From NCBI RefSeq assembly GCF_000026105.1, contig NC_008027.1:2248001-2312000 (forward strand): a DNA stretch of 64,000 bases, in the 5' to 3' direction. The notes under the pieces are model-generated. The model had not been told where the DNA came from and did not search any database. It saw nothing but the letters and a program-made list of their open reading frames with translations. A program made the translations under genes and the position numbers. Shown piece by piece: positions 1 through 64,000 of the stretch; position 1 is the first letter of the stretch, and each line of letters starts with the position of its first letter. Source of the DNA: Pseudomonas entomophila L48. GTDB lineage: Bacteria > Pseudomonadota > Gammaproteobacteria > Pseudomonadales > Pseudomonadaceae.

Positions 1-990
1 GGGGTAGCGATAGTGTTCGAAGGCCTCGAGCACTGTGCCGGCGACCTGTTCGAGCAGCGTGGCGAAGGTCATGTCGGGGCCGATCCGCGTGCGGATCGGC
101 ATGGGCACGGCATAGCAGCCCAGGTTGCCTTGGTCCTGGGGCGAGCGCCCGGCGATCGGGCAACCGAGTACCAGGTCGTCCTGCCCGCAGACACGGTGCA
201 GGTACAGGTTCAGCGCCGCCAGCAGAAACATGAATGGCGTGCTGTTGCGGCTGGCGCAGAAGCGGCTCAGGTCGCGCGCCAGCGCCCGTGGCAGCCAGGT
301 CTTGGCGGTGTTGCCGTTGTAGGTCTGGACCACCGGGCGCGGGCGGTCGGTGGGCAGTTCCAGGGGCGCGGGCAGGTCGGCGAACTGGGCCATCCAGTAA
401 CGGCGGTGAACCTCCAGCTCGCCGCTGTGCAGCGCTTCGTTGCTGCGCCTGGCGTAGTCGAGGAAACTGCCGCGCAGGGGCGGCAGTTGCACCTGCCGCC
501 CCTGGCAGGCGGCCGCGTAGAGCGTGGCGAACTCGCGGATCAGGTTCAGCGTGCTGGTCTCGTCCCAGATGATGTGGTGCACGGTGAACAGCAACTGGTA
601 CTCGTCGCCTGGGTAAGCCACCAGGTGCAGGCGATAGAGCACTTCGTTGGCGAAGTCGAACGGGGCCAGGGCGTATTCGCGGGCCAGCCGCTGCTGCTCG
701 GCCAGCACCTGCTCCGCGGCCAGCCCGGTGCGGTCGATGAACAACCGCGCCGGGTCGAGCACCTGGGGCTCGCCCAGGTACTGGCCGGGGCGGCCATCGG
801 CGTAGCCCAGGCGCAGGCGGAACACGTCGTGGCGGTCGAGCAGCTGTTGCCAGGCGGTGAGGAACGCGGCGCGGTCGACCCGGTCGAGGAAGAAGTGGTT
901 GAAGCTGACGTTGTACACCGCGCTTTCCGGCGCCAACTGGTAGGCGAACCACTCGGGGATCTGGCTTGGGGCCAGGTCTTGCAGGCTCAT
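1..990 (-). CDS. Non-ribosomal peptide synthetase, N-terminal condensation domain (runs off the left edge)
   Basis: Only the first 330 residues are in the window; the frame stays open to base 1. Reading from the ATG at 990, the protein begins MSLQDLAPSQIPEWFAYQL and matches an NRPS condensation domain. The core motif at about residue 138 reads HHIIWDE, so the catalytic second His and the Asp are present but the usual Gly is Glu. The start codon overlaps the stop of the upstream NRPS gene by four bases (ATGA), so the two are translationally coupled and this is the next protein of the assembly line. It should accept the peptidyl chain from the diamino-acid module upstream. Whether it goes on to an A-PCP module or a release domain cannot be seen. 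The condensation-domain call is firm; the role within the pathway is inferred. Confidence 0.9.
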   Translation of the reverse strand, partial: MSLQDLAPSQIPEWFAYQLAPESAVYNVSFNHFFLDRVDRAAFLTAWQQLLDRHDVFRLRLGYADGRPGQYLGEPQVLDPARLFIDRTGLAAEQVLAEQQRLAREYALAPFDFANEVLYRLHLVAYPGDEYQLLFTVHHIIWDETSTLNLIREFATLYAAACQGRQVQLPPLRGSFLDYARRSNEALHSGELEVHRRYWMAQFADLPAPLELPTDRPRPVVQTYNGNTAKTWLPRALARDLSRFCASRNSTPFMFLLAALNLYLHRVCGQDDLVLGCPIAGRSPQDQGNLGCYAVPMPIRTRIGPDMTFATLLEQVAGTVLEAFEHYRYP

Positions 991-3900
991 ACGGTCTCCT
1001 CCAGCGCCTGGGCGCAGTGTTCGCAGAGTTCGGCGATGCTTGGGTGGTTGAACAGGTGGGTCACTTGCAGCCCCTGGCCGAGCACTTCGCGGCAGCGGGT
1101 GGTCAGTTCCACCGCCAGCAGCGAATGGCCGCCGAGCAGGAAGAAGCTGTCGTCGATGCCCACCCGCTCGACGCTCAGCAGTTCGGCCCAGATTTCACTC
1201 AGGCGTCGTTCACGCGCGTCGCGCGGGGCGCGGTAGGGCAGCTCGCCAGCCTGGTCGAAACTGGCCAGTGCGGGCAGCGCGGCACGGTCGATCTTGCCGT
1301 TGGGCAGCAGGTCGAAGGCATCGAGCAGGCACACGGCGGCGGGCACCATGTAGTCCGGCAGGTGCTGGCGGCAGAACGCGCGCAGGCTCTGGGCGGAGGG
1401 CGCGGGGCGCTGGGGGGCGATGACATAGGCGACCAGTTGCTGCTGCCCGTTGCCGTCGGCGGCACCGACCACCAGGCTCTGCTCGACCGCCGGATGCTGG
1501 CGTAGCACGGCCTCGACCTCGCCGGCCTCGATGCGACAGCCCCGGACCTTGAGCTGGAAGTCGCAGCGGCCGAGCATGTGCAGGTTGCCTGCGGCATCCC
1601 AGCGCCCGAGGTCGCCGGTCTTGTACAAGCGGGCGCCAGGGTGGTTGTCGAAGGGGTCATCGATGAAGCGCTCGGCGGTGCGCGCGGGATCCTTATAGTA
1701 GCCTTGCCCGACGCACAGGCCGCCGATGTGGATCTCGCCGACCACGCCTGCAGGTACCCGCCCTAGGCTGGCGTCGAGCACATACAGGCGGGCATTGCCG
1801 ATCGGGCGCCCGATCGGCTGGTAGGGCTGGGTCGGCTCGGGGGCCGCGTGCAGGCACAGGTGGGTGACGTCGTCGGAGCACTCGCTGGGGCCGTAGGCAT
1901 TCATCAGCGCGGTGCCCGGGCAGTGCTCGAACCAGCGGCGGGCCAGGGCGGTGGCCAGCGGCTCGCCGTTGCTGATCATCCAGCGCAGCCGTGGCAGCGC
2001 GCGTGGCTGGCGCTGCAGTTCGTCGAGCAGCAGTTCCAGGTGCGAGGGCACGGTCTCGACCACGCTGACCTGGCAGGCTTCGAGCTGGTCGCACAGGGCG
2101 CGTGGTTCCCAGGCCTGCAGGCCAGTGAGCACGCGGGTGCGGGCGCCCGGGAGGAGCGCGACGAGGAACTGCCAGACCGCCACATCGAAGGTCTGCACGG
2201 CAATCTGAGCCACGCAGTCGTCACGCCCGAGGTTCAGGTCGTGGGCCTTGGCCTGCAGGTGATTGATCATCCCCAGGTGGCTGACCATGGCCGCCTTGGG
2301 CTCGCCGGTGGAGCCCGAGGTGAAGATCAGGTAGGCGGTGTCGTCAAGCCCGCTGGCGGGGGCCTCGGGCCAGTCCGTGGGTTGCCGGTCGAGGCTGGCG
2401 GGCGCAAGGCACAGCGCGGCGCAAGGCGCCTGCAGGTGCTCGAGCGCCGGCGCGCTGGCCAGGTCGCAGAGGATCAGCGCCGGCTCGCTGCGCTGCAACA
2501 TGCGCCCATTGCGCTGGCTGCCCTGGCCCGGGTCGAAGGGCACGAACGGCGCCCCCAGCTTGAACAGGGCGAGCATGGCCGCGAGGTAGTGGCAGCCACG
2601 GCTCATGAACAACGCCACCCGCTGGCCCTTGGTCACCCCCTGCTGGCGCACGGCGTGGGCGATACGGTTGGCCAGCTGGTCCAGTTCGAGATAGCTCAGG
2701 CGCTGGCCTTCGTGTTCCACGGCGATGGCCTCGGGCTGCACCGCCACCCAGTCGGCCAGGCAGGTCAGCAGGTGGCGGTCGGGCAGCGGGTCCTGGCTGG
2801 CGCTGCCCCAGCGGCGCAGGCAGGCTTTCTCGTCGTCGCCGAGCATTTCGAGCTCGGCCAGCCTGGCTTGGGGGGTGGCCATGGCCGACGCCAGCAGGGT
2901 GCGCAGGTGCTCGACCATGCGCACGGCAAAGGCATCGTCGAACAGCTCGGCGTTGTACTCGATCTGGCCGGTGATCGCGCCGGGGCTGTCTTCCAGCGCC
3001 AGGGTCAGGTCGAACTTGGTGTAGCCGCTGGCGCGCGGCAGCGGCTCGACGCTGGCGCTGCCCAGGGCGAAGCGCTGGGCCAGGGCCTGCTGCAGGACGA
3101 ACTCGACCTGGAACAGCGGCGCATGGCTGGTGCTGCGTGGGGGGTGCACGGCCTCCACCACGCGGTCGAACGGTACGTCCTGGTGGGCGTAGGCGGCCAG
3201 CGCCTGTTGCTTGACTTGCTGCAGGAAGGTGTCGAACGGCAGTTCGGCGCGCGGCTGGTTGCGCATCACCAGGGTGTTGACGAAGAACCCTACCAGCGCC
3301 TCGGTCTCCTGGGGGAAGCGGTTGGCGACAGGCGAGCCGATGAGGATGTCTTCGCTGGCGCTGTAGCGTGAGAGGAGAATGTTGAACACCGCCAGTAGCA
3401 GCATGTAGGGCGTCACCCCCTGGGCGCGGGCGAAGCGCCTCAGCTGCGTGCTCAGTTCGCCGGGCAGGGCCAGGCGCAGGGTCTTGCCGGCATAGCGCTG
3501 CTGTGCCGGGCGTGGGTGGTCGAGGGGCAGGGCGAGCAGCGCGGGCGCGTCGGCCAGTTGGGTGCGCCAGAACGCCAACTGGCTGTTCAGCCGTTGTTCG
3601 TCGAGCCACTGGCGTTGCCAGTGGGCGTAGTCGCCGTACTGCACCGCCAGCGCTGGCAGCGGTGACGGCAGGCCCTGGCTGAAGGCCTCGTAGAGCTGGC
3701 CGATCTCGCGAAGCATCACCCCCATCGACCAGCCGTCGCAGGCGATATGGTGCACGGTCAGCGACAACAGGTGGTGACGGCTGTCCAGGCGCAGCAGGTG
3801 GGTGCGCAGCAGGGGCGCCCGCGCCAGGTCGATCGGGGCGTCGGCCTCGCCGCGCAGCCAGTCCAGCGCCTGGCGCTCATCGGCCATTTCGAGGATCGGC

Positions 3901-4235
3901 AGTTCCAGGCGTGACAGGGCGTCGCAGCGCGCCTGGGGCTGGCCGTCGAGCGCTTCGACCACGGTGCGCAGCACGGCGTGCCGCTGGACATGCGCCTCAA
4001 TCGCCCGGCGCAAGGCTTCGACATCGATGGCACCGCGCACGCGTAGGGCGCAGGGCATGTTGTACAGGCCGCCGACCGGCTCCAGGTTCTGGTGCAGCCA
4101 GAGCCGCTGCTGGGCGGCCGACAGGCAGGGAGGGGCGTCGCTGGCCTGCAGCCCGCCGTTGGCTCGCCGGCGCCGTTGCAGCAGGTTCTGCTGCAGGTGG
4201 GCCGGGTGGTGTGGATCCTGTTCTGCTGGGGTCAT
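987..4235 (-). CDS. NRPS module C-A-PCP, predicted diamino acid (Dap) activating
   Basis: This single-module NRPS of about 1082 aa has a condensation domain (about residues 35-460, motif HHIACDGWS near 160) and an adenylation domain. Adenylation motifs are A3 YLIFTSGSTGEPK near 635, NAYGPSE, YKTGDLGRW, and LPNGKID with the A10 lysine. A PCP with LGGHSLLAV near 1034 follows. Hand alignment to GrsA gives pocket residues D-V-W-E-I-N-A-D-D. Glu278 and Asp330/331 make the pocket acidic, which suits a side-chain amine. Dap-forming SbnA and SbnB homologues lie immediately upstream, so I infer L-Dap as substrate; Dab or another basic residue is possible. I chose the ATG at 4235 because an AGGG lies eight bases upstream; a GTG at 4241 is also in frame. 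The stop overlaps the next NRPS start. There is no epimerisation or thioesterase domain. Confidence 0.93.
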   Translation of the reverse strand: MTPAEQDPHHPAHLQQNLLQRRRRANGGLQASDAPPCLSAAQQRLWLHQNLEPVGGLYNMPCALRVRGAIDVEALRRAIEAHVQRHAVLRTVVEALDGQPQARCDALSRLELPILEMADERQALDWLRGEADAPIDLARAPLLRTHLLRLDSRHHLLSLTVHHIACDGWSMGVMLREIGQLYEAFSQGLPSPLPALAVQYGDYAHWQRQWLDEQRLNSQLAFWRTQLADAPALLALPLDHPRPAQQRYAGKTLRLALPGELSTQLRRFARAQGVTPYMLLLAVFNILLSRYSASEDILIGSPVANRFPQETEALVGFFVNTLVMRNQPRAELPFDTFLQQVKQQALAAYAHQDVPFDRVVEAVHPPRSTSHAPLFQVEFVLQQALAQRFALGSASVEPLPRASGYTKFDLTLALEDSPGAITGQIEYNAELFDDAFAVRMVEHLRTLLASAMATPQARLAELEMLGDDEKACLRRWGSASQDPLPDRHLLTCLADWVAVQPEAIAVEHEGQRLSYLELDQLANRIAHAVRQQGVTKGQRVALFMSRGCHYLAAMLALFKLGAPFVPFDPGQGSQRNGRMLQRSEPALILCDLASAPALEHLQAPCAALCLAPASLDRQPTDWPEAPASGLDDTAYLIFTSGSTGEPKAAMVSHLGMINHLQAKAHDLNLGRDDCVAQIAVQTFDVAVWQFLVALLPGARTRVLTGLQAWEPRALCDQLEACQVSVVETVPSHLELLLDELQRQPRALPRLRWMISNGEPLATALARRWFEHCPGTALMNAYGPSECSDDVTHLCLHAAPEPTQPYQPIGRPIGNARLYVLDASLGRVPAGVVGEIHIGGLCVGQGYYKDPARTAERFIDDPFDNHPGARLYKTGDLGRWDAAGNLHMLGRCDFQLKVRGCRIEAGEVEAVLRQHPAVEQSLVVGAADGNGQQQLVAYVIAPQRPAPSAQSLRAFCRQHLPDYMVPAAVCLLDAFDLLPNGKIDRAALPALASFDQAGELPYRAPRDARERRLSEIWAELLSVERVGIDDSFFLLGGHSLLAVELTTRCREVLGQGLQVTHLFNHPSIAELCEHCAQALEETV

Positions 4236-4263
4236 CGTCACATCCCTTTGCTGGTGGTTGCGC

Positions 4264-5289
4264 TCATGCCTGGTCGGCCTGGTAGGGGCGGGGGAAGAAA
4301 TCCGTCACCCGCAGGTGCGGCTGTGCCGCGCAGTCGTGGTGGATGGCCCGGGCCACGGCGAGGTCGAGCACGCCCATGCCGAAGGGCGAGAAGATCCTGG
4401 GCCGGGTCGGGTCCGGGGTGACCTTGCCGCGCAGCGCCTCACTGATGTCGCCGGCGATGAAGCGCTGGTGGCCCGCCTGCAGCCAGGCCAGCTCCAGGGA
4501 GGTGGCGGCCTTGAGGCAGTGGCTGACGTTGTCGGCGAGATTCTGCGCCTGCAACACCACATTGGTGGCCAGGTCGCGCAGCGACAGGTGCAGCACGGTG
4601 GGGGCGTGGGCGAACCAGTGCGCCTGGTCGATGCCTGGGCGCACCGCCGAGGTGGCGAACAGCAGCAGGTCGCTATTGCGAATACAGGTTTCCAGCGGCG
4701 CCACGCGGGCCCGCAACCCCAGGTCCTGGCAGCGCTGGCGCAGGCGTTCGGCCCGCGCCGGGTCGAGGTCGCACAGGCTGACCTGCTCCAGCGCCCAGCC
4801 CGATTGGTGCAGCAGGCACAGGGTGCGCCAGGCGATCGGCCCGCAACCGACCACGCCGAAGTGGGCGCTGTGCCCGGGAGTGGGGTGCAGGCAACGGGCG
4901 CCGAGCACCGCCGAGGCCGCGGTGCGCGCGGCGCTGATCAGGCTGCCTTCGAGGCAGGCCAGGGGGTAGCCGGTTTGGCGGTCGTTGAGGATGATCAGCG
5001 CCGAGGCACGGTCCAGGCCGTGGCGGGTGTTCTCTGGAAAGCTGGCGATCCATTTCAGGCCGGCGACCGGCCGCGCGTCGTCGAGCACCGCGGGCAAGGC
5101 GATGATGCGGTTGCGGTCACTGTCGGCGAAGCGCAGGAAGTAGCTGTCAGGGTTGCCGGCGAGGCCCTCGGCGGCGTCCAGGTAGACCTGGGCGACCAGC
5201 TCCAGCAGGCGCCCAGGGTTGGCCTGCAGCCAGGCTTCGATGGGCGCTGCGCCGAGAATCGACAGCGCGGGGGGGTGATGGATGTCCAT
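4264..5289 (-). CDS. sbnB: SbnB-type N-(2-amino-2-carboxyethyl)-L-glutamate dehydrogenase (ornithine cyclodeaminase family)
   Basis: This 341-aa member of the ornithine cyclodeaminase/mu-crystallin family resembles SbnB of staphyloferrin B synthesis. SbnB oxidatively cleaves N-(2-amino-2-carboxyethyl)-L-glutamate with NAD+ to give L-2,3-diaminopropionate and 2-oxoglutarate. A Rossmann segment is visible around HFGVVGCGPIAWRTL, followed by a stretch typical of the family (SLCDLDPARAERLRQRC). The start MDIHHPPALSILG follows an AGGAG nine bases upstream; an open frame extends further but overlaps the preceding gene. It lies 17 bases after the sbnA-like gene and 28 bases before a C-A-PCP NRPS, so it is most simply the second half of a dedicated Dap supply. 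Family placement is firm. The SbnB rather than cyclodeaminase assignment rests largely on the pairing with SbnA. Confidence 0.9.
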   Translation of the reverse strand: MDIHHPPALSILGAAPIEAWLQANPGRLLELVAQVYLDAAEGLAGNPDSYFLRFADSDRNRIIALPAVLDDARPVAGLKWIASFPENTRHGLDRASALIILNDRQTGYPLACLEGSLISAARTAASAVLGARCLHPTPGHSAHFGVVGCGPIAWRTLCLLHQSGWALEQVSLCDLDPARAERLRQRCQDLGLRARVAPLETCIRNSDLLLFATSAVRPGIDQAHWFAHAPTVLHLSLRDLATNVVLQAQNLADNVSHCLKAATSLELAWLQAGHQRFIAGDISEALRGKVTPDPTRPRIFSPFGMGVLDLAVARAIHHDCAAQPHLRVTDFFPRPYQADQA

Positions 5290-5306
5290 GGTGTTCTCCT
5301 GGCGGC

Positions 5307-6287
5307 TCAGGCGCATGATTCGGCCGCGGCAACGGGGTGGGCGGTGCGCAGTTGGGGGAAATGGCGTTGCACCCACTCGGGGTTGTAGAGGGTGTCGACG
5401 TAGCGGTCGCCGAGGTCGGGCGCGATGGCCACCACGCAGGCGTTCGGGGCGATGTGCCGGGCATGGCGGCGCACACCGGCCAGCACGGTGCCGGAGGAGC
5501 CACCCAGCAGGATTCCGCGTCGGGCGAGTTTCTGGCACATCGCCACGGCTTCCTCTTCGGGCACCATCAGCAGTTGGTCGTGGCAGCAGTGGCGGCGGAT
5601 CTCCGGCGGCTGGCTGGTGCCCAGCCCTGGAATATGCCGTGGCCCGGATGGGTGGCCGAAGGTCACCGAACCGACGCTGTCGACCGCTACTACCTGGGTG
5701 TGTGGCGAGTGTTCGCGCAGGTAGCGCGACACCCCGGCCAGGGTGCCTGTGGTGCCGGCGCCGACGAACACCAGGTCGGGGTGGGGGAACTGGCGCAGGA
5801 TCGCCGGGCCGGTGCTGAGCATGTGGGCCTCGACGTTGTTGATGTTGCCGTACTGGTTGGTCCAGACCAGGTGCGGGTCCTCCGCGAGCAAGTGTTCGAT
5901 CAAGGCGATGCGGCTGCCCAGGTAACCGCCGTTGCGGTCACGCTGATCGACGATGACCAGACGCGCGCCGTAGGCGCGGATCAGCTTGGCGGTCTGCGGC
6001 GAGATGTTCGGGTCGCTGATGCAGGTGAACGGATAACCCTTGCTGGCACAGACCATCGCCAGGGCCAGGCCGAGGTTGCCCGAGGAGCTTTCCACGAGGG
6101 CCTTGCCGGGCCCCAGGCGGCCTTCGAGCTCCAGGCGTTCGACCATGCGCAGGGCCGGCTTGACCTTGATCGAGCCGCTGAGCGAGAACCCTTCGAGTTT
6201 GACGAACACCGGGGCGTGGGGCAGGACCTCGCGCAGTTCGAGGAACACGTCGTCGAACACCAGGTCGGCGGGAGAGGAAATCACCAT
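5307..6287 (-). CDS. sbnA: SbnA-type N-(2-amino-2-carboxyethyl)-L-glutamate synthase (PLP-dependent)
   Basis: This 326-aa fold-type II PLP enzyme belongs to the cysteine synthase family. In SbnA, O-phospho-L-serine and L-glutamate are joined to give the substrate of SbnB. Visible features are the PLP lysine segment FSLSGSIKVK (Lys near residue 41), the substrate-loop-like ESSSGNLGLALA and the phosphate-binding glycine run GAGTTGTLAGV. The ATG at 6287 follows a strong AAGGAGG. A longer open frame upstream overlaps the PKS gene and is not needed. It is 20 bases after the PKS and 17 bases before sbnB. Together the pair converts phosphoserine plus glutamate to Dap inside an NRPS operon. Cysteine synthase activity is the alternative from sequence alone, but the context argues against it. 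Confidence 0.91.
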   Translation of the reverse strand: MVISSPADLVFDDVFLELREVLPHAPVFVKLEGFSLSGSIKVKPALRMVERLELEGRLGPGKALVESSSGNLGLALAMVCASKGYPFTCISDPNISPQTAKLIRAYGARLVIVDQRDRNGGYLGSRIALIEHLLAEDPHLVWTNQYGNINNVEAHMLSTGPAILRQFPHPDLVFVGAGTTGTLAGVSRYLREHSPHTQVVAVDSVGSVTFGHPSGPRHIPGLGTSQPPEIRRHCCHDQLLMVPEEEAVAMCQKLARRGILLGGSSGTVLAGVRRHARHIAPNACVVAIAPDLGDRYVDTLYNPEWVQRHFPQLRTAHPVAAAESCA

Positions 6288-6307
6288 GCTTGCCTCCTTG
6301 CGGGGTG

Positions 6308-8860
6308 TCAGTGGGAGGTGTCGGGCACGGCGGCCTCGCTGCGCAGCAGCAGGCTGGCCGTGGCCTCCACGGTGGGGTGGTCGAACAGGTCTTCCAGGCT
6401 CAGTTCGATACCGAAACGCTGGTGCAGGCGTGCGTTGAGCTGGGTGGCCAGCAGCGAGTGGCCACCCAGGTCGAAGAAGTCCTCGGTGACGCCGACCTGC
6501 TCGATGCCCAGCAGCTCCGACCACAGCCCGGCGATCTCCCGCTCCAGCTCATTGCGTGGGGGTACCTGCGCGCTGCTGGCGCTATCCATGGCGTGCGCCG
6601 GGGTGTCCACGGCCCCCGGGCTCGGCGGTTCGATCCAGTGGCGGCTGCGTTCGAACGGGTAGCCCGGCAGCGCCACGCGCAGGCCACGGCCGTCGTGCAC
6701 GGCGAGCAGGTCGAGGTTGACGCCCCGCATCCACAACTGGCCGGCGAGGTCGAGCAGTTGCTCATGCGCTGCTGGCTGGTCGCTGTGCAGGCAGGCGTCG
6801 GTGTCGGTGCCCGGTGGCCATGGCGCGGCCGCGGCGTCCACCAGGCAGTGCCCGGGCGCCTTGGCCAGGCGCGCCAGACTGGTGTTGAAGACCGTCTGGC
6901 TGCGTGCCTGCTGCCAATACTGCCCATCGAGCGAGCGTGCGTGCCTGACCGGCTGGCCGTCCAGGCTCGATAGCCACGCGAACCCAGGCTCGCCCTGGCG
7001 TTCGGGCAAGGCACCGAGCTGGCCGTCGAGCAGCGCGAGGGCTTCGCCCGGCGAGAGTCGGCCGGCCCGGCAGGCCATGGCCAGTTCGCCCAGGGCGTCG
7101 CACAGCACCAGGTGGGGACGCAAACCCCAGGCATGCCACAACTCGGCCAGGGCGTACAGGGCGGCGAAGCGTTGCTGCGTCGGGCCCAGGTTGCTACCGA
7201 TGTGGCCGAGGGCCTCGGCCAGCGGGCGGCAGTGCGGGGCCAGTGGCGCCACGCGCTCGACCAGGTGCGGGTCGTCGCGCAGCACCAGCACCAGGTCGGC
7301 CGGTGGCGGCGCGGCGAGACGCGCGGGGCGGCCCTCGCGCAGCCGTGCCAGCAGTTCGGCGTGGCTGCGCACCACCAGCGCCAGGCGATGCACGTGCTGG
7401 GTACGCCCGCCGTTGGCGGTGTGGCAGATATCCATCAGCGGCGCCTGCTGCAGCTGTTCCAGCCAGTCCGCCAGTTGCGCTTGCTTGCGTGCCACGGCGG
7501 GCGCCGACTTGGCCGACAGCGTCAGCAGCCAGGGGCCGGCGGGCACCTGGCTGGCGGCGCGTGGTGGCGCCGCCTCCAGCAGCACATGGGCGTTGGTGCC
7601 GCCGATGCCGAACGAACTGACCGCCGCCCGCGCCACGTGGTCGGCCTGTGGCCATGGGCGCAGCTGGGCGTTGACCTGCAGTCCGTCGAGGCTGGCCTTG
7701 TCGGTCAGGCGGGTGAAGTGCAGCGACGCGGGGATCTGCCGTTGTTGCAGGCACAGCACGGCCTTGATCAGGCCGGCCACGCCCGCGGCGGAGTTGAGAT
7801 GACCGAGGTTGCTCTTCAGCGAGCCGAGGTAGCAGGGCGCGTCGGCGGCGCGGGGTTGCCCGCCGTACACCTCGTTGAGCGCGGTCAGCTCGATGGGGTC
7901 GCCCAAGGCCGTGCCAGTGCCATGGCATTCGATGTAGCCGACCTCGTCCGCCTGCAGGCCGGCCATGGCCAGGGCCCGGCGCAGCACCGCGACCTGGCCA
8001 TCGACGCTGGGGGCGGTGTAGCCGACCTTGCGCGCGCCGTCGTTGTTGATCGCCGAGCCGCGAATCACCGCTTCGATGCGGTCGTTGTCGCGCAGGGCGT
8101 CCTCGTAGCGTTTGAGCAGCACCAGGGCTACTCCCTGGCCGGCGACGGTGCCGCGGGCCTGCTGGTCGAAGGCCCGGCAGTGGCCGTCCGGCGACAGGAT
8201 GCTGTCGGGGCGGTGCAGGTAGCCTTGCTGTTCGGCGGCCTGCACCGAGGCGCCGCCGGCCAGGGCCAGGTCGCACTCGTGCAGCAACAGGCTGCGGCAG
8301 GCCTGGTGGATCGCCACCAGCGAGGTGGAGCAGGCGGTGGCGACATCCATCGCCGGGCCGCGCAGGTTGAGCTTGTAGGCGATCTGCGTGGCATTGCCGC
8401 TGTTGGCGTAAAGCAGTTGCACCGGGTCGGTGGCGGCCATGGCCTGGGCATTGGGCAGCAGGTTGTGGACGAAGTAGCTGCTGGCATCGGCACCGACGAA
8501 CACCCCGGTTTCCTGGCCATGGCGCTCCGGCGCATAGCCGGCGCGTTCGAAGGCGTGGTAGGCGGTCTCGAGCAGCAGGCGTTGCTGCGGGTCCATCAGG
8601 CTGGCGTCGCGCGGCGAGAAGCCGAAGAAACCGGCATCGAACAGCTGGCGGCCCGGCAGGGCAACGCCGGCCTTGACGTAGTGCGGGTCGGCCAGGCGTT
8701 CGGCGGGCACGCCCTGGGCCAGCAACTGTTCGTCGCTGTATGACTCGATGGCTTCCTGGCCTTCGGCCAGGGCTTGCCAGAACTGCTCTGGGCTGTCGGC
8801 GAAGGGGAGGCGGCAGGCCATGCCGATGATGGCGATGGCGTTGTCCATGGGCGGATTCAT
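6308..8860 (-). CDS. Polyketide synthase module: KS, degenerate AT, carrier protein
   Basis: This 850-aa type I PKS has a complete ketosynthase (about residues 8-435): active Cys in TACSTSLVAIH near 176, first His in ECHGTGTALGDP, second His in NLGHLNSAAG. About 300 residues that correspond to the KS-AT linker and an acyltransferase follow, but the nucleophile motif GHSLGE is replaced by CDALGE near residue 582 and no GPHPVL-type His motif is found. The post-AT linker GYPFERSRHW is kept. The carrier protein motif is DLGGHSLLATQL, more PCP-like than ACP-like. No KR, DH or ER is present, so a beta-keto unit would be left. The ATG at 8860 has AGGA upstream and lies 14 bases after the large NRPS stop. 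Chain extension after the third NRPS module is inferred from gene order; malonyl loading would have to come in trans. Confidence 0.92.
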   Translation of the reverse strand: MNPPMDNAIAIIGMACRLPFADSPEQFWQALAEGQEAIESYSDEQLLAQGVPAERLADPHYVKAGVALPGRQLFDAGFFGFSPRDASLMDPQQRLLLETAYHAFERAGYAPERHGQETGVFVGADASSYFVHNLLPNAQAMAATDPVQLLYANSGNATQIAYKLNLRGPAMDVATACSTSLVAIHQACRSLLLHECDLALAGGASVQAAEQQGYLHRPDSILSPDGHCRAFDQQARGTVAGQGVALVLLKRYEDALRDNDRIEAVIRGSAINNDGARKVGYTAPSVDGQVAVLRRALAMAGLQADEVGYIECHGTGTALGDPIELTALNEVYGGQPRAADAPCYLGSLKSNLGHLNSAAGVAGLIKAVLCLQQRQIPASLHFTRLTDKASLDGLQVNAQLRPWPQADHVARAAVSSFGIGGTNAHVLLEAAPPRAASQVPAGPWLLTLSAKSAPAVARKQAQLADWLEQLQQAPLMDICHTANGGRTQHVHRLALVVRSHAELLARLREGRPARLAAPPPADLVLVLRDDPHLVERVAPLAPHCRPLAEALGHIGSNLGPTQQRFAALYALAELWHAWGLRPHLVLCDALGELAMACRAGRLSPGEALALLDGQLGALPERQGEPGFAWLSSLDGQPVRHARSLDGQYWQQARSQTVFNTSLARLAKAPGHCLVDAAAAPWPPGTDTDACLHSDQPAAHEQLLDLAGQLWMRGVNLDLLAVHDGRGLRVALPGYPFERSRHWIEPPSPGAVDTPAHAMDSASSAQVPPRNELEREIAGLWSELLGIEQVGVTEDFFDLGGHSLLATQLNARLHQRFGIELSLEDLFDHPTVEATASLLLRSEAAVPDTSH

Positions 8861-8874
8861 CGCTGCATTCCTAT

Positions 8875-11800
8875 TCAGAGGGTGGTCAGGCGCGCACGGC
8901 GTGCGCTGAAGGCCGCGGCGCGGCGCTGTTCGTCGTTGGCCGGCGGCTGGTCGGCCGCGGCCTCGCGGGGGGTGTCGTCGAGGAAACGCGCCATGCTGCG
9001 CAGGGTGGGGTGGCGGAACACCTCCACCACCGCCAGTTCCCGGGCGAAGGCCTGGCTGATGTGCTGTTGCAGCTGCATGGCCAGCAGCGAGTCGCCGCCG
9101 CGCTCGAAGAAGTTGTCCTCGGCGTCGATGTCGCCGTGGCCGAGCAGCGCGCTCCAGATCTGGTGCAGGCGTTGCTCGTTGGCATCGCTGAAGGTGCGGG
9201 CCGGCACCGCCAGGTCCCGTGCCGACGGCAGCCGGTGGGTGTCGATCTTGCCGTTGCGGTTGAGTTCGAACGTGTCGACCTGGATCAGCCGGGCCGGCAG
9301 CATGTAGCCCGGCAAGCGGCTCGCCAGGGCCTGGCGCAGCGCCTGGGCGGTGATCGTGCCGCTGAAGTACAGCAGCAGGCCGTGGTCGTTGACCGCGATG
9401 CACTGCTCGAGGTCGCCGCACTGGCGGGCCGTGTTTTCCAGCTCGCCCAGGTTCACCCGGAAGCCGTTGACTTTGATCGTGCGGTCGATGCGGCCGAGGT
9501 AGCCCAGCGTGCCATCGGCCTGCCAGCGCGCCGCGTCGCCGGTGCGGTAGAGGCGCAACGGGCCCTGGCCATCGGCCAGGTCAAGGGTGACGAAGGCCAC
9601 GTCGCTGCGCCCAGGGTCGTTCAGGTAGCCGCGGGCCAGGCCCTGGCCGCCCAGGTACAGTTCGCCGACCTGGCCGATGGCGGTGGGGCGCCCCAGTTCG
9701 TCCAGCACGTGGGCGCTGGTGCCGCGGATCGGCCGGCCGATGGCGATGTCACCCAGGGCCAGGCGCTCACGGTCCAGCGGCTGGAAGGTGCTGAAGGTGG
9801 TGTTCTCGGTCGGCCCGTAGACGTTGTAGACGTGCTGCGGGCGGCCTTCGGCGCAGGCCAGTACCTGGTCGACGGTGAGCGGGTCCATTACCTCGCCACC
9901 GATCATCAGGTAGCGCAGGCCGCGGAACATCGCGGCGTGGCCGGCGGCGACGTGGCGGTCGAACAGGCGGGTGGTCATGAACAGGATGCTCACCGCCTGC
10001 TCGTGCAGGTAGCCGGCCAGTGCCGGGCTGTCTAGCGCGCAACCGACCGGTGCGAGGGCCAGGGTCGCGCCATTGAGCAGCGCGCCCCAGATCTCGAAGG
10101 TGGCCGCGTCGAAGCTCAGGGTGGCCAGTTGCCCGAGCACGTCGCCCGGGCCGATGTGCACGTAGTCGGCCTCCACCACCAGGCGCAGGATGCCGGCCTG
10201 CTCGACCATCACGCCCTTGGGCTGGCCGGTCGAACCGGAGGTGTACATCACGTAGGCGAGGGCATCGGCAGCGACGGGGACCAGTGGCCGCAGCGGCGGC
10301 TGCGGCAACGGCGCGTCGTCGATGACCAGCGCCGGCAGGCTTAGCCCGGCATGTTTCTCCAGCGCCATCACGTCGCCGGCCAACAGCGCCGGCCGGGCGT
10401 CATCGAGCAATTGACGCAGGCGTGCGGTGGGGTACTCCGGGTCCAGCGGCAGGTAGCTGGCGCCGACCTTGAGCACCGCCAGCAATGTGGCGATGGTGGC
10501 CATGCCGGGCCGGGTGAACACGCCGACCCGCTGCCGATCGAGGCGGGCGCCATGTTGCGCCAGCAGGCGCAGGGCGAGGTTGTCCGACCAGCGATCCAGC
10601 TCGGCATAGCTCACTGTCCGGTCGCCTTCGCGCAGGGCCGGGCGCTGGCCATGCCGGGCGACGATGGCGGCGAACCGCCCCGGCAAACCACCGCAGGTGT
10701 CGGCCGCAGGGTTCAGGCCTTGCCAGGCGGCGGGTGGATACAGGGCGTGCAGCGCGGCCTGTTGCGCTTGGGACGGCGCGACTTCGGCCAGTTCGCACAG
10801 GGCTTGATGCAGGTGCAGGGCGAAGCGCCGCGCCGAGGCGTCCGACCACTGTTCGGCGCGGTGCACCAGTTCGATACGCAGCGCGCCGCTGTGCGGGTCG
10901 ATGCCGGTCTGGTTGACCAGGGTGAAGTTGGTCTGCTCGTGACAATAGCCGGGGCTGACCTGCAAGTGATGCAGGTGTTGCAAGCGGTCGAAGGCATGGA
11001 AATGCACGAAGTTGAACAGGCTGTCGAACAGCGCGCCACCGTGCTCGCGAAGAACCTCGCGCAAGGGGTACTGCGCGGCGTCGCCGAGCCCGGCGCGATA
11101 GTCGTGCAGGCGTCTCACCCGTTGGCGGGGCGTTGCGTCGGCGTCGAGGGCGATAACGCAGGGCGTGGTGTTGAGGAACAGGCCGAGCATGCGTTGGCCC
11201 TCGTCCTCGACCAGGCGACCGTGGGATGGCATGCCGCAGGCGACCCGGCGGCGCCCGGTCTGGCGGCCAAGGGCTTGCAGGTGGGCGGCCAGCAGCACCA
11301 GGTCGAGGCTCACGCCCAAGGTGCGGGCAGTGTGGCGCAGGGCCTCGTCCAGGGCAGGTTCCAGCGTCACCTCGAGGCGGCGCAGGCTGCCGCCTGGGTG
11401 GCGTTCGGCCTCGGCCAGCAGGGTCGGTTCCAGTTCGGCGCAGGTCGCCTGCCAGAACGCCCCCAGCTCAGCTTGGGCGCGCCATTGGCGCTCGCGGGCC
11501 ACATAGTCGACGAAGTCCAGCGTCGACACCGGCTGGAAGGGAGACTCGCCGTCGAGCATCCGGTCGAGGTTTTCTAGCAGGGTGGTGAAGAAACTGGCCA
11601 CGCTCCAGCCATCGAGGATGGCGTGGTGGCAGGTCAGGGTCAGGTACCAGCCGCCCTCCAGGACATGCGCGGTGACGCGCCACAAGGGCGCCAGCTCGCC
11701 ATTCAGCGGGCGGTGTAGTTCGTCGCGGTGGAAGGCCTCCAGCCAGCGCTCCTGGGCCGCAGGCTCCAGCGCGCGCAGATCGTCCACCACCAACGGCAGG

Positions 11801-14800
11801 GGCAGGTGCCCGCGTACGCGCTGCCAGTGGCCCTGAGGGCTGGCGGCGAACAAGGTGCGCAACACCGCGTGGGCCTGCATCAAGGCCTGCAACTGCTCGC
11901 GCAGGGCGGCCTCCTCGAACCGTCCCTGGACCCGGCACGACATGATGTCCAGGTAGGTGGCGGCTTGTTCCAGCTGCGAATGGAACAGCATGCCTTCCTG
12001 TAGTGCGGTCAGGGGATAGCCGTCCTGGTCGCCCATCTGCCGGGCAAGCTCGGCGCGTTCGGCATCGAGCAGGGCAAACGGTAGCCGGCGTTCGGCGCCG
12101 GGCGTGGCTTGCCATGGCGCGAGCTGGGTGGCCAGGCCGGCCAGGGTGGGGTGGCGGAACAACTGGCGCGGGCTGAAGTTGAAGCCAGCTTCGCGGGCCA
12201 GGCGCTGGACATCGAGGATCCGCATCGAGTCGCCGCCGCTGGCGAAGAAGTCGTCGTCGGCACCGGGTTGCTCGAGCTCCAGCACGGTGCGCCAGATCCC
12301 GGCGAGCAAGCGCTCGCGTTCGCCCGATGGCGCGCGCCAGTTGTCTGCCCGTGCTTGCTCGAGCGGTTCGAGGGCGCGCAGGGCATCGACATCCACCTTG
12401 CCGTTGGCGGTCAGCGGCAGGCGCTCGACCTGACGCAACTGCTGGGGCTGCATGTACGCCGGCAGGTGCTCGCGCAGGTGCGCCTGGACGTCGCCAAGCG
12501 CCAGAGGCCGGGAGGCGCTGAACCAGGCTTGCAGCACGCCACGGTGGGCGTCATGGCGTACCACCGCGTCATCGACTTCGGTCAGGCGCAGCAGCGCGGC
12601 CTGGATATCACCCAGCTCGATACGGAAACCACGGACCTTGACCTGGTGGTCGTTGCGCCCCTGGTATTCGAGCTGGCCGTCTTCCAGCCAGCGGCCGAGG
12701 TCGCCGCTGCGGTACAGGCGCAGGCCGTGGCGCTCGACGAAAACGCGCGCGGTCAGCTGCGGCTGGTTCAGGTAGCCACGGGCCAGGCCTGGGCCGGCGA
12801 CGTGCAACTCGCCGGTGACCCCCGGCGGGCACAGTTGGCCGTGGGCGTCGAGCACCAGCACACTGAGGTCGGGTAGCGGCCTGCCGATGCGTTGCTGGGT
12901 GGCGCGCGCCAGGTCATCGCGGGTGACGGGCGTGTGGGTCACGTGCACGGTGGTTTCGGTGATGCCGTACATGTTGTTCAGGCGCACGCGGTCGCCGTAC
13001 TTGTCGAACCAGGGGGCCAGCGTTGCCACCTGCAGCGCCTCGCCGCCGAAGATCACCTGGCGCAGGGGCATGGGCGCGGCATGGCGCAGGTCCTCGGTGA
13101 CCAGGCGGACGAAGGCGCCCGGGGTCTGGTTGAGCACGGTCACGCCCTGGCTGACGATCAACTCGCGCAAGGCCTCGGGGTCGCGGCTGGTGGCTTGCGG
13201 CACGATCACCAGGCGTGCGCCGTGCAGCAACGCGCCCCAGATCTCCCACACCGAGAAGTCGAACGCGTAGGAGTGGAACAGGCACCAGGTGTCGTGCTCG
13301 TCGAAGTCGAACAGCGGCCGGCTGGCGTCGAACAGGCGCATGACGTTGTGGTGGCTGAGCAGCGCGCCTTTGGGCGTGCCGGTGGAACCAGAGGTGTGGA
13401 TGACATAGGCCAGTTGCGCCGGGGCAACCCGTGGCAAGGGCTGGGCGTCATCCGCCGCAGGCGCCTCGTCGTCGAGCAGGATCGCCTGCAGGTCCTGCAG
13501 CCCACTGCGGGCCAGGGCTTCGCCTTGCGCCACCACCCAGTCCAAGGCGCAATCCTGGCGCACGGCGGCCAGGCGCGCGTGGGGGTAGTCGGGGTCCAGC
13601 GGCACATAGGCGGCGCCGGCCTTGAGAATGCCGAGCATGCCCACCAGCAGGTCGATGCCCCGGGTGGCGCAGAGGCCGACCAGCGTGTCGGCCGGCAGGG
13701 CTTGGCCGTGCCGTTGCTGGTGGGCCAGGCGCAGGCGCCGGGCCAGCCGGTCACTGGCGCGCTCCAGCTCGGCGTAGTTCAGGCGCTTCTGGCCGTCCTC
13801 GATGGCGATCCTGCCGGGCAGGCGAGCGGCCACGCGTTTGAACGCGTCCACCAGCGACGCACTCGCTGCCGCGGCCGGGCGCCGGGCCGGGCGCAGCAAC
13901 GCCTGGCGCTGCCGTGGGCGTAGCAGTTGCAGGTCACGCAACGGTACGTCGGCATCGAGCAGTTGCTCCAGCAGGTACCGGTAGTGTTCGCCCAGACGCG
14001 CCATGCGTGGGGCGGCGAAGCGTGTGCGGTCGTACTCCAGGGTGGCGCGCAGGCCACCGTCATGGCGACGCAGCGAGAGGAACAGCGGATAGCGGGCGAT
14101 GCCGTCGTCCACTTCGACGAAGCTGGCGTGGACATCGTCCAGCGCGAGTTCGTGTTGTTCGTTGGCGTTCTGCAGGGCGAACACTGCCTGCATCAACGGG
14201 TGCACGCGGCCATCGCCGGATGCCTCGGTCATGGCCTCCAGCGGCACGCCCTGGCAGGCCTGGGCCTGGCGCGACAGCGCGGCGACCTGCCCGAGCAGGC
14301 TGGCCAGGCCGGCCTGTTCATCGAGGCGCACGCGCAGTGGCAGGGTGCAGGTGAACAGGCCGAACACCTGGTCGTTACCAGCGCCGCGGTTGGCCGACGG
14401 CACGCTGATCACCAGGTCACGGGTGTTGCAGTAGCGACCCAGCAGTACCGCGTAGGCTGCGTACAAGGCGCAGAACAACGAGGTCTTGTGGTCCGCGCAG
14501 TGCTGCTCCAGACGGCTGACCAGGTTTGCCGGCAGGTCGAAGTGATAGTGCGCGCCCTGGTCGCCATCAACGTGCTCAAGGCCCGGATCGCGAGGCAGGT
14601 CGAGGCCTTCGTAGCCCACCAGCAACTCGCGCCAGAAGGTTACCGCCTGGTGGCCCGCGGGGCTGTCCAGCCAGCCCTGCTGCTGGGCGATGGCGTCGGC
14701 GTAGCGTTGACACGCGGGTGCCTCGCCCAGCGGCTGGCCACGGCGCTCGGCGTTGTAGGCTTGGCCCAGTTGCCGGCGCAGCAGGTCCAGCGACCAGCCA

Positions 14801-17800
14801 TCGGCCAGCAGGTGCGGCAGTTGCAGCAACAGGATGTGTTCCTGCGCTGCCAGGCGCAGCAGGTGCAGGCGATACAACGGCGGACGGTCGAGTGGCAGCG
14901 ATGCCCGCAGGGCCCTGCGCAGCAACCCAGGCAGTTGGTCGCGAGCGACATCGAGTGGGGTGAGGGGCTGCTGATCCTGGGTGTCCAGGACCTGCCACAC
15001 ACCTTCATCATCAGCCTCGACACGCATGTGCAACTGGGGGTGGCGTGCCGCTACCTGCCGCCAGGCCGCTTGCAACGCCGGGATATCCAGCGGCCCGAGC
15101 AGGCGCTGGACCACCGCGAGGTTGAAACGTTGCGGGCCGCCTTCGTCGTAGCGGTCGCTGAAGTACAGCTGGCGCTGCGCCGGCGACAGCGCAAAGCGCG
15201 TGGTCAGGCTGGGCGGGATGGGCGTCGGCGTCAGCTGCCGGGAGGCATCCAGGCAACCCGCGAGCTCGCGCAGGCTGGGATGGCGCAGCAGGTCGGCCAG
15301 GCCCAGGCGGATACCGAACTGCTGGTCGATGGCCACCAGCAACTGGGCGGCCATCAGCGAATGGCCACCCAGTTCGAAGAACGATTGCTCGGCACCGACC
15401 TGCGGCACTTCAAGCAAGTCCTGCCAGAGCCTGGCCAGCCGCAGCTGGGTCGCGCCCTGCGGCGCGGCCTGTGGCGCCAGGTCGCTGCGCGCGGGGCGGC
15501 TCAGTGCCCGGCGATCGACCTTGCCGTTGAGCGAGTGCGGCAGCCGGGCCAGGCATTCGAAACGCTGCGGCACCATGTACGCCGGCAGCCGTTCGAGCAG
15601 GGCCGCGCGCCAGGCGTCGGGGTCGCCCAGGCCGTCATCCTGGGGCACCACGTGGGCGCTCAGCTCGGTCTGGCCATCGCTGTCCCAGGCCAGCACCACG
15701 GCCTGTCGGATGCCGGGCAGTTGATGCAGCGCGTGCTCGATCTCGCCCAGTTCGATGCGGTGGCCACGCACCTTGACCTGGAAGTCCAGGCGGCCGTGGT
15801 AGACCAGCTCGCCCTGGTCGTTCCAGCACACTCGGTCGCCGGTGCGGTACAGGCGGGTCGGCCGGCCTTCCAGGCCCAGCGGATCGAGCAGCGGGAAGCG
15901 TTCGGCGGTCAGCGCGTCGCGCTGGTGATAACCCTCGGCCAGGCCGGCGCCGCCGATGCACAGCTCGCCACTGGCGCCCCAGGGCACTGGCTGCCCCTGG
16001 GGGTCGAGCACGTAGCAGCGGGTGGCGCCGATCGGCCGACCGATCACCGCGTGCTGGCTGGCATCGGTCAGGCGCTGGCGGGTCGACCAGATGGTGGTTT
16101 CGGTGGGCCCATAGACCTGCACCACCTGCCCGGCGCAGCCCAGCAGGTAGCTGGCCAGGTTGCTCGACAGGGCCTCGCCCCCGCACAACAGGCGAACGCC
16201 GTCGCGTTCGGCCGGGTGCCAGCCGGCCAGTGCCAGCAGCGACCAGAAGGATGGCGTGCCTTGCAGCAGTGTCGGACGCAGCGCGTCCAGGGCCTGGGCC
16301 AGGGCCGTCGGGTCGCGCACCTGGTCGTCGATCAGTTGCAGGCAGGCGCCGCTGGTGAGCGCGCCGTACAGCTCCAGGCCGAAGATGTCGAAACCGATGG
16401 CGGTGGCGCCCAGCACCCGGTCCCGCGCGCTGATTTCAAGGTCGGCCACGAAGTCGGCGATCAGGTTGCCCAGCGCGGCGTGGGCGATGCGCACGCCCTT
16501 CGGCTTGCCGGTCGAGCCGGAGGTGTAGATGAGGTAGGCCAGGCTGTCCGGCGCTGGCGCCTGCAGGGACACGGGCCGGGGCACGGTGCGTGCCGACGGT
16601 GGCGAAGGGCACAACTGGCGCACGTCGATGGGCAATGCTTGGTCGGTGATCAACAGGTCCATGCCGCTGTCGGCGACGATATCCTTGAGCCGTTCCAGCG
16701 GCATGTCCGGGTCAATCGGCACATAGGCCGCGCCATTGCCCAGCACCGCGAGCATGGCGATGACGGCCTGGTCCTTGCGCCGCAGGTGGACGCCGATGCA
16801 GCCGCCCCGGGCCTGTTCGCCGAGCCGATCGGCCAGCGCCGAGGCCGCGCCGGCCAGTTGCCGGTAGTCGAGGGTGCCCTGGCGGTACTGCAGGGCCGGC
16901 GCATCGGGACGCCGTTGCACCTGCTCGAGGAAGCGCTGCATCACCCCTTCCTGGCCCACTGCGTGGCACGCGGGTTCGCCAGCGAAGGCTTGCAGGCGCT
17001 CGGCCATGCCCGTCGGCAGCAGCCAGTGGCGCTGCATGGGCTGTTCGGGGGCGGCCAGCGCCTGCTCGAGCGTGTGCTGCAAGCTTTCACCCAGGCGTTG
17101 GATGAACGCCTCGCTGAATGATTCGAGCGGGTAGTCCAGGCGCAGGCGGATACGCTGGGTGTCGAGCTGGTAGGCGACCACCAGGTCGCCTACCACCTGG
17201 CGCCGGCCGAGGGGCTGAGGCGCAAAGACCGCCTGGCCCAGGATCAGTTGGTCAGCGCCGAAGTAGGCCTCGACCAGGCTGACATTGAAGGGCCGTTCCA
17301 CGCTCTCGCCCTGTTCGCGTAGCTGGCGCATCACGTCGGTGAGCGTAAAACGCGGGTGCTGGCGGGCAGCCTTGCGCTCCTCGCGCAGCCTGGCGACCAG
17401 CGCTTGCAGGCTGCCCTCGCTGGCGAGCTCGACTGGCAATGGGTAGTTGTTGATTCGGCAGCCCAGCACCCGACGGGCACCAGCGGGCCGTTCGTCCACC
17501 GGGTGGTTGAGCACCAGCGCCTGGGCACCGCTGTAGCCAGCCAGCACGTGGGCCAGCGCGGCGGCGAGGACCACGAAAGGCGTGGCCCCCTGGCTGCGGG
17601 CATAGCGGCGCAACGAGCGGGCCAGTGGTTCGGGCAGGTCGAAGTAATGCGAGGCGCCCAGCCCCGAGTCGCCCGCCTGGGCGCTGTGCTGGCGCGGCAG
17701 GTCGACGCTCAGGGGCAGCCCGGCCAGGCGCTGGCACCAGTGCGCGACGTCGGCGCTGGCGGTGCTGTCTTGCACCGACGCACGGGTGTCAGGCTCCGGT

Positions 17801-18282
17801 TGGGGTAGTGGGCGACCCTGCTGATGGCACGCGTAGCTTTCGGCCAGGACCTGGACGAACTGCAGGGCCGAGGTGGCGTCGGCGATAATGTGGTGGAAGT
17901 TCAGCACCAGTCGCTGCTCGTCGCCCTGGCGCAGCAGGTCGAAGCGAAACAGCGGGCCGGTGCGCAGGTCGAACGGATGCGCCAGTACCTGCTCGGTTGC
18001 CAGCTCCAGTTCGTGTTCCGGGGGCAGGTCGCACACCGTGAGTACTTGGGCCTGGGCTGGCCCGGCCAACTGCCAGAGGGCTTCGCCACGTTGTTCGAAG
18101 CGGCCCAGGCAGGCCGGGTAGTAGTGGTTGACGAAGTGCGCCAGGGCGCTCTGCAACGCGGGCAGATCGAGCGCCCCGGCCACTCGATAGACCAATGGCG
18201 TGTTGTACAGGGTGCTGCCTGGCGCCAGTTGCCACTCCAGGAAGAAACGGCGTTGGTAAGGGTTGGCGAGGGTCTCAGCCAT
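8875..18282 (-). CDS. Three-module non-ribosomal peptide synthetase (C-A-PCP)x3
   Basis: This 3135-aa protein holds three modules, with approximate residues from motif positions. Module 1 is C1 (5-430, motif HHIIADATS near 129), A1 (LIYTSGSTGKPKG near 581) and PCP1 (ELGGHSLMAA near 969). Module 2 is C2 (PHLLADGW near 1157, first His replaced by Pro but the catalytic second His present), A2 (VIHTSGSTGTPKG near 1624) and PCP2 (SGGDSMRIL near 2013). Module 3 is C3 (HHAILDGWS near 2217), A3 (VMYTSGSTGQPKG near 2676) and PCP3 (ERGGDSLLAM near 3060). Pocket residues by hand alignment are D-I-L-Q-L-G-V-I-W (glycine-like), D-F-W-N-I-G-M-V-H (the classic threonine code) and D-A-F-F-M-G-V-T-F (aliphatic, Ile/Val-like). 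The ATG has AAGGAG upstream and overlaps the P450 stop by eight bases. There is no E or TE domain. A C domain at the N-terminus suggests an acylated start or an upstream donor. Confidence 0.96.
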   Translation of the reverse strand: MAETLANPYQRRFFLEWQLAPGSTLYNTPLVYRVAGALDLPALQSALAHFVNHYYPACLGRFEQRGEALWQLAGPAQAQVLTVCDLPPEHELELATEQVLAHPFDLRTGPLFRFDLLRQGDEQRLVLNFHHIIADATSALQFVQVLAESYACHQQGRPLPQPEPDTRASVQDSTASADVAHWCQRLAGLPLSVDLPRQHSAQAGDSGLGASHYFDLPEPLARSLRRYARSQGATPFVVLAAALAHVLAGYSGAQALVLNHPVDERPAGARRVLGCRINNYPLPVELASEGSLQALVARLREERKAARQHPRFTLTDVMRQLREQGESVERPFNVSLVEAYFGADQLILGQAVFAPQPLGRRQVVGDLVVAYQLDTQRIRLRLDYPLESFSEAFIQRLGESLQHTLEQALAAPEQPMQRHWLLPTGMAERLQAFAGEPACHAVGQEGVMQRFLEQVQRRPDAPALQYRQGTLDYRQLAGAASALADRLGEQARGGCIGVHLRRKDQAVIAMLAVLGNGAAYVPIDPDMPLERLKDIVADSGMDLLITDQALPIDVRQLCPSPPSARTVPRPVSLQAPAPDSLAYLIYTSGSTGKPKGVRIAHAALGNLIADFVADLEISARDRVLGATAIGFDIFGLELYGALTSGACLQLIDDQVRDPTALAQALDALRPTLLQGTPSFWSLLALAGWHPAERDGVRLLCGGEALSSNLASYLLGCAGQVVQVYGPTETTIWSTRQRLTDASQHAVIGRPIGATRCYVLDPQGQPVPWGASGELCIGGAGLAEGYHQRDALTAERFPLLDPLGLEGRPTRLYRTGDRVCWNDQGELVYHGRLDFQVKVRGHRIELGEIEHALHQLPGIRQAVVLAWDSDGQTELSAHVVPQDDGLGDPDAWRAALLERLPAYMVPQRFECLARLPHSLNGKVDRRALSRPARSDLAPQAAPQGATQLRLARLWQDLLEVPQVGAEQSFFELGGHSLMAAQLLVAIDQQFGIRLGLADLLRHPSLRELAGCLDASRQLTPTPIPPSLTTRFALSPAQRQLYFSDRYDEGGPQRFNLAVVQRLLGPLDIPALQAAWRQVAARHPQLHMRVEADDEGVWQVLDTQDQQPLTPLDVARDQLPGLLRRALRASLPLDRPPLYRLHLLRLAAQEHILLLQLPHLLADGWSLDLLRRQLGQAYNAERRGQPLGEAPACQRYADAIAQQQGWLDSPAGHQAVTFWRELLVGYEGLDLPRDPGLEHVDGDQGAHYHFDLPANLVSRLEQHCADHKTSLFCALYAAYAVLLGRYCNTRDLVISVPSANRGAGNDQVFGLFTCTLPLRVRLDEQAGLASLLGQVAALSRQAQACQGVPLEAMTEASGDGRVHPLMQAVFALQNANEQHELALDDVHASFVEVDDGIARYPLFLSLRRHDGGLRATLEYDRTRFAAPRMARLGEHYRYLLEQLLDADVPLRDLQLLRPRQRQALLRPARRPAAAASASLVDAFKRVAARLPGRIAIEDGQKRLNYAELERASDRLARRLRLAHQQRHGQALPADTLVGLCATRGIDLLVGMLGILKAGAAYVPLDPDYPHARLAAVRQDCALDWVVAQGEALARSGLQDLQAILLDDEAPAADDAQPLPRVAPAQLAYVIHTSGSTGTPKGALLSHHNVMRLFDASRPLFDFDEHDTWCLFHSYAFDFSVWEIWGALLHGARLVIVPQATSRDPEALRELIVSQGVTVLNQTPGAFVRLVTEDLRHAAPMPLRQVIFGGEALQVATLAPWFDKYGDRVRLNNMYGITETTVHVTHTPVTRDDLARATQQRIGRPLPDLSVLVLDAHGQLCPPGVTGELHVAGPGLARGYLNQPQLTARVFVERHGLRLYRSGDLGRWLEDGQLEYQGRNDHQVKVRGFRIELGDIQAALLRLTEVDDAVVRHDAHRGVLQAWFSASRPLALGDVQAHLREHLPAYMQPQQLRQVERLPLTANGKVDVDALRALEPLEQARADNWRAPSGERERLLAGIWRTVLELEQPGADDDFFASGGDSMRILDVQRLAREAGFNFSPRQLFRHPTLAGLATQLAPWQATPGAERRLPFALLDAERAELARQMGDQDGYPLTALQEGMLFHSQLEQAATYLDIMSCRVQGRFEEAALREQLQALMQAHAVLRTLFAASPQGHWQRVRGHLPLPLVVDDLRALEPAAQERWLEAFHRDELHRPLNGELAPLWRVTAHVLEGGWYLTLTCHHAILDGWSVASFFTTLLENLDRMLDGESPFQPVSTLDFVDYVARERQWRAQAELGAFWQATCAELEPTLLAEAERHPGGSLRRLEVTLEPALDEALRHTARTLGVSLDLVLLAAHLQALGRQTGRRRVACGMPSHGRLVEDEGQRMLGLFLNTTPCVIALDADATPRQRVRRLHDYRAGLGDAAQYPLREVLREHGGALFDSLFNFVHFHAFDRLQHLHHLQVSPGYCHEQTNFTLVNQTGIDPHSGALRIELVHRAEQWSDASARRFALHLHQALCELAEVAPSQAQQAALHALYPPAAWQGLNPAADTCGGLPGRFAAIVARHGQRPALREGDRTVSYAELDRWSDNLALRLLAQHGARLDRQRVGVFTRPGMATIATLLAVLKVGASYLPLDPEYPTARLRQLLDDARPALLAGDVMALEKHAGLSLPALVIDDAPLPQPPLRPLVPVAADALAYVMYTSGSTGQPKGVMVEQAGILRLVVEADYVHIGPGDVLGQLATLSFDAATFEIWGALLNGATLALAPVGCALDSPALAGYLHEQAVSILFMTTRLFDRHVAAGHAAMFRGLRYLMIGGEVMDPLTVDQVLACAEGRPQHVYNVYGPTENTTFSTFQPLDRERLALGDIAIGRPIRGTSAHVLDELGRPTAIGQVGELYLGGQGLARGYLNDPGRSDVAFVTLDLADGQGPLRLYRTGDAARWQADGTLGYLGRIDRTIKVNGFRVNLGELENTARQCGDLEQCIAVNDHGLLLYFSGTITAQALRQALASRLPGYMLPARLIQVDTFELNRNGKIDTHRLPSARDLAVPARTFSDANEQRLHQIWSALLGHGDIDAEDNFFERGGDSLLAMQLQQHISQAFARELAVVEVFRHPTLRSMARFLDDTPREAAADQPPANDEQRRAAAFSARRARLTTL

Positions 18283-19684
18283 GATGGTGCTCCTTCAGGC
18301 GGATCCGCACCGGGCGGCTCATGGCCAGGGCGAAGTGGAAGTGATGTTCGAGGGGCTCATCGGTGGATTCCCAGTCGCCGGCGCGCACCATTTCGGCCAG
18401 CAGCACCTTGAGCGAGTAGCGCGAGAACATCTGGCCGGTGCAGTTGTTCGGCCCGCTGGAGTAGGCGAGGAACGGCTGGCGGTAGCGCTCCGGGGCTTCC
18501 TGGAAGCGCTCGGGGCGGAAGGCGTCGGCATCCTCGCCCCACAGCTCGGGCAGGCGCAGCACGTGGTAGATGTCGGCCACCAACTCGCTGCCCTGGCGGA
18601 CGAAATGGCCGTTGACCATCAGGTCGCGGCTCGCCGCGCGGAACAGGAAGGGCTGTGCCGGATGCAGGCGCAGCACTTCGTGGACGCAGGCGTGCAGCAG
18701 CGTGTCGTCGCGGCGGATGTAGGCGGCGTGGTCATCGCCCTTCGTCAGCAGCTCCTGGCGCAGGGCCTGGCGATAGCGGGGGTGACGGCCGAGCTCGTCG
18801 ACCAGGGCGAGGAACGACGGGAAAGGCGCCACGTAGCCGGCCAGCACCGCGCCATTGAGCCCGGTGGCGAACGCCTCGTCCTGCAGCGACTGGTAGTGCT
18901 GGTCGATGTAGGCATTGAGCCGGTGGGTGTAGTCGGTGCTGTTGAGCAAGCCCGGATCGTTGCCGATGCGCGCCACCAACTGGCGCTTGAGCTCGTCGAA
19001 GCGACGGTTGAAGTGCGCGGGCTTGTGGTAGGCGAAAGCCTGCCCGAGCAGGTCCACCTGCTCCTCGAGCATCTGCCCCACGCCTTCCACCGGCCCCTGA
19101 AGGTCCATGACCGAGCGCAGGTAGACCTCGGCGGTGAATTCGCTGAGTTCGGCGTTGACCAGCAAGGTCGGCGCGCCTTGCCACCAGCGACGCACCCGCT
19201 GCTCGCTGAGTTGGCGCATGGTCTGGATGAAACGTTCCGGGCCGCTGACCAGGTGGGCGATGATGTTGCGCTTCTGCTTGGCGTCCTGGCGCTCCTTGCT
19301 CAGGCGCATGCGCCCCAGCGCATCGGCGATGACCAGGAACTGGCGACCGTCGCCGACCAGCTCGCCCTGGCCCATGCGCGGGTGTTGCATCAGCCCGCGG
19401 ATCTCCTCGACGCCGATCAGCACGCTGTAGTCGCCGGCGAAGGTCGGCAGGCGCAGGTAGCGCCGCCAGCTGCCGTCGGCGTGCCTGGCCAGCTTGCCGA
19501 TGTAGTGGTAGGGGCGGGTGCGGTCGCGCAGCGCCCGCGAGTTGCGCCAGCGCCGTGGCAACAGCCAGGGGGCGGCCAGCACGCCGAGCAGGCGGTGCAG
19601 GCGGCTTTGCAGGGGGGTGGCGGCGACCATCGTGAAGGGGTGGCCGCCGTGGGTGTGCAGTGATCGATTGTCGAGCGCTTCCAT
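18275..19684 (-). CDS. Cytochrome P450 with atypical I-helix
   Basis: This 469-aa protein carries the P450 heme-ligand loop (YSSGPNNCTGQMF, Cys near residue 415) and the K-helix ExxR as HEVLRLHP, followed by a PERF-like segment (FRPERF). The I-helix, normally AGxET or AGxDT, reads LAGYVAPFPSFL, so the acid-alcohol pair used in O2 activation is absent. No signal or membrane anchor is evident, so it is probably cytosolic. It sits 35 bases after the amidase and overlaps the NRPS start by eight bases, so it should act on the peptide, on a carrier-bound amino acid or on a precursor. Which oxidation it performs cannot be read from sequence, and the missing residues leave open a non-classical reaction. 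Confidence 0.9.
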   Translation of the reverse strand: MEALDNRSLHTHGGHPFTMVAATPLQSRLHRLLGVLAAPWLLPRRWRNSRALRDRTRPYHYIGKLARHADGSWRRYLRLPTFAGDYSVLIGVEEIRGLMQHPRMGQGELVGDGRQFLVIADALGRMRLSKERQDAKQKRNIIAHLVSGPERFIQTMRQLSEQRVRRWWQGAPTLLVNAELSEFTAEVYLRSVMDLQGPVEGVGQMLEEQVDLLGQAFAYHKPAHFNRRFDELKRQLVARIGNDPGLLNSTDYTHRLNAYIDQHYQSLQDEAFATGLNGAVLAGYVAPFPSFLALVDELGRHPRYRQALRQELLTKGDDHAAYIRRDDTLLHACVHEVLRLHPAQPFLFRAASRDLMVNGHFVRQGSELVADIYHVLRLPELWGEDADAFRPERFQEAPERYRQPFLAYSSGPNNCTGQMFSRYSLKVLLAEMVRAGDWESTDEPLEHHFHFALAMSRPVRIRLKEHHHG

Positions 19685-19719
19685 GGCTTACCTGCGGATT
19701 CGTTGGGAGGGGAGGGCTG

Positions 19720-21120
19720 TCAGGCGTCGAGGGCCAGGCGCGGCTTGTGCCAGCCGGCCAGTTGCTCGAGGTGGCCGGCCACCTGCAGGGCGAGGTCTTC
19801 GCGCCAGGGCTTGGCGATGACCTGGATGCCGATCGGCAGGCCGTCGCGGGACTGGCCGATGGGCACCACCGCCACCGGCCAGTTGACCAGGCTGTAGCAG
19901 ATCGAATAACTGAAATCGCGTACCTGCGCGTAGGAGCAACCATGGGGCTTGGCGACCGTCGCGGCGACGGGGCAGAGGATCACGTCGTAATCCTCCATGA
20001 AGCGCAGCATCGCCTGGCGGCAGCGGTCCAGCTGCATCCAGATGCCGCGCAACTGGGTGACCGTGAGCTGGCTCTGGCGGGTCAGCGCGTGGTATTCGCG
20101 CAGCAAGGGCGAGATTTCGCGCAGGCCCAGTTGCTGGATCAGGTCGCTGAGCCACTGCCCCTGGTCGCCACCGAGCAGGATGCTGTCGGCCAGCAACTCC
20201 TCGATTTGCCCGAGGCAGTCGGGGCGGCGCTCGTCGAGGCAGGCGACTTCGCCGCGCAGGGCATCGGCGGCGTGGGCCACGGCCTGGCGGATATCGTCCT
20301 GTGGCGTGCTGATGCCGTCGTCGGCGTACCAGGCCACCCGCAGTTCGGACAGTGCCTGGGGGGACGCGGTGTGCCAGGGCACCGGCGGCACGTGGGGGTC
20401 GCGGCCGTCGGGGCCGGCCAGCAGCGGCGCGGCTAGGCGCAGGTCGGCAATGGTGCGGGCCATGGGGCCGAAGCTGATGAACGGGCTGAACATGCCCATG
20501 CAGTCCAGGGGGAAGTGACCTGTGAGGGGCACGCGCCCTTGGGTGAGCCGCAAGGTGCAGATGCCGCTGTTGTGCGCCGGTACCCTCAGGCTGCCACTGG
20601 CATCGGAACCGATGCCCAGCAGCGAACCTTGGGCGGCGATCAGCGCCGCCTCGCCGCCACTGCTGCCGCCGGGGCTGCGGGTCAGGTCATGGGGGTTGCG
20701 GGTCTGGCCGTAGAGCAGGTTGTCGGTCTCGTAGCCGATGCTCAGCTCGGGGGTGTTGGTCAGGCCCAGCAGCAGCGCGCCTTCGCCGCGCAGGCGGGCC
20801 ACCACGGTGGCGTCGGTTTCGCTGGCCTGGCCTGCGAGGCCGGCACAGCCCTTGTCGGGGCTGTAGCCCAGGGCGTGGCAGGTGTTCTTGACGCTGAAGG
20901 GGACGCCCAGCAAGCGTTTGTGTTGCAGGCGAGGCAGCTCGCGCTCGATCCAGGCCGCCTGTTCGTAGGCCATCTCCCGGTTGCTCTGCACTATGGCGTT
21001 GATGTGGGGGTTGACCGTGTCGATCTGCTGGAAATAGGCGTCCAGCACCTGCGCTGGGCGGATCGCGCCCCGCTTGACCGCGTCTGACAGGGTGCTGGCA
21101 TCGCAACCGAGTATGTCCAC
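19720..21120 (-). CDS. Amidase signature family enzyme (GatA-like)
   Basis: This amidase signature enzyme is 466 aa from the GTG at 21120. The Ser-cisSer-Lys triad is visible: Lys78 in GVPFSVKNT, the cis-Ser in SPGGSSGGEAA (153/154) and the nucleophile Ser177 in SDASGSLRVPA. These numbers match the GatA family closely (79/154/178), which supports this start; GGAGAG lies just upstream. An in-frame TTG at 21207 would add 29 residues without family resemblance. It is the first gene of the NRPS/PKS operon, 35 bases before the P450. GatCAB glutaminase function is unlikely here. A tailoring or deacylating amide hydrolysis, removal of a prodrug group or self-protection are plausible roles, all inferred from position. 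Confidence 0.88.
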   Translation of the reverse strand: MDILGCDASTLSDAVKRGAIRPAQVLDAYFQQIDTVNPHINAIVQSNREMAYEQAAWIERELPRLQHKRLLGVPFSVKNTCHALGYSPDKGCAGLAGQASETDATVVARLRGEGALLLGLTNTPELSIGYETDNLLYGQTRNPHDLTRSPGGSSGGEAALIAAQGSLLGIGSDASGSLRVPAHNSGICTLRLTQGRVPLTGHFPLDCMGMFSPFISFGPMARTIADLRLAAPLLAGPDGRDPHVPPVPWHTASPQALSELRVAWYADDGISTPQDDIRQAVAHAADALRGEVACLDERRPDCLGQIEELLADSILLGGDQGQWLSDLIQQLGLREISPLLREYHALTRQSQLTVTQLRGIWMQLDRCRQAMLRFMEDYDVILCPVAATVAKPHGCSYAQVRDFSYSICYSLVNWPVAVVPIGQSRDGLPIGIQVIAKPWREDLALQVAGHLEQLAGWHKPRLALDA

Positions 21121-21289
21121 GTATCGCTCTCCATCGCTCGTCGGCTGGACAATCGCCGCGGGACCGGTCGCCGGTGCCCGTGGCGGGGCTGCGGTGCAGA
21201 GTGCCAACGGGGTGGGGGAGCGTATATGTGCAATTCTTCATGGTTTGCCCAGGTCGCGCCGCGCCGGGTGAATGGTGCGGCGCAAGTGT
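21121..21289. other. Intergenic gap, likely promoter region of the NRPS/PKS operon
   Basis: The 169 bases between the flavodoxin-like reductase stop and the amidase start are the only sizeable gap upstream of the biosynthetic operon, so its promoter is expected here. I could not pick out a convincing -35/-10 pair or operator by eye. Confidence 0.4.
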
Positions 21290-21889
21290 TCAGGCCGCCG
21301 CGTCCAGGCCGTCAAACAGCTGCAGGCCCAGCGTGCGGGCCTGTTCGAGCAGCGGCGCAGGGCGCCCGCCTTCACTGTCGGGCATCAAGGTCGAGCTCAG
21401 TACGCGCGCACCGCAATAGTCGAAGATGCCGTGCTCGATCTGCACGCGCATCGCTTCGCCATAGCCGTGTCGTTCGAAGGTACCTGCGTCAGCTCCGGCT
21501 ATGCCGACCAGGTGCGCGGTCATGCCCCTGAGGCGTTTGGTGGTGCTGCCGTCGGCGGCCTGGTCGAAGGCCCAGCCATTGCTGAACACACGCTCGACCC
21601 AGCCTTTGAGCAGTGCCGGTAGCGACCACCAATAGATGGGATAGACCAGTACCAAGGTATCGGCGCGATCGATGCGCGCCTGCTCGGCCAGTACGTCCGC
21701 GGGCGGCCCGGCTTGGCGCCGGTGCACGGCATGGTCGGCCAGGCCGAAGCGCGGGTCGAAGCCTTCGCGGGACAGGTCGGCGAATTCGCTGGTGTGGCCG
21801 GCGGCACGCAGGCCGGCGGCGATCTGCTCGGCGATGGCGTGGGTGAGGGAGTCGGGGTCGTGGTGGCCAATGACGATCAGGGCATGCAT
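21290..21889 (-). CDS. Flavodoxin-fold NAD(P)H:quinone oxidoreductase
   Basis: This 199-aa protein belongs to the flavodoxin-like NAD(P)H dehydrogenase (quinone) family, which includes KefF and MdaB. The typical FMN-contacting loop PIYWWSLPALLKGWVERVF is present around residues 85-105, and the N-terminus MHALIVIGHHDPDS has the expected first strand and phosphate loop. The ATG at 21889 was chosen because GGAG lies seven bases upstream. It would carry out two-electron reduction of quinones or electrophiles in the cytoplasm. It is divergent from a TetR gene with a repeated operator-like sequence in the 93-base gap, the usual arrangement for an inducible reductase controlled by its neighbour. It is probably unrelated to the NRPS operon downstream. 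Confidence 0.9.
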   Translation of the reverse strand: MHALIVIGHHDPDSLTHAIAEQIAAGLRAAGHTSEFADLSREGFDPRFGLADHAVHRRQAGPPADVLAEQARIDRADTLVLVYPIYWWSLPALLKGWVERVFSNGWAFDQAADGSTTKRLRGMTAHLVGIAGADAGTFERHGYGEAMRVQIEHGIFDYCGARVLSSTLMPDSEGGRPAPLLEQARTLGLQLFDGLDAAA

Positions 21890-21943
21890 GGCAGGTTCTC
21901 CAGAAGCAGGGTGCACGGATGGGGCGAGCGCTATATACTCGCA

Positions 21944-21985
21944 GTAAGTTACCGTTGGTAAGTTACTTTTGGTAGGTAAGCAATG
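21944..21985. promoter_or_regulatory. Candidate TetR operator: three tandem 14-bp units
   Basis: Two near-identical 14-mers, GTAAGTTACCGTTG (21944) and GTAAGTTACTTTTG (21958), are followed by a weaker third, GTAGGTAAGCAATG (21972), which runs into the tetR start codon. The first junction contains an inverted repeat TTACC-gtt-GGTAA (21949-21961). The site covers the tetR ribosome binding site and lies between two divergent genes. Binding by the adjacent TetR is inferred. Confidence 0.65.
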
Positions 21986-22579
21986 TCAAGCGATGGCAAA
22001 CCCACGGCGCGCAAGCGCCTGTCCCGTGAGGAGCGTCGCCGCCAACTGCTGGACGTGGCCTGGCAGCTGGTGCGCGAGGAGGGGACCGATGCCCTGAGCC
22101 TGGGGCGTCTGGCCGAACAGGCGGGCGTGACCAAGCCGGTGGTGTACGACCATTTCGAAACCCGCACCGGGTTGTTGGTGGCGCTGTACCAGGAGTACGA
22201 CGCGCGACAGACGGCCATGCTCAACAGTGCCCTGATGGGCTGCGCGGCCGATCTGCCGGGCAGGGCCTGGGTGATCGCCGAGGCGTATGTGGATTGTGTG
22301 ATGAGCCAGGGGCGGGAGATCCCCGGGGTGAGCGCAGCGCTGGCCGGATCGCCGGAGCTGGAGGCGCTCAAGCGTGTATACGAGGGGCCGTTCCTCGCCA
22401 AGTGCCGCGAGGCCCTGGAGCCGTTCTCGGCTGGAGGCCGCATCGGCCAGGCCGGGATGCGGGCGCTGGTGGGGGCGGCGGAGGCGTTGTCCCAAGGCGC
22501 GGCGACTGGGGAGCTGGAGGCGCGGGAGGCCAAGGAGGAGCTGCAGGCGACCATCGTGGCGATGGTGGGGCGGCATTGA
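21983..22579 (+). CDS. TetR/AcrR family transcriptional regulator
   Basis: This 198-aa TetR-type repressor has its helix-turn-helix at about residues 20-60 (REERRRQLLDVAWQLVREEG, then LSLGRLAEQAGVTKPVVYDHF). The C-terminal ligand domain is unlike any I can name. It is divergent from the flavodoxin-like reductase, and the tandem 14-bp repeat covers its own start region, so autorepression and control of the reductase are likely. The ligand is unknown. The ATG is preceded only by a weak AGGT, which overlaps the third repeat. Confidence 0.93.
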   Translation: MSSDGKPTARKRLSREERRRQLLDVAWQLVREEGTDALSLGRLAEQAGVTKPVVYDHFETRTGLLVALYQEYDARQTAMLNSALMGCAADLPGRAWVIAEAYVDCVMSQGREIPGVSAALAGSPELEALKRVYEGPFLAKCREALEPFSAGGRIGQAGMRALVGAAEALSQGAATGELEAREAKEELQATIVAMVGRH

Positions 22580-22620
22580 CCTTGTGGGGCGGGCTTGCCA
22601 AGCGGGCGCCGCGGTGGTTG

Positions 22621-22665
22621 GCACCGGCTTTGCCGGTGTTCGCCGGCAAAGCCGGCTCCTACGGG
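22621..22665. repeat. REP element pair (GCCGGCAAAGCCGGCTCCTAC type)
   Basis: A short inverted pair of GCCGGC-rich palindromes ends in the GGCTCCTAC core seen throughout the window. It sits between the convergent tetR and nhaR genes and could act as a bidirectional terminator. Confidence 0.75.
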
Positions 22666-22679
22666 TAGGTTGCAGCGTG

Positions 22680-23573
22680 CTACCAGTTGAATAGCTCCCG
22701 CCGTGCGCCTTCGGTGATCGCGATGATCCCGGGGTGCTTGACCTTGCGCTCCACCGAGATGGCATAGAACGATTCGTTGACCGCCTCGGTCTGGCCGATC
22801 AGGCGCACGCCATACTGCCGGCACACCTCTTCGGCGATCACGCTAGGGGCGACGAAGATCCCGCTGCCGGACTGCCCGAACGCCTGCATCAACGCACTGT
22901 CATCGAACTCGCCGACGATCCGTGGCTGCACCTGCTGCTCGGCCAACCAACGCAGCAGGCGGCTGCGCACCACGGTCTCCTGGCCGGGGATCAGCAGCGG
23001 CGCGTCGTCCAGGCAGGCGGGGAAGGGCTTGTCGAGCAATTCGGCCAGGGCGTGGGTGGCGAAGAAGCTCAGGCCGCATTCGCCGAGTTTCTGGCTGTAG
23101 CCCTTGATGTCCAGGTGGCTGGGCATCGGGCTGTCGGAGATCACCAGGTCCAGGCGCTGGATCGCAAGGTCCGCGAGCAGGCGCTCGAACTTGTCCTCGC
23201 GGCAATTGATGCGCAGCACCTCGTCCAGCTCCATGGTCGGTGCCAGCAGGCGATAGACGATGGACTTGGGCACCACGTCGGCCACCCCCACGCGAAACAG
23301 TATCTGTTCCTGCGGCCCGGACCGCAGCATGGCTTCCAGCTCGCCGCCGATCTGGAACATCTGCTCGGCGTAGACCAAGGCCTGGCGCCCGGTCTCGGTG
23401 AGTTCCAGCTGGCGGCCGACGCGCTGGAACAGTTCGAGGTTCCAGGTTTGCTCGAACAGGCTGATCTGGCCACTGATGGTCTGCGGGGTGAGGTTCAGTT
23501 GCTCACTGGCGCGGGCGATGCTGCCGGTCTTGGCCACGGCCCAGAAATAGTGGAGCTGGCGGTAGTTGAGCAT
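22680..23573 (-). CDS. nhaR: NhaR, LysR family activator
   Basis: This 297-aa LysR regulator has the N-terminus MLNYRQLHYFWAVAKTGSI, characteristic of NhaR. Its winged HTH is at residues 1-65 (SIARASEQLNLTPQTISGQI). In enterobacteria NhaR senses Na+ and activates the nhaA antiporter gene. Here it is divergent from a small lipoprotein and a TerC-like membrane protein rather than nhaA, while an nhaB gene is 22 kb away. The divergent gap has an ATTCGTA/TACGAAT dyad (23585-23624) that could be its binding site. Family assignment is firm; the regulated genes are inferred. Confidence 0.88.
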   Translation of the reverse strand: MLNYRQLHYFWAVAKTGSIARASEQLNLTPQTISGQISLFEQTWNLELFQRVGRQLELTETGRQALVYAEQMFQIGGELEAMLRSGPQEQILFRVGVADVVPKSIVYRLLAPTMELDEVLRINCREDKFERLLADLAIQRLDLVISDSPMPSHLDIKGYSQKLGECGLSFFATHALAELLDKPFPACLDDAPLLIPGQETVVRSRLLRWLAEQQVQPRIVGEFDDSALMQAFGQSGSGIFVAPSVIAEEVCRQYGVRLIGQTEAVNESFYAISVERKVKHPGIIAITEGARRELFNW

Positions 23574-23584
23574 GGCGCGTCCAT

Positions 23585-23624
23585 ATTCGTAAAAACCGAA
23601 GTATATACGCTGAAAATACGAATT
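23585..23624. promoter_or_regulatory. Dyad in the nhaR / lipoprotein divergent gap
   Basis: ATTCGTA (23585-23591) and TACGAAT (23617-23623) form an inverted repeat 12 bases upstream of the nhaR start, flanking AT-rich DNA that contains a GTATATAC palindrome. A LysR-type site for NhaR is the natural reading. Not proven. Confidence 0.45.
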
Positions 23625-23705
23625 TTCCGGATGTTTCAGTCTCTCTAGAATGCAACCCCATCAGGCGCATGACGCGCCGCACGGCATTCGACAAGCGAGG
23701 ACCCC

Positions 23706-23942
23706 ATGCTACAACTCAAATCCATTGGTACACCGTTGGTGCTGGCGCTGGCACTGTTCGCCATGTCTGGCTGCGACCAGGCCGAGAAATCCGCCCAGCA
23801 GATGCTCGACCAGGCGGCCGAAACGGCCAAGCAGGCCATCGACAAGACCAACGACGCCGCCCAGGAGGCCCTGAGCGAGGCGATTGGCAGCGATGGCAAA
23901 GCCAAGGCCGAAGACGACAAGAAAGACAACCAGGACATCTGA
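23706..23942 (+). CDS. Small lipoprotein, Ala/Lys-rich
   Basis: This 78-aa protein has a type II signal: Lys4, a hydrophobic stretch and a lipobox around AMSGC (Cys22). The mature part (DQAEKSAQQMLDQAAETAKQ onward) is a charged, Ala-rich helix with periodic A/D/K residues, ending in an acidic and lysine-rich tail (KAEDDKKDNQDI). I recognise no enzymatic domain. The ATG has a GAGGAC upstream. It is 15 bases ahead of the TerC-family gene and probably cotranscribed with it. It is likely anchored to the inner leaflet of the outer membrane; function unknown. Confidence 0.85.
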   Translation: MLQLKSIGTPLVLALALFAMSGCDQAEKSAQQMLDQAAETAKQAIDKTNDAAQEALSEAIGSDGKAKAEDDKKDNQDI

Positions 23943-23957
23943 GAGCAGGACTGACCC

Positions 23958-24710
23958 ATGGAATATTTGCTGGAACTCGCCGCAAGCCCCACCGCCTGGG
24001 TTGCCCTCGCCACCCTGGTGGCCATGGAGGTCGTACTCGGCATCGACAACCTGATCTTCATTTCCATCCTCACCAACAAGCTGCCTGAGCAATACCGTTC
24101 CAAGGCCCGCCGCATCGGTATCAGCATGGCCCTGGTCATGCGCCTGGCGCTGCTCAGCACCGTGGCCTGGATCGTCCAGCTGACGGAGCCGGTGGTCGAG
24201 GTGTTCGGCCACACGTTCTCGTGGAAGGACATGATCCTCATCGCCGGTGGCCTGTTCCTGCTGTGGAAGGCGACCAAGGAAATCCATGAAAGCGTCGACC
24301 CCCATGGCGCCAAGGAAGAGTCCAAGGTCGGCAGTACCGTGACCATTGGCTTTACTGCGGCGATTTTCCAGATACTGCTGCTGGACATCGTTTTCTCGAT
24401 CGACAGCATCATCACCGCCGTGGGCATGACCGAGCACCTGCCGATCATGATCATCGCCGTGATCAGCGCCGTGATCGTGATGCTGGTGGCCGCCGACCCG
24501 CTGGCCAAGTTCATCAACGACAACCCGACCGTGGTGATGCTGGCCCTGGGCTTCCTGATCATGATCGGCATGACCCTGATTGCCGAAGGCTTCGGCGCCC
24601 ATGTACCGAAAGGTTATGTGTACGCAGCCATGGCCTTCTCGACGGCCATCGAGATCCTCAACATCATGGCGCGTCGGGCACGTTTGAAGCGTGAGGCAGC
24701 TGAAGGGTAA
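23958..24710 (+). CDS. TerC family integral membrane protein
   Basis: This 250-aa polytopic membrane protein has TerC signatures: an acidic pair inside helices as [12 protein letters not shown] (residues 22-33) and a second copy [13 protein letters not shown] (about 140-153). Seven to eight hydrophobic segments are visible. TerC/Alx relatives are linked to Mn2+ or other metal export and pH or tellurite response. It follows the small lipoprotein by 15 bases and ends shortly before a long hairpin. With nhaR divergent upstream, a cation- or pH-stress role is plausible. The precise ion is unknown. Confidence 0.9.
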
Positions 24711-24730
24711 TCAAGCGCCAAGTTGCAAGT

Positions 24731-24769
24731 GAACGACAAGAGGGGGCCACTGGCCCCCTCATGTCGTTC
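24731..24769 (+). terminator. Long hairpin downstream of the TerC gene
   Basis: Arms GAACGACA/TGTCGTTC enclose a second stem GAGGGGGCCA/TGGCCCCCTC with a two-base loop. There is no strong T-run, but the position just after terC and between convergent genes fits a bidirectional transcription stop. Confidence 0.7.
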
Positions 24770-24790
24770 ATGGCTCGGAAGTCGTCGCCG

Positions 24791-24970
24791 TCAATGTGCC
24801 CCGGCATGGCGCCGCGCACGGCGCACGGGCTGTGGCTTGGCCAGGGCCTGAGGGGGCAGGTGGTGAGGGTGGGAGTGTCGCCGCACGATGCGCAGCACGC
24901 CCCAGAGCATGGCGGCCGCTACGCTCAGCCACATGCCGACCAGCATGAGAATTGCCATTGTCAGGCTCAT
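24791..24970 (-). CDS. Small single-span membrane protein, His/Arg-rich tail
   Basis: This 59-aa protein starts MSLTMAILMLVGMWLSV with one transmembrane helix (residues 4-25). A basic, histidine-containing cytoplasmic tail follows (RRHSHPHHLPPQALAKP). The ATG at 24970 has a near-perfect AGGAGG six bases upstream, which decides the start over a longer frame. It is convergent with terC. I recognise no family; the His/Pro-rich tail could bind metal, but that is speculation. Confidence 0.7.
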   Translation of the reverse strand: MSLTMAILMLVGMWLSVAAAMLWGVLRIVRRHSHPHHLPPQALAKPQPVRRARRHAGAH

Positions 24971-25181
24971 GTGTGCCTCCTTCTCTCCGGCGAGCCGTGC
25001 TTGCCGTCCAGACACAGCTTCAGTCTAGCGCGCCGCCTGTGACGTTCCATTGACCTAAGGTCTAGTGCTTGGGCCGTTTCGTTCCAAGCCCGTGCCGGGC
25101 TATACCCGCAGGCGCCCGACGCCTATGATCTGTGCCCAGGGCCGGGCGTCGCCTGCCTGGCATCGGAACAAGCGAGTGCCC

Positions 25182-25868
25182 ATGTTGCAACTTTCTCCAA
25201 ACTCCCGAATCTTCGGCCCACGCCGGCTGCTGGCAGCTTGCCTGGTGGCGGCCGCGTTGTCCGGTTGCGCCAGTGCGCCGCCAGCATCGCTCAACAGCCT
25301 GCCGCAGCGGGTCGAGATCAGCAGCGTGCCGTTCTACCGTGGCAACGCCAATCACAGCGGTTCGATGGCCCTGGCCGCCGTGCTGTCGCAGAAAGGCGCG
25401 CCGATCACCCCTGGCCTGCTGGACAAGTCGCTGGGCCTGCCCAAGGCCGCAGACAAGCTGGACACCGGCATCCCCCGGGTGGCCCGCGAGTACGGCATGG
25501 TCGTCTATCCCCTGGACAAGCGCATCGATGCCTTGCTGGCGCAGGTGGCCGCGGGCTATCCGGTGCTGGTGCGCTACCAGGAGGGTTCGGCCTGGTGGAG
25601 CGAGACGCGCTATGCGGTGTTGATCGGTTATGACCGTTACAAGCAGCGTGTGCTGCTGCGTTCGGGCATGCATCGGCGCCAGCTGGTGAGCTTCGCTGAC
25701 TTCGAGTCGGCGTGGGCGAAGGAGGGGCGTTGGGCGGTGCTGGTGCAGTCGCCACGGCAGGTACCGGCCCAGGTGGATCGCCAGCGTTGGTTGCAGGCGG
25801 CCGATGAGCTGGCCCGCGCGGGGCAGGAGATCGCGGCGAAGCAGGCGGTCAACAGCCTGGGGCATTGA
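25182..25868 (+). CDS. C39 peptidase-like lipoprotein lacking the catalytic Cys and His
   Basis: This 228-aa protein has a lipobox (ALSGC, Cys about residue 28) and a C39-like domain (residues 45-190). Where active relatives read CGPAALA, this one reads HSGSMALAAVL (Cys to Ser). Where they have HYAVxxGYD, it has TRYAVLIGYD (His to Arg). The fold elements VPFYRG, the GYPVLVRYQ strand and the FADFESAW segment are retained. It is therefore probably a non-catalytic, membrane-anchored relative used for binding. The start at 25182 gives a normal signal peptide; a longer frame from 25065 does not. It ends just before a perfect REP palindrome. Confidence 0.85.
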   Translation: MLQLSPNSRIFGPRRLLAACLVAAALSGCASAPPASLNSLPQRVEISSVPFYRGNANHSGSMALAAVLSQKGAPITPGLLDKSLGLPKAADKLDTGIPRVAREYGMVVYPLDKRIDALLAQVAAGYPVLVRYQEGSAWWSETRYAVLIGYDRYKQRVLLRSGMHRRQLVSFADFESAWAKEGRWAVLVQSPRQVPAQVDRQRWLQAADELARAGQEIAAKQAVNSLGH

Positions 25869-25878
25869 GGTTGAAATG

Positions 25879-25933
25879 ATCGCGGGGCAAGCCCGCCCCC
25901 ACGATGGTCGTGGGGGCGGGCTTGCCCCGCGAT
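25879..25933. repeat. Perfect 26-bp inverted repeat (REP/REPIN), GGGGCAAGCCCGCCCCCAC type
   Basis: Two exactly complementary 26-base arms flank a three-base loop, between a plus-strand and a minus-strand gene. It is a distinct REP subtype in this window (CGCGGGGCAAGCCCGCC core). It may stop transcription from both sides. Confidence 0.85.
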
Positions 25934-25942
25934 GGATTTATA

Positions 25943-27226
25943 TCAGAAGCCCAGGCGATCGCGCAGGCTGTAGTACCAGGCACCGATGGCGCTGAACGGC
26001 ACACGCAGCATCTGGCCACCCGGGAACGGGTAGTGCGGCAGGCCGGCGAACGCGTCGAAACGCTCGGCCTGGCCGCGCAGGGCCTCGGCCAGCACCTTGC
26101 CTGCCAGGTGGGTGTAGGTCACGCCGTGGCCCGAGCAACCTTGCGAGTAATAGATGTTGTCGCCGATACGGCCGACCTGCGGCAGGCGCGACAGGGTCAG
26201 CAGGAAGTTGCCGGTCCAGGCGTAGTCGATCTTGACGTCCTTCAGTTGCGGGAAGGCCTTGAGCATCTTCGGACGGATGATCGCCTCGATGTTCGCCGGA
26301 TCGCGCGCGCCGTACACCACGCCACCGCCGAAGATCAGACGCTTGTCGCTGGTCAGGCGGTAGTAGTCGAGCAGGTAGTTGCAGTCCTCGACGCAGTAAT
26401 CCTGCGGCAGCAGGGTGCGGGCCAGTTCCTCGCCCAGCGGCTCGGTGGTGATTACCTGGGTGCCGCACGGCATGGACTTGGCGGCCAGCTCCGGCACCAG
26501 GTTGCCCAGGTAGGCGTTGCCGGCGACGATGATGAACTTGGCGCGGACCTTGCCCTGCGGGGTGTGCACAACCGGGTTGGCGCCACGCTCGATGCGTACG
26601 GCCGGGGTCTGCTCATAGATGATGCCGCCCAGCGACTCGACCGCGGCGGCTTCGCCCAGGGCCAGGTTCAATGGGTGGATGTGGCCGCCGCTCATGTCGA
26701 GCATGCCGCCGATATAGCTGTCGCAAGCCACCACTTCACGGATGCGCTTCTGGTCCATCAGCTCCAGCTGGTTGTGGCCGAAGCGTTCCCACAGGCGTTT
26801 CTGCGATTCCAGGTGGCCCATCTGCTTGCTGGTCAGCGCGGCGAACACGCCGCCGTCCTTCAGGTCGCACTGGATGTTGTACTTGGCCACGCGCTCACGG
26901 ATGATGCGGCCGCCCTCGAAGGCCATCTGGCCCAGCAGTTGCGCCTGCTTGGGGCCGACGGTGCGTTCGATGACGTCGATGTCGCGGCTGTAGCTGTTGA
27001 CGATCTGGCCGCCGTTGCGGCCCGAGGCGCCGAAGCCGACCTTGGCGGCTTCGACGATGCTCACCTTGAAGCCGTTTTCCAGCAGGAACAGGGCGCTGGA
27101 CAGGCCGGTGTAGCCGGCACCGATGATGCACACATCGGTTTCCACCTCACCCAGCAGCGCCGGACGTGGCGGCACCGGGTTGGCCGAGGCGGCGTAGTAG
27201 GACTGGGGGTAGGGGGTGTTGGCCAT
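25943..27226 (-). CDS. Gamma-glutamylputrescine oxidase-like FAD oxidoreductase (PuuB/PauB family)
   Basis: This 427-aa DAO-type flavoenzyme has an N-terminal Rossmann motif DVCIIGAGYTGLSSALFLLE (residues 31-50), the segment VGFGASGRNGGQIVNSYSRD and a C-terminal FAD loop YSQGCSGHGVTYTHLAGK. The ASGRNGGQ and QGxSGHGV motifs mark the PuuB/PauB group, which oxidises gamma-glutamylputrescine in the glutamylated putrescine pathway. The gene is not next to a synthetase here; the polyamine cluster is 24 kb to the right and has its own homologue. It sits alone between a REP palindrome and the tRNA-Val genes, with an AT-rich upstream region. Exact amine substrate uncertain. Confidence 0.87.
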   Translation of the reverse strand: MANTPYPQSYYAASANPVPPRPALLGEVETDVCIIGAGYTGLSSALFLLENGFKVSIVEAAKVGFGASGRNGGQIVNSYSRDIDVIERTVGPKQAQLLGQMAFEGGRIIRERVAKYNIQCDLKDGGVFAALTSKQMGHLESQKRLWERFGHNQLELMDQKRIREVVACDSYIGGMLDMSGGHIHPLNLALGEAAAVESLGGIIYEQTPAVRIERGANPVVHTPQGKVRAKFIIVAGNAYLGNLVPELAAKSMPCGTQVITTEPLGEELARTLLPQDYCVEDCNYLLDYYRLTSDKRLIFGGGVVYGARDPANIEAIIRPKMLKAFPQLKDVKIDYAWTGNFLLTLSRLPQVGRIGDNIYYSQGCSGHGVTYTHLAGKVLAEALRGQAERFDAFAGLPHYPFPGGQMLRVPFSAIGAWYYSLRDRLGF

Positions 27227-27386
27227 GCTCGAGGAACCTCGTGTTTTATATTTTTAACGAATGTACCGATGCTATCAATAATAATAAACACCCGCTAGTC
27301 GTCCGGTGAAAATCCTTTACGCGCACCTGCAGCCTGGCCTTTCTATAAATATTTTAAGATTCAGTGAGTTAGCGTGAAAAAAACGG

Positions 27387-27414
27387 TTGACACCGGTTTT
27401 GGATCGCGTAGAAT
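27387..27414 (+). promoter_or_regulatory. Sigma-70 promoter of the first tRNA-Val
   Basis: TTGACA (27387-27392) and TAGAAT (27409-27414) are separated by 16 bases. The predicted start falls about seven bases ahead of the tRNA. Confidence 0.8.
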
Positions 27415-27428
27415 GCGCCCCACACGAC

Positions 27429-27505
27429 AGGCACATAGCTCAGTTGGTTAGAGCACCACCTTGACATGGTGGGGGTCGTTGGTTCGAGTCCAATTGTGCC
27501 TACCA
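27429..27505 (+). tRNA. tRNA-Val (anticodon GAC)
   Basis: This 77-base cloverleaf has acceptor arms AGGCACA/TGTGCCT, a D-loop with AGCTCAGTTGGTTAGAGC, an anticodon stem-loop CACCTTGACATGGTG with GAC in the loop, and GGTTCGAGTCC in the T-arm. The discriminator A and 3' CCA are encoded. The GAC anticodon reads GUC/GUU valine codons. An identical copy begins at 27839. Confidence 0.96.
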
Positions 27506-27514
27506 AATCAGAAG

Positions 27515-27543
27515 AGGGCGATCCGTAAGGATCGCCCTTTTTG
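27515..27543 (+). terminator. Rho-independent terminator after first tRNA-Val
   Basis: Stem AGGGCGATCC/GGATCGCCCT with loop GTAA is followed by TTTTT. Confidence 0.92.
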
Positions 27544-27593
27544 CATTTCTGGCCTCCGGCCTCGACGAAACGAGGCTTCAGGCTATGCGCATT

Positions 27594-27717
27594 CCCTGTG
27601 GGAGCGGCCTTGTGTCGCGAATGGGCTGCAAAGCAACCCCCAGGGTTTTAGCGCTGGGGCCGAAACTGCTGGGGCCGCTGCGCAGCCCATTCGCGACACA
27701 AGGCCGCTCCCACAGGG
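27594..27717. repeat. REPIN between the two tRNA-Val genes
   Basis: Two 36-base inverted arms (outer CCCTGTGGGAGCGGCC, inner GCGAATGGGCTGC) flank about 50 bases of spacer. It is the same subtype as those at 44529 and 63928. A gene is not evident inside. Confidence 0.88.
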
Positions 27718-27795
27718 TTCGATGTTCCGCGTGCGCCCAGGCAGAGGCCATGTGAAGCTGTTTCGCAAAGTTTTTGATTTTTTTGAAAAAAACGC

Positions 27796-27824
27796 TTTAC
27801 AGGTGTGCATCTGATCACTAATAT
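27796..27824 (+). promoter_or_regulatory. Sigma-70 promoter of the second tRNA-Val
   Basis: TTTACA (27796-27801) and TAATAT (27819-27824) are separated by 17 bases, preceded by an A/T-tract region resembling an UP element. Its sequence differs from the first copy's promoter, so each tRNA has its own. Confidence 0.8.
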
Positions 27825-27838
27825 GCGCACCACACGAC

Positions 27839-27915
27839 AGGCACATAGCTCAGTTGGTTAGAGCACCACCTTGACATGGTGGGGGTCGTTGGTTCGAGTC
27901 CAATTGTGCCTACCA
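27839..27915 (+). tRNA. tRNA-Val (anticodon GAC), second identical copy
   Basis: It is identical over all 77 bases to the copy at 27429. The identity extends ten bases upstream (CACACGACAG) and into the terminator, where only one base differs (GTAAGG against GAAAGG). The pair looks like a tandem duplication 410 bases apart, later separated by a REPIN. Confidence 0.96.
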
Positions 27916-27924
27916 AATCAGAAG

Positions 27925-27953
27925 AGGGCGATCCGAAAGGATCGCCCTTTTTG
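27925..27953 (+). terminator. Rho-independent terminator after second tRNA-Val
   Basis: Stem AGGGCGATCC/GGATCGCCCT with loop GAAA is followed by a TTTTT run, nearly identical to the first copy. Confidence 0.92.
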
Positions 27954-28070
27954 CTTTCTACGATTCCGTTGCCGCGGACACACGCTGCAACCTTCCACCT
28001 TCGCCGCCCATCCCCGGCAACCCCCTCCCGCCATGCTAGAATCCGCCCCTTCGAATCTGGAGGTACAGGC

Positions 28071-28640
28071 GTGCGCAAACTGGCGGTGGTAATGGCGATG
28101 TTGGCCCTGGCGGGCTGTAACAACGAAGTCGAGGGCGTGCACAAGCAGGTCGCCGAACACCTGCACAACCCCAAGACGGCCAAGTTCGCCAACGTGCGTT
28201 TCGACACGCAGGGCTCGATCTGCGGCCAGGTGCGGGGCAAGGACGATGCCGGGCAGTACGAGCCCTACCGCAGCTACGTGGCGATCAAGCACGATGGCCA
28301 GTACGAGATCCTCATCGACGAAACCGGCAACAACCTGCGTATCCGCGAGGTCTGCGGCGGTGCCGACCTGCAGCGTCGCGCCGAGGCGCTGGCCGAGCAG
28401 CCGGCACCGGAAGGCTGGGATGTCGAGGTGATCCAGGGCCCTAACATGGGCGCCCTGACCGACATGACCGCGCGCCTGATCGAGAAGGGCATCCCGTCCT
28501 GGGTCGAGTACCGCGACGGCAAGCCGGTGGTGCTGATGGGGCCGTTCCCGGCCAAGGCCGAGGCCGACGCGCGTAAAGCAGAAGTCATGGCCAAGCTCGG
28601 CACCGACTCGATCGTCATCCAGCACGGCGTCAAGCGCTGA
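28071..28640 (+). CDS. SPOR-domain lipoprotein
   Basis: This 189-aa protein starts at GTG 28071, preceded by GGAGGT. The signal KLAVVMAMLALAGC has a lipobox with Cys about residue 15. An N-terminal region follows (residues 20-100, with CGQVRGKDDAGQYEPYR), and then a SPOR-like domain near residues 120-189 (VEVIQGPNMGALTDMTARLI to VLMGPFPAKAEADARKAEV). SPOR domains bind denuded peptidoglycan glycan strands at division sites, so an outer-membrane or septal role is likely. The frame is open further upstream through the tRNA, but that part is not coding. Confidence 0.87.
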   Translation: MRKLAVVMAMLALAGCNNEVEGVHKQVAEHLHNPKTAKFANVRFDTQGSICGQVRGKDDAGQYEPYRSYVAIKHDGQYEILIDETGNNLRIREVCGGADLQRRAEALAEQPAPEGWDVEVIQGPNMGALTDMTARLIEKGIPSWVEYRDGKPVVLMGPFPAKAEADARKAEVMAKLGTDSIVIQHGVKR

Positions 28641-28652
28641 CCTTCATTGTGC

Positions 28653-28958
28653 TCAGCCAAGCATCGGGCGCAGGAAACTGCGCTCGTAGCTGAGGATGAA
28701 GCGCTGCTGCTCGGCCAGGGCAAAGGCGGCGATGCACTCAGGGTCGGTTTGCGAGGCTGTGCGGTACTGCTCGTAAGCCGCGAGGCTTTCGAAGCTGAAC
28801 AGCGCGTAGGCGATGTTGTTGGCGCCTTCGCTGGGCAGGAAGTAGCCGTGGTGCACGCCGCCCATGCGGTTGACCAGATCGATCCAAAGCTTGCCGTAGG
28901 CCTCGAAGGCCGGGAGCTGGTACGGGTCGATGACGTACTTGAGGTGGCAGGTGATCAT
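28653..28958 (-). CDS. NIPSNAP family protein
   Basis: This 101-aa alpha/beta ferredoxin-like protein contains YGKLWIDLVNRMGGVHHGYF and ALFSFESLAAYEQYRT, typical of small bacterial NIPSNAP (dimeric alpha-beta barrel) proteins. I chose MITCHLKYVI at 28958 because AAGGA lies nine bases upstream; three more residues are possible. Its role is unknown. It is convergent with the SPOR lipoprotein gene, with 12 bases between stops. Confidence 0.85.
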   Translation of the reverse strand: MITCHLKYVIDPYQLPAFEAYGKLWIDLVNRMGGVHHGYFLPSEGANNIAYALFSFESLAAYEQYRTASQTDPECIAAFALAEQQRFILSYERSFLRPMLG

Positions 28959-29028
28959 GGCGGGCATTCCTTTGAGTGGGCCGGATGGCCCACCTTACAG
29001 GCAAGCCCGCCACCAGGGCGAGGGGGAT

Positions 29029-29607
29029 CTAGCGCGAGGTTTCCACACGCAGTACTTCCGTGTAGATGGCATCGACGGTCTGGCCGACCTTGAGGTTCTT
29101 CATGCGCGCCTGGAGCTCGGGCTTCTCGACCTTGACCACCTGCACCTTGCCCTCGGGCGGTAGCAGGGTGACTTCGTGGGTCTTCAGGTCGATCTTTTCG
29201 ATCTTCGAGGTGACCCGCACCTGGCGGAACGCCTCGCCACCGGGGTTGGGGTTGTCCTTGGTGGCGCGAATGGTGCCGGACTCCTCACTGGCCTTTGGCG
29301 CGCCCCCCACCTTGGTGTCCAGTACATAGGCGATGGCCCGGGTCACATAGATGTCGACCTGGTCGCCGACCTTGAGGTTGGGCAGGGCCTTGGCCTTTTC
29401 GGTGAGCTGGAAGGTCACGTCCTTCTCATGGGGTCCCTTGACCGTCACCTGACGGTTGGCCAGGTCGATGGCGGTCACCTGGGTGGTGATGTGGCTTTCC
29501 AGCGCTTCGCTGGCGATGGGCAGTTCGGCGGCCTGGGCGGTGAAGCTGGCGGCGGACATCAATGAAGCTAGAGCGATGGCACGAGCGAGGGAACGGGTGG
29601 ATTTCAT
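29029..29607 (-). CDS. Exported hypothetical protein with two repeated beta modules
   Basis: This 192-aa protein has a cleavable signal peptide (KSTRSLARAIALASLMSAA, cleavage around AQA-AE). The mature part shows two related stretches of the form ITTQVTAIDLANRQVTVKGP and KIEKIDLKTHEVTLLPPEG. Each leads into a DQVDIY or QTVDAIY segment, suggesting an internal duplication of an OB- or beta-barrel-like module. No catalytic motif is seen. Probably periplasmic. Function unknown. Confidence 0.82.
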   Translation of the reverse strand: MKSTRSLARAIALASLMSAASFTAQAAELPIASEALESHITTQVTAIDLANRQVTVKGPHEKDVTFQLTEKAKALPNLKVGDQVDIYVTRAIAYVLDTKVGGAPKASEESGTIRATKDNPNPGGEAFRQVRVTSKIEKIDLKTHEVTLLPPEGKVQVVKVEKPELQARMKNLKVGQTVDAIYTEVLRVETSR

Positions 29608-29701
29608 GGGCCTGTCTTCCTTGTGGTCGATACCGGTGGGCTTTTGCGAGGTGAAGCATAGCCACTGGCAGGCAGAACGGGAGCAACGGCCCAACTTCTT
29701 G

Positions 29702-29787
29702 TGTAGGAGCCAGCCTTGCTGGCGAAGAAGTCCACACTGCCCCGAGATCCACGCTTGCCCTGTTCGCCAGCAAGGCTGGCTCCTACA
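29702..29787. repeat. REPIN overlapping the xdhC stop
   Basis: The arms TGTAGGAGCCAGCCTTGCTG and its complement are about 35 bases apart. The right arm contains the TAG that ends xdhC (29783-29785), so the repeat supplies that gene's stop codon. Confidence 0.88.
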
Positions 29788-30799
29788 AGTGCATGCCTTC
29801 AATCCCGCCTTTTGCCCGGGATACGTTGACCGCGCCCGGCAAATTGACTGCGTTCTTTGCCGCAAGCACTTCGGCCATCACGCTGACCGCGATCTCCGCC
29901 GGGGTCTTGCTGCCGATATAGATGCCGATGGGGCCGTGCAGGCGTTCGAGCGAGGCTTCGCTTTCCCCGAAATGCTCGATCAGCCGCTCGCGGCGCAGTT
30001 GGCTATTGCGCCGCGAGCCGATGGCACCGATGTAGAAGGCTGGGCTGTGCAAGGCCTCGAGCAGGGCCAGGTCGTCGAGTTTCGGGTCGTGGCTGACAGC
30101 GATGATGCAGGTGCGCAAGTCGGCCCTGAAGTCATGTGCCACGTCGTCCGGCATGCCCTTGAGGTGCTCCACGCCCGCGACCGACCAGGTGGCCATGTGT
30201 TCCGGCCGCGGGTCGCACACGGCCACCTTGAAACCATTGAACAGCGCCATCGTCGCCAGGTACTCGGCCAGCGCGCCAGCACCGATCAGCAGCATGCGGT
30301 AGCCGGGGCCGAGGGTATTGATCATATGCTGGCCATCGAAGCTGAACTGCTCCGGTGTGGTGGTGGTTTCGAGGCGGGTCGTGCCATCGGCCAGTGTCAG
30401 GTGCCGACGCATCAGGATGCCGTTGTCGAGTTGAGCAAGCAACTGCTGCAGCGGGGCTGGCGCGGGGCTGAATTCAAGGACCAGTTCCAGCGTGCCGCCA
30501 CAGGGCAGCCCAAAGCGGTGAGCCTCATCGGCACTGACACCGTAGCGGATCACCTCGGGTGGCCCTTCCGGCAGTCCGCTGCCGCCATAAGTGGTGGTGT
30601 AACGGTGGATCAAGTCATCCTCGATGCAGCCGCCGGACACGCTGCCGATCACCCGGCCGTCGTTGCGCAGGGCCATCATCGAGCCGACCGGACGAGGGGA
30701 TGAGCCCCAGGTGCGGGCGACGGTGACCAGCAGCACGCGGTGGCCGGCCTGGAGCCAGTCGTGGGTGGTGCGCAGGACCAGCAGGTCGATGCTTTCCAT
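29783..30799 (-). CDS. XdhC family molybdenum-enzyme maturation factor
   Basis: This 338-aa XdhC/CoxI protein has an N-terminal domain with ARTWGSSPRPVGSMM and GSVSGGCIEDDLI, the conserved Cys-bearing motif. A C-terminal Rossmann part follows, with LLIGAGALAEYLATMALFNG and YIGAIGSRRNSQLRRERL. XdhC inserts the sulfurated molybdopterin cofactor into xanthine-dehydrogenase-type enzymes. It is the last gene of a four-gene operon whose Mo subunit needs this service. The ATG at 30799 starts MESIDLLVLRTTHDW; the longer frame reads into the cytochrome gene. The stop codon lies inside a REP arm. Confidence 0.93.
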   Translation of the reverse strand: MESIDLLVLRTTHDWLQAGHRVLLVTVARTWGSSPRPVGSMMALRNDGRVIGSVSGGCIEDDLIHRYTTTYGGSGLPEGPPEVIRYGVSADEAHRFGLPCGGTLELVLEFSPAPAPLQQLLAQLDNGILMRRHLTLADGTTRLETTTTPEQFSFDGQHMINTLGPGYRMLLIGAGALAEYLATMALFNGFKVAVCDPRPEHMATWSVAGVEHLKGMPDDVAHDFRADLRTCIIAVSHDPKLDDLALLEALHSPAFYIGAIGSRRNSQLRRERLIEHFGESEASLERLHGPIGIYIGSKTPAEIAVSVMAEVLAAKNAVNLPGAVNVSRAKGGIEGMHL

Positions 30800-30821
30800 G
30801 GTGTCCTCGTGTGTCTGCAGG

Positions 30822-32156
30822 TCAGCGCATGTGCAGGATGATCGGGCTGCTGCTGGCCGGGTCGGTATGGCCGCGCAGCTTGCCGACCGCCTGGGCGTCC
30901 ACCGCGCCGCCCTGGTTGCCCCAGGTGGCGCGGGCAAAGCTCAGCACCTCGGCGATCTGCTGATCCGATAACTGCTCGCGGAACGCCGGCATGCGATAGG
31001 CGTCCGGCACGCCGGCCGCGACGATGCGCTGCGAGCCATTGAGGGTGATATTGATCGCCGAGGCGTTCTCCTTCGCCAGCATCGAGGTGGCGCCCGCCAG
31101 CGGCGGCATCCATTCGGCCTGGCCCTTGCCATCCAGGCCATGGCAGCTGGCGCAGCGGGTCACGTAGGTATGTGCCCCCGGCGTGTCTATGCCCGCAGAT
31201 ACCGCTTGGTACTGCCACGGTGCGCCGTCACGTTGCAGGTCGCCGGGCAATGACTTGAGGTAGCGGGCGATCGCGGCCAGGTCATCATCGGTCATGAATT
31301 GCGTGGAGTTGTTGAACGCCTCGGTCATCGAACCGTACACCACGGCATGCTGGTTGCGCCCGGTCTTGAGGAACTGCACGATCTGCGCTTCGCTCCAGCG
31401 GCCCAGCCCGGTGTTGTGGTCCTGGCGCAAGCTGGGCGCGTACCAGCCATCGAGCAGGGCGCCGGCGAGGAAGGGCGCGCCCGCTTCGTCCAGGGCCTTC
31501 TCGTTGAAGGCCAGACCGCGCGGAGTATGGCAACTGCCACAGTGGCCGGGCCCCTGGACGATATAGGCGCCGCGATTCCACAACGGGTCCTGATCGGGTT
31601 TCTGTGCGTAGGGCGTGGTCGGCGCGAACAGGCCGTTCCACAGGGCGATGGGCCAGCGCAGGTTCAGCGGCCAGGGAATATCGCTGGGGATATTGGCTTC
31701 GGCAGCCGGTTGTACGCCTTTCATGAAGAATGCATAGAGCGCCCGCATGTCATCGTCGCTGAGCTTGACGTAGGACGGGTAGGGCATGGCCGGGTACAGC
31801 CGCCGCCCGCCCGGCGCGACGCCATGGCGCACGGCGCGGTCGAAGTCGGCCAGGCTATAGGCGCCAATGCCGTGCTCCGGGTCGGGGGTGATGTTGGTGG
31901 CATGGATCGCCCCCAGCGGCGTGGCCATCTCCAGCCCACCGGCAAACGGTGCCTTGCCGGGCAGGCTGTGGCAGGCCACGCAATCGCTGAGGCGGGCGAC
32001 GTACTCGCCACGGCTGATCAGTGCAGCGTCGACGGTCTGCTCCTGGGGGAATGGCGAGACGGGCTCGCGGATGACGTACCAGGCCAGCAGGCCTGCCGCG
32101 ACCAGGCACGGCAGGACCAGCCAGCCAGCGGCTCTGGCGAATCGGCTATTGCTCAT
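30822..32156 (-). CDS. Triheme cytochrome c subunit of a molybdenum dehydrogenase
   Basis: This 444-aa protein has an N-terminal membrane anchor or uncleaved signal (AAGWLVLPCLVAAGLLAW) and three heme c motifs, CVACH, CGSCH and CASCH, spaced as in the alcohol/aldehyde dehydrogenase cytochrome subunits. It should carry electrons from the periplasmic Mo-Fe/S enzyme encoded next to it to the ubiquinone pool or an oxidase. It follows the Mo subunit gene by 18 bases and has AAGGA before its ATG. Confidence 0.94.
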   Translation of the reverse strand: MSNSRFARAAGWLVLPCLVAAGLLAWYVIREPVSPFPQEQTVDAALISRGEYVARLSDCVACHSLPGKAPFAGGLEMATPLGAIHATNITPDPEHGIGAYSLADFDRAVRHGVAPGGRRLYPAMPYPSYVKLSDDDMRALYAFFMKGVQPAAEANIPSDIPWPLNLRWPIALWNGLFAPTTPYAQKPDQDPLWNRGAYIVQGPGHCGSCHTPRGLAFNEKALDEAGAPFLAGALLDGWYAPSLRQDHNTGLGRWSEAQIVQFLKTGRNQHAVVYGSMTEAFNNSTQFMTDDDLAAIARYLKSLPGDLQRDGAPWQYQAVSAGIDTPGAHTYVTRCASCHGLDGKGQAEWMPPLAGATSMLAKENASAINITLNGSQRIVAAGVPDAYRMPAFREQLSDQQIAEVLSFARATWGNQGGAVDAQAVGKLRGHTDPASSSPIILHMR

Positions 32157-32174
32157 TGGGCGGTCCTTGTCGTG

Positions 32175-34421
32175 TCAGCTGAACGTATGGCGGCTCAGGG
32201 GCATGCTGCGCACGCGCTGGCCGGTCAGCCGTGCCACGGCATTGGCCACTGCGGGCGCCACGGCCGGCAGCGGCGGTTCGCCAATGCCGCCCATCTTCGC
32301 CCCGCTTTCGACGATGCGCACATGCACCCGGGCCATGCGCGACGGCGGCAGCACCGGGTACAAGTCGTAGTTGCGCGCCCGTGGCATGCCGTTGAGCCAC
32401 ACCGCCTCTTCCAGCAGCACCTGGGACAAGCCCAGGGATACCGCACCGTTGACCTGCGCCTCGATGATTGCCGGGTTGACGATGCTGCCTGGGTCGATGG
32501 CCTGCCAGATGTCGTGCACCTTGACCTGGCCGCCCTCCAGCGAGACTTCGGCGATCACCGCCGCTTCAGAGCCGAACGGCGAGGCCATGGCCACGCCGCG
32601 GGCGCGCCGGCTGCCGTCCTCGGCGGTGAACGGGCCGCGCTTCCAGCCACCGGACAATTCGCCCACCGCCTGCAGCAGCGTGGTCAGGCGCGGATTTTCG
32701 CGCAGCAGGTGCAGGCGCAGTTCGAAGGGGTCGTGGCCGCCTTTGTCAGCCAGTTCGTCAAGGAACGATTCGTAGAAGAAGTCGTTCAGCGAGTTGCCCA
32801 CCGAGCGCCAGTAACCCAGCATGGCCGGGCCTTTGACGTAGATCTGTGCGATGCGTTTGTTGGCGATGGCGTAGGCTTTGCCCGACAGCCCTTCCAGGGC
32901 GGTGGGATCGACCTTGTCGCCCTGCTTGCCGGCGATGGCCTCGGTCGGGCCTTCTGTCGCGCTGATCGCCTCGATGGCCACCGGCAGACCCTTGTCGTCC
33001 AGCCCGGCGCGGAACTTGACCACGGCCATGGGCCGCATGGCATCGCGCAGGAACTCTTCCTCGCGGCTCCAGATCAGTTTCACCGGCCGCCCCACGGCCT
33101 TGGCCAGGGCGATGGCCTGCGGGTAGGGGTTGGCCGAGTCGTACAGGAAGTGCCGGCCGAAGAAGCCGCCGAGCAGTGGCGAGTGCAGGGTGATGCGGGC
33201 TGGGTCCAGGCCGGTGCGCTTGGCGATGTCGTCGCGGAACATGTCCTGCGCCTGGTTGGGCAGCCACACCTCCAGCGAACCGTCGGGGTTGAAGCGGGCG
33301 GTGGCGGAGGGCGGTTCCAGCTGCGCATGGTTGAGGAACTGATTGTGGTAGGTGGCCTCGACCGTGGTCTTGGCGCCGGCCAGGGCGGCGGCCACGTCGC
33401 CTTCGTTCTCTTCATCGCGGCTCGGCCCGGTCTGGGCAGCCAGGTGGTCGCGCCAGCCGTCGCTGGAGAAGTCGGCGGGCATCGGCCGCACCTGGCTGTC
33501 GGCGCCGGGCGCTTGCCAGTCCACCTGCAGCGCTTCCACGGCGCGCTTGGCGTGCCACCAGCGCTCGGCGACCACCGCCACCGCGCCGGGCAACTGATGC
33601 ACCGAGTGCACGCCTTTCATGGCCTTGACCTGGTCTTCGTTGCGCAGGCTGCCTACGGTCATGCCCAGGCGTGGTGCATGCTGCACGGCGGCGTGGAGCA
33701 TGCCGTCGACCTTGATGTCGATGCTGTAGATCGCCTTGCCGGTGGACTTGTCTTGGGCGTCGAGGCGCGGCACCGGCTTGCCGATCCAGCGGAACTGGCC
33801 GGGGTCGCGCAGGGTGACGCTGGCCGGGTCCGGCACCGGCAGGTCCATGGCCTTGGCGGCCAGTTCGCCATAGCCCAGCTCACGGCCCGAAGCCGTGTGC
33901 ACGACCTTGCCGGGTTTCGTGGTCAGTTCACTGACCGGAACACCCCATTGCGCGGCACCGGACTGCAGCAGCATGGCCCGGGCCAGGGCACCGAGGCGGC
34001 GCATGGTCGGGTAGCTCATGCGCACCGACATGCTGCCGCCGGTGATGCGCCAACCGTTTTCCATCACCACGTAGGCTTCACCCGGTGGGGCGCTGTCGAC
34101 CACGAAGGTGGCGGGGTCGGCATCCAGCTCCTCGCCGATGATCTGCGCCATGGCGGTATTGATGCCTTGCCCGCCTTCCATGAAGGGGCTGAGCAGGTGC
34201 ACGCTGCCGTCCGGGCGGATTTCCAGGAAGGCCGGCACCTGGGTGCCGCGTTCGGTCGTGGCGGCGGCTGCCTGAGCCCGTGCCGAACCCAGCGGCAAAC
34301 CGAAGCCCAGTACCAGCGCGCCAATGGCGGTGCCCGCCAGGAAGCGTCGGCGCGACAGGTTGACGGTTTCGCCGTTGCGTAAGCGCAACAGGTCATCGGA
34401 GGAATCGATACGCGCATTCAT
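32175..34421 (-). CDS. Molybdopterin-binding subunit of a xanthine/isoquinoline-type dehydrogenase, Tat-exported
   Basis: This 748-aa protein starts MNARIDSSDDLLRLRN with a Tat motif SRRRFLAGTAIG at about residue 23, so it is exported folded. It belongs to the xanthine/aldehyde oxidase Mo-binding group in the short two-part form of isoquinoline 1-oxidoreductase (IorB). Motifs include FMEGGQGINTAMAQIIGEEL, GGFFGRHFLYDSANPYPQAI and, near the end, AKMGGIGEPPLPAVAPA, which contains the conserved Glu of this family. The start overlaps the 2Fe-2S subunit's stop by one base. The physiological substrate (N-heterocycle or aldehyde) is not evident. Confidence 0.92.
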   Translation of the reverse strand: MNARIDSSDDLLRLRNGETVNLSRRRFLAGTAIGALVLGFGLPLGSARAQAAAATTERGTQVPAFLEIRPDGSVHLLSPFMEGGQGINTAMAQIIGEELDADPATFVVDSAPPGEAYVVMENGWRITGGSMSVRMSYPTMRRLGALARAMLLQSGAAQWGVPVSELTTKPGKVVHTASGRELGYGELAAKAMDLPVPDPASVTLRDPGQFRWIGKPVPRLDAQDKSTGKAIYSIDIKVDGMLHAAVQHAPRLGMTVGSLRNEDQVKAMKGVHSVHQLPGAVAVVAERWWHAKRAVEALQVDWQAPGADSQVRPMPADFSSDGWRDHLAAQTGPSRDEENEGDVAAALAGAKTTVEATYHNQFLNHAQLEPPSATARFNPDGSLEVWLPNQAQDMFRDDIAKRTGLDPARITLHSPLLGGFFGRHFLYDSANPYPQAIALAKAVGRPVKLIWSREEEFLRDAMRPMAVVKFRAGLDDKGLPVAIEAISATEGPTEAIAGKQGDKVDPTALEGLSGKAYAIANKRIAQIYVKGPAMLGYWRSVGNSLNDFFYESFLDELADKGGHDPFELRLHLLRENPRLTTLLQAVGELSGGWKRGPFTAEDGSRRARGVAMASPFGSEAAVIAEVSLEGGQVKVHDIWQAIDPGSIVNPAIIEAQVNGAVSLGLSQVLLEEAVWLNGMPRARNYDLYPVLPPSRMARVHVRIVESGAKMGGIGEPPLPAVAPAVANAVARLTGQRVRSMPLSRHTFS

Positions 34422-34876
34422 CAGGCGTTCTCCCCTTGGGCCAGGTCGTGCACGGCGGCATGGATGGCGTTGTAGGTGCCGCAGCGGCACAGGTTGACCA
34501 TGGCCGCGTCGATCTGCGCATCGCTCGGTTTGGGGGTGTGCTTGAGCAGCGCGGTGGCCGCCATCACCTGGCCGGACTGGCAGTAGCCGCACTGGGCCAC
34601 CTGGTGCTCGACCCAGGCGGCGACCACGCGCTTGCCGACCGCGTCCTGCTCGATGGCCTCGATGGTGGTGATTTCGCGGCCGACCACGCCGGCCACCGGG
34701 GTGACACAGGCGCGCACCACATTGCCGTCCACCAGCACCGAACAGGCGCCGCATTGGGCCAGGCCGCAGCCATATTTGGTGCCGGTCAGGCCCAGGTCGT
34801 CGCGGATCACCCAGAGCAAGGGCGTGTCGGCGTCGGCCTCGACCTGATAGGTCTGCTGGTTGATGCGTAGTTCCAT
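34421..34876 (-). CDS. 2Fe-2S subunit of the molybdenum dehydrogenase (IorA-like)
   Basis: This 151-aa subunit holds two 2Fe-2S clusters. The N-terminal plant-type site is GCGLAQCGACSVLVDG with a downstream Cys in VRACVTP. The C-terminal helical site has CGYCQSGQ and CRCGTYNAIHAA. This is the standard small subunit of xanthine-dehydrogenase-type enzymes. It lacks a signal peptide, so it presumably travels with the Tat-exported large subunit. First gene of the iorA-iorB-cytochrome-xdhC operon. Confidence 0.95.
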   Translation of the reverse strand: MELRINQQTYQVEADADTPLLWVIRDDLGLTGTKYGCGLAQCGACSVLVDGNVVRACVTPVAGVVGREITTIEAIEQDAVGKRVVAAWVEHQVAQCGYCQSGQVMAATALLKHTPKPSDAQIDAAMVNLCRCGTYNAIHAAVHDLAQGENA

Positions 34877-35049
34877 GGGCTCACCTGCTGATCATCGGTT
34901 GGTTTCGCGGCAGGGGAATACGTTGTTCCCCAATCTGGAAACGCTAGCACAGGGGCGTCGGTGCGGAACCGATCCAGCCCACGCGCCAGAGGATCAGGCA
35001 AGCAATTCGGCGGAATGCGCAAGCGCAGTCCATTGGGCCGCGCCATACC

Positions 35050-35074
35050 TGTAGGAGCCGGCTTGCCGGCGAAA
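35050..35074. repeat. Single REP (TGTAGGAGCCGGCTTGCCGGC type)
   Basis: One copy of the element, located in the 249-base gap between the 2Fe-2S subunit and the GNAT gene. No ORF is convincing in the rest of that gap. Confidence 0.75.
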
Positions 35075-35125
35075 GGGTCAGTACCGTCAACCCAGAACAG
35101 TGGCTCGCGCAGGGGGCATGGCATG

Positions 35126-35599
35126 TCAGGGGGCAGTGGCGGCAAGGTCACGAGACATGAGCCAGTGCGCCTCGCCCCATGCCTCGAACCGCTCCACCAG
35201 GCGCCATCCACGCTTCGCGTAGTAGGCGTGCTGGTCATGGGTATGCAGGTACAGCGTCGAGACCCCGCCGTCACGGGCGTGATGACAGATCCCTTCGATC
35301 AACCGTTCGGCGAGCCCCTGGCCACGTGCCTGCGGGCTGACGAACACGCAAGCCAGCCAGGGCCCGAGCTCCGGTCGTTCGGGCAGGTCGTCGACGGCCA
35401 ATGCGGCACTGCCCAGCAACCGGTCGCCGTCCAGCGCCACCAGGCACTTCCACTTGCCATTGCGCTGCCCTTCGGCGAACTCGCATTGCCAGGCTGGCAA
35501 GGGGAAATCCTGGAACTCATAGTGGAACTGCGCGTGCAGCCATTGCGCCAAGGTGTCGCAATGGGCCATGTGGTATTCGAGCCAATCCAGGCGGGGCAT
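35126..35599 (-). CDS. GNAT family acetyltransferase
   Basis: This 157-aa N-acetyltransferase has the acetyl-CoA motif A region CVFVSPQARGQGLAERLIEG (the Q-x-x-G-x-A type) at about residue 85 and a motif B-like YAKRGWRLVERFEAWGE near the end. The acceptor is unknown. The ATG at 35599 has AAGGA eight bases upstream. Standalone gene; no operon partner in view. Confidence 0.88.
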   Translation of the reverse strand: MPRLDWLEYHMAHCDTLAQWLHAQFHYEFQDFPLPAWQCEFAEGQRNGKWKCLVALDGDRLLGSAALAVDDLPERPELGPWLACVFVSPQARGQGLAERLIEGICHHARDGGVSTLYLHTHDQHAYYAKRGWRLVERFEAWGEAHWLMSRDLAATAP

Positions 35600-35678
35600 C
35601 GGTAGTTCCTTTTCTTGTTATCGATCACAGGGCGGCATCATGGCGCATTTCTGGTGTCTGGTGGTGCTGTGGGGCATC

Positions 35679-35735
35679 TGTAGGAGCGGGTTTACCCGCG
35701 AAGACGGTAGTGTGTTCGCCGACGCATTCGCGGGT
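35679..35735. repeat. REP element (GGAGCGGGTTTACCCGCGAA type), second arm truncated
   Basis: The left arm is complete. The right arm is reduced to TTCGCGGGT before the promoter region of the LysE gene. Confidence 0.7.
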
Positions 35736-35819
35736 GACGTGGCATTGTTCGAGGGCCGCCGCTTTTCATCATGGCTCCGCTGTATGATGCGGGTTCCGTA
35801 GCCTTGCACGAGCCTGAAC

Positions 35820-36461
35820 ATGGACACTCACTCGCTTCTCGCCTTCACCCTGGTTGCCGCGATCGCCATCGCCAGCCCAGGCCCCGCCACGCTCATGGCG
35901 ATCAACAACAGCCTGGCCCACGGGCAACGCAGCGCGGTGTGGTCGTCGCTGGGTAACGCCACCGGGCTGTTCTGCCTGTCGGCGGCGGCGATGCTCGGGC
36001 TGGGGGCGTTGCTGGCCAGTTCGGAAATGCTGTTCAACGCGGTCAAGGTCATTGGCGCCGGCTACCTGTTCTACCTCGGCACACGGCAACTGCTGAAGAA
36101 GAACCCGATGCTGGTCGAAGGCGTGGAGGAGGGCGCGGGCAAGCGCCGGCCGACACCGTTGAAACTGTACAAGTCGGCGTTCCTGACCGCGGTCACCAAC
36201 CCCAAGGCGACGATGTTCTTCACCGCGCTGTTCCCGCAGTTCATCGACCAAGGCGCGGCATTGCTGCCGCAGTTCCTGATCCTCACCGGAATCTTCATCC
36301 TGCTGTCGCTGACCTCCCTGAGCCTGTACGCCGCGCTCGCCGCACGGGCCAAGGGCGTACTGACCCGGCCGTCGCTGTCGCGCTGGGTGAGCCGGGTGGT
36401 GGGCTCGACCTTCATCGGGTTTGGCGCGGCGATCCTGGCGATGCGTCGGCAGGCGGCCTGA
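35820..36461 (+). CDS. LysE/RhtB family amino acid exporter
   Basis: This 213-aa polytopic membrane protein has the family signature ASPGPATLMAINNSLAHGQR near residue 18 and the second conserved stretch FLTAVTNPKATMFFTALFPQF near 120. About six hydrophobic spans are seen. It should export an amino acid or a small polar metabolite across the inner membrane; the substrate is unknown. No LysR partner is adjacent. Confidence 0.92.
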   Translation: MDTHSLLAFTLVAAIAIASPGPATLMAINNSLAHGQRSAVWSSLGNATGLFCLSAAAMLGLGALLASSEMLFNAVKVIGAGYLFYLGTRQLLKKNPMLVEGVEEGAGKRRPTPLKLYKSAFLTAVTNPKATMFFTALFPQFIDQGAALLPQFLILTGIFILLSLTSLSLYAALAARAKGVLTRPSLSRWVSRVVGSTFIGFGAAILAMRRQAA

Positions 36462-36839
36462 ACGACTTTTCATGACGGGGCGCCTCGCGCCCCGTACTGC
36501 AACTTCCCCGCGTAATGGTCTTGATGACCGTCCCTCTTCGAATCCCACTCTAAAGTTGTTGCCCGGTGATTCGTGTCTATTTGAAAGCGGGCATTCTGCT
36601 TTCGTCTGATTGTTCGACAATCCTTGTTTCGTGTTTTATGGAACCTGCGAGGCAGATGGGTTTGCGTAGGTTGCTATCAAAATGATGTGCAACTAATCGC
36701 CGAACTAATGACGCCAATTTTTCGAACTTTCTCAAGTTTCAAGACGAGGGCCGATAACCTGAAGTAGGCACGCCGGAAAGTTAAAAAATCCGACTGCCTG
36801 AATGCGTTAGTTGTGCAGTTCTGTCCGAATGGGTGTTGT
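36462..36839. other. Leader region ahead of the two-partner secretion genes
   Basis: About 378 bases with visibly lower GC than the flanks. I see no supported gene or clear promoter motif. It holds the promoter and leader for tpsB; an in-frame GTG at 36813 is a possible earlier start. Confidence 0.5.
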
Positions 36840-38561
36840 ATGTTGTACCTGCCTGCCATGTCCCGCCGTCCCGCCACGCCCAGCCGGTTGTTGCCTGCCA
36901 TGGGGCTGTGTTTGTGTGCCGGTCTTGCGCACGCCGAAACCGTCGGCCCGGGCCAGGAAGTGCTGCGCCAACAGCAACAGCAGCAGACCGACCTGCAACA
37001 GTTGCAGTTGGAGCAACGCCGTCGACAACTGCAACGCGGCGCGTTTGGCCCCTCGGCGACGACACCGCAGACGCCCCAGGCCGTGACCCCCGATGCACAG
37101 TGCTGGCCACTGGCGGGCGTGCGTGTCGGTGGCGTCACGCTGATCGACCGCGCCGCGCTCAACGCCCGTATCGAGCCCCTGGTCACCCCTTGCATGGGCG
37201 TGGGCCAGATCAATCACCTGCTGGCGACCCTCACCGCGCTGTATGTCGAGAAGGGCTATATCGCCAGCCGGCCTTACCTGAGCAGCGCTCCCGCCGCAGG
37301 GCATTCGCTGGATATTCTGGTCGACGAAGGCTACCTGGAGGCCATCGAACTGGCCGACCAGCGCCTGCCGGTGTCCCTGGCCGGCGCCTTCCCCGGCATG
37401 CTGGGCGAGCCGCTGAACCTGCGCGACCTGGAGCAGGGCCTGGACCAGCTCAACCGCCTGCGTTCGGTCGACCTGACCGCCGATATCGCCCCGGGCAGCC
37501 AGCCCGGCGCCTCGCGGATCGTCTTGCGTTCACGCAGCGCCGGTCAGCCGCGGGTGGCCATGGGGCTGGGCCTGGACAACCTGGGCAGCGCCGGCACCGG
37601 TCGCGACCGCCAGGTGCTCAGCCTGAGCCTGGACAACCCGCTGGCGCTCAACGACCTGCTTAGCCTTAGCGCCAGCGACACCCTCAACCAGGGCGATCGC
37701 TACAGCCGCAATGCCAGCCTTTACTACGCCATCCCCTACGGCTACTGGACCTTCAGCCTGTTCGCCAGCCATGCCGAGTACCGCTCGCCGTTCAAGCTCA
37801 GCAGCGTCACCCTGCACAGCACCGGCATCACCGACCAGCTCAGCCTGCGCAGTGAGCGTGTGCTCTGGCGTGACCAGCAGCACCAGCTGAGCGCCAACCT
37901 GCAGCTGGCGCACAAGGAGGTCGACACGGAGTTCGCCAAGGTGCGGCTGGATGTGCAGAGCCCGACCCTGACGGTGGCCGAGGCCGGGCTCAACCTGTTC
38001 TGGCTCGACCGCGCCGTGTGGAACCTCGACGTCAACTATGCCCAGGGCCTGCGTTGGCTCGGCGCCGACGACGATGGCCGGCGCCTGAACGGTGACCTGC
38101 CCAAGGCGCAGTTCCACAAGTACCGCGCCAGCCTCGGCCAGTGGCGCAACGGCCAGCTCGGCGGGCAGGCCTGGCAATGGCAGAGCCAGCTCAACCTGCA
38201 GTACAGCCCCGACCCGCTGCCGGCCATCGAGCAGTTGCTCGGCACCGACGATTCCGCCGTGCGCGGCTATCGGGTCAACAGCATGTCCGGTGCCAGCGGA
38301 GCGATCTGGCGCAACACCTTGCGCCTGCCCCTACGCCATGACGGGCCCTTTGCGATCACCCCGCGCATTGGCCTCGACCATGGCTGGATCAAGGCCGACC
38401 ACGGCGCCTCTAGCCAACGCCTGAGCGGTGCCAGTGTCGGCCTGAGCCTGGGCTACAAGGCCCTGCAGATCGATGTCGACTACCAGCGTGGTCTGACCAC
38501 GCCCAGTGGCCTGCGCCACGAACCCGAAGTCTGGCTGTTCCGGGCCGGCCTGCAGATCTGA
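36840..38561 (+). CDS. TpsB/ShlB-type two-partner secretion outer-membrane transporter
   Basis: This protein is about 573 aa from the ATG at 36840. It has a signal peptide (LLPAMGLCLCAGLAHA), a Gln-rich helix (EVLRQQQQQQTDLQQ) like the H1 plug helix, a POTRA region (CWPLAGVRVGGVTLIDRAAL onward) and a 16-strand barrel domain. The conserved L6 loop motif VRGY is in DDSAVRGYRVN near residue 475. It exports the adjacent TpsA. The start is uncertain: no good Shine-Dalgarno is visible, and ATG at 36858 or GTG at 36813 also fit. The tpsA gene follows 45 bases later. Confidence 0.93.
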   Translation: MLYLPAMSRRPATPSRLLPAMGLCLCAGLAHAETVGPGQEVLRQQQQQQTDLQQLQLEQRRRQLQRGAFGPSATTPQTPQAVTPDAQCWPLAGVRVGGVTLIDRAALNARIEPLVTPCMGVGQINHLLATLTALYVEKGYIASRPYLSSAPAAGHSLDILVDEGYLEAIELADQRLPVSLAGAFPGMLGEPLNLRDLEQGLDQLNRLRSVDLTADIAPGSQPGASRIVLRSRSAGQPRVAMGLGLDNLGSAGTGRDRQVLSLSLDNPLALNDLLSLSASDTLNQGDRYSRNASLYYAIPYGYWTFSLFASHAEYRSPFKLSSVTLHSTGITDQLSLRSERVLWRDQQHQLSANLQLAHKEVDTEFAKVRLDVQSPTLTVAEAGLNLFWLDRAVWNLDVNYAQGLRWLGADDDGRRLNGDLPKAQFHKYRASLGQWRNGQLGGQAWQWQSQLNLQYSPDPLPAIEQLLGTDDSAVRGYRVNSMSGASGAIWRNTLRLPLRHDGPFAITPRIGLDHGWIKADHGASSQRLSGASVGLSLGYKALQIDVDYQRGLTTPSGLRHEPEVWLFRAGLQI

Positions 38562-38606
38562 CCGCGATCGCGCAGTGAATTGCAGCACCTACATGGAGAG
38601 TGACCT

Positions 38607-41600
38607 ATGCCAAAGAACACCTTTGCCTTCCACCTTTCACCGCAGGGCAAACTGCGCTGGGCAATTGCCAGCCTGTTTCTCGTTGCCAGCCTGCCGCAGG
38701 CATTGGCCGAAGGCGTGGTAGTGGCGCCCGGCCCCGGTGGCACGGCGCAATTGCAGACCCAGGGTGGCGTGCCCATCGTCAATATCGTCGCGCCCAATGG
38801 CGCAGGGCTGTCCCATAACCAGTTCCTCGACTACAACGTCGACCGCCAGGGCCTGGTGCTGAACAACGCCTTGCAGGCTGGCAATTCCCAGCTCGCCGGC
38901 CAGCTGGCGGCCAACCCGCAGTTCCAGGGCCAGGCGGCGAGCGTGATCCTCAACGAAGTGGTCAGCCGCAACCCGTCGGCCATCAACGGCGCCCAGGAAA
39001 TCTTCGGCCGCGCCGCCGACTATGTGCTGGCCAACCCCAATGGCATCTCGGTCAATGGCGCCAGTTTCATCAACACGCCCAATGCCAGCCTGGTGGTCGG
39101 CCGGCCGGAGTTGAACGAGGGCAAGCTGAGGAGCCTGACTACCCAGGACGCCAGCGGCCAACTGCAGGTGCAGGGTGGCGGGCTGCGCAACGATGGCGGT
39201 TCGGTCAACCTGATCGCCCCACGCATCGACAGCAAAGGGCGCCTGGATGCGCGTGACCAGCTCAACCTGACCGCGGGTCGCCAGCAGGTGGATTACGCCA
39301 GCGGGCAGGTCACCCACGTCGACCCAAGCGCCAACACCACCGAGCAGCGTATCGACGCCAGCTTGTTCGGCGCGATGCAGGCCGGGCGCATCAACATTGT
39401 CAGCACCGCCCAGGGCGCGGGCGTGCGTGTTGGTGCCGTGCAGGTCGAAGGGCGTGACGGCGTGCGCATCGATTCGGCCGGCGACCTGAACATCAGTGGC
39501 GCGGCCGTGGCCGACAAGCTGGAGGCAACCCGTGCCGGTGTCCACAGCAGCCAAGGCGATGTCGGGCTGCGCAGCGGTCAGGACCTGACTCTGGCCGCCG
39601 CCGATGTCAGCGGGCGCGATGTCGGTCTCGACGCCGGGCGCAACCTCACCTTGAGCACCGTGCAGAGCCGCAAGCTCCAGGAAAAACGCGAGAACTGGCG
39701 CAGCGGCGCGCTGGGCATCGACTGGGAAACCTACCAGCGCACCCAGACCGACAGTGACACCCGCGAGCACGGCACCCAGGTCGTGGCCCGGCGCGACGCC
39801 CAGCTGAAGTCGGGGCAGGACTCGCTGCTCAATGCCGCCAACGTCGAAGCGCCAGGCCACCTGAGCGTGAACAGCGGTGGCGACCTGCGCGTGACTGCGG
39901 CCACCGAGCGTCACGTGCAGACCGACCAGGGCAAGCACACCAAGGGCTTCTGGAAGGCCGATTGGGACACCCGCAGCGAAGAACAGCGCAGTGTCACCAG
40001 CCAGCTCAAGGGTGGCGACATCGAGCTGCGCGCCAAGGCGGCGGTGCTGGCCGAGGGTGCACAGCTGGCCAGCGGCAAGGACATCCGCATCGACGGCAAG
40101 CAGGTGAAGATCAACAACGCCTCGCGCACCGACCAACGCGACAGCCAGAACCAGCAGAGCAAGTTCTTCGGCGTCAGCCACAACGAAGCCAAGCAGAACA
40201 CCCGGGAAAGCACCTCGGTGCGCAGCGAACTGGTGGCCGGTGGCAACGTCGGCCTGAACAGCACCGAAGGCATCGATGTGGTCGGCTCGACGGTCAAGGC
40301 CAGCGGTAAGTTGAACGCCGAGGCGGCGGGCGATGTGAAGGTCACCTCGGCCCAGGACACTCGTGAACAAAGCAGTGCCAGCAGCAATCGAGGTTTCGTG
40401 GCCTCTGCCAAGGAAACGGCGCCTGGCTCCGGTCAGTATCGTGCGGGCGTGGGGTATGTCAGCGAGCAGCAGGGGGCGACCCGCACCGACGTCAAGCAGC
40501 AAGGCTCGAGCCTCAGCGGCAGCGAGGTGCAGGTCAATGCCGGTGGCGAGCTGGCGCTCAAGGGCGCGACGGTGAAGTCCACGTCCGGCGACACCACCCT
40601 GACCGGCAAGCAGGTGTCTTTGCTGGCCGAGCAGGATCGCCACAGTGAATCCAGCGACAGCAGCCGCACTTCAGGGGGTGTCTACCTCACCGCCGGCCTC
40701 GATCGCGCGGGCGCCGGGGTCGATTTCGCCCATGGCACGCAGCAGGACGCCGCGAGCACGACGACTGCGAAGACCACCGGCGTGGACAGCGCTGGCAAGC
40801 TGACGATCAAGGCCGATACCCTGGCCAGCGAAGGCGCGCAGGTGAACAGCGCCGGTCAATTGAGCGTCACCGCCAACCAGGTGGACAACCGCGCGGCCAG
40901 CGATACCACCAGCAGCAGCCACCAGCAGAGCAACTGGTCGGCGGATGTCGGTGTCAACGTCGAGTACAAGGACATCGCCCGGCCGATCGCCGGCGTGGTC
41001 AAGGATGTGGTCGATGGCAAGGTCACGGTCAAGGACGCGCTCGACGGCAAGCTGCCGCTCAAGGACGTCAAGGATGTACTGGACGGCAAGACCTCGCTGA
41101 CCGACGCCCTGGGCAAGCTGGGCACGCCGAACCTGGGCGTCGACCTGGCCGTTGGGCATGCCAGCGAGCAGCGCAGCGAACAGACCGGCACCGCAGTGGT
41201 CGGCCAGTTCAATGGCCAGGGCGTCGAGCTGAACGTGGCCGGCGCATTGAAGGACCAGGGCACCCAGTACAACGCCAACGGTGGTGTGCTGAGCGTCAAG
41301 GCGGGTTCGCTGCAGGCCGAGGCGGCCAGCAACACCCACAGCCGCACCGAGCAGCAGGTGAATGCCGATGTATCCGCCCGGGTCTACACCAAGACCGGTG
41401 AGGACCTGAACGTGACCGCCAACGGTTCGGGGGGCAGCAAGTCCCTGGCTGAAGACAAGTCCACTGCCGTGGTTGGCAGCTACACCGGCAGCCAGGGCCT
41501 GAACATCCAGGTCGGTGGCGATGCGCGCTTCGAAGGCAGCCGCTTCGACGGTGGCCAGGGCGCCGTGGCCGTCACCACCGGTGGCAAGCTGGCCCTGGAC

Positions 41601-42857
41601 CAGGCCAACAACCATGAGCGTCGCGACAGCGGCAGCCTCGGTGGCAGCGGTTCGCTGACCGTTGGCACCTTGCCGGTGGGCGACAAGATCGACCTGGGGG
41701 CCGGGTTCCAGCTCGACCATGCCGGTGAGCACATTGTCGACAGCAAGGCCCAGGTGGCGAGCATCAAGGGCAGTGGCTCGGTGCAGCTGGCTAGCGGTGG
41801 TGACCAGGTACTGCAAGGTACGCGCATCGACGCGGGCGGCCCGGTCACGGTCAAGGCCGGTGGCGCGCTCGACCTGCAAGCGGCCAGCGACACCCGGACC
41901 GTCACCGGCAGCCACCTGGGCGGCGGCCTCAACCTCGGCGGCAAGGCCGCCACTGGTGAACAAGGCCGTGACCTGAGTGGCAAGCTGGGCGGCAACTTCA
42001 ATGTAGGGCAGACCAACGAGCGCTCGCAGACCCTGACCGGTGGCCAGCTCGATAGCCGTGGCACTGTGGGCCTGGAAGGCCAGTCGGTGCACCTGCAGGG
42101 CACGCAGGTTGGCGCGGTAGGCGTCAACGTCGCGGCAGGCGAGGGCGGCCTGGTGCTGGAGTCGGCGCAGTCCACCCAGCGCCGCGGCAACTGGGGCGTC
42201 GACCTGAAGGCCGGCAGCAACCTGAGCCGCAACACGCCAGCGGATGCCGCGCAACAGGTCACCACGTCGAAAGATTTCGACCTGGGCGGCAAGGTGCACG
42301 TCGACTACCTGCAAGGCGCCACCCAGCAGAACAGCCACATCACCGCCGGCGAAGTGACGCTGAACAGTACCGGCGCGGCGCAGCTCAGCGGCGCACGGGT
42401 CGATGGCCAGCAGGTCGGTGGCAAGCTGGCCGGTGGGCTGACGGTCCAGGACCGCCAGGACACCACCACGTCGGTTCGTCTTGATCTAGGCGCAGGCCTG
42501 GCCGGCAAGCCGGGCAAGGCGAAGGAGGGCCAGGACAAGGAGGGCCAGGAGAAGGCCGGCTTCGACTACACGCCGTCTTTCAACGCCCAGGGCGAGTTCA
42601 TGCGCAAGGCAGCTACCAAGGAGGCGTCGCACATTGCGAGTGAGCGCAACCTGGCGCTGGAAGGCCAGGGTGTCGAGCAGGCCGGGACGCTGATCGGTGC
42701 CCAGGTGAAGCCGCTGGGCTATGAGGTCAAGGCCACGCTGGACCTGCCCAAGTTGCCTGAGGGGGGTGTGCCGAGCGTTTCGCTGGACAACGGCAAGCTG
42801 AAGGTCGGCCCTGTCACGGTGGAAGGCCATGTTGACGGCCTGACCACCAAGGGCTGA
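38607..42857 (+). CDS. Filamentous haemagglutinin-type TpsA exoprotein
   Basis: This 1416-aa exoprotein has a signal peptide ending near residue 35 (SLPQALA). Its TPS domain contains the diagnostic GLSHNQFLDYNV and ANPNGISVNG motifs (residues 60-150). The remainder is beta-helical repeat (residues 200-1350), rich in G, S, D and N. An unusual charged stretch near residue 800 repeats KDV/KDALDGK. It ends in a short tail (KLKVGPVTVEGHVDGLTTKG) with no VENN motif, no toxin-like C-terminus and no immunity gene after it. It is therefore more likely an adhesin than a contact-inhibition CdiA. Exported by the TpsB 45 bases upstream; AGAGTG-type ribosome site. Confidence 0.93.
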   Translation: MPKNTFAFHLSPQGKLRWAIASLFLVASLPQALAEGVVVAPGPGGTAQLQTQGGVPIVNIVAPNGAGLSHNQFLDYNVDRQGLVLNNALQAGNSQLAGQLAANPQFQGQAASVILNEVVSRNPSAINGAQEIFGRAADYVLANPNGISVNGASFINTPNASLVVGRPELNEGKLRSLTTQDASGQLQVQGGGLRNDGGSVNLIAPRIDSKGRLDARDQLNLTAGRQQVDYASGQVTHVDPSANTTEQRIDASLFGAMQAGRINIVSTAQGAGVRVGAVQVEGRDGVRIDSAGDLNISGAAVADKLEATRAGVHSSQGDVGLRSGQDLTLAAADVSGRDVGLDAGRNLTLSTVQSRKLQEKRENWRSGALGIDWETYQRTQTDSDTREHGTQVVARRDAQLKSGQDSLLNAANVEAPGHLSVNSGGDLRVTAATERHVQTDQGKHTKGFWKADWDTRSEEQRSVTSQLKGGDIELRAKAAVLAEGAQLASGKDIRIDGKQVKINNASRTDQRDSQNQQSKFFGVSHNEAKQNTRESTSVRSELVAGGNVGLNSTEGIDVVGSTVKASGKLNAEAAGDVKVTSAQDTREQSSASSNRGFVASAKETAPGSGQYRAGVGYVSEQQGATRTDVKQQGSSLSGSEVQVNAGGELALKGATVKSTSGDTTLTGKQVSLLAEQDRHSESSDSSRTSGGVYLTAGLDRAGAGVDFAHGTQQDAASTTTAKTTGVDSAGKLTIKADTLASEGAQVNSAGQLSVTANQVDNRAASDTTSSSHQQSNWSADVGVNVEYKDIARPIAGVVKDVVDGKVTVKDALDGKLPLKDVKDVLDGKTSLTDALGKLGTPNLGVDLAVGHASEQRSEQTGTAVVGQFNGQGVELNVAGALKDQGTQYNANGGVLSVKAGSLQAEAASNTHSRTEQQVNADVSARVYTKTGEDLNVTANGSGGSKSLAEDKSTAVVGSYTGSQGLNIQVGGDARFEGSRFDGGQGAVAVTTGGKLALDQANNHERRDSGSLGGSGSLTVGTLPVGDKIDLGAGFQLDHAGEHIVDSKAQVASIKGSGSVQLASGGDQVLQGTRIDAGGPVTVKAGGALDLQAASDTRTVTGSHLGGGLNLGGKAATGEQGRDLSGKLGGNFNVGQTNERSQTLTGGQLDSRGTVGLEGQSVHLQGTQVGAVGVNVAAGEGGLVLESAQSTQRRGNWGVDLKAGSNLSRNTPADAAQQVTTSKDFDLGGKVHVDYLQGATQQNSHITAGEVTLNSTGAAQLSGARVDGQQVGGKLAGGLTVQDRQDTTTSVRLDLGAGLAGKPGKAKEGQDKEGQEKAGFDYTPSFNAQGEFMRKAATKEASHIASERNLALEGQGVEQAGTLIGAQVKPLGYEVKATLDLPKLPEGGVPSVSLDNGKLKVGPVTVEGHVDGLTTKG

Positions 42858-42864
42858 TCGACAC

Positions 42865-42900
42865 CCACCGCAGGAGCCAGCATGCCGGCTCCTGCGGTGG
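42865..42900 (+). terminator. Hairpin after tpsA
   Basis: Arms CCACCGCAGGAGCC/GGCTCCTGCGGTGG with an eight-base loop start eight bases after the tpsA stop. There is no T-run. Confidence 0.6.
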
Positions 42901-42913
42901 TCGGCGCGGTCCC

Positions 42914-42985
42914 TTTAGGAGCGGGTTTACCCGCGAATGCGAAGGTGAACTCACCGGCGTATTCGCGGGTAAACCCGTTCTCACA
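42914..42985. repeat. REPIN, GGAGCGGGTTTACCCGCGAAT type
   Basis: Arms TTTAGGAGCGGGTTTACCCG and ATTCGCGGGTAAACCCGTTC face each other across about 22 bases. Same subtype as 35679. Confidence 0.85.
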
Positions 42986-42997
42986 GGGCCTTGCCGA

Positions 42998-43699
42998 TCA
43001 ACGGGGCATGTAGCCCAACTGCCAGGCCCTGGGGATGAACCGCGTCACCAGGGCCAACAGGCAGGCCAGGGCACAGCTGGCCGCCAACGCCCGCAATCCG
43101 AGTCTGTGCTCCAGCCAGGCCCCCATCGCCGCACCCAGCAGCATGCCGCTCCACGGCACCAACTGCACGCGCCAGCCATGCCGGCGTTCACCCAACAGCC
43201 AGCGCCCGAGCCCGCGCCCGAACCGCGAAAGCGCCCCGGTTACGTAGGTCAGGCCGATGGGCAGGCCATTCACCTGTTCGACCACGGCATTGAGCATGCC
43301 CATGGCGAGAATCGTCGTGACCAGCGCCGCGAAGGTCGACGTCCCGGGCCAGGCGGCGGCGAAGGCAAGCAGCGCGGCGACCAGCAACAGCAACGGCGAG
43401 GCCCGTCGGCGGAATTGCCGGGCCAGCAGCACACCCATGGCATTACCCAATACGAAGCTGAGGATCGCCAGGGCCAGGCGCAGCATCAGGGCGAAGTCCG
43501 CCTGGCTGATCGCCACGGCCAGGCGGGTGGTGTTGCCGCTCATGAACGAGACGAAGTCCCCCAACGCCAGCAGGCCGATCGCGTCGGTCATGCCCGCCAG
43601 CACCGAAAGCCCGGCCACCAACCCAAGGCCGACCCGCCCGCGCAGTACTTGCAACCTGACCCGACGGGCGCTGTGCAGGGAGGAGGCGGTGGGCAGCAT
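42998..43699 (-). CDS. DUF1275 (YoaK) family membrane protein
   Basis: This 233-aa protein has about six transmembrane helices. Family hallmarks are AGMTDAIGLLALGDFVSFMSGNTT (shown in parts: AGMTDAIGLL and SFMSGNTTRLA) near residue 40 and VNGLPIGLTYVTGALSRFG near 145. The function of the family is unknown; some members sit near oxidative-stress genes. The ATG at 43699 follows GGAG. Standalone. Confidence 0.88.
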   Translation of the reverse strand: MLPTASSLHSARRVRLQVLRGRVGLGLVAGLSVLAGMTDAIGLLALGDFVSFMSGNTTRLAVAISQADFALMLRLALAILSFVLGNAMGVLLARQFRRRASPLLLLVAALLAFAAAWPGTSTFAALVTTILAMGMLNAVVEQVNGLPIGLTYVTGALSRFGRGLGRWLLGERRHGWRVQLVPWSGMLLGAAMGAWLEHRLGLRALAASCALACLLALVTRFIPRAWQLGYMPR

Positions 43700-43811
43700 G
43701 CGAGGTATCTCCGGTACAGGACGGGGCGGGACCCCGATCATATACCTGGCGTCATGTTGGCGGCTGCCCACAGAGGGGTCATGTTATGGCTCGGTTGCGT
43801 GAGGCCATTGT

Positions 43812-44426
43812 TCAAAAACTGCCGGTGCGCACCTCGCCACTGCGCACATAGTGGGCGATCAAGACACCGTTGGGTGAGACGGCCGATTCCCTCAAGGTGA
43901 ATGCCGCCGCCTGCGCATCGTCGCCGAACAGGCGCTTGCCGCGCCCGAGCAGCAATGGGTGAATCAGCAGGCGCAGCTCATCCACCAGCCCCGCGGCCAG
44001 CAACTGGCGGACCAGTTCGCCACTGCCCTGGGTCAGCAGCCGAGCGCCGTCTTGCTGCTTGAGCCTGCTGACCGCTGCACTCACGTCCTGGCCCAACGCA
44101 TGGCTGTTGTGCCACGCGATCGATTCGGGGTGGTGGGTGGCGACGTGCTTGGGGACGCTGTTGAACAGGTCGGCGAGCGGGCTATCTTCCGAATCTTGCC
44201 CCTGGTGTGGCCAGTAACCGGCAAAGATGTCGTAAGTGCGCCGTCCCAGCAGCAATTCGAACGGTTCGCTGAACAGCGCCTGCATGGCCTGGCCGAAGAC
44301 TTCGTCTGCGTAGGGCGGGATCCAGCCGCCGTAGGTGAAGCCGCCGCTGGTGTCTTCCTCTGGCCCGCCGGGGGCCTGCATGACGCCGTCGAGGGTGATG
44401 AAGGCGGCAACGATGAGCTTGCGCAT
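43812..44426 (-). CDS. Dihydrofolate reductase / RibD C-terminal family protein
   Basis: This 204-aa protein has the N-terminus MRKLIVAAFITLDGVMQAPG and the nucleotide-binding part LLLGRRTYDIFAGYWP and LLTQGSGELVRQLLAAGLVDEL, typical of the stand-alone RibD_C/DHFR-like proteins widespread in bacteria. It probably binds NADPH; the substrate is unknown. The ATG at 44426 has a strong AGGAGG; the longer frame crosses a REPIN and is not coding. Confidence 0.9.
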   Translation of the reverse strand: MRKLIVAAFITLDGVMQAPGGPEEDTSGGFTYGGWIPPYADEVFGQAMQALFSEPFELLLGRRTYDIFAGYWPHQGQDSEDSPLADLFNSVPKHVATHHPESIAWHNSHALGQDVSAAVSRLKQQDGARLLTQGSGELVRQLLAAGLVDELRLLIHPLLLGRGKRLFGDDAQAAAFTLRESAVSPNGVLIAHYVRSGEVRTGSF

Positions 44427-44528
44427 GGGGTGGACCTCCTCGGTTGTGTGAGGGTTAGTCGAGCGGCACGGGCTGAAATCGACAGGAGCACTGAACGATA
44501 GCCGGAAATGAATAGCTGTCAGCTCTCT

Positions 44529-44647
44529 CTGTGGGAGCGGCCTTGCGTCGCGAATGGGCTGCGCAGCAGCCCCGCAAATCTCGCAGGCGCCACTGAGACC
44601 GTGGGGCCGCGTTGCGGCCCTTTCGCGACACAAGGCCGCTCCCACAG
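44529..44647. repeat. REPIN (GTGGGAGCGGCC type)
   Basis: Inverted arms CTGTGGGAGCGGCCTTGCGT and its near-complement enclose about 60 bases. Same subtype as 27594 and 63928. Confidence 0.87.
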
Positions 44648-44676
44648 GGCGTGACGGTTGTCCGCGAATCTTGCAC

Positions 44677-45276
44677 TCAAGGCAGGGAGGCGATCATCCG
44701 GTCGAAGGTGGCGATCGAATAGCGCTCAACTTGGTCTTCCAGGGCAGGTAGTTCCTTAGGAAAGTCGAAATGCACGCGCCCGGGCAGCACCTGATCCAGG
44801 GCCGAATACCACGCCATCAATGCCGGCTGCAGGCGCACATGCAGCTCGAAGCCGCTACGTCGGCGGGTACTGTCCGCCTGGGCACGTGCCCGCGCCAGTC
44901 GAGGGTCGATACGGCCGACCAGGTAACGGTCGGCAAAGCCGATGCGCCCTTGCGCGATTGTCTCCCGGGTGGCGGCAAGCTCCAGGCGCCAGTCACGCTC
45001 GCTTGCCTCGCCGATCTGCCACAGGCTCCAGATGTAGTGCAGCTTCAGTGGGTCGCTGTCGCACACGGCCCATGTCGCGGTGCTTTCCATCGCCAGCGCC
45101 GCTTGCCAGCGGTCCACGTTGCGCTCAGCCCAAAAGGCCGCCGCGCCGACCGGGTCTGTCGAGCGCTCCGGCACATTGGCGAAACGCCCATTTTCAGCAA
45201 TGACCTGCTGACTTCCATGCTGCGTGCACCAGGTGGTCTTGCCACAGGCGCTGATCCCTTCGACCACCAGAATCAT
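44677..45276 (-). CDS. P-loop NTPase / kinase-like protein
   Basis: This 199-aa protein has a Walker A motif GISACGKTT at residue 7 and a thymidylate/nucleoside kinase-like layout. FADRYLVGRIDPRLARAR is near residue 115, resembling the DRY/R base-binding segment. The C-terminus VERYSIATFDRMIA is also kinase-like. No specific substrate can be named. It lies 83 bases ahead of nhaB's stop on the same strand, with a REPIN downstream. Confidence 0.72.
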   Translation of the reverse strand: MILVVEGISACGKTTWCTQHGSQQVIAENGRFANVPERSTDPVGAAAFWAERNVDRWQAALAMESTATWAVCDSDPLKLHYIWSLWQIGEASERDWRLELAATRETIAQGRIGFADRYLVGRIDPRLARARAQADSTRRRSGFELHVRLQPALMAWYSALDQVLPGRVHFDFPKELPALEDQVERYSIATFDRMIASLP

Positions 45277-45359
45277 GCTTCGACTGCTCCGTTGCTTGCC
45301 TCATCCTTGCGGGCAGGGCGCGTCACGCCCCGCCCGAGGACACTCGAAAGGCGCGCACT

Positions 45360-46862
45360 TTACAGCCAGTAGGTTACCGCCCACCAGCCCAACCCACCCA
45401 TGACCACGGTGTAGGGCAGGGCCATCCACACCATGCGCCCGTACGACAGGCGAATCAGCGGCGCGATGGCCGAAGTGAGCAGGAACAGGAACGCCGCCTG
45501 CCCGTTCGGGGTGGCCACGCTGGGCAGGTTGGTGCCGGTGTTGATCGCCACCGCCAGGGTCTCGAAGTGCTCGCGGCTCATCGCGCCGTTGACGAAGGCC
45601 TGCTTGACCTCGGTGATGTAGATGGTGGCGACGAACACATTGTCGCTGATCGCCGACAGCAGGCCGTTGGCCAGGTACAGCATGCCCGGCTGCTGCTCGC
45701 TGGGCAGGGCCAGCACCCAGGCGATCAGCGGGCTGAACAACTGCTGCTGGTGGATCACCGCGACCACGGCGAAGAACACCACCAGCAGCGCGGTGAACGG
45801 CATGGCGTCCTGGAACGCACGGCCCAGGCGGTGCTCGTCGGTGATGCCAGTGAACGCGGTGATCAGCACGATCACCATCAGGCCAATCAAACCCACCTCG
45901 GCGATGTGCAGGCCCAGGCAGACGATCAGGATCAGCGCGGCCAACCCCTGGACCACCAGGGCGATGCGTTGCGCCTGGGTGCGCGCGGCGTCGTCCTCGG
46001 CGGCGTAGGCGGCCAGCACCTGGCGCACGCGCTCGGGCATCAGCGTGCCGTAGCCGAACAGCCGCAGCTTCTCCAGCAACACGCAGGTCACCAGGCCCGC
46101 TGCCAGCACCGGCATCGACACCGGCGCGACCTTGAGGAAGAAGTCGGCGAAATGCCAGCCCATCTCATGGCCGATCAGCAGGTTCTGCGGCTCGCCCACC
46201 AGGGTGCATACGCCGCCCAGGGCGGTACCCACCGCGCCATGCATCAGCAGGCTGCGCAGGAAGGCGCGGAACTGGTCGAGGTCTTCGCGGTGCAGTTGCT
46301 CGACCTGGTGGTCGCTGTCCAGCGCCGACTCCTCGCGTGGGTTGGTGCCGGAGGCAACACGGTGGTAGACGGCATAGAAACCCACCGCCGCGCTGATGAT
46401 CACCGCAGTCACGGTAAGGGCGTCGAGGAACGCCGACAGGAACGCCGACAGCACGCAGAACAGCAGGCTGAGCACGGCCTTGGAGCGCACCCCCAGCAGG
46501 ATCCGCGAGAACAGGAACAGCAGCAGCTCCTTCATGAAGTGGATGCCGGCGACCATGAACATCAGCAGCAGGATCACCGGGAAGTTGTGCTGCAACTCCT
46601 CATACAGCGCCTCGGGCGTGGTCATGCGCAGCAGCAGCGCCTCGACCAGCAGCAGGCCGCCGGGCATCAGCGGGTAGCACTTGAGCGCCATCCCCAGGGT
46701 GAAGATGAACTGGATCACCAGCACCCAGCCGGTGACCACCGGGCCGAGGGTCGCCAGCAGTAAGGGGTTGAGGACCAGGAACAGGGCGATGACGGCCTTG
46801 TACCAACGCGGCGACTGGCCCAGGAAGCTGTGGGCGAGGGCGCCAGTCAGGGAACGGGACAT
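45360..46862 (-). CDS. nhaB: NhaB Na+/H+ antiporter
   Basis: This 500-aa protein with about 12 transmembrane helices matches NhaB throughout: [61 protein letters not shown] and [20 protein letters not shown]. NhaB exchanges cytoplasmic Na+ for protons at the inner membrane and contributes to alkaline and sodium tolerance. The ATG at 46862 follows AAGGATAC. It is divergent from a crotonase gene. The window's nhaR is 22 kb away and may or may not control it. Confidence 0.96.
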
Positions 46863-47013
46863 GAATTTGTATCCTTTTGATTCAGCAGTCGCGCACGGTG
46901 CCCCATCAAGCCGCGCGGCGCAAGGCATTCAGTCCAGCTTTTGGCACATGCACGGCCTTGTCGCTGCGCTAAGATCCTGCACTGTGAACCCTTTCCCCAC
47001 AGGAGTGCCGTCC

Positions 47014-47826
47014 GTGACCGACTACACCGCTTTCAAAGTCGAACTGACCGATAACATCGCCCACGTGCAAATCAACCGCCCGGAAAAGATCAACGCGATG
47101 AATGCCGCGTTCTGGGAGGAGATCGTCGACATCTTCCAGTGGATCGACGAAACCGACGCGGTGCGCGCGGTGGTCATCAGCGGTGCGGGCAAGCATTTCT
47201 CCTCGGGCATCGACCTGATGATGCTGGCCTCGCTGGCCGGCCAGATGGGCAAGGACGTCGGCCGCAACGCCCGCCTGCTGCGCCGTACCATCCTGCGCCT
47301 GCAAAGCTCCTTCAACGCCGTGGACAATTGCCGCAAGCCGGTGCTGGCGGCGATCCAGGGCTACTGCATCGGGGGCGCCATCGACCTGGTCTCGGCCTGC
47401 GACATGCGCTACTGCGCCAGTGACGCGCAGTTCTCGATCAAGGAGATCGACATGGGCATGGCCGCCGATGTCGGCACTCTGCAACGTCTGCCGCGTATCA
47501 TCGGCGACGGCATCCTGCGCGAGCTGGCCTACACCGGGCGCAACGTGGACGCCGACGAGGCGCTGCGCATCGGCCTGGTCAACCGTGTCTACGCTGACCA
47601 GGCGGCGCTGCTCGACGGGGTCTTTGCCATCGCCCGGGAAATTGCCGCAAAATCACCGGTCGCGGTGGCCGGCACCAAGGAGATGCTCAGCTACATGCGC
47701 GACCATCGCATCGACGATGGCCTGGAGTACATCGCCACCTGGAACGCCGCCATGCTGCAGTCCGAAGACCTGCGCGTGGCCGTGGCCGCCCACATGAGCA
47801 AACAGCAACCGACGTTCGCCGACTGA
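47014..47826 (+). CDS. Delta(3,5)-delta(2,4)-dienoyl-CoA isomerase (crotonase family)
   Basis: This 270-aa crotonase starts at GTG 47014 with AGGAG eight bases before. Oxyanion-hole segments are FSSGIDLMMLA (about residue 65) and IQGYCIGGAIDLVSACDMRY (about 115). The stretch IKEIDMGMAADVGTLQRLP carries the Glu and Asp typical of ECH1-type dienoyl-CoA isomerases, rather than the Glu pair of hydratases. It should move double bonds during beta-oxidation of unsaturated fatty acids. NudC follows 34 bases later. Confidence 0.9.
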   Translation: MTDYTAFKVELTDNIAHVQINRPEKINAMNAAFWEEIVDIFQWIDETDAVRAVVISGAGKHFSSGIDLMMLASLAGQMGKDVGRNARLLRRTILRLQSSFNAVDNCRKPVLAAIQGYCIGGAIDLVSACDMRYCASDAQFSIKEIDMGMAADVGTLQRLPRIIGDGILRELAYTGRNVDADEALRIGLVNRVYADQAALLDGVFAIAREIAAKSPVAVAGTKEMLSYMRDHRIDDGLEYIATWNAAMLQSEDLRVAVAAHMSKQQPTFAD

Positions 47827-47860
47827 CCTCGCGGCGGGCGTCTTCAAGGGGCCCTGAACC

Positions 47861-48691
47861 ATGTCAGCACGCTGGACAACCGCAGTACTCGACCCGCAGA
47901 CCACCGGGGGCTGGGCCGTTGCCCGCAGCCCGGAAGGGTTCCTGGTGGACGCCAACGGCGCGCTGTTCCCCCGCGACTGGCTCAAGCGCCAGGAACTGGA
48001 CGTACTGTGCGAGCACGGCATCGGCCATTTCGACGGCCAGCCGGTGTTCCTGCTGGAGCTGCGCACCGCCAGCGAAGTGCAGGGTTGCAACTGGCAAGGG
48101 CTGCGCCGGTTCATGCTCGAGGGTGACTTCGACACCTACAAGGTGCTGGGCTATGCCGCGCAGATCGGCACCTGGGCCCGCGAGCACCGCTTCTGCGGCA
48201 GTTGCGGGCAACCCATGACCCAGATCCACTGGGAGCGGGCGATGTACTGCCAGCCGTGCGACCTGCGCAGCTACCCGCGCATTTCACCCAGCATGATCGT
48301 GTTGATCACCCGCGGCGACGAGGTGCTGCTGGCCCGCTCGCCACGCTTCGTCACCGGCGTGTACAGCACCCTGGCCGGTTTTGCCGAGCCGGGGGAGTCG
48401 GCCGAAGAGTGCCTGGTGCGCGAGGTGCGCGAAGAGGTGGCGATCGAGGTGAGGAATATCCAGTACGTGGGCAGCCAGTGCTGGCCGTTCCCGCATTCGA
48501 TGATGCTGGGTTTCCATGCCGAATACGCCGGTGGGGAGATCGTCATGCAGCCGGACGAGATCGAGGACGCCCAGTGGTTCAGTGTCCACGACCTGCCGCC
48601 GCTGCCGGCCGGGCGCTCCATCGCCCGCTACCTCATCGACCTCTACGTGGCCCGACGGCTAGGTCTGGCAGAGCCTGTACTGCCCGCCTGA
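47861..48691 (+). CDS. nudC: NADH pyrophosphatase NudC
   Basis: This 276-aa protein has a zinc ribbon (CGSC and CQPC near residues 110-130) and a Nudix box [20 protein letters not shown] near 170. The NudC family array, normally SQPWPFPxS, reads SQCWPFPHS here, so a Pro is replaced by Cys. The enzyme hydrolyses NAD(H) to NMN(H) and AMP and removes NAD caps from RNA. It is in the same orientation as, and probably cotranscribed with, the dienoyl-CoA isomerase gene. Confidence 0.95.
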
Positions 48692-48698
48692 CGCGATT

Positions 48699-48818
48699 CC
48701 TGTAGGAGCGGCCTTCAGCCGCGAAAGGGCCGCAAAGCGGCCCCGGCGATTGTTGCTCAACTTTGAAATCCTGGGGCCGCTACGCAGCCCTTTCGCGGCT
48801 GAAGGCCGCTCCTACAGG
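48699..48818. repeat. REPIN (GTAGGAGCGGCCTTCAGCCGCGAA type)
   Basis: Arms CCTGTAGGAGCGGCCTTCAG and their complement enclose about 55 bases. Located between nudC and the convergent TSUP gene. Confidence 0.88.
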
Positions 48819-48882
48819 GGTAAACGTAAATCCCAAACACCATGCAAGACCGTTGCTCCCACACCGAATGATGTGATGCCAA

Positions 48883-49662
48883 TCAGGCCTGCCCGAACCA
48901 GTGCTGCCACGCCAGGCGTACGGTCAACGCCAGCACCACGGTGATGAACACCGGGCGGATGAACTTGCTGCCGCCACTGATCGCCGTGCGTGCACCAAAG
49001 AAAGCACCCACCATCACCGACAGGCCCATGCACAGGCCGACGATGTAGTCCACCTGCCCGGAAATGATGAACACCGTCAGCGCCGCGATGTTGCTGACGA
49101 AGTTCATGCTGCGCGCCACGCCACTGGCGCGGACCAGGTCGATGGGGTAGAGCAGCAGCGTGCTCACGGTCCAGAACGCGCCGGTGCCGGGGCCGGCCAC
49201 GCCGTCATAGAAGCCCAGCGAGAAGCCCTGGGGAAACTGCCATTTGCGCTTGATCGGCGCGTCGGCGTCCAGCGGCGCCTTGGGCGTGCCGCCGAACAGC
49301 AGGTAGACGCCGCAGGCAAAGACGATCACCGGCAGCATCTTGTTCAGCCATTCGGCCGGCATGTAGTGGGCGGCCACCGCGCCGATCAGCGCACCCACCA
49401 GCGTGCCGAGAATCGCCAGGCGCCATTGCGCCGGGTGGAACAGCTTGCGCCGGTAATAGGTAATGCTGGCGGTGGCCGCGCCGAAGGTCGAGCTGAGCTT
49501 GTTGGTGCCCAGCACCAGGTGCGGTGGCATGCCGGCGGTCAGCAGTGCCGGGGTGGTCAGCAGGCCGCCGCCGCCGGCGATGGCATCGATGAAACCGGCG
49601 ACAAAGGCGACCAGGGCGAGGATCAGCAGGGTGAGCGGTTCTACGGTAAGTTCGAAGGGCAT
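48883..49662 (-). CDS. TSUP (TauE/SafE) family sulfite exporter-like permease
   Basis: This 259-aa membrane protein has eight probable helices and family signatures AGFIDAIAGGGGLLTTPALL (residues 21-40), GTNKLSSTFGAATASI and GFYDGVAGPGTGAFW. The duplicated DxxxGxGGG-type motifs mark the TauE/SafE superfamily, whose members move sulfite, sulfoacetate or similar organic anions across the inner membrane. Start MPFELTVEPLTLLIL at 49662. No neighbouring sulfur gene reveals the substrate. Confidence 0.92.
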   Translation of the reverse strand: MPFELTVEPLTLLILALVAFVAGFIDAIAGGGGLLTTPALLTAGMPPHLVLGTNKLSSTFGAATASITYYRRKLFHPAQWRLAILGTLVGALIGAVAAHYMPAEWLNKMLPVIVFACGVYLLFGGTPKAPLDADAPIKRKWQFPQGFSLGFYDGVAGPGTGAFWTVSTLLLYPIDLVRASGVARSMNFVSNIAALTVFIISGQVDYIVGLCMGLSVMVGAFFGARTAISGGSKFIRPVFITVVLALTVRLAWQHWFGQA

Positions 49663-49761
49663 GGGGGCTTTGGGCTGGCTGGACGGCGGGGTGCGGCAAA
49701 AGGCCGCGCTAGAGGCGGCACATGGTAATCCTCGCCAGGTTGAGTTGCCAGCGTCGACCTT

Positions 49762-49819
49762 GTTCGCCGGCAAGCCGGCTCCTACCAGGACCTCTGTAGG
49801 AGCTGGCTTGCCGGCGAAC
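49762..49819. repeat. REPIN (TTCGCCGGCAAGCCGGCTCCTAC type)
   Basis: Two REPs in inverted orientation with a spacer of about ten bases, adjacent to the end of the glutamylpolyamine synthetase-like gene. Confidence 0.85.
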
Positions 49820-49825
49820 AGGGCA

Positions 49826-51169
49826 TTACAGGAACCAGCGATACTCCCGCGCACTCACCTCCTGCATGAACGCCAGGTGATCCTGGCGCTTGTTCTCGCA
49901 ATACACCATGACGAACTCCGCCCCCAGCCCTTCATTGACCACCGGATGCCCACGCATGGCCGCCACCGCGCCAAGCATGTCCTTGGGGAAATCGATGCCG
50001 CTACCACGGTCCTCGTTCAGCGGCGCGATCGGCTCCTGCGCGGTATCGAGCCCGTGCTCCATCCCGCACAGGATCGCCGCCAGCACCAGATACGGGTTGG
50101 CGTCCGCCCCCGCCAGCCGATGCTCGATACGCAGGTTGCGTGGGTCCGACTCGGGGATGCGGATACACGCGTCGCGATCCTCGAAGCCCCAGCTGGCACG
50201 GCTGGCGGCATTGACCATGGCGCCATAGCGGCGGAACGCATTGTGGTTGGCGGCGAAGATCGGCATGCAGTGCGGCAGCAGCGCCAGGCAGCCGGCCACG
50301 GCGTGGCGCAGCGGGCGTTGCTGGTCGGTGGCAAGCAGGTTGTTGCCATCCCGGTCGTAGAGACTGACATGCACGTGCATGCCGCTGCCCGGCGCCTGCA
50401 GGTAGGGCTTGCTCATGAACGAGGCGCGCAAACCGTGTTTCAGCGCCACGCCACGGGTGCTGCGGCAGAACATCGCCGCCCAGTCGGCGGCGCGCAGGCC
50501 GTCGTCGCAGTGGCCGAAGTTGATCTCGAACTGGCCCGGCCCCAGTTCGGCGGTGATGACGTTGGCATCCACGCCCTGGGCGTTGGCGGTCTCGACCATC
50601 TCGCGCAGCACGTCGGAGAAACGCGACAGGCGTTCGATATGCAGGTTGGGCTGGTCATCGGCGTCATTGCCGAACGGGTCGTGGGGAAACTGTGGCAGCC
50701 CTTCCTTGAGCGCGCGGTCGAACAGGTAGAACTCCAGCTCGAACGCCACCACCGGGCGGATACCGCGTCGCGCCAGGCGCTGCAACACACGGGCGAGCAC
50801 TTCGCGGGGTTCGAACTCGATGGGCGCGGCGGTGCCGTCGGAGGTGATCAGCATCTGGCCCAGTGGCTCGCGTTCCCAGCTCACCGGCTTGAGCGTGCCC
50901 GGCACCAGGCGGCGCAGGGCGTCCGGGTCGCCGTCGTTGAAGCAGTAGTCGCCGATTGGGAACAGACCGCCCTGGACACCCAGCAACACGCAGTTCTGCG
51001 GCAGCTTCAGGGGGCTGCCGGCGGCGACCTTTTCCAGCATGTCGATGGGGTAGCGCTTGCCGTAGAAGTGGCCAGGAATGTCCAGGCTGATCAGGTCGAC
51101 GTAGCGCACATCAGGATGCTGAGCGCGAAAGGCACGGACTTCGTCGAGCAAGCTGTGGTTCGTGGTCAT
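49826..51169 (-). CDS. Gamma-glutamylpolyamine synthetase-like enzyme (GS family, PuuA/PauA)
   Basis: This 447-aa glutamine synthetase-fold ligase has the GS metal and ATP segments: VAFELEFYLFDRALKEG, APGSGMHVHVSLYDRDGNN and ESDPRNLRIEHRLAGADANPYL (quoted in parts). It belongs to the PuuA/PauA subgroup, which glutamylates putrescine, spermidine or related amines with ATP at the start of the gamma-glutamyl route. The ATG at 51169 has GGAG upstream. It is third in a minus-strand set after an XRE-cupin regulator and a PuuB-like oxidase, the classic synthetase/oxidase pairing. The true amine substrate is not determined by sequence. Confidence 0.9.
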   Translation of the reverse strand: MTTNHSLLDEVRAFRAQHPDVRYVDLISLDIPGHFYGKRYPIDMLEKVAAGSPLKLPQNCVLLGVQGGLFPIGDYCFNDGDPDALRRLVPGTLKPVSWEREPLGQMLITSDGTAAPIEFEPREVLARVLQRLARRGIRPVVAFELEFYLFDRALKEGLPQFPHDPFGNDADDQPNLHIERLSRFSDVLREMVETANAQGVDANVITAELGPGQFEINFGHCDDGLRAADWAAMFCRSTRGVALKHGLRASFMSKPYLQAPGSGMHVHVSLYDRDGNNLLATDQQRPLRHAVAGCLALLPHCMPIFAANHNAFRRYGAMVNAASRASWGFEDRDACIRIPESDPRNLRIEHRLAGADANPYLVLAAILCGMEHGLDTAQEPIAPLNEDRGSGIDFPKDMLGAVAAMRGHPVVNEGLGAEFVMVYCENKRQDHLAFMQEVSAREYRWFL

Positions 51170-51240
51170 CGTGTGCTCCATTGCAATGAAACATGTTCGG
51201 TGATCAGTAGGCATGCGCCAGCTTCAAATTCAACGCCGCA

Positions 51241-51268
51241 CCTGTAGGAGCCGGCTTTGCCGGCGAAT
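51241..51268. repeat. Single REP
   Basis: One TGTAGGAGCCGGCTTTGCCGGC copy in the 173-base gap between the regulator and the synthetase-like gene. Confidence 0.75.
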
Positions 51269-51342
51269 GGGCCAGCACAGTCGACACAACACAGTTGCTC
51301 CCAAAGCGGCGTTGGCCCCAGGCAGGCAACAAGCCCGTGCCA

Positions 51343-51903
51343 TCAACGGAATACCCAAAGGACACGCGTCACCAGGGACGTCAGGTTGGCGTAGCGAAAC
51401 TGGCTGTGCGGCGGCAGCTGGAAGCTGTCGTTGGGGTGCAAGGTCACGGCCTCGTCATGGCCGTGCAGCCATAGGGTCAGCTCGCCTTCGAGGACAAAAC
51501 CACCCTGTTCCGAGCTGTCGTCCAAGTGCCCCTCGCCACTGCTGGCGCCCGGTGCCAAGTGGCTTTCGAGCATGGCGAAGCGGCCGGTGAGCGTCGGCGA
51601 GACCAGTACGTCGGTAACCCCAGCGGCGTAGTACAGGGTGCGCCGTTCGCCGGGGCGGGTGACCCAATCGATCTCCCGCGGTGGCACCGCCTGGTAGAAA
51701 TAGGTGGTGGGTACCTGCAACGCTTCGCTGATGGCGGTGAGATCAGCCACGGTGGGGCGTGACAGGCCGCGCTCCACCTGGGAGAGAAAGCCCACGGAGC
51801 GGTTCATCCGTGTGGCCAGATCATCCAGTGTGAAGCCCCGGTGCTTGCGCAAGTCGCGGACCAGGCGCGCCAGGTCTTCAAGTGCTTCACGTGGCTCAGA
51901 CAT
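51343..51903 (-). CDS. XRE-family regulator with C-terminal cupin (PuuR-like)
   Basis: This 186-aa protein has an N-terminal helix-turn-helix (residues 14-70: DLRKHRGFTLDDLATRMNRS, VGFLSQVERGLSRPT) and a C-terminal cupin (HLDDSSEQGGFVLEGELTLW). This is the PuuR-type architecture used to repress polyamine catabolism genes. Its ATG lies inside the end of the oxidase gene (eight-base overlap, ATGTCTGA), so the two are translationally coupled. It probably acts on the operon's own promoter and palindrome at 53199. Confidence 0.93.
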   Translation of the reverse strand: MSEPREALEDLARLVRDLRKHRGFTLDDLATRMNRSVGFLSQVERGLSRPTVADLTAISEALQVPTTYFYQAVPPREIDWVTRPGERRTLYYAAGVTDVLVSPTLTGRFAMLESHLAPGASSGEGHLDDSSEQGGFVLEGELTLWLHGHDEAVTLHPNDSFQLPPHSQFRYANLTSLVTRVLWVFR

Positions 51904-53185
51904 GATCGCGCATCCTGTACCAGGCCTTGGCTGCCGCCTCCAGCGGGGCCGCCAGCAGGTCGCCACCAAGGAAACGCCCGTTGTCGATGCCCTGATACAA
52001 CGCCAGCAGGTCATCGTCGCCGAGGATCGCGTCGCTGACCGCGCGCGCCCCGGCCAGGGTCGGCAGCACGCCGTGCCCGGAGAAACCCTGCAACCAGTAA
52101 CGCTGGCCTTGGCGGCCGATATCCGGCGTGCGTTGGAGGCTGCAGTCGATATGCCCGCCCCAGGCGTGCTCGATGGCCACGCCCTTGAGTTGTGGAAACA
52201 CCCGCTCCAGGCACGGGCGGGTGGCGGCGGCGACATCCTTGGGGATGCCGCCCAGGTAGGTGCAGCCGCCACCGAACAGCAGGCGGTGATCGGGGGTGAG
52301 GCGGAAATAGTCGGGGATGAACTGGTTGTCGATCACGCAACTGTTGCGTGGCAGCAGCGAGGCGGCGAGGCCCGCCTCGAGCGGCGCGGTGGCCACCTGG
52401 TAGGAACCTACCGGCAGCAAGCGGCGCGAGAGGGTGCGGTCGAGGCCGTCGATGTAGGCATTGCAGGCCAGCACGAGTACGCGGCTGCGCACTTCACCTG
52501 CGGCGGTGCGGGCCACGAAGCCCTCCGCGTGTTCCTGGTAGTCGAGCACTTGGCTCTGTTCGAAGATGTCGCCTCCGGCCGCCTCGATCGTGGTCGCCAG
52601 CCCCTGGGCCAGTTTCAGCGGGTTGAGGTGGGCACCGTTGGGGTCGTACAAGGCGGCTTGATAGCGAGGGCTACCGATCCATTCAGGCAGCTCGTCGCGG
52701 CCGATCAGGCGAAGGCATTCGTAGCCGAGTGTTTGTTCGGCTTCGCGGCGGGCTTCTTCCAGCAGCTTGACTCGACGCGGTAGAACAGCGGCCCACAGGC
52801 TGCCGAGGCGGTAGTCGACCTCGAAGCCATGGCGCTGGGGCAGCTCACGCAGCTCCCGCGCCGCCCAGCACATGCTGTCCCACAGGCGACGCCCACGTTC
52901 CAGGCCAAGGGCCTTGAGCAGGGGCGGCATGTCGCACGACCAGCCGAGCAACGCCTGGCCGCCGTTGCGACCGGACGCCGCCCATGCCACCCGGCTGGCC
53001 TCCAGCAGGGTGACGCGCTTGCCGGCCAGGGCTAGGCGTAGGGCGGTGTGCAGGCCACTGAAGCCGGCGCCGATGATCAGGACGTCGGTGTCGACGGTGC
53101 CATGCAGGGTAGGGCGCAGGGGTATGGGGGCTGGGTAGGTCTGGGCGTAGTAGCTGGCGACGTGTTGGGCGGACTGTTTGAACAT
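51896..53185 (-). CDS. FAD-dependent amine oxidoreductase, PuuB family
   Basis: This 429-aa flavoenzyme has an N-terminal Rossmann motif VLIIGAGFSGLHTALRLALA (residues 35-54), the group-specific AASGRNGGQALLGWSCD and the C-terminal WLQGFSGHGVLPTLAGARA. It parallels the PuuB-like gene at 25943 in motif layout but differs widely in sequence. It should oxidise the gamma-glutamyl amine made by the adjacent synthetase-like enzyme, yielding an aldehyde, NH3 and H2O2. First gene of a minus-strand operon that also holds its regulator. A palindromic site lies 14-60 bases upstream. Confidence 0.9.
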   Translation of the reverse strand: MFKQSAQHVASYYAQTYPAPIPLRPTLHGTVDTDVLIIGAGFSGLHTALRLALAGKRVTLLEASRVAWAASGRNGGQALLGWSCDMPPLLKALGLERGRRLWDSMCWAARELRELPQRHGFEVDYRLGSLWAAVLPRRVKLLEEARREAEQTLGYECLRLIGRDELPEWIGSPRYQAALYDPNGAHLNPLKLAQGLATTIEAAGGDIFEQSQVLDYQEHAEGFVARTAAGEVRSRVLVLACNAYIDGLDRTLSRRLLPVGSYQVATAPLEAGLAASLLPRNSCVIDNQFIPDYFRLTPDHRLLFGGGCTYLGGIPKDVAAATRPCLERVFPQLKGVAIEHAWGGHIDCSLQRTPDIGRQGQRYWLQGFSGHGVLPTLAGARAVSDAILGDDDLLALYQGIDNGRFLGGDLLAAPLEAAAKAWYRMRDHV

Positions 53186-53198
53186 GCCAGGGCCTCGT

Positions 53199-53244
53199 GA
53201 AAATTCTTATGATTATTTTCATGAAAATATAGCCGTGAATTTTC
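53199..53244. promoter_or_regulatory. Nested palindrome in the divergent gap (candidate operator)
   Basis: The 14-bp perfect palindrome ATTTTCATGAAAAT (53215-53228) sits inside an outer inverted repeat GAAAATTC/GAATTTTC (53199-53206 and 53237-53244). It is AT-rich in an otherwise GC-rich region and lies 14 bases upstream of the PuuB-like start. The natural ligands are the PuuR-like or LysR regulator. Protein binding is not shown. Confidence 0.7.
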
Positions 53245-53291
53245 AGCGCGCCAGTCGATCGTTTTTCCCTTGAGGTTGGCGATATGATCCG

Positions 53292-53332
53292 GGGACCGCT
53301 CTGCGGTCCTTTCGCGACACAAGGCCGCCCCA
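53292..53332. repeat. REP half-element (TCGCGACACAAGGCCGCCC)
   Basis: A single arm of the GTGGGAGCGGCC subtype near the start of the LysR gene; the complementary arm is missing. Confidence 0.65.
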
Positions 53333-53356
53333 GAAAACAACGACAAGAATCTCGCC

Positions 53357-54244
53357 ATGCGCCGCCTGCCATCCCTGACCGCCCTGCGCACCTTCGAGTG
53401 TGCCGCCCGCCATGGCCACTTCGGCCGCGCCGCCGCCGAGCTGTGCGTCACCGACAGCGCCGTCAGCCACCAGATCCGCCAGCTCGAGGAACAGCTCGGC
53501 GTCGCCCTGTTCGAACGCGTGGGCCGCCAGGTGCGTCCGACCGCCGAGGCCGAGCGCCTGCTGCACCATTTGCAACAAGCCTTCGAATTGATTGGCAAGG
53601 CCTGTGACGAATTGCGCGACCCTGCCTCGCAGGCTGTGCTGCGCGTTGCGGTGACTGCCGAACTGGCGCAGAAATGGCTGGTGGCCCGGCTCGCCGACTT
53701 CAGCAGCCGCTATCCGCATATCACCCTGCACTTGCACGAGCAGCCGATCGACGCTGGCGCCCCGGCACTGGAGGTGGACCTGGCCATCACCTACGGCACC
53801 AGCGCCCTGGATGGCAGCACCCATTTCGTCCGGCCCCTGCCGTTGCTGCAGTTCTTCCCAGTGTGCAGCCCGGGGCTGTTCAACCTGGGCGGTCTCAAGC
53901 GCCCCCGCGACCTGGTGCGCCACTGTCTGCTGCATGACGATCAGGACGGCCGGACCTGGACCGCCTGGCTGGCCACCCACGCCGAAGACGCCATGCCCAC
54001 CCGCCAGCTGTACTTCCCCCACGCCGCCCTCGCGCTGGAGGCGGCATTGCAGGGGCAGGGCGTGGCCATGGGTGACCACCTGACCTGCCAGGCCGATCTG
54101 CAAAGTGGTCGCCTGGTTCGCCCGTTCAGCGCCAGCGTGACGGCCCAGGGGCAGTACGCACTGGTCTGTGAGCGCCTGCGCCTGGAGCGCGGCGCGGTGG
54201 CGCAATTCATCGAATGGTTCATCGAACAGCTGGGCGATAGCTGA
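53357..54244 (+). CDS. LysR family regulator (GcvA-like)
   Basis: This 295-aa protein has the start MRRLPSLTALRTFECAAR and helix-turn-helix HFGRAAAELCVTDSAVSHQI typical of the GcvA/AmpR subgroup, with a periplasmic-binding-protein-like effector domain. It lies divergent from the oxidase operon and 94 bases upstream of the deiminase-like/binding-protein pair. It could control either set. The effector may be the amine or guanidine compound the island handles. Confidence 0.92.
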   Translation: MRRLPSLTALRTFECAARHGHFGRAAAELCVTDSAVSHQIRQLEEQLGVALFERVGRQVRPTAEAERLLHHLQQAFELIGKACDELRDPASQAVLRVAVTAELAQKWLVARLADFSSRYPHITLHLHEQPIDAGAPALEVDLAITYGTSALDGSTHFVRPLPLLQFFPVCSPGLFNLGGLKRPRDLVRHCLLHDDQDGRTWTAWLATHAEDAMPTRQLYFPHAALALEAALQGQGVAMGDHLTCQADLQSGRLVRPFSASVTAQGQYALVCERLRLERGAVAQFIEWFIEQLGDS

Positions 54245-54338
54245 ATCCAGTTCACCTATCGCTGAGTTTTCATCGTTGGAGGCGCCTCTCGACGCAGCGT
54301 AGCGTGCAGTCATCACTCCCCGACACCGAGGTCGACCC

Positions 54339-55448
54339 ATGGCACGTTCGCTCACCACCACCCCCAAGGCCGATGGTTTCCGCTTACCCGGCGAATTCGA
54401 GCCCAAGGCCGGTTGCTGGCTTGGCTGGCCCGAGCGCCCGGACGTCTGGCGCAATGGCGGCAAGCCCGCGCAGAAGGTCTGGGTCGAGATCGTCAGCGCC
54501 ATCGCCTCCAGCGAGCCGGTGACCGTGTGCGCCTCGGCCGCCCAGTACAGCAACGCCCGCAACCAGTTGCCGGCCCATGTGCGGGTGGTGGAGATGACCT
54601 GCAACGACACCTGGTTCCGCGACAGCGGGCCGTGCTTCGTGGTCAATGACGACAGCGGCGAAGTGCGCGGCGTGGACTTCGAGTTCAACGCCTATGGTGG
54701 ATTGGACGGTGGCCTCTACTACCCCTGGGACAAGGACGACCAGATCGCCCGCAAGATCCTCGAGATCGAGCAGCTCGACCGCTACCGCGCACCGCTGATC
54801 GCCGAGCTGGGTGGTATCCAGAGCGACGGCCAGGGCAGCCTGCTGACCACCGAGCAATGCCTGCTCAACCGCAACCGCAATGCGCACCTGGGCAAGGACG
54901 AGGTGACCCGCCGCCTGCAGGATTACCTGGGGGCCGAGCAGGTGATCTGGCTGCCACGGGGCTGCAAGTTCGACGAGACCGATGGCCATGTCGACGACCT
55001 GGCGTGTTTCGTGCGCCCCGGCGAAGTGGTGCTGCAATGGACCGACAACCGTGACGATCCGCAGTGGGAGATCTACCAGGAGGCCTACGACATCCTGCGC
55101 AGCACCCGTGACGCCCGTGGCCGCGCCTTGACGGTGCACAAGCTGCCCCAGCCCGAAGTGCTGCGCTGGAGCGCCGAGGAAGCGGCGGGCCTGGACCAGG
55201 TCGAAGGCACCCATGTGCGCCAGGCGGGCACGCAGATCTGCGCCTCGTACATCAATTACTACGCCGGCAATTCGGTGATCGTCGTGCCGCTGTTCGGTGA
55301 TCGCAACGACAGCGTGGCCCAGGCCACCCTGGCGGAGCTGTTTCCTGGCCACCGCATCATCGGCATCGAGAACAGCCGGGAAATCCTGCTCGGTGGCGGC
55401 AACGTCGCCTGCATCACCATGCCCCAGTACGCCGGGGGGCGCCGCTGA
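54339..55448 (+). CDS. Agmatine deiminase homologue (PPAD-type), divergent
   Basis: This 369-aa protein has the peptidylarginine-deiminase-type fold of agmatine deiminase. Catalytic elements are intact: DTWFRDSGP, the His/Asp of DETDGHVDD and the nucleophile Cys in GGGNVACITMPQ near residue 357. It departs from canonical AguA as I remember it around the substrate-binding loop, with GGIQSDGQG where AguA reads GGSIHVDGEG. It also has ACIT where AguA has HCIT. So it hydrolyses a guanidino compound but the substrate may not be agmatine. Its stop overlaps the next gene by one base, coupling it to a PotF-like binding protein. Confidence 0.87.
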   Translation: MARSLTTTPKADGFRLPGEFEPKAGCWLGWPERPDVWRNGGKPAQKVWVEIVSAIASSEPVTVCASAAQYSNARNQLPAHVRVVEMTCNDTWFRDSGPCFVVNDDSGEVRGVDFEFNAYGGLDGGLYYPWDKDDQIARKILEIEQLDRYRAPLIAELGGIQSDGQGSLLTTEQCLLNRNRNAHLGKDEVTRRLQDYLGAEQVIWLPRGCKFDETDGHVDDLACFVRPGEVVLQWTDNRDDPQWEIYQEAYDILRSTRDARGRALTVHKLPQPEVLRWSAEEAAGLDQVEGTHVRQAGTQICASYINYYAGNSVIVVPLFGDRNDSVAQATLAELFPGHRIIGIENSREILLGGGNVACITMPQYAGGRR

Positions 55449-56545
55449 TGAAACGCCTGGCCCTGGCACTGGCACTGGCCCTGGGCTGCGCGGCGTGCTC
55501 GGCCCTGGCGGCCGACGCGGCACAGCCCACCGTCAACCTCTATATCTGGGGCGAATACCTGGCCCCGGATACCCTGACCAACTTCGAAAGGCAGACCGGG
55601 ATTCGCGTGGTGGCCGATCACTTCGATTCCCTGGAAACCGCCGAAACCAAGCTGCTCACCGGCGGCAGCGGCTACGACGTGGTGCTCAGCGCCGGCCAGC
55701 ACTTGAGCCGGGCCATCGCCAGTGGCGCGCTGCAGCCATTGGACAAGGGGCGCTTGCCGCACCTGCAAGGGGTGGGGGAGGAGTTTCGCCAGCACATGGC
55801 GGTGTTCGACCCCGGCAACCGTTATGCCGGCACCTACGCCTGGGGGACCACGGGGGTGGGCTTCCAGCAGCAAGCGGTGGCCGCGCGGCTGGCGGATGCG
55901 CCGAAGGACAGCTGGGCGATGCTGTTCGATCCGCAGGTCGTGGCCCGGTTCGCTGATTGTGGCGTGAGCCTGCTCAACGACCCCAACGAGGTGTTCGCGG
56001 CAGTGATGCGCTACATGGGCCTGGACATCAACCAACAGCGCCTTGAGGACCTCAAGGCTGCGGAGGCGCAATTGCGCAAGGTCCGACCGTACATCCGCTA
56101 CTTCGACAACGACCGCAACATCAACGACCTGGCCAATGGCGAGACCTGCGTGGCGATGTCGTGGAACGGCAACGTGGCGATTGCCCAGGCCCAGGCGGAA
56201 CAGGCGAGCAAAGCGTTCACACTGGACTATCGCATCCCCCGCGAAGGCACGCTGATCTGGCTGGACGCGCTGGTGGTGCCCAAGGACGCGCCGCATCCAG
56301 AGGCGGCCTGGGCCTTGATGGACTACCTGATGCGCCCGGAGGTGATCGCGCCGATCACCGACACCATCCACTACGCCAATGCGATCACGGCGGCCGATGG
56401 CTTGGTGGACCCACGGATCCGCAATGCGCCGGGGACCTATCCACCGGCCGAGGTGCGGGCGCGGTTGTACAGCAAGAATGACAACGGCAAGGCGTTCAAC
56501 CGCGAGCTGACCCGTGCGTTCAGCCGGTTGAAGAGTGGTACCTAG
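55448..56545 (+). CDS. PotF/SpuD-type polyamine periplasmic binding protein
   Basis: This 365-aa secreted binding protein has a signal peptide (KRLALALALALGCAACSALAA). The PotF family core includes YIWGEYLAPDTLTNFERQTG (residues 32-51), GYDVVLSAGQHLSRAIASGA, YAWGTTGVGF and a conserved EGTLIWLDALVVPKDAPHPE in the second lobe. It should capture a polyamine or guanidino compound in the periplasm for an ABC importer. No permease or ATPase gene is next to it, so it must share another importer or act as an orphan. Translationally coupled to the deiminase homologue. Confidence 0.93.
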   Translation: MKRLALALALALGCAACSALAADAAQPTVNLYIWGEYLAPDTLTNFERQTGIRVVADHFDSLETAETKLLTGGSGYDVVLSAGQHLSRAIASGALQPLDKGRLPHLQGVGEEFRQHMAVFDPGNRYAGTYAWGTTGVGFQQQAVAARLADAPKDSWAMLFDPQVVARFADCGVSLLNDPNEVFAAVMRYMGLDINQQRLEDLKAAEAQLRKVRPYIRYFDNDRNINDLANGETCVAMSWNGNVAIAQAQAEQASKAFTLDYRIPREGTLIWLDALVVPKDAPHPEAAWALMDYLMRPEVIAPITDTIHYANAITAADGLVDPRIRNAPGTYPPAEVRARLYSKNDNGKAFNRELTRAFSRLKSGT

Positions 56546-56591
56546 CCGCTGGCTTATCGGCCTCTTCCCCTATGGCCCGCGCAACGCCACT

Positions 56592-56617
56592 CCTGTAGGA
56601 GCCGGCTTGCCGGCGAA
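56592..56617. repeat. Single REP
   Basis: A CTGTAGGAGCCGGCTTGCCGGC copy in the convergent gap between the binding protein and topB. Confidence 0.75.
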
Positions 56618-56647
56618 GAGGCCGGCACAGCCTGATCAACCTGCCAG

Positions 56648-58615
56648 CTAGGTCGCCGTTTTGCGCCGTGGCTGCCTTGGCTTGCCCGCTGCTGCTTTGC
56701 CCCCGCTCCCCGCGACCTTGCCCTTGCCTGAACTCTTGCGCTTCTTCTTCCACGGTGCCGCGGCCTTGCCCGCCGCCGGCCCGGTGATCGTCAGGCGCAT
56801 CCCCGAGCAACGCTGCACCAGCTTGCCCATCCACGCCGATTGCCGGGCGACGAACTCGTCCAGGCTCATCTCGCCGTTCTGCACCATATCCAGCGCCTGT
56901 TCCCAGATCGCCGTGGTGCCGGGGTCGGCGATGGCCCGGGGCACGGCGTCGATCAGGCTGAAGGCCGCCGGTGTCGCCGACAAGGCCTTGCCGTTCTTGA
57001 CCAGGTAGCCGCGGTCGAGCAGGCCCTGGATGATGCTCGCGCGGGTCGCCTCGGTGCCGATGCCGGTGGTTTCCTTGAGCTTCTGCTTGAGCAGTGGGTC
57101 CTCCACCAGTTTGGCGACGTTCTTCATCGCCTTGATCAGGTCGCCTTCGGTAAACGGCTTGGGGGGCTGGGTCCACAGATCCTTGAGCTGCAAGCCCTGC
57201 ACCGCACAGTCCTGCCCCTCGCGCAATGCCGGCAGTACCTGGGCCGGTGGCGCCTCGCGGCCTTTCTGGGGCATCAACGCCTCAGGTAGCGCACGGCGCC
57301 AGCCCGGCTCGATGATCTGCTTGCCGACCGCCCGCAGCGTGTGCCCGGCGCAATCGAAATCGGCCTGGGTGCGGTCGTACTCGTGGTTGGGCAGGAACTG
57401 GGCGAGGTAGCGGGCGCGAATCAGGGTGTACACCGCCTTGTACTTGGGTGGCAGGCGCGACGGGTCGCTGGCGGCGGCGGTGGGAATGATGCCGTGGTGG
57501 GCGCTGACCTTCTGGTCGTTCCAGGCCCGCGAGCGCCGTTGCGGGTCGAGGTACGGCTGCAGCGGAGCAAGGCTGGCGTCGGCGCGTTGCAGCGCGGCGA
57601 GGATGCCCGGCGCCTCGCCGTGCTGGCTGAGGGGCAGGTAACCGCTGTCGCTGCGCGGGTAGGTGATGAGCTTGTGGGTTTCGTACAGCGCCTGGGCGAT
57701 GTCCAGGGTCTCCTGGGCACCGAGCCCCAGTTTCTTCGAGCAGACCTCTTGCAGGGTGCCCAGGTCGAAGGGCAGGGGCGCGGTTTCGCGGACGCGCTCG
57801 GTGGCGATCTTCATCACCCGGGCGCTGCCGGCTGCCTGCATGTCATGGGCGGCCTGTTGCGCCAGGGCCTGCTTCAGGCAGCGGCCCTGGTCATCGCAGG
57901 CATCCTCCGGCGCACGCCATTGAGCGTTGAACACATTGCCGGCGCTTTCCAGTTGCACGTCGATGGCCCAGAAGGGGACCGGCACGAAATCGGCGATGCT
58001 ACGGTCGCGGTCCACCACCAGGCGCAGCGTCGGTGTCTGCACCCGCCCCACCGGCAGCACGCCCTGATAGCCGGACTGGCGCCCGAGCAGGGTGAACAGG
58101 CGACTCATGTTCATGCCGATCAGCCAGTCGGCCCGCGAGCGGCCCAGCGCGGAGTGGTAGAGGTTGAAGGTTTCCTGGCCGGGCAGCAGGCGCGCCAGCG
58201 CCTTGCGGATCGAGGCGTCGTCCAGGGCCGACAGCCACAGGCGCTGGATCGGCCCCCGATAGCGGCAATGCTCGACCAGCTCGCGGGCGATCATCTCGCC
58301 CTCGCGGTCGGCGTCGGTGGCGATTACCAGTTCGCGAGCCTCGCCGAGCAGGCGCTTGACGGCCTTGTACTGGCTGGCGGTCTTGGGCTTGACCGTCATC
58401 TTCCACTTCTCGGGGATGATCGGCAGGTCGTCGAGCGACCAGCGCTTGTAGCGCTCGTCGTAGCTGTCGGGCGGCGCGGTTTCCAGCAGGTGGCCGATGC
58501 ACCAGGTCACGCAGACATCGGTGCCTTGCCAGCAGCCGTCGCCCCGGCGCTGGGCGCCGAGCACTTTGGCGATGTCTTTTGCCTGGGAGGGTTTTTCGCA
58601 GAGAAAGAGGCGCAT
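56648..58615 (-). CDS. topB: DNA topoisomerase III (TopB)
   Basis: This 655-aa type IA topoisomerase starts MRLFLCEKPSQAKDIAKVLG at 58615. The Toprim acidic motif is VIATDADREGEMIARELVEH near residue 100, and the active-site Tyr is in LITYPRSDSGYLP near 330. A Lys-rich C-terminal tail (WKKKRKSSGKGKVAGSGGK) replaces zinc-finger modules. It relaxes negative supercoils and resolves recombination intermediates. A LexA-like box about 72 bases upstream suggests SOS control. Confidence 0.95.
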   Translation of the reverse strand: MRLFLCEKPSQAKDIAKVLGAQRRGDGCWQGTDVCVTWCIGHLLETAPPDSYDERYKRWSLDDLPIIPEKWKMTVKPKTASQYKAVKRLLGEARELVIATDADREGEMIARELVEHCRYRGPIQRLWLSALDDASIRKALARLLPGQETFNLYHSALGRSRADWLIGMNMSRLFTLLGRQSGYQGVLPVGRVQTPTLRLVVDRDRSIADFVPVPFWAIDVQLESAGNVFNAQWRAPEDACDDQGRCLKQALAQQAAHDMQAAGSARVMKIATERVRETAPLPFDLGTLQEVCSKKLGLGAQETLDIAQALYETHKLITYPRSDSGYLPLSQHGEAPGILAALQRADASLAPLQPYLDPQRRSRAWNDQKVSAHHGIIPTAAASDPSRLPPKYKAVYTLIRARYLAQFLPNHEYDRTQADFDCAGHTLRAVGKQIIEPGWRRALPEALMPQKGREAPPAQVLPALREGQDCAVQGLQLKDLWTQPPKPFTEGDLIKAMKNVAKLVEDPLLKQKLKETTGIGTEATRASIIQGLLDRGYLVKNGKALSATPAAFSLIDAVPRAIADPGTTAIWEQALDMVQNGEMSLDEFVARQSAWMGKLVQRCSGMRLTITGPAAGKAAAPWKKKRKSSGKGKVAGSGGKAAAGKPRQPRRKTAT

Positions 58616-58686
58616 GGCCGCAACGCTTGATCGGTGGGAATGGGCACTAGGATGCGCAAGGCAGGGCGCGCAGGCAAGTTTTATCT

Positions 58687-58702
58687 GTATGTATGTACAG
58701 TT
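58687..58702. promoter_or_regulatory. LexA-like SOS box between topB and the lipase gene
   Basis: CTGTATGTATGTACAG fits the CTG-N10-CAG LexA consensus with the usual alternating TA/TG core. It is followed by a T-rich stretch and lies 72 bases before the topB ATG on the minus strand and about 147 before the lipase start. Overlap with the topB promoter is likely. Binding not shown. Confidence 0.65.
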
Positions 58703-58848
58703 TTTTGCCCGTGATTTTGGCAGGGCAGTCACACCCGGGGGCTTGTGTTCAGTGGCACTGACGTGCCAGTTTTGCCTTTCGCCCGTCAGTCGTGTCAAAG
58801 GACGATGTCGCTGGGGCGCCTTTCTTACAACGAACAGGGATGTATCCA

Positions 58849-60699
58849 ATGCCCGTATTTGATTACCGCCATCTTGGCAGTTCTGCCTCTTCCGCCCTCT
58901 ACAAGGATGCCATGGCCCTGGCGATGTACGCCTACCACGGTATCGACGATGGATTCGCCGCAGGCTACCAGCAGCATGGCTTCGGCCTGGGCCTGCCGGC
59001 AACGCTGGTCAAGGCACTGATCGGCGGCACCGACAGCCAGGGCGTGATCCCCGGCATCCCCTGGAACCCGGACGCCGAAGCCAAGGCCCTGGCCAACGCC
59101 AAGGCGATCGGCTGGAACCCGATCAGCGCCGCGCAGCTGGGCTATCAAGGCAAGACCGATGCGCGGGGGACCTTCTACGGTGAAAACGCCGGCTACCTCA
59201 CGGCCCAGGCTGAAGTCCTCGGCCGCTACGACGCCGATGGCCACCTGACAGGCATCGGTATCGCCTTTCGCGGCACCGGTGGGCCACGGGAAGTGCTGGT
59301 TGGCGACACCATCGGCGATGTGATCAACGACCTGTTGGCGGCGTTCGGGCCACCAGGCTATGCCCGCGACTACACCGGCAACGCCTTCGGCCGCCTGCTC
59401 GACAATGTGGCGGCGTTTGCCAAGGCCAACGGCCTGACCGGCGCCGATGTCACCGTCAGTGGCCACAGCCTCGGCGGGCTGGCGGTGAACAGCCTGGCAG
59501 ACCTCAGCACCTCGCGCTGGGGCGGCTTCTACCAGGATTCGCGCTACGTTGCCTTCGCCTCGCCAACCCAGGCCGCCGACGCCGACAAGGTGCTCAACAT
59601 CGGCTACGAGAACGACCCGGTGTTCCGTGTGCTCGACGGCACCTCGGTCACCTGGGGCACCGCTGGCGTGCACGACGGCGCCAAGGCTTCGGCCACCAAC
59701 AACATCGTCAACTTCAACGATCATTACGCCTCCGACGCCTGGAACCTGCTGCCGTTCTCCATCGCCAACATCGCCACCTGGCTGTCGCACTTGCCGGCCG
59801 CCTACACCGATGGCCTGGGGCGGGTGGTGGACTCTTCCTTCTACCAGTGGACCACCCGCGACTCGACCGTGGTGGTCAGCAACCTGTCCGATACGACCCG
59901 GGGCTCGACCTGGGTCGAGGACCTCAACCGCAATGCCGAGCCGCACAAGGGCAGCACCTTCATCATTGGTACCGACAAGGACGACCTGATCCATGGTGGG
60001 CGTGGCAACGACTACCTCGAAGGGCGTGCCGGCAACGATACCTTCCGTGATGATGGCGGTTTCAACCTGATCGATGGCGGCGACGGCCATGACACGCTCA
60101 AGCTGCAGGATTCACTGGCCAACCTGAGCATCGCCCGCGACGGCGAGGGCACGGTGTATGTGCAGGATGCCGTGGGCGGCATCAGCCAGCTGCACAGCGT
60201 CGAGAACCTGGTCAGCAAGGAGCCGAGCCTGGTGATCTTCACCAAGGAGGTGACCCATCAGCTGGGTGTGGATGGGTTGCTGAACAGTGGCAAGCTCAAC
60301 CCCTACGCCGCGTCGATCAGTGGCAGCCAGGCGGGTGACCAGCTGGTGGCGGGGAACCAGGGGCAGTGGCTGTTCGGCCTGGGCGGGGATGATCGCCTGC
60401 AGGGCGGCGCGGGCAATGACGTGCTGGTCGGCGGTACCGGCAACGATGTGCTCAGTGGCGGGGCAGGGCGCGACACCTTCCTGTTCAGCGGGCACTTCGG
60501 CCTGGACCGGGTGCTGGATTTCACTGGCCAGGACCGCCTGGTGTTCATGGGGGTTGAGGGGGGCACGGCGGCGCCGGACTGGCGTGATCATGCCAGCCAG
60601 GTGGGCAGTGACCTGGTGCTGAAGTTCGGTGCCGACAGCGTGACGCTGGTGGGGATTGCAGCGCAGTCGCTGGGTGACGGCCAGGTCGTGATTGCCTGA
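58849..60699 (+). CDS. Family I.3 lipase / polyurethanase with RTX repeats (type I secreted)
   Basis: This 616-aa extracellular esterase/lipase has an N-terminal catalytic domain with the nucleophile elbow SGHSLGGLAV (Ser near residue 206) and conserved stretches FGLGLPATLVKALIGGTDS and DARGTFYGENAGY. RTX glycine-rich repeats such as GGRGNDYLEGRAGNDT and GGAGNDVLVGGTGNDVLSGG bind Ca2+. It ends in an uncleaved C-terminal type I secretion signal (SVTLVGIAAQSLGDG). It matches the PueA/LipA group of fluorescent pseudomonads. No ABC exporter genes lie near in this window. The ATG at 58849 has AGGGA eight bases upstream; MYP at 58840 is a possible earlier start. Confidence 0.94.
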   Translation: MPVFDYRHLGSSASSALYKDAMALAMYAYHGIDDGFAAGYQQHGFGLGLPATLVKALIGGTDSQGVIPGIPWNPDAEAKALANAKAIGWNPISAAQLGYQGKTDARGTFYGENAGYLTAQAEVLGRYDADGHLTGIGIAFRGTGGPREVLVGDTIGDVINDLLAAFGPPGYARDYTGNAFGRLLDNVAAFAKANGLTGADVTVSGHSLGGLAVNSLADLSTSRWGGFYQDSRYVAFASPTQAADADKVLNIGYENDPVFRVLDGTSVTWGTAGVHDGAKASATNNIVNFNDHYASDAWNLLPFSIANIATWLSHLPAAYTDGLGRVVDSSFYQWTTRDSTVVVSNLSDTTRGSTWVEDLNRNAEPHKGSTFIIGTDKDDLIHGGRGNDYLEGRAGNDTFRDDGGFNLIDGGDGHDTLKLQDSLANLSIARDGEGTVYVQDAVGGISQLHSVENLVSKEPSLVIFTKEVTHQLGVDGLLNSGKLNPYAASISGSQAGDQLVAGNQGQWLFGLGGDDRLQGGAGNDVLVGGTGNDVLSGGAGRDTFLFSGHFGLDRVLDFTGQDRLVFMGVEGGTAAPDWRDHASQVGSDLVLKFGADSVTLVGIAAQSLGDGQVVIA

Positions 60700-60707
60700 C
60701 CAAGCGG

Positions 60708-60763
60708 TTCGCCGGCAAGCCGGCTCCTACGGGTAACCCTGTAGGAGCCGGCTTGCCGGCGAA
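60708..60763. repeat. REPIN (TTCGCCGGCAAGCCGGCTCCTAC type)
   Basis: Two inverted REPs separated by a short loop between the convergent lipase and GNAT genes. Confidence 0.87.
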
Positions 60764-60770
60764 TGGCGGC

Positions 60771-61205
60771 TCAGGCGATCTCGCGTGAGTCGCGCACCAT
60801 GTCCACGTGCGGGATCCCGGCCTCGAGAAACTCCTCGCTGACCACGCGGAACCCCAGGCGCTCGTAGAACGGTGTGGCATGCACCTGGGCGCTGAGCATC
60901 TGCTGCTTGAGGTCGCGGTTCTGCGCCTCGACGATCACCGCTTTCATCAACGCATCGCCCACCTTCAGGCCGCGCCAGTCCTTGAGCACCGACACCCGGC
61001 CGATGGTGCCGTCGGGCAACAGGCGCGCGGTACCGATCGGGTAATCACCCTCCATGGCCAGGAAGTGCACGGCACTCGGGTCCTCGGCGTCGAACTCCAG
61101 CTCCGGCGGCACGTGCTGCTCGGCGACGAACACGGCGCTGCGGATACGGTGGATATCGGCGTTGTCTTTGTGCCAGTCGGCCAGTCGAACGCTGATCTTA
61201 TTCAT
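60771..61205 (-). CDS. GNAT family N-acetyltransferase (ElaA-type)
   Basis: This 144-aa acetyltransferase has the acetyl-CoA loop IGRVSVLKDWRGLKVGDALM (residues 66-85) and C-terminal HATPFYERLGFRVVSEEFLE, the ElaA-like motif B. The acceptor is unknown. Its ATG overlaps the end of the 2OG-oxygenase gene by eight bases, so it is translated with it. Confidence 0.92.
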   Translation of the reverse strand: MNKISVRLADWHKDNADIHRIRSAVFVAEQHVPPELEFDAEDPSAVHFLAMEGDYPIGTARLLPDGTIGRVSVLKDWRGLKVGDALMKAVIVEAQNRDLKQQMLSAQVHATPFYERLGFRVVSEEFLEAGIPHVDMVRDSREIA

Positions 61206-62364
61206 CGGCGAACCCCAGGCTGCCTTGCATGACCAACTGTTGTACCAGCATCAGGCCGTCTTCGTCCTGCAGCCACTCGGCCAGGTTTTCGCTGTGCAGG
61301 GCGTCGGCGGAGCAGATCAGTTTAAGCAGCTCGCGCAGCTTGCCTGGCAGCGGGCAGCTGCGGCCGCTGGCGAACAGCAGCAGGTCGTCGCCGAACTCCG
61401 ACCAGGCCATGCGTGCGCTCGGGTTGCGGATCAGGATGGCGCCCTGGCCGAGGTAGTCGAGCAGCTCCTGTTCGGACAGTTCCTCGCCCACCACCTGCTC
61501 CGGGTAACGCGGCTCGGTCATGAACTGGCCGAACCAGGTCAGCAGCAGGTCCTTGTCGGCCATGTGCTTGTCGATCAGGGCCTTGAGGCGGTCCAGGGCG
61601 TCGTGCTGGATCTGGTGCGGGTCGCTGACGGGCTGGGCGTCGGCATCGCTGTAGCGCTCTTCTTCCGGCAGGAACTGGCCGAGGAAATCGGTGAAGTGGG
61701 TCAGCACTTCGGCCGCGCTCGGGGCCCGGAAACCGACCGAGTAGGTCATGCACTCGTCCTCGGCAACGCCGTAGTGGGCCAGGCGCGGCGGCAGGTAGAG
61801 CATGTCGCCGGGCTCCAGGGTCCACTCGTCGCTCTGTTCGAATTCGGCGAGGATGCGCAGGTCGGCGTGGTCGATCAGCGGGCTGTCGCTGTTGCACATC
61901 TGGCCGACTTTCCAGTTGCGCTTGCCATCGGCCTGCAGCAGGAACACATCGTAGTTGTCGAAGTGCGGGCCGACGCTGCCACCGGGCGCCGCGTAGCTGA
62001 TCATCACGTCGTCGATACGCCAGCTGGGCAGGAAGCGGAACTCTTCGAGCAGTTCGGCCACTTCCGGCACGAACTGGTCCACCGCCTGCACCAGCAGGGT
62101 CCAGTCACGCTCGGGCAGGTCGGCGAAGGCGTCCTCGGCGAACGGGCCGCGGCGCAGCTCCCACGGGCGCTCGCCGTGTTCGAGCACCAGGCGCGACTCG
62201 ACTTCTTCTTCCAGGGCCAGGCCGGCCAGCTCGTCGGCGTCGATGGGGCTGACGAAGTCGGGGAAGGCCTGACGCACCAGCAGCGGCTTCTTCTGCCAGT
62301 AGTCGCGCAGGAATTCACGGGCCGTCAGGCCGCCCAGCAGTTGCAGTGGAGTATCAGAATTCAT
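61198..62364 (-). CDS. roxA: Ribosomal protein uL16 arginine hydroxylase homologue (YcfD/RoxA, JmjC-like 2OG oxygenase)
   Basis: This 388-aa iron/2-oxoglutarate oxygenase has a cupin-type core. The metal-binding HxD is in SVGPHFDNYDVFLLQADG near residue 130, and the distal His is in LYLPPRLAHYGVA near 190. The C-terminal winged-helix region follows. YcfD hydroxylates an Arg of ribosomal protein uL16. I started at ATG 62364 because AGGT precedes it. It lies downstream of purB behind a terminator and is coupled to the GNAT gene. Confidence 0.9.
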   Translation of the reverse strand: MNSDTPLQLLGGLTAREFLRDYWQKKPLLVRQAFPDFVSPIDADELAGLALEEEVESRLVLEHGERPWELRRGPFAEDAFADLPERDWTLLVQAVDQFVPEVAELLEEFRFLPSWRIDDVMISYAAPGGSVGPHFDNYDVFLLQADGKRNWKVGQMCNSDSPLIDHADLRILAEFEQSDEWTLEPGDMLYLPPRLAHYGVAEDECMTYSVGFRAPSAAEVLTHFTDFLGQFLPEEERYSDADAQPVSDPHQIQHDALDRLKALIDKHMADKDLLLTWFGQFMTEPRYPEQVVGEELSEQELLDYLGQGAILIRNPSARMAWSEFGDDLLLFASGRSCPLPGKLRELLKLICSADALHSENLAEWLQDEDGLMLVQQLVMQGSLGFADE

Positions 62365-62400
62365 GTTCAACCTATTGAAAAAACGTAGTTTTCAGACGGG

Positions 62401-62430
62401 AATAAAAACGCCCGGCCAGGCCGGGCGTTA
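62401..62430 (-). terminator. Rho-independent terminator after purB
   Basis: Stem AACGCCCGGCC/GGCCGGGCGTT with a one-base loop, followed on the minus strand by TTTTTATT. It separates purB from roxA. Confidence 0.93.
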
Positions 62431-62445
62431 AGCGCGGGGCGCAGG

Positions 62446-64000
<1,555 letters not shown>

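Follow-up and report, generated by a model that had tools for sequence, protein, structure and literature searches.

A five-lineage NRPS-PKS cluster of Pseudomonas entomophila with predicted diaminopropionate supply and a predicted GNAT-like domain nested in its last adenylation domain

Introduction

What would be made by a line of eight biosynthetic genes in Pseudomonas entomophila L48 that sets two enzymes of diaminopropionate (Dap) synthesis between a polyketide synthase (PKS) and a nonribosomal peptide synthetase (NRPS), and does the line stand alone? The genes lie at the left edge of the stretch of DNA analysed here, the window, which covers 64,000 nucleotides (positions 2,248,001-2,312,000) of a single-contig genome of 5,888,780 bases. 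We consider it probable, at roughly 70%, that they form the core of an NRPS-PKS cluster, 34 kb long and present in five lineages, in which SbnA, SbnB and a predicted serine kinase would provide Dap for a Gly-Thr-(Ile/Val)-ketide-Dap-X chain, the product being a likely ribosome-targeting antibiotic. Zero and negative positions continue the window numbering leftward, so that -2960 is genome position 2,245,040 (G000:C1:2245040).

Results

An eight-gene core

The eight genes share the minus strand and run from 21120 across the left edge of the window to -2960. Their Pfam content, in reading order, is amidase, cytochrome P450, three C-A-T modules, KS-ACP, PALP (SbnA), OCD_Mu_crystall (SbnB), C-A-T and a second C-A-T, whose gene is cut by the window edge.

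19720..21120, minus strand: amidase-signature family protein, 466 aa (PF01425, 282.1 bits; GTG start preferred, in-frame TTG at 21207)
18275..19684, minus strand: cytochrome P450, 469 aa (PF00067, 99.2 bits; haem Cys motif present)
8875..18282, minus strand: NRPS, 3135 aa, three C-A-T modules (Pfam and adenylation codes)
6308..8860, minus strand: PKS, 850 aa, KS, degenerate AT and ACP (Pfam and alignment)
7034..7159, minus strand: AT relic of the PKS (PF00698 positions 70-111 of 319)
6350..6538, minus strand: ACP of the PKS (PF00550, 67.2 bits, residues 775-837)
5307..6287, minus strand: SbnA family enzyme (TIGR03945, 409.8 bits, cut-off 349.95)
4264..5289, minus strand: SbnB family enzyme (TIGR03944, 391.2 bits, cut-off 326.9)
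987..4235, minus strand: NRPS, C-A-T, 1082 aa (Pfam; code DVWEINADD)
990 to -2960 (1..990 in the window), minus strand: last NRPS, 1316 aa, C-A-T with a predicted GNAT-like insert in A (most of the C domain inside the window, the insert outside)

The gaps between successive genes are 35, -8, 14, 20, 17, 28 and -4 bases. A preliminary description of this DNA had reported eight closely packed same-strand genes separated by 35 bases or less or overlapping, and both the packing and, by Pfam, the families hold. Four other loci contain all eight in this order, with protein identities of 50-92% (best segments), and the shared order makes the grouping more than chance; the remaining core genes of the wider cluster are 37-89% identical there. 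The Lys and two Ser motifs that we take as the amidase family signature are kept in four aligned clusters and in B. glumae. The P450 (18275-19684) is unusual by its I-helix sequence, which reads AGY(V/I)AP in all five clusters, without the Thr of the AGxxT motif usual in P450s; its haem Cys motif is intact.

The wider cluster and its five lineages

The cluster spans about 34 kb and runs 13 kb to the left of the window. Proceeding leftward on the same strand, the core is followed by genes for a 512-aa protein, a response regulator, a histidine kinase, a MATE transporter, an O-methyltransferase, a 142-aa protein, a type II thioesterase and an ABC-F protein, the last ending at -13066. Nineteen proteins were compared by tblastn with loci of Pseudomonas G200, P. 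fontis, Trinickia dabaoshanensis and Burkholderia sp. L27, the 142-aa gene being added separately. The core genes through ABC-F keep their order in the first three by tblastn, as they do, by annotation and tblastn, on the B. glumae plasmid NZ_CP033655.1 (L031/L035; ABC-F 61%, amidase 65%, P450 61%). These four and the P. entomophila locus are the five clusters referred to throughout, Burkholderia sp. L27 not being counted. Its locus (L015:8387-12951) holds, in the stretch covered, only an A domain with insert and a T domain without a C domain, a type II thioesterase and a phosphopantetheinyl transferase, and is apparently a decayed copy. The B. glumae plasmid is typed as conjugative and carries the whole cluster beside an acyl-homoserine-lactone synthase gene (next to the amidase), an autoinducer-binding gene and several insertion sequences.

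ABC-F, MATE and O-methyltransferase genes are present in all five clusters. The response regulator and kinase occur in three, with no tblastn match in the Trinickia or B. glumae stretch. Outside the cluster, three open reading frames to the right of the amidase gave no tblastn match in the G200, P. fontis, Trinickia and L27 loci, and an Asp/Arg-hydroxylase gene on the left matched, among those four, only in G200. The best model for the ABC-F protein is 'ribosomal protection-like ABC-F' (332.7 bits, below the cut-off of 380; Uup 229.9, EttA 200.3), and the B. glumae copy scores 338.4 bits against the same cut-off of 380.

L012:4326-5864, same strand as the core (minus): conserved protein, 512 aa, 55-84% identical in the other four clusters

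The 512-aa protein has no Pfam or NCBIfam match, and Foldseek returned 0 matches at E <= 0.001 with a poor model (pLDDT 60.1, below 50 for the last 107 residues). An HxD...H...R pattern in its C-terminal part (424, 426, 480, 489), invariant across the clusters, suggests that it may be a 2-oxoglutarate/Fe(II) oxygenase.

Predicted supply of Dap

SbnA and SbnB both exceed their curated cut-offs and are adjacent, 17 bases apart; of ten matches to TIGR03945 in the genome, only SbnA is above the cut-off. By family, SbnA is predicted to join O-phosphoserine and glutamate, and SbnB to release Dap. In Staphylococcus aureus, according to the part of PMC12751119 available, SbnA makes a serine-glutamate conjugate from O-phosphoserine and glutamate, and SbnB then yields Dap and 2-oxoglutarate.

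-10858 to -10430 (L010:9142-9570), same strand as the core (minus): SerK-like gene, 142 aa (weak SerK/SbnI model matches and motifs)

The 142-aa protein matches the SerK model at E 2.2e-7 (30.3 bits, short of the curated cut-off of 380) and the SbnI model at E 0.016 (14.6 bits, short of 350); among solved structures it matches SerK at E 0.005 and 1vk1 at E 6.5e-4. The motif MDGNHR is present in all five clusters, and KTTRH in four, with KSTRH in Trinickia. Given this resemblance and the constancy of MDGNHR, we predict a local source of O-phosphoserine, the compact SerK-like protein being a probable serine kinase and third Dap gene. The earlier proposal that two enzymes between the PKS and the next NRPS supply Dap is thus strengthened by the curated models that both enzymes pass and extended by the serine-kinase-like gene to the left of the window.

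Adenylation codes

Code positions were taken from GrsA, and the meanings below are those that we take to apply to these A domains. The first code, DILQLGVIW (Gly), is the same in all five clusters, and the second, DFWNIGMVH (Thr), in four, with L for M in P. fontis. The third varies and is Ile/Val-like throughout (DAFFMGVTF in two clusters, DAFFLGCTF in one, DALFVGGTF in two). The fourth, DVWEINADD, is identical in all five and denotes a diamino acid, predicted to be Dap; to our knowledge such a code does not separate Dap from Dab. With codes identical or similar in five clusters, the order Gly, Thr, Ile/Val and diamino acid given in the preliminary description stands. The fifth code, DALQIGHVD, is found in 20 of 23 rows (five clusters plus 18 database proteins, some of which share a species), P0013, P0014 and P0016 each differing by a single change. 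It corresponds to no monomer that we recognise and comes nearest, as we read it, to Gln codes. A tree of C domains (20 rows, nine of them from three other NRPS regions of this genome) gave no assignment of the first C domain as a starter.

A PKS that has lost its acyltransferase

The PKS has no KR, DH, ER or TE domain by Pfam, and the active residues of its KS (Cys, His, His) are kept in all five clusters. Its AT match covers 42 of 319 Pfam positions at 20.5 bits, below the cut-off of 32.7, and in this genome the sequence at the GHSxG motif is C-D-A-L-G. The His of GHS is replaced by Asp in 16 of 17 aligned rows, P0036 not aligning at that site (the alignment joins 12 KS proteins, chosen from 120 listed, to the five clusters, with Trinickia entered twice, as locus and as protein). 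As judged from these residues, the PKS is an AT-less (trans-AT type) KS-ACP with a ruined acyltransferase. It had been described as KS-only, a label that needs amending, as an ACP and an AT relic are also present. Gene order, together with a PKS without KR, DH or ER, leads to the gamma-amino-beta-keto unit proposed beside Dap, and we continue to treat that unit as a prediction.

Elsewhere in the genome, two proteins match the AT family, one FabD-like and one of KS-AT type. Of these the FabD-like protein is the most likely candidate for the trans-acting acyltransferase of the PKS ACP. For the AT-less PipC, the available part of PMC12828459 reports loading of the ACP by P. entomophila FabD in vitro, and this precedent is our reason for proposing FabD here.

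A domain nested in the last adenylation domain

The last NRPS contains, within 895-1182, about 260 residues that correspond to nothing in three other A domains of the cluster. The A core and the C-terminal A motifs are kept around them, which makes this an interrupted A domain. On one side of the insert is the stretch that matches AMP-binding_C positions 2-39 and on the other the LPxYM motif, a site that we take to be a8-a9. Pfam detects no thioesterase domain in this protein. Structure prediction gives the insert a GNAT-like decarboxylase fold, acyltransferase-like: the VIA list is headed by the GNAT-like decarboxylases of SxtA, CurA and GphF, all three of which are within the top six rows of another listing. 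When the insert sequence was searched against solved structures, no GNAT-like decarboxylase came up. Among the proteins close to the last NRPS is one from P. entomophila, with 94% identity. In P0018 (1946 aa), the most distant insert-bearing NRPS, the fifth A code is unchanged and the listed families include a GHMP-kinase domain (PF00288).

The insert is rare. A region search gave 18 proteins among 4,426 candidates in a collection of 5.8 billion proteins. A scan that covered 84,980 species genomes, relied on two short patterns and possibly omitted the window's own kin gave 3 loci from 43 matched stretches. The insert is present in 2 of 398 Pseudomonas genomes, this one included; among 369 genomes of the class 2 match, again counting this one, the other being a 290-residue frame and thus probably a free-standing relative.

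Free-standing relatives comprise 15 proteins of 194-266 aa, and relatives of the insert occur in 35 plasmid records besides three of B. glumae. Six plasmid records were inspected, one of them without annotation, and in those of two rhizobia a free-standing relative is encoded at most 2.3 kb from a giant NRPS gene. In both, S. medicae WSM419 pSMED03 (L044:6402-7744) and R. jaguaris (L049:16424-19891), the relative comes after the NRPS gene, and in S. medicae it adjoins a SerK-like gene whose product is 37% identical to that of B. glumae. Neither sbnA nor sbnB is listed in the S. medicae and R. jaguaris stretches shown, and no NRPS gene is listed near the relative in three other annotated records; the gene tables are incomplete in both cases. 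Near other free-standing relatives are a phosphopantetheinyl transferase gene (R. leguminosarum) and, at the stretch edge, an MbtH-family gene (S. clavuligerus). The 511-aa protein beside the S. medicae relative shows no relationship to our 512-aa protein (E 0.52). A branch with support 97/89 separates the inserts from all other rows of a 36-row tree (long-branch warnings for P0017, P0018 and P0139), a topology that fits a single capture and one apparent origin.

Discussion

What the nested domain and the product might be

If the insert worked as a malonyl decarboxylase in the manner of CurA or GphF, it would turn malonyl into acetyl on the last carrier and so set an acetyl group or a starter. 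The decarboxylases that lead the VIA list speak for this, and so does the dyad His, kept in 18 of 19 inserts. Yet the dyad Ser/Thr position holds Gly, Ala or Val in all 19 inserts and has Ser/Thr in none of 17 standalone relatives, so that the catalytic Ser/Thr of the decarboxylases is probably absent; the position was assigned by motif and spacing, as hhalign did not align the families. The T355V change in CurA drastically lowers decarboxylation, according to the available part of PMC3701320. The A domain of the module, moreover, keeps its Asp. We take this to be the residue that binds the amino group, and the carrier should accordingly hold an amino acid and not malonate. A working decarboxylase is, to our minds, distinctly improbable. 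Other signs would suit an inert structural relic of the pseudo-GNAT kind: Val replaces the Thr of the RPTxK motif in 18 of 19 inserts, where all 17 standalone relatives have Thr, Asn or Ser, and the one insert with Asn for the dyad His, P0014, is that of the seemingly broken-down Burkholderia sp. L27 copy. On the other hand, the inserts are 38-96% identical and share 29 invariant columns, the His among them, with 13 standalone relatives (the short P0150 and P0153 were excluded from that alignment and from the motif and tree set). We regard a relic as somewhat unlikely.

The more ambitious idea is a new kind of NRPS terminator, in which a GNAT-like domain, captured once from free-standing proteins and placed within the adenylation domain, would pass the finished keto-peptide from its own carrier to an amine, ending the line by acyl transfer with no thioesterase; the product would then bear Dap and inhibit the large ribosomal subunit. 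We offer this tentatively and think it, taken whole, unlikely. As to the product, SbnA and SbnB take their names from the staphyloferrin B pathway, as set out in the available part of PMC12751119, and Dap could be used here as it is there, in a metallophore made for metal uptake. No TonB receptor and no hydroxamate or catecholate enzyme was found among the 16 cluster and neighbouring proteins scanned, and ABC-F, MATE and O-methyltransferase genes accompany all five clusters, all of which weighs against a metallophore and makes it very improbable.

A proposed pathway

We favour an assembly line for a Dap-containing keto-peptide, and infer its substrates, product and order of steps from domains and the arrangement of the genes. 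The SerK-like protein would phosphorylate serine, SbnA would join the O-phosphoserine to glutamate and SbnB would release Dap. The three-module NRPS would build Gly-Thr-Ile/Val, to which the KS would add one unreduced C2 unit, its malonyl coming from a trans-acting acyltransferase, most likely FabD. The next two modules would add Dap and then the X residue of the fifth A domain. The GNAT-like domain may act on the chain bound to its own module's carrier, most likely by acyl transfer. As the last NRPS has no terminal thioesterase, release would fall to the type II thioesterase of the cluster or to the GNAT-like domain, which is a guess. The MATE transporter would export the product and the ABC-F protein protect the producer's ribosome; the presence of ABC-F in all five clusters points to a ribosomal target.

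An orphan cluster with an outline

The preliminary description recognised no named Pseudomonas metabolite in this gene set. The locus is not unreported, as it agrees with orphan cluster 8 of P. entomophila L48 (PSEEN2139-2144 and 2146-2156), described in the part of PMC10194917 available as one of seven orphan clusters raised by Pvf, most of its genes at least 3-fold. That cluster has NRPSs, one PKS, an ornithine-cyclodeaminase-like gene, an O-methyltransferase, an efflux pump and an uncharacterised gene, and from this fit in gene content we consider the two very likely the same. Our mapping of genes to PSEEN numbers is inferred from gene order, by which the uncharacterised PSEEN2146, raised 9.5-fold (PMC10194917), is probably the 512-aa protein gene. 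PSEEN2139 is named an NRPS in that part of the paper, whereas by gene order the thioesterase would fall there, and the published cluster does not seem to include the ABC-F gene. A single homologous cluster, in B. gladioli BSR3, is reported there. The account, as far as available, gives no domain anatomy; we add the ABC-F gene, the SerK-like gene, the loss of the AT and the A-domain insert. A product of the cluster was not found in the open-access literature among the matches listed, which is no proof of absence, and in the available part of PMC12828459 the cluster is not among the strain's known products.

New here, beyond the known orphan cluster, are its extent and five lineages with ABC-F, a third probable Dap gene, the AT-less PKS and the split last A domain without a thioesterase. 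An orphan cluster under the virulence regulator Pvf of an insect pathogen thereby gains a definite, testable outline: a keto-peptide that contains Dap and is predicted to act on the ribosome. The insert is of a kind absent from the published lists found, and in two rhizobia free-standing relatives lie near giant NRPS genes, which makes it possible to test directly what GNAT-like folds do in peptide assembly lines.

Comparison with known systems

Two known fates of Dap were considered for the end of the chain. Malonomycin-type tetramates are released by Dieckmann cyclisation, and with a further module after Dap such release at Dap does not fit. For a sulfazecin-type monobactam (SulM), no thioesterase follows the Dap module.

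The pseudotetraivprolide (pip) cluster of the same species resembles ours in having an AT-less PKS module loaded by FabD in vitro (PMC12828459, available part). It is another locus (PSEEN_RS12600-12635), PipB and PipC contain a KR and TE domains, and the PKS here, with neither KR nor TE, is not of the PipC type of detoxin/rimosamide-like systems; 'Dap' and 'diaminopropionic' are absent from the main text of PMC12828459.

Interrupted A domains such as those of TioS, TioN and IndC (PMC8949500) and ColG (PMC10127204) share with ours an extra domain nested in the A domain, and a8-a9 is the usual site of interruption (PMC8949500). In the available parts of these two papers the activities listed for such inserts are methyltransferase, monooxygenase, oxidase or reductase, none GNAT-like, and no GNAT-like insert in an A domain was found among the matches listed from the open-access literature, which is again no proof of absence. 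From the GNAT-like decarboxylases of CurA, GphF and SxtA, and from malonyl-CoA decarboxylase, the domain here differs in being nested in an NRPS A domain and in apparently lacking the dyad Ser/Thr.

The closest parallel for Dap supply is the staphyloferrin B pathway (SbnA, SbnB, SbnI), matched here by SbnA and SbnB that pass the curated models and by a SerK/SbnI-like predicted kinase in the cluster. The kinase-like protein differs in its size, 142 aa against the 254 positions of the SbnI model, and in its weak score. The staphyloferrin B route uses an NRPS-independent siderophore synthetase for Dap, whereas in this cluster Dap is predicted to go to an NRPS.
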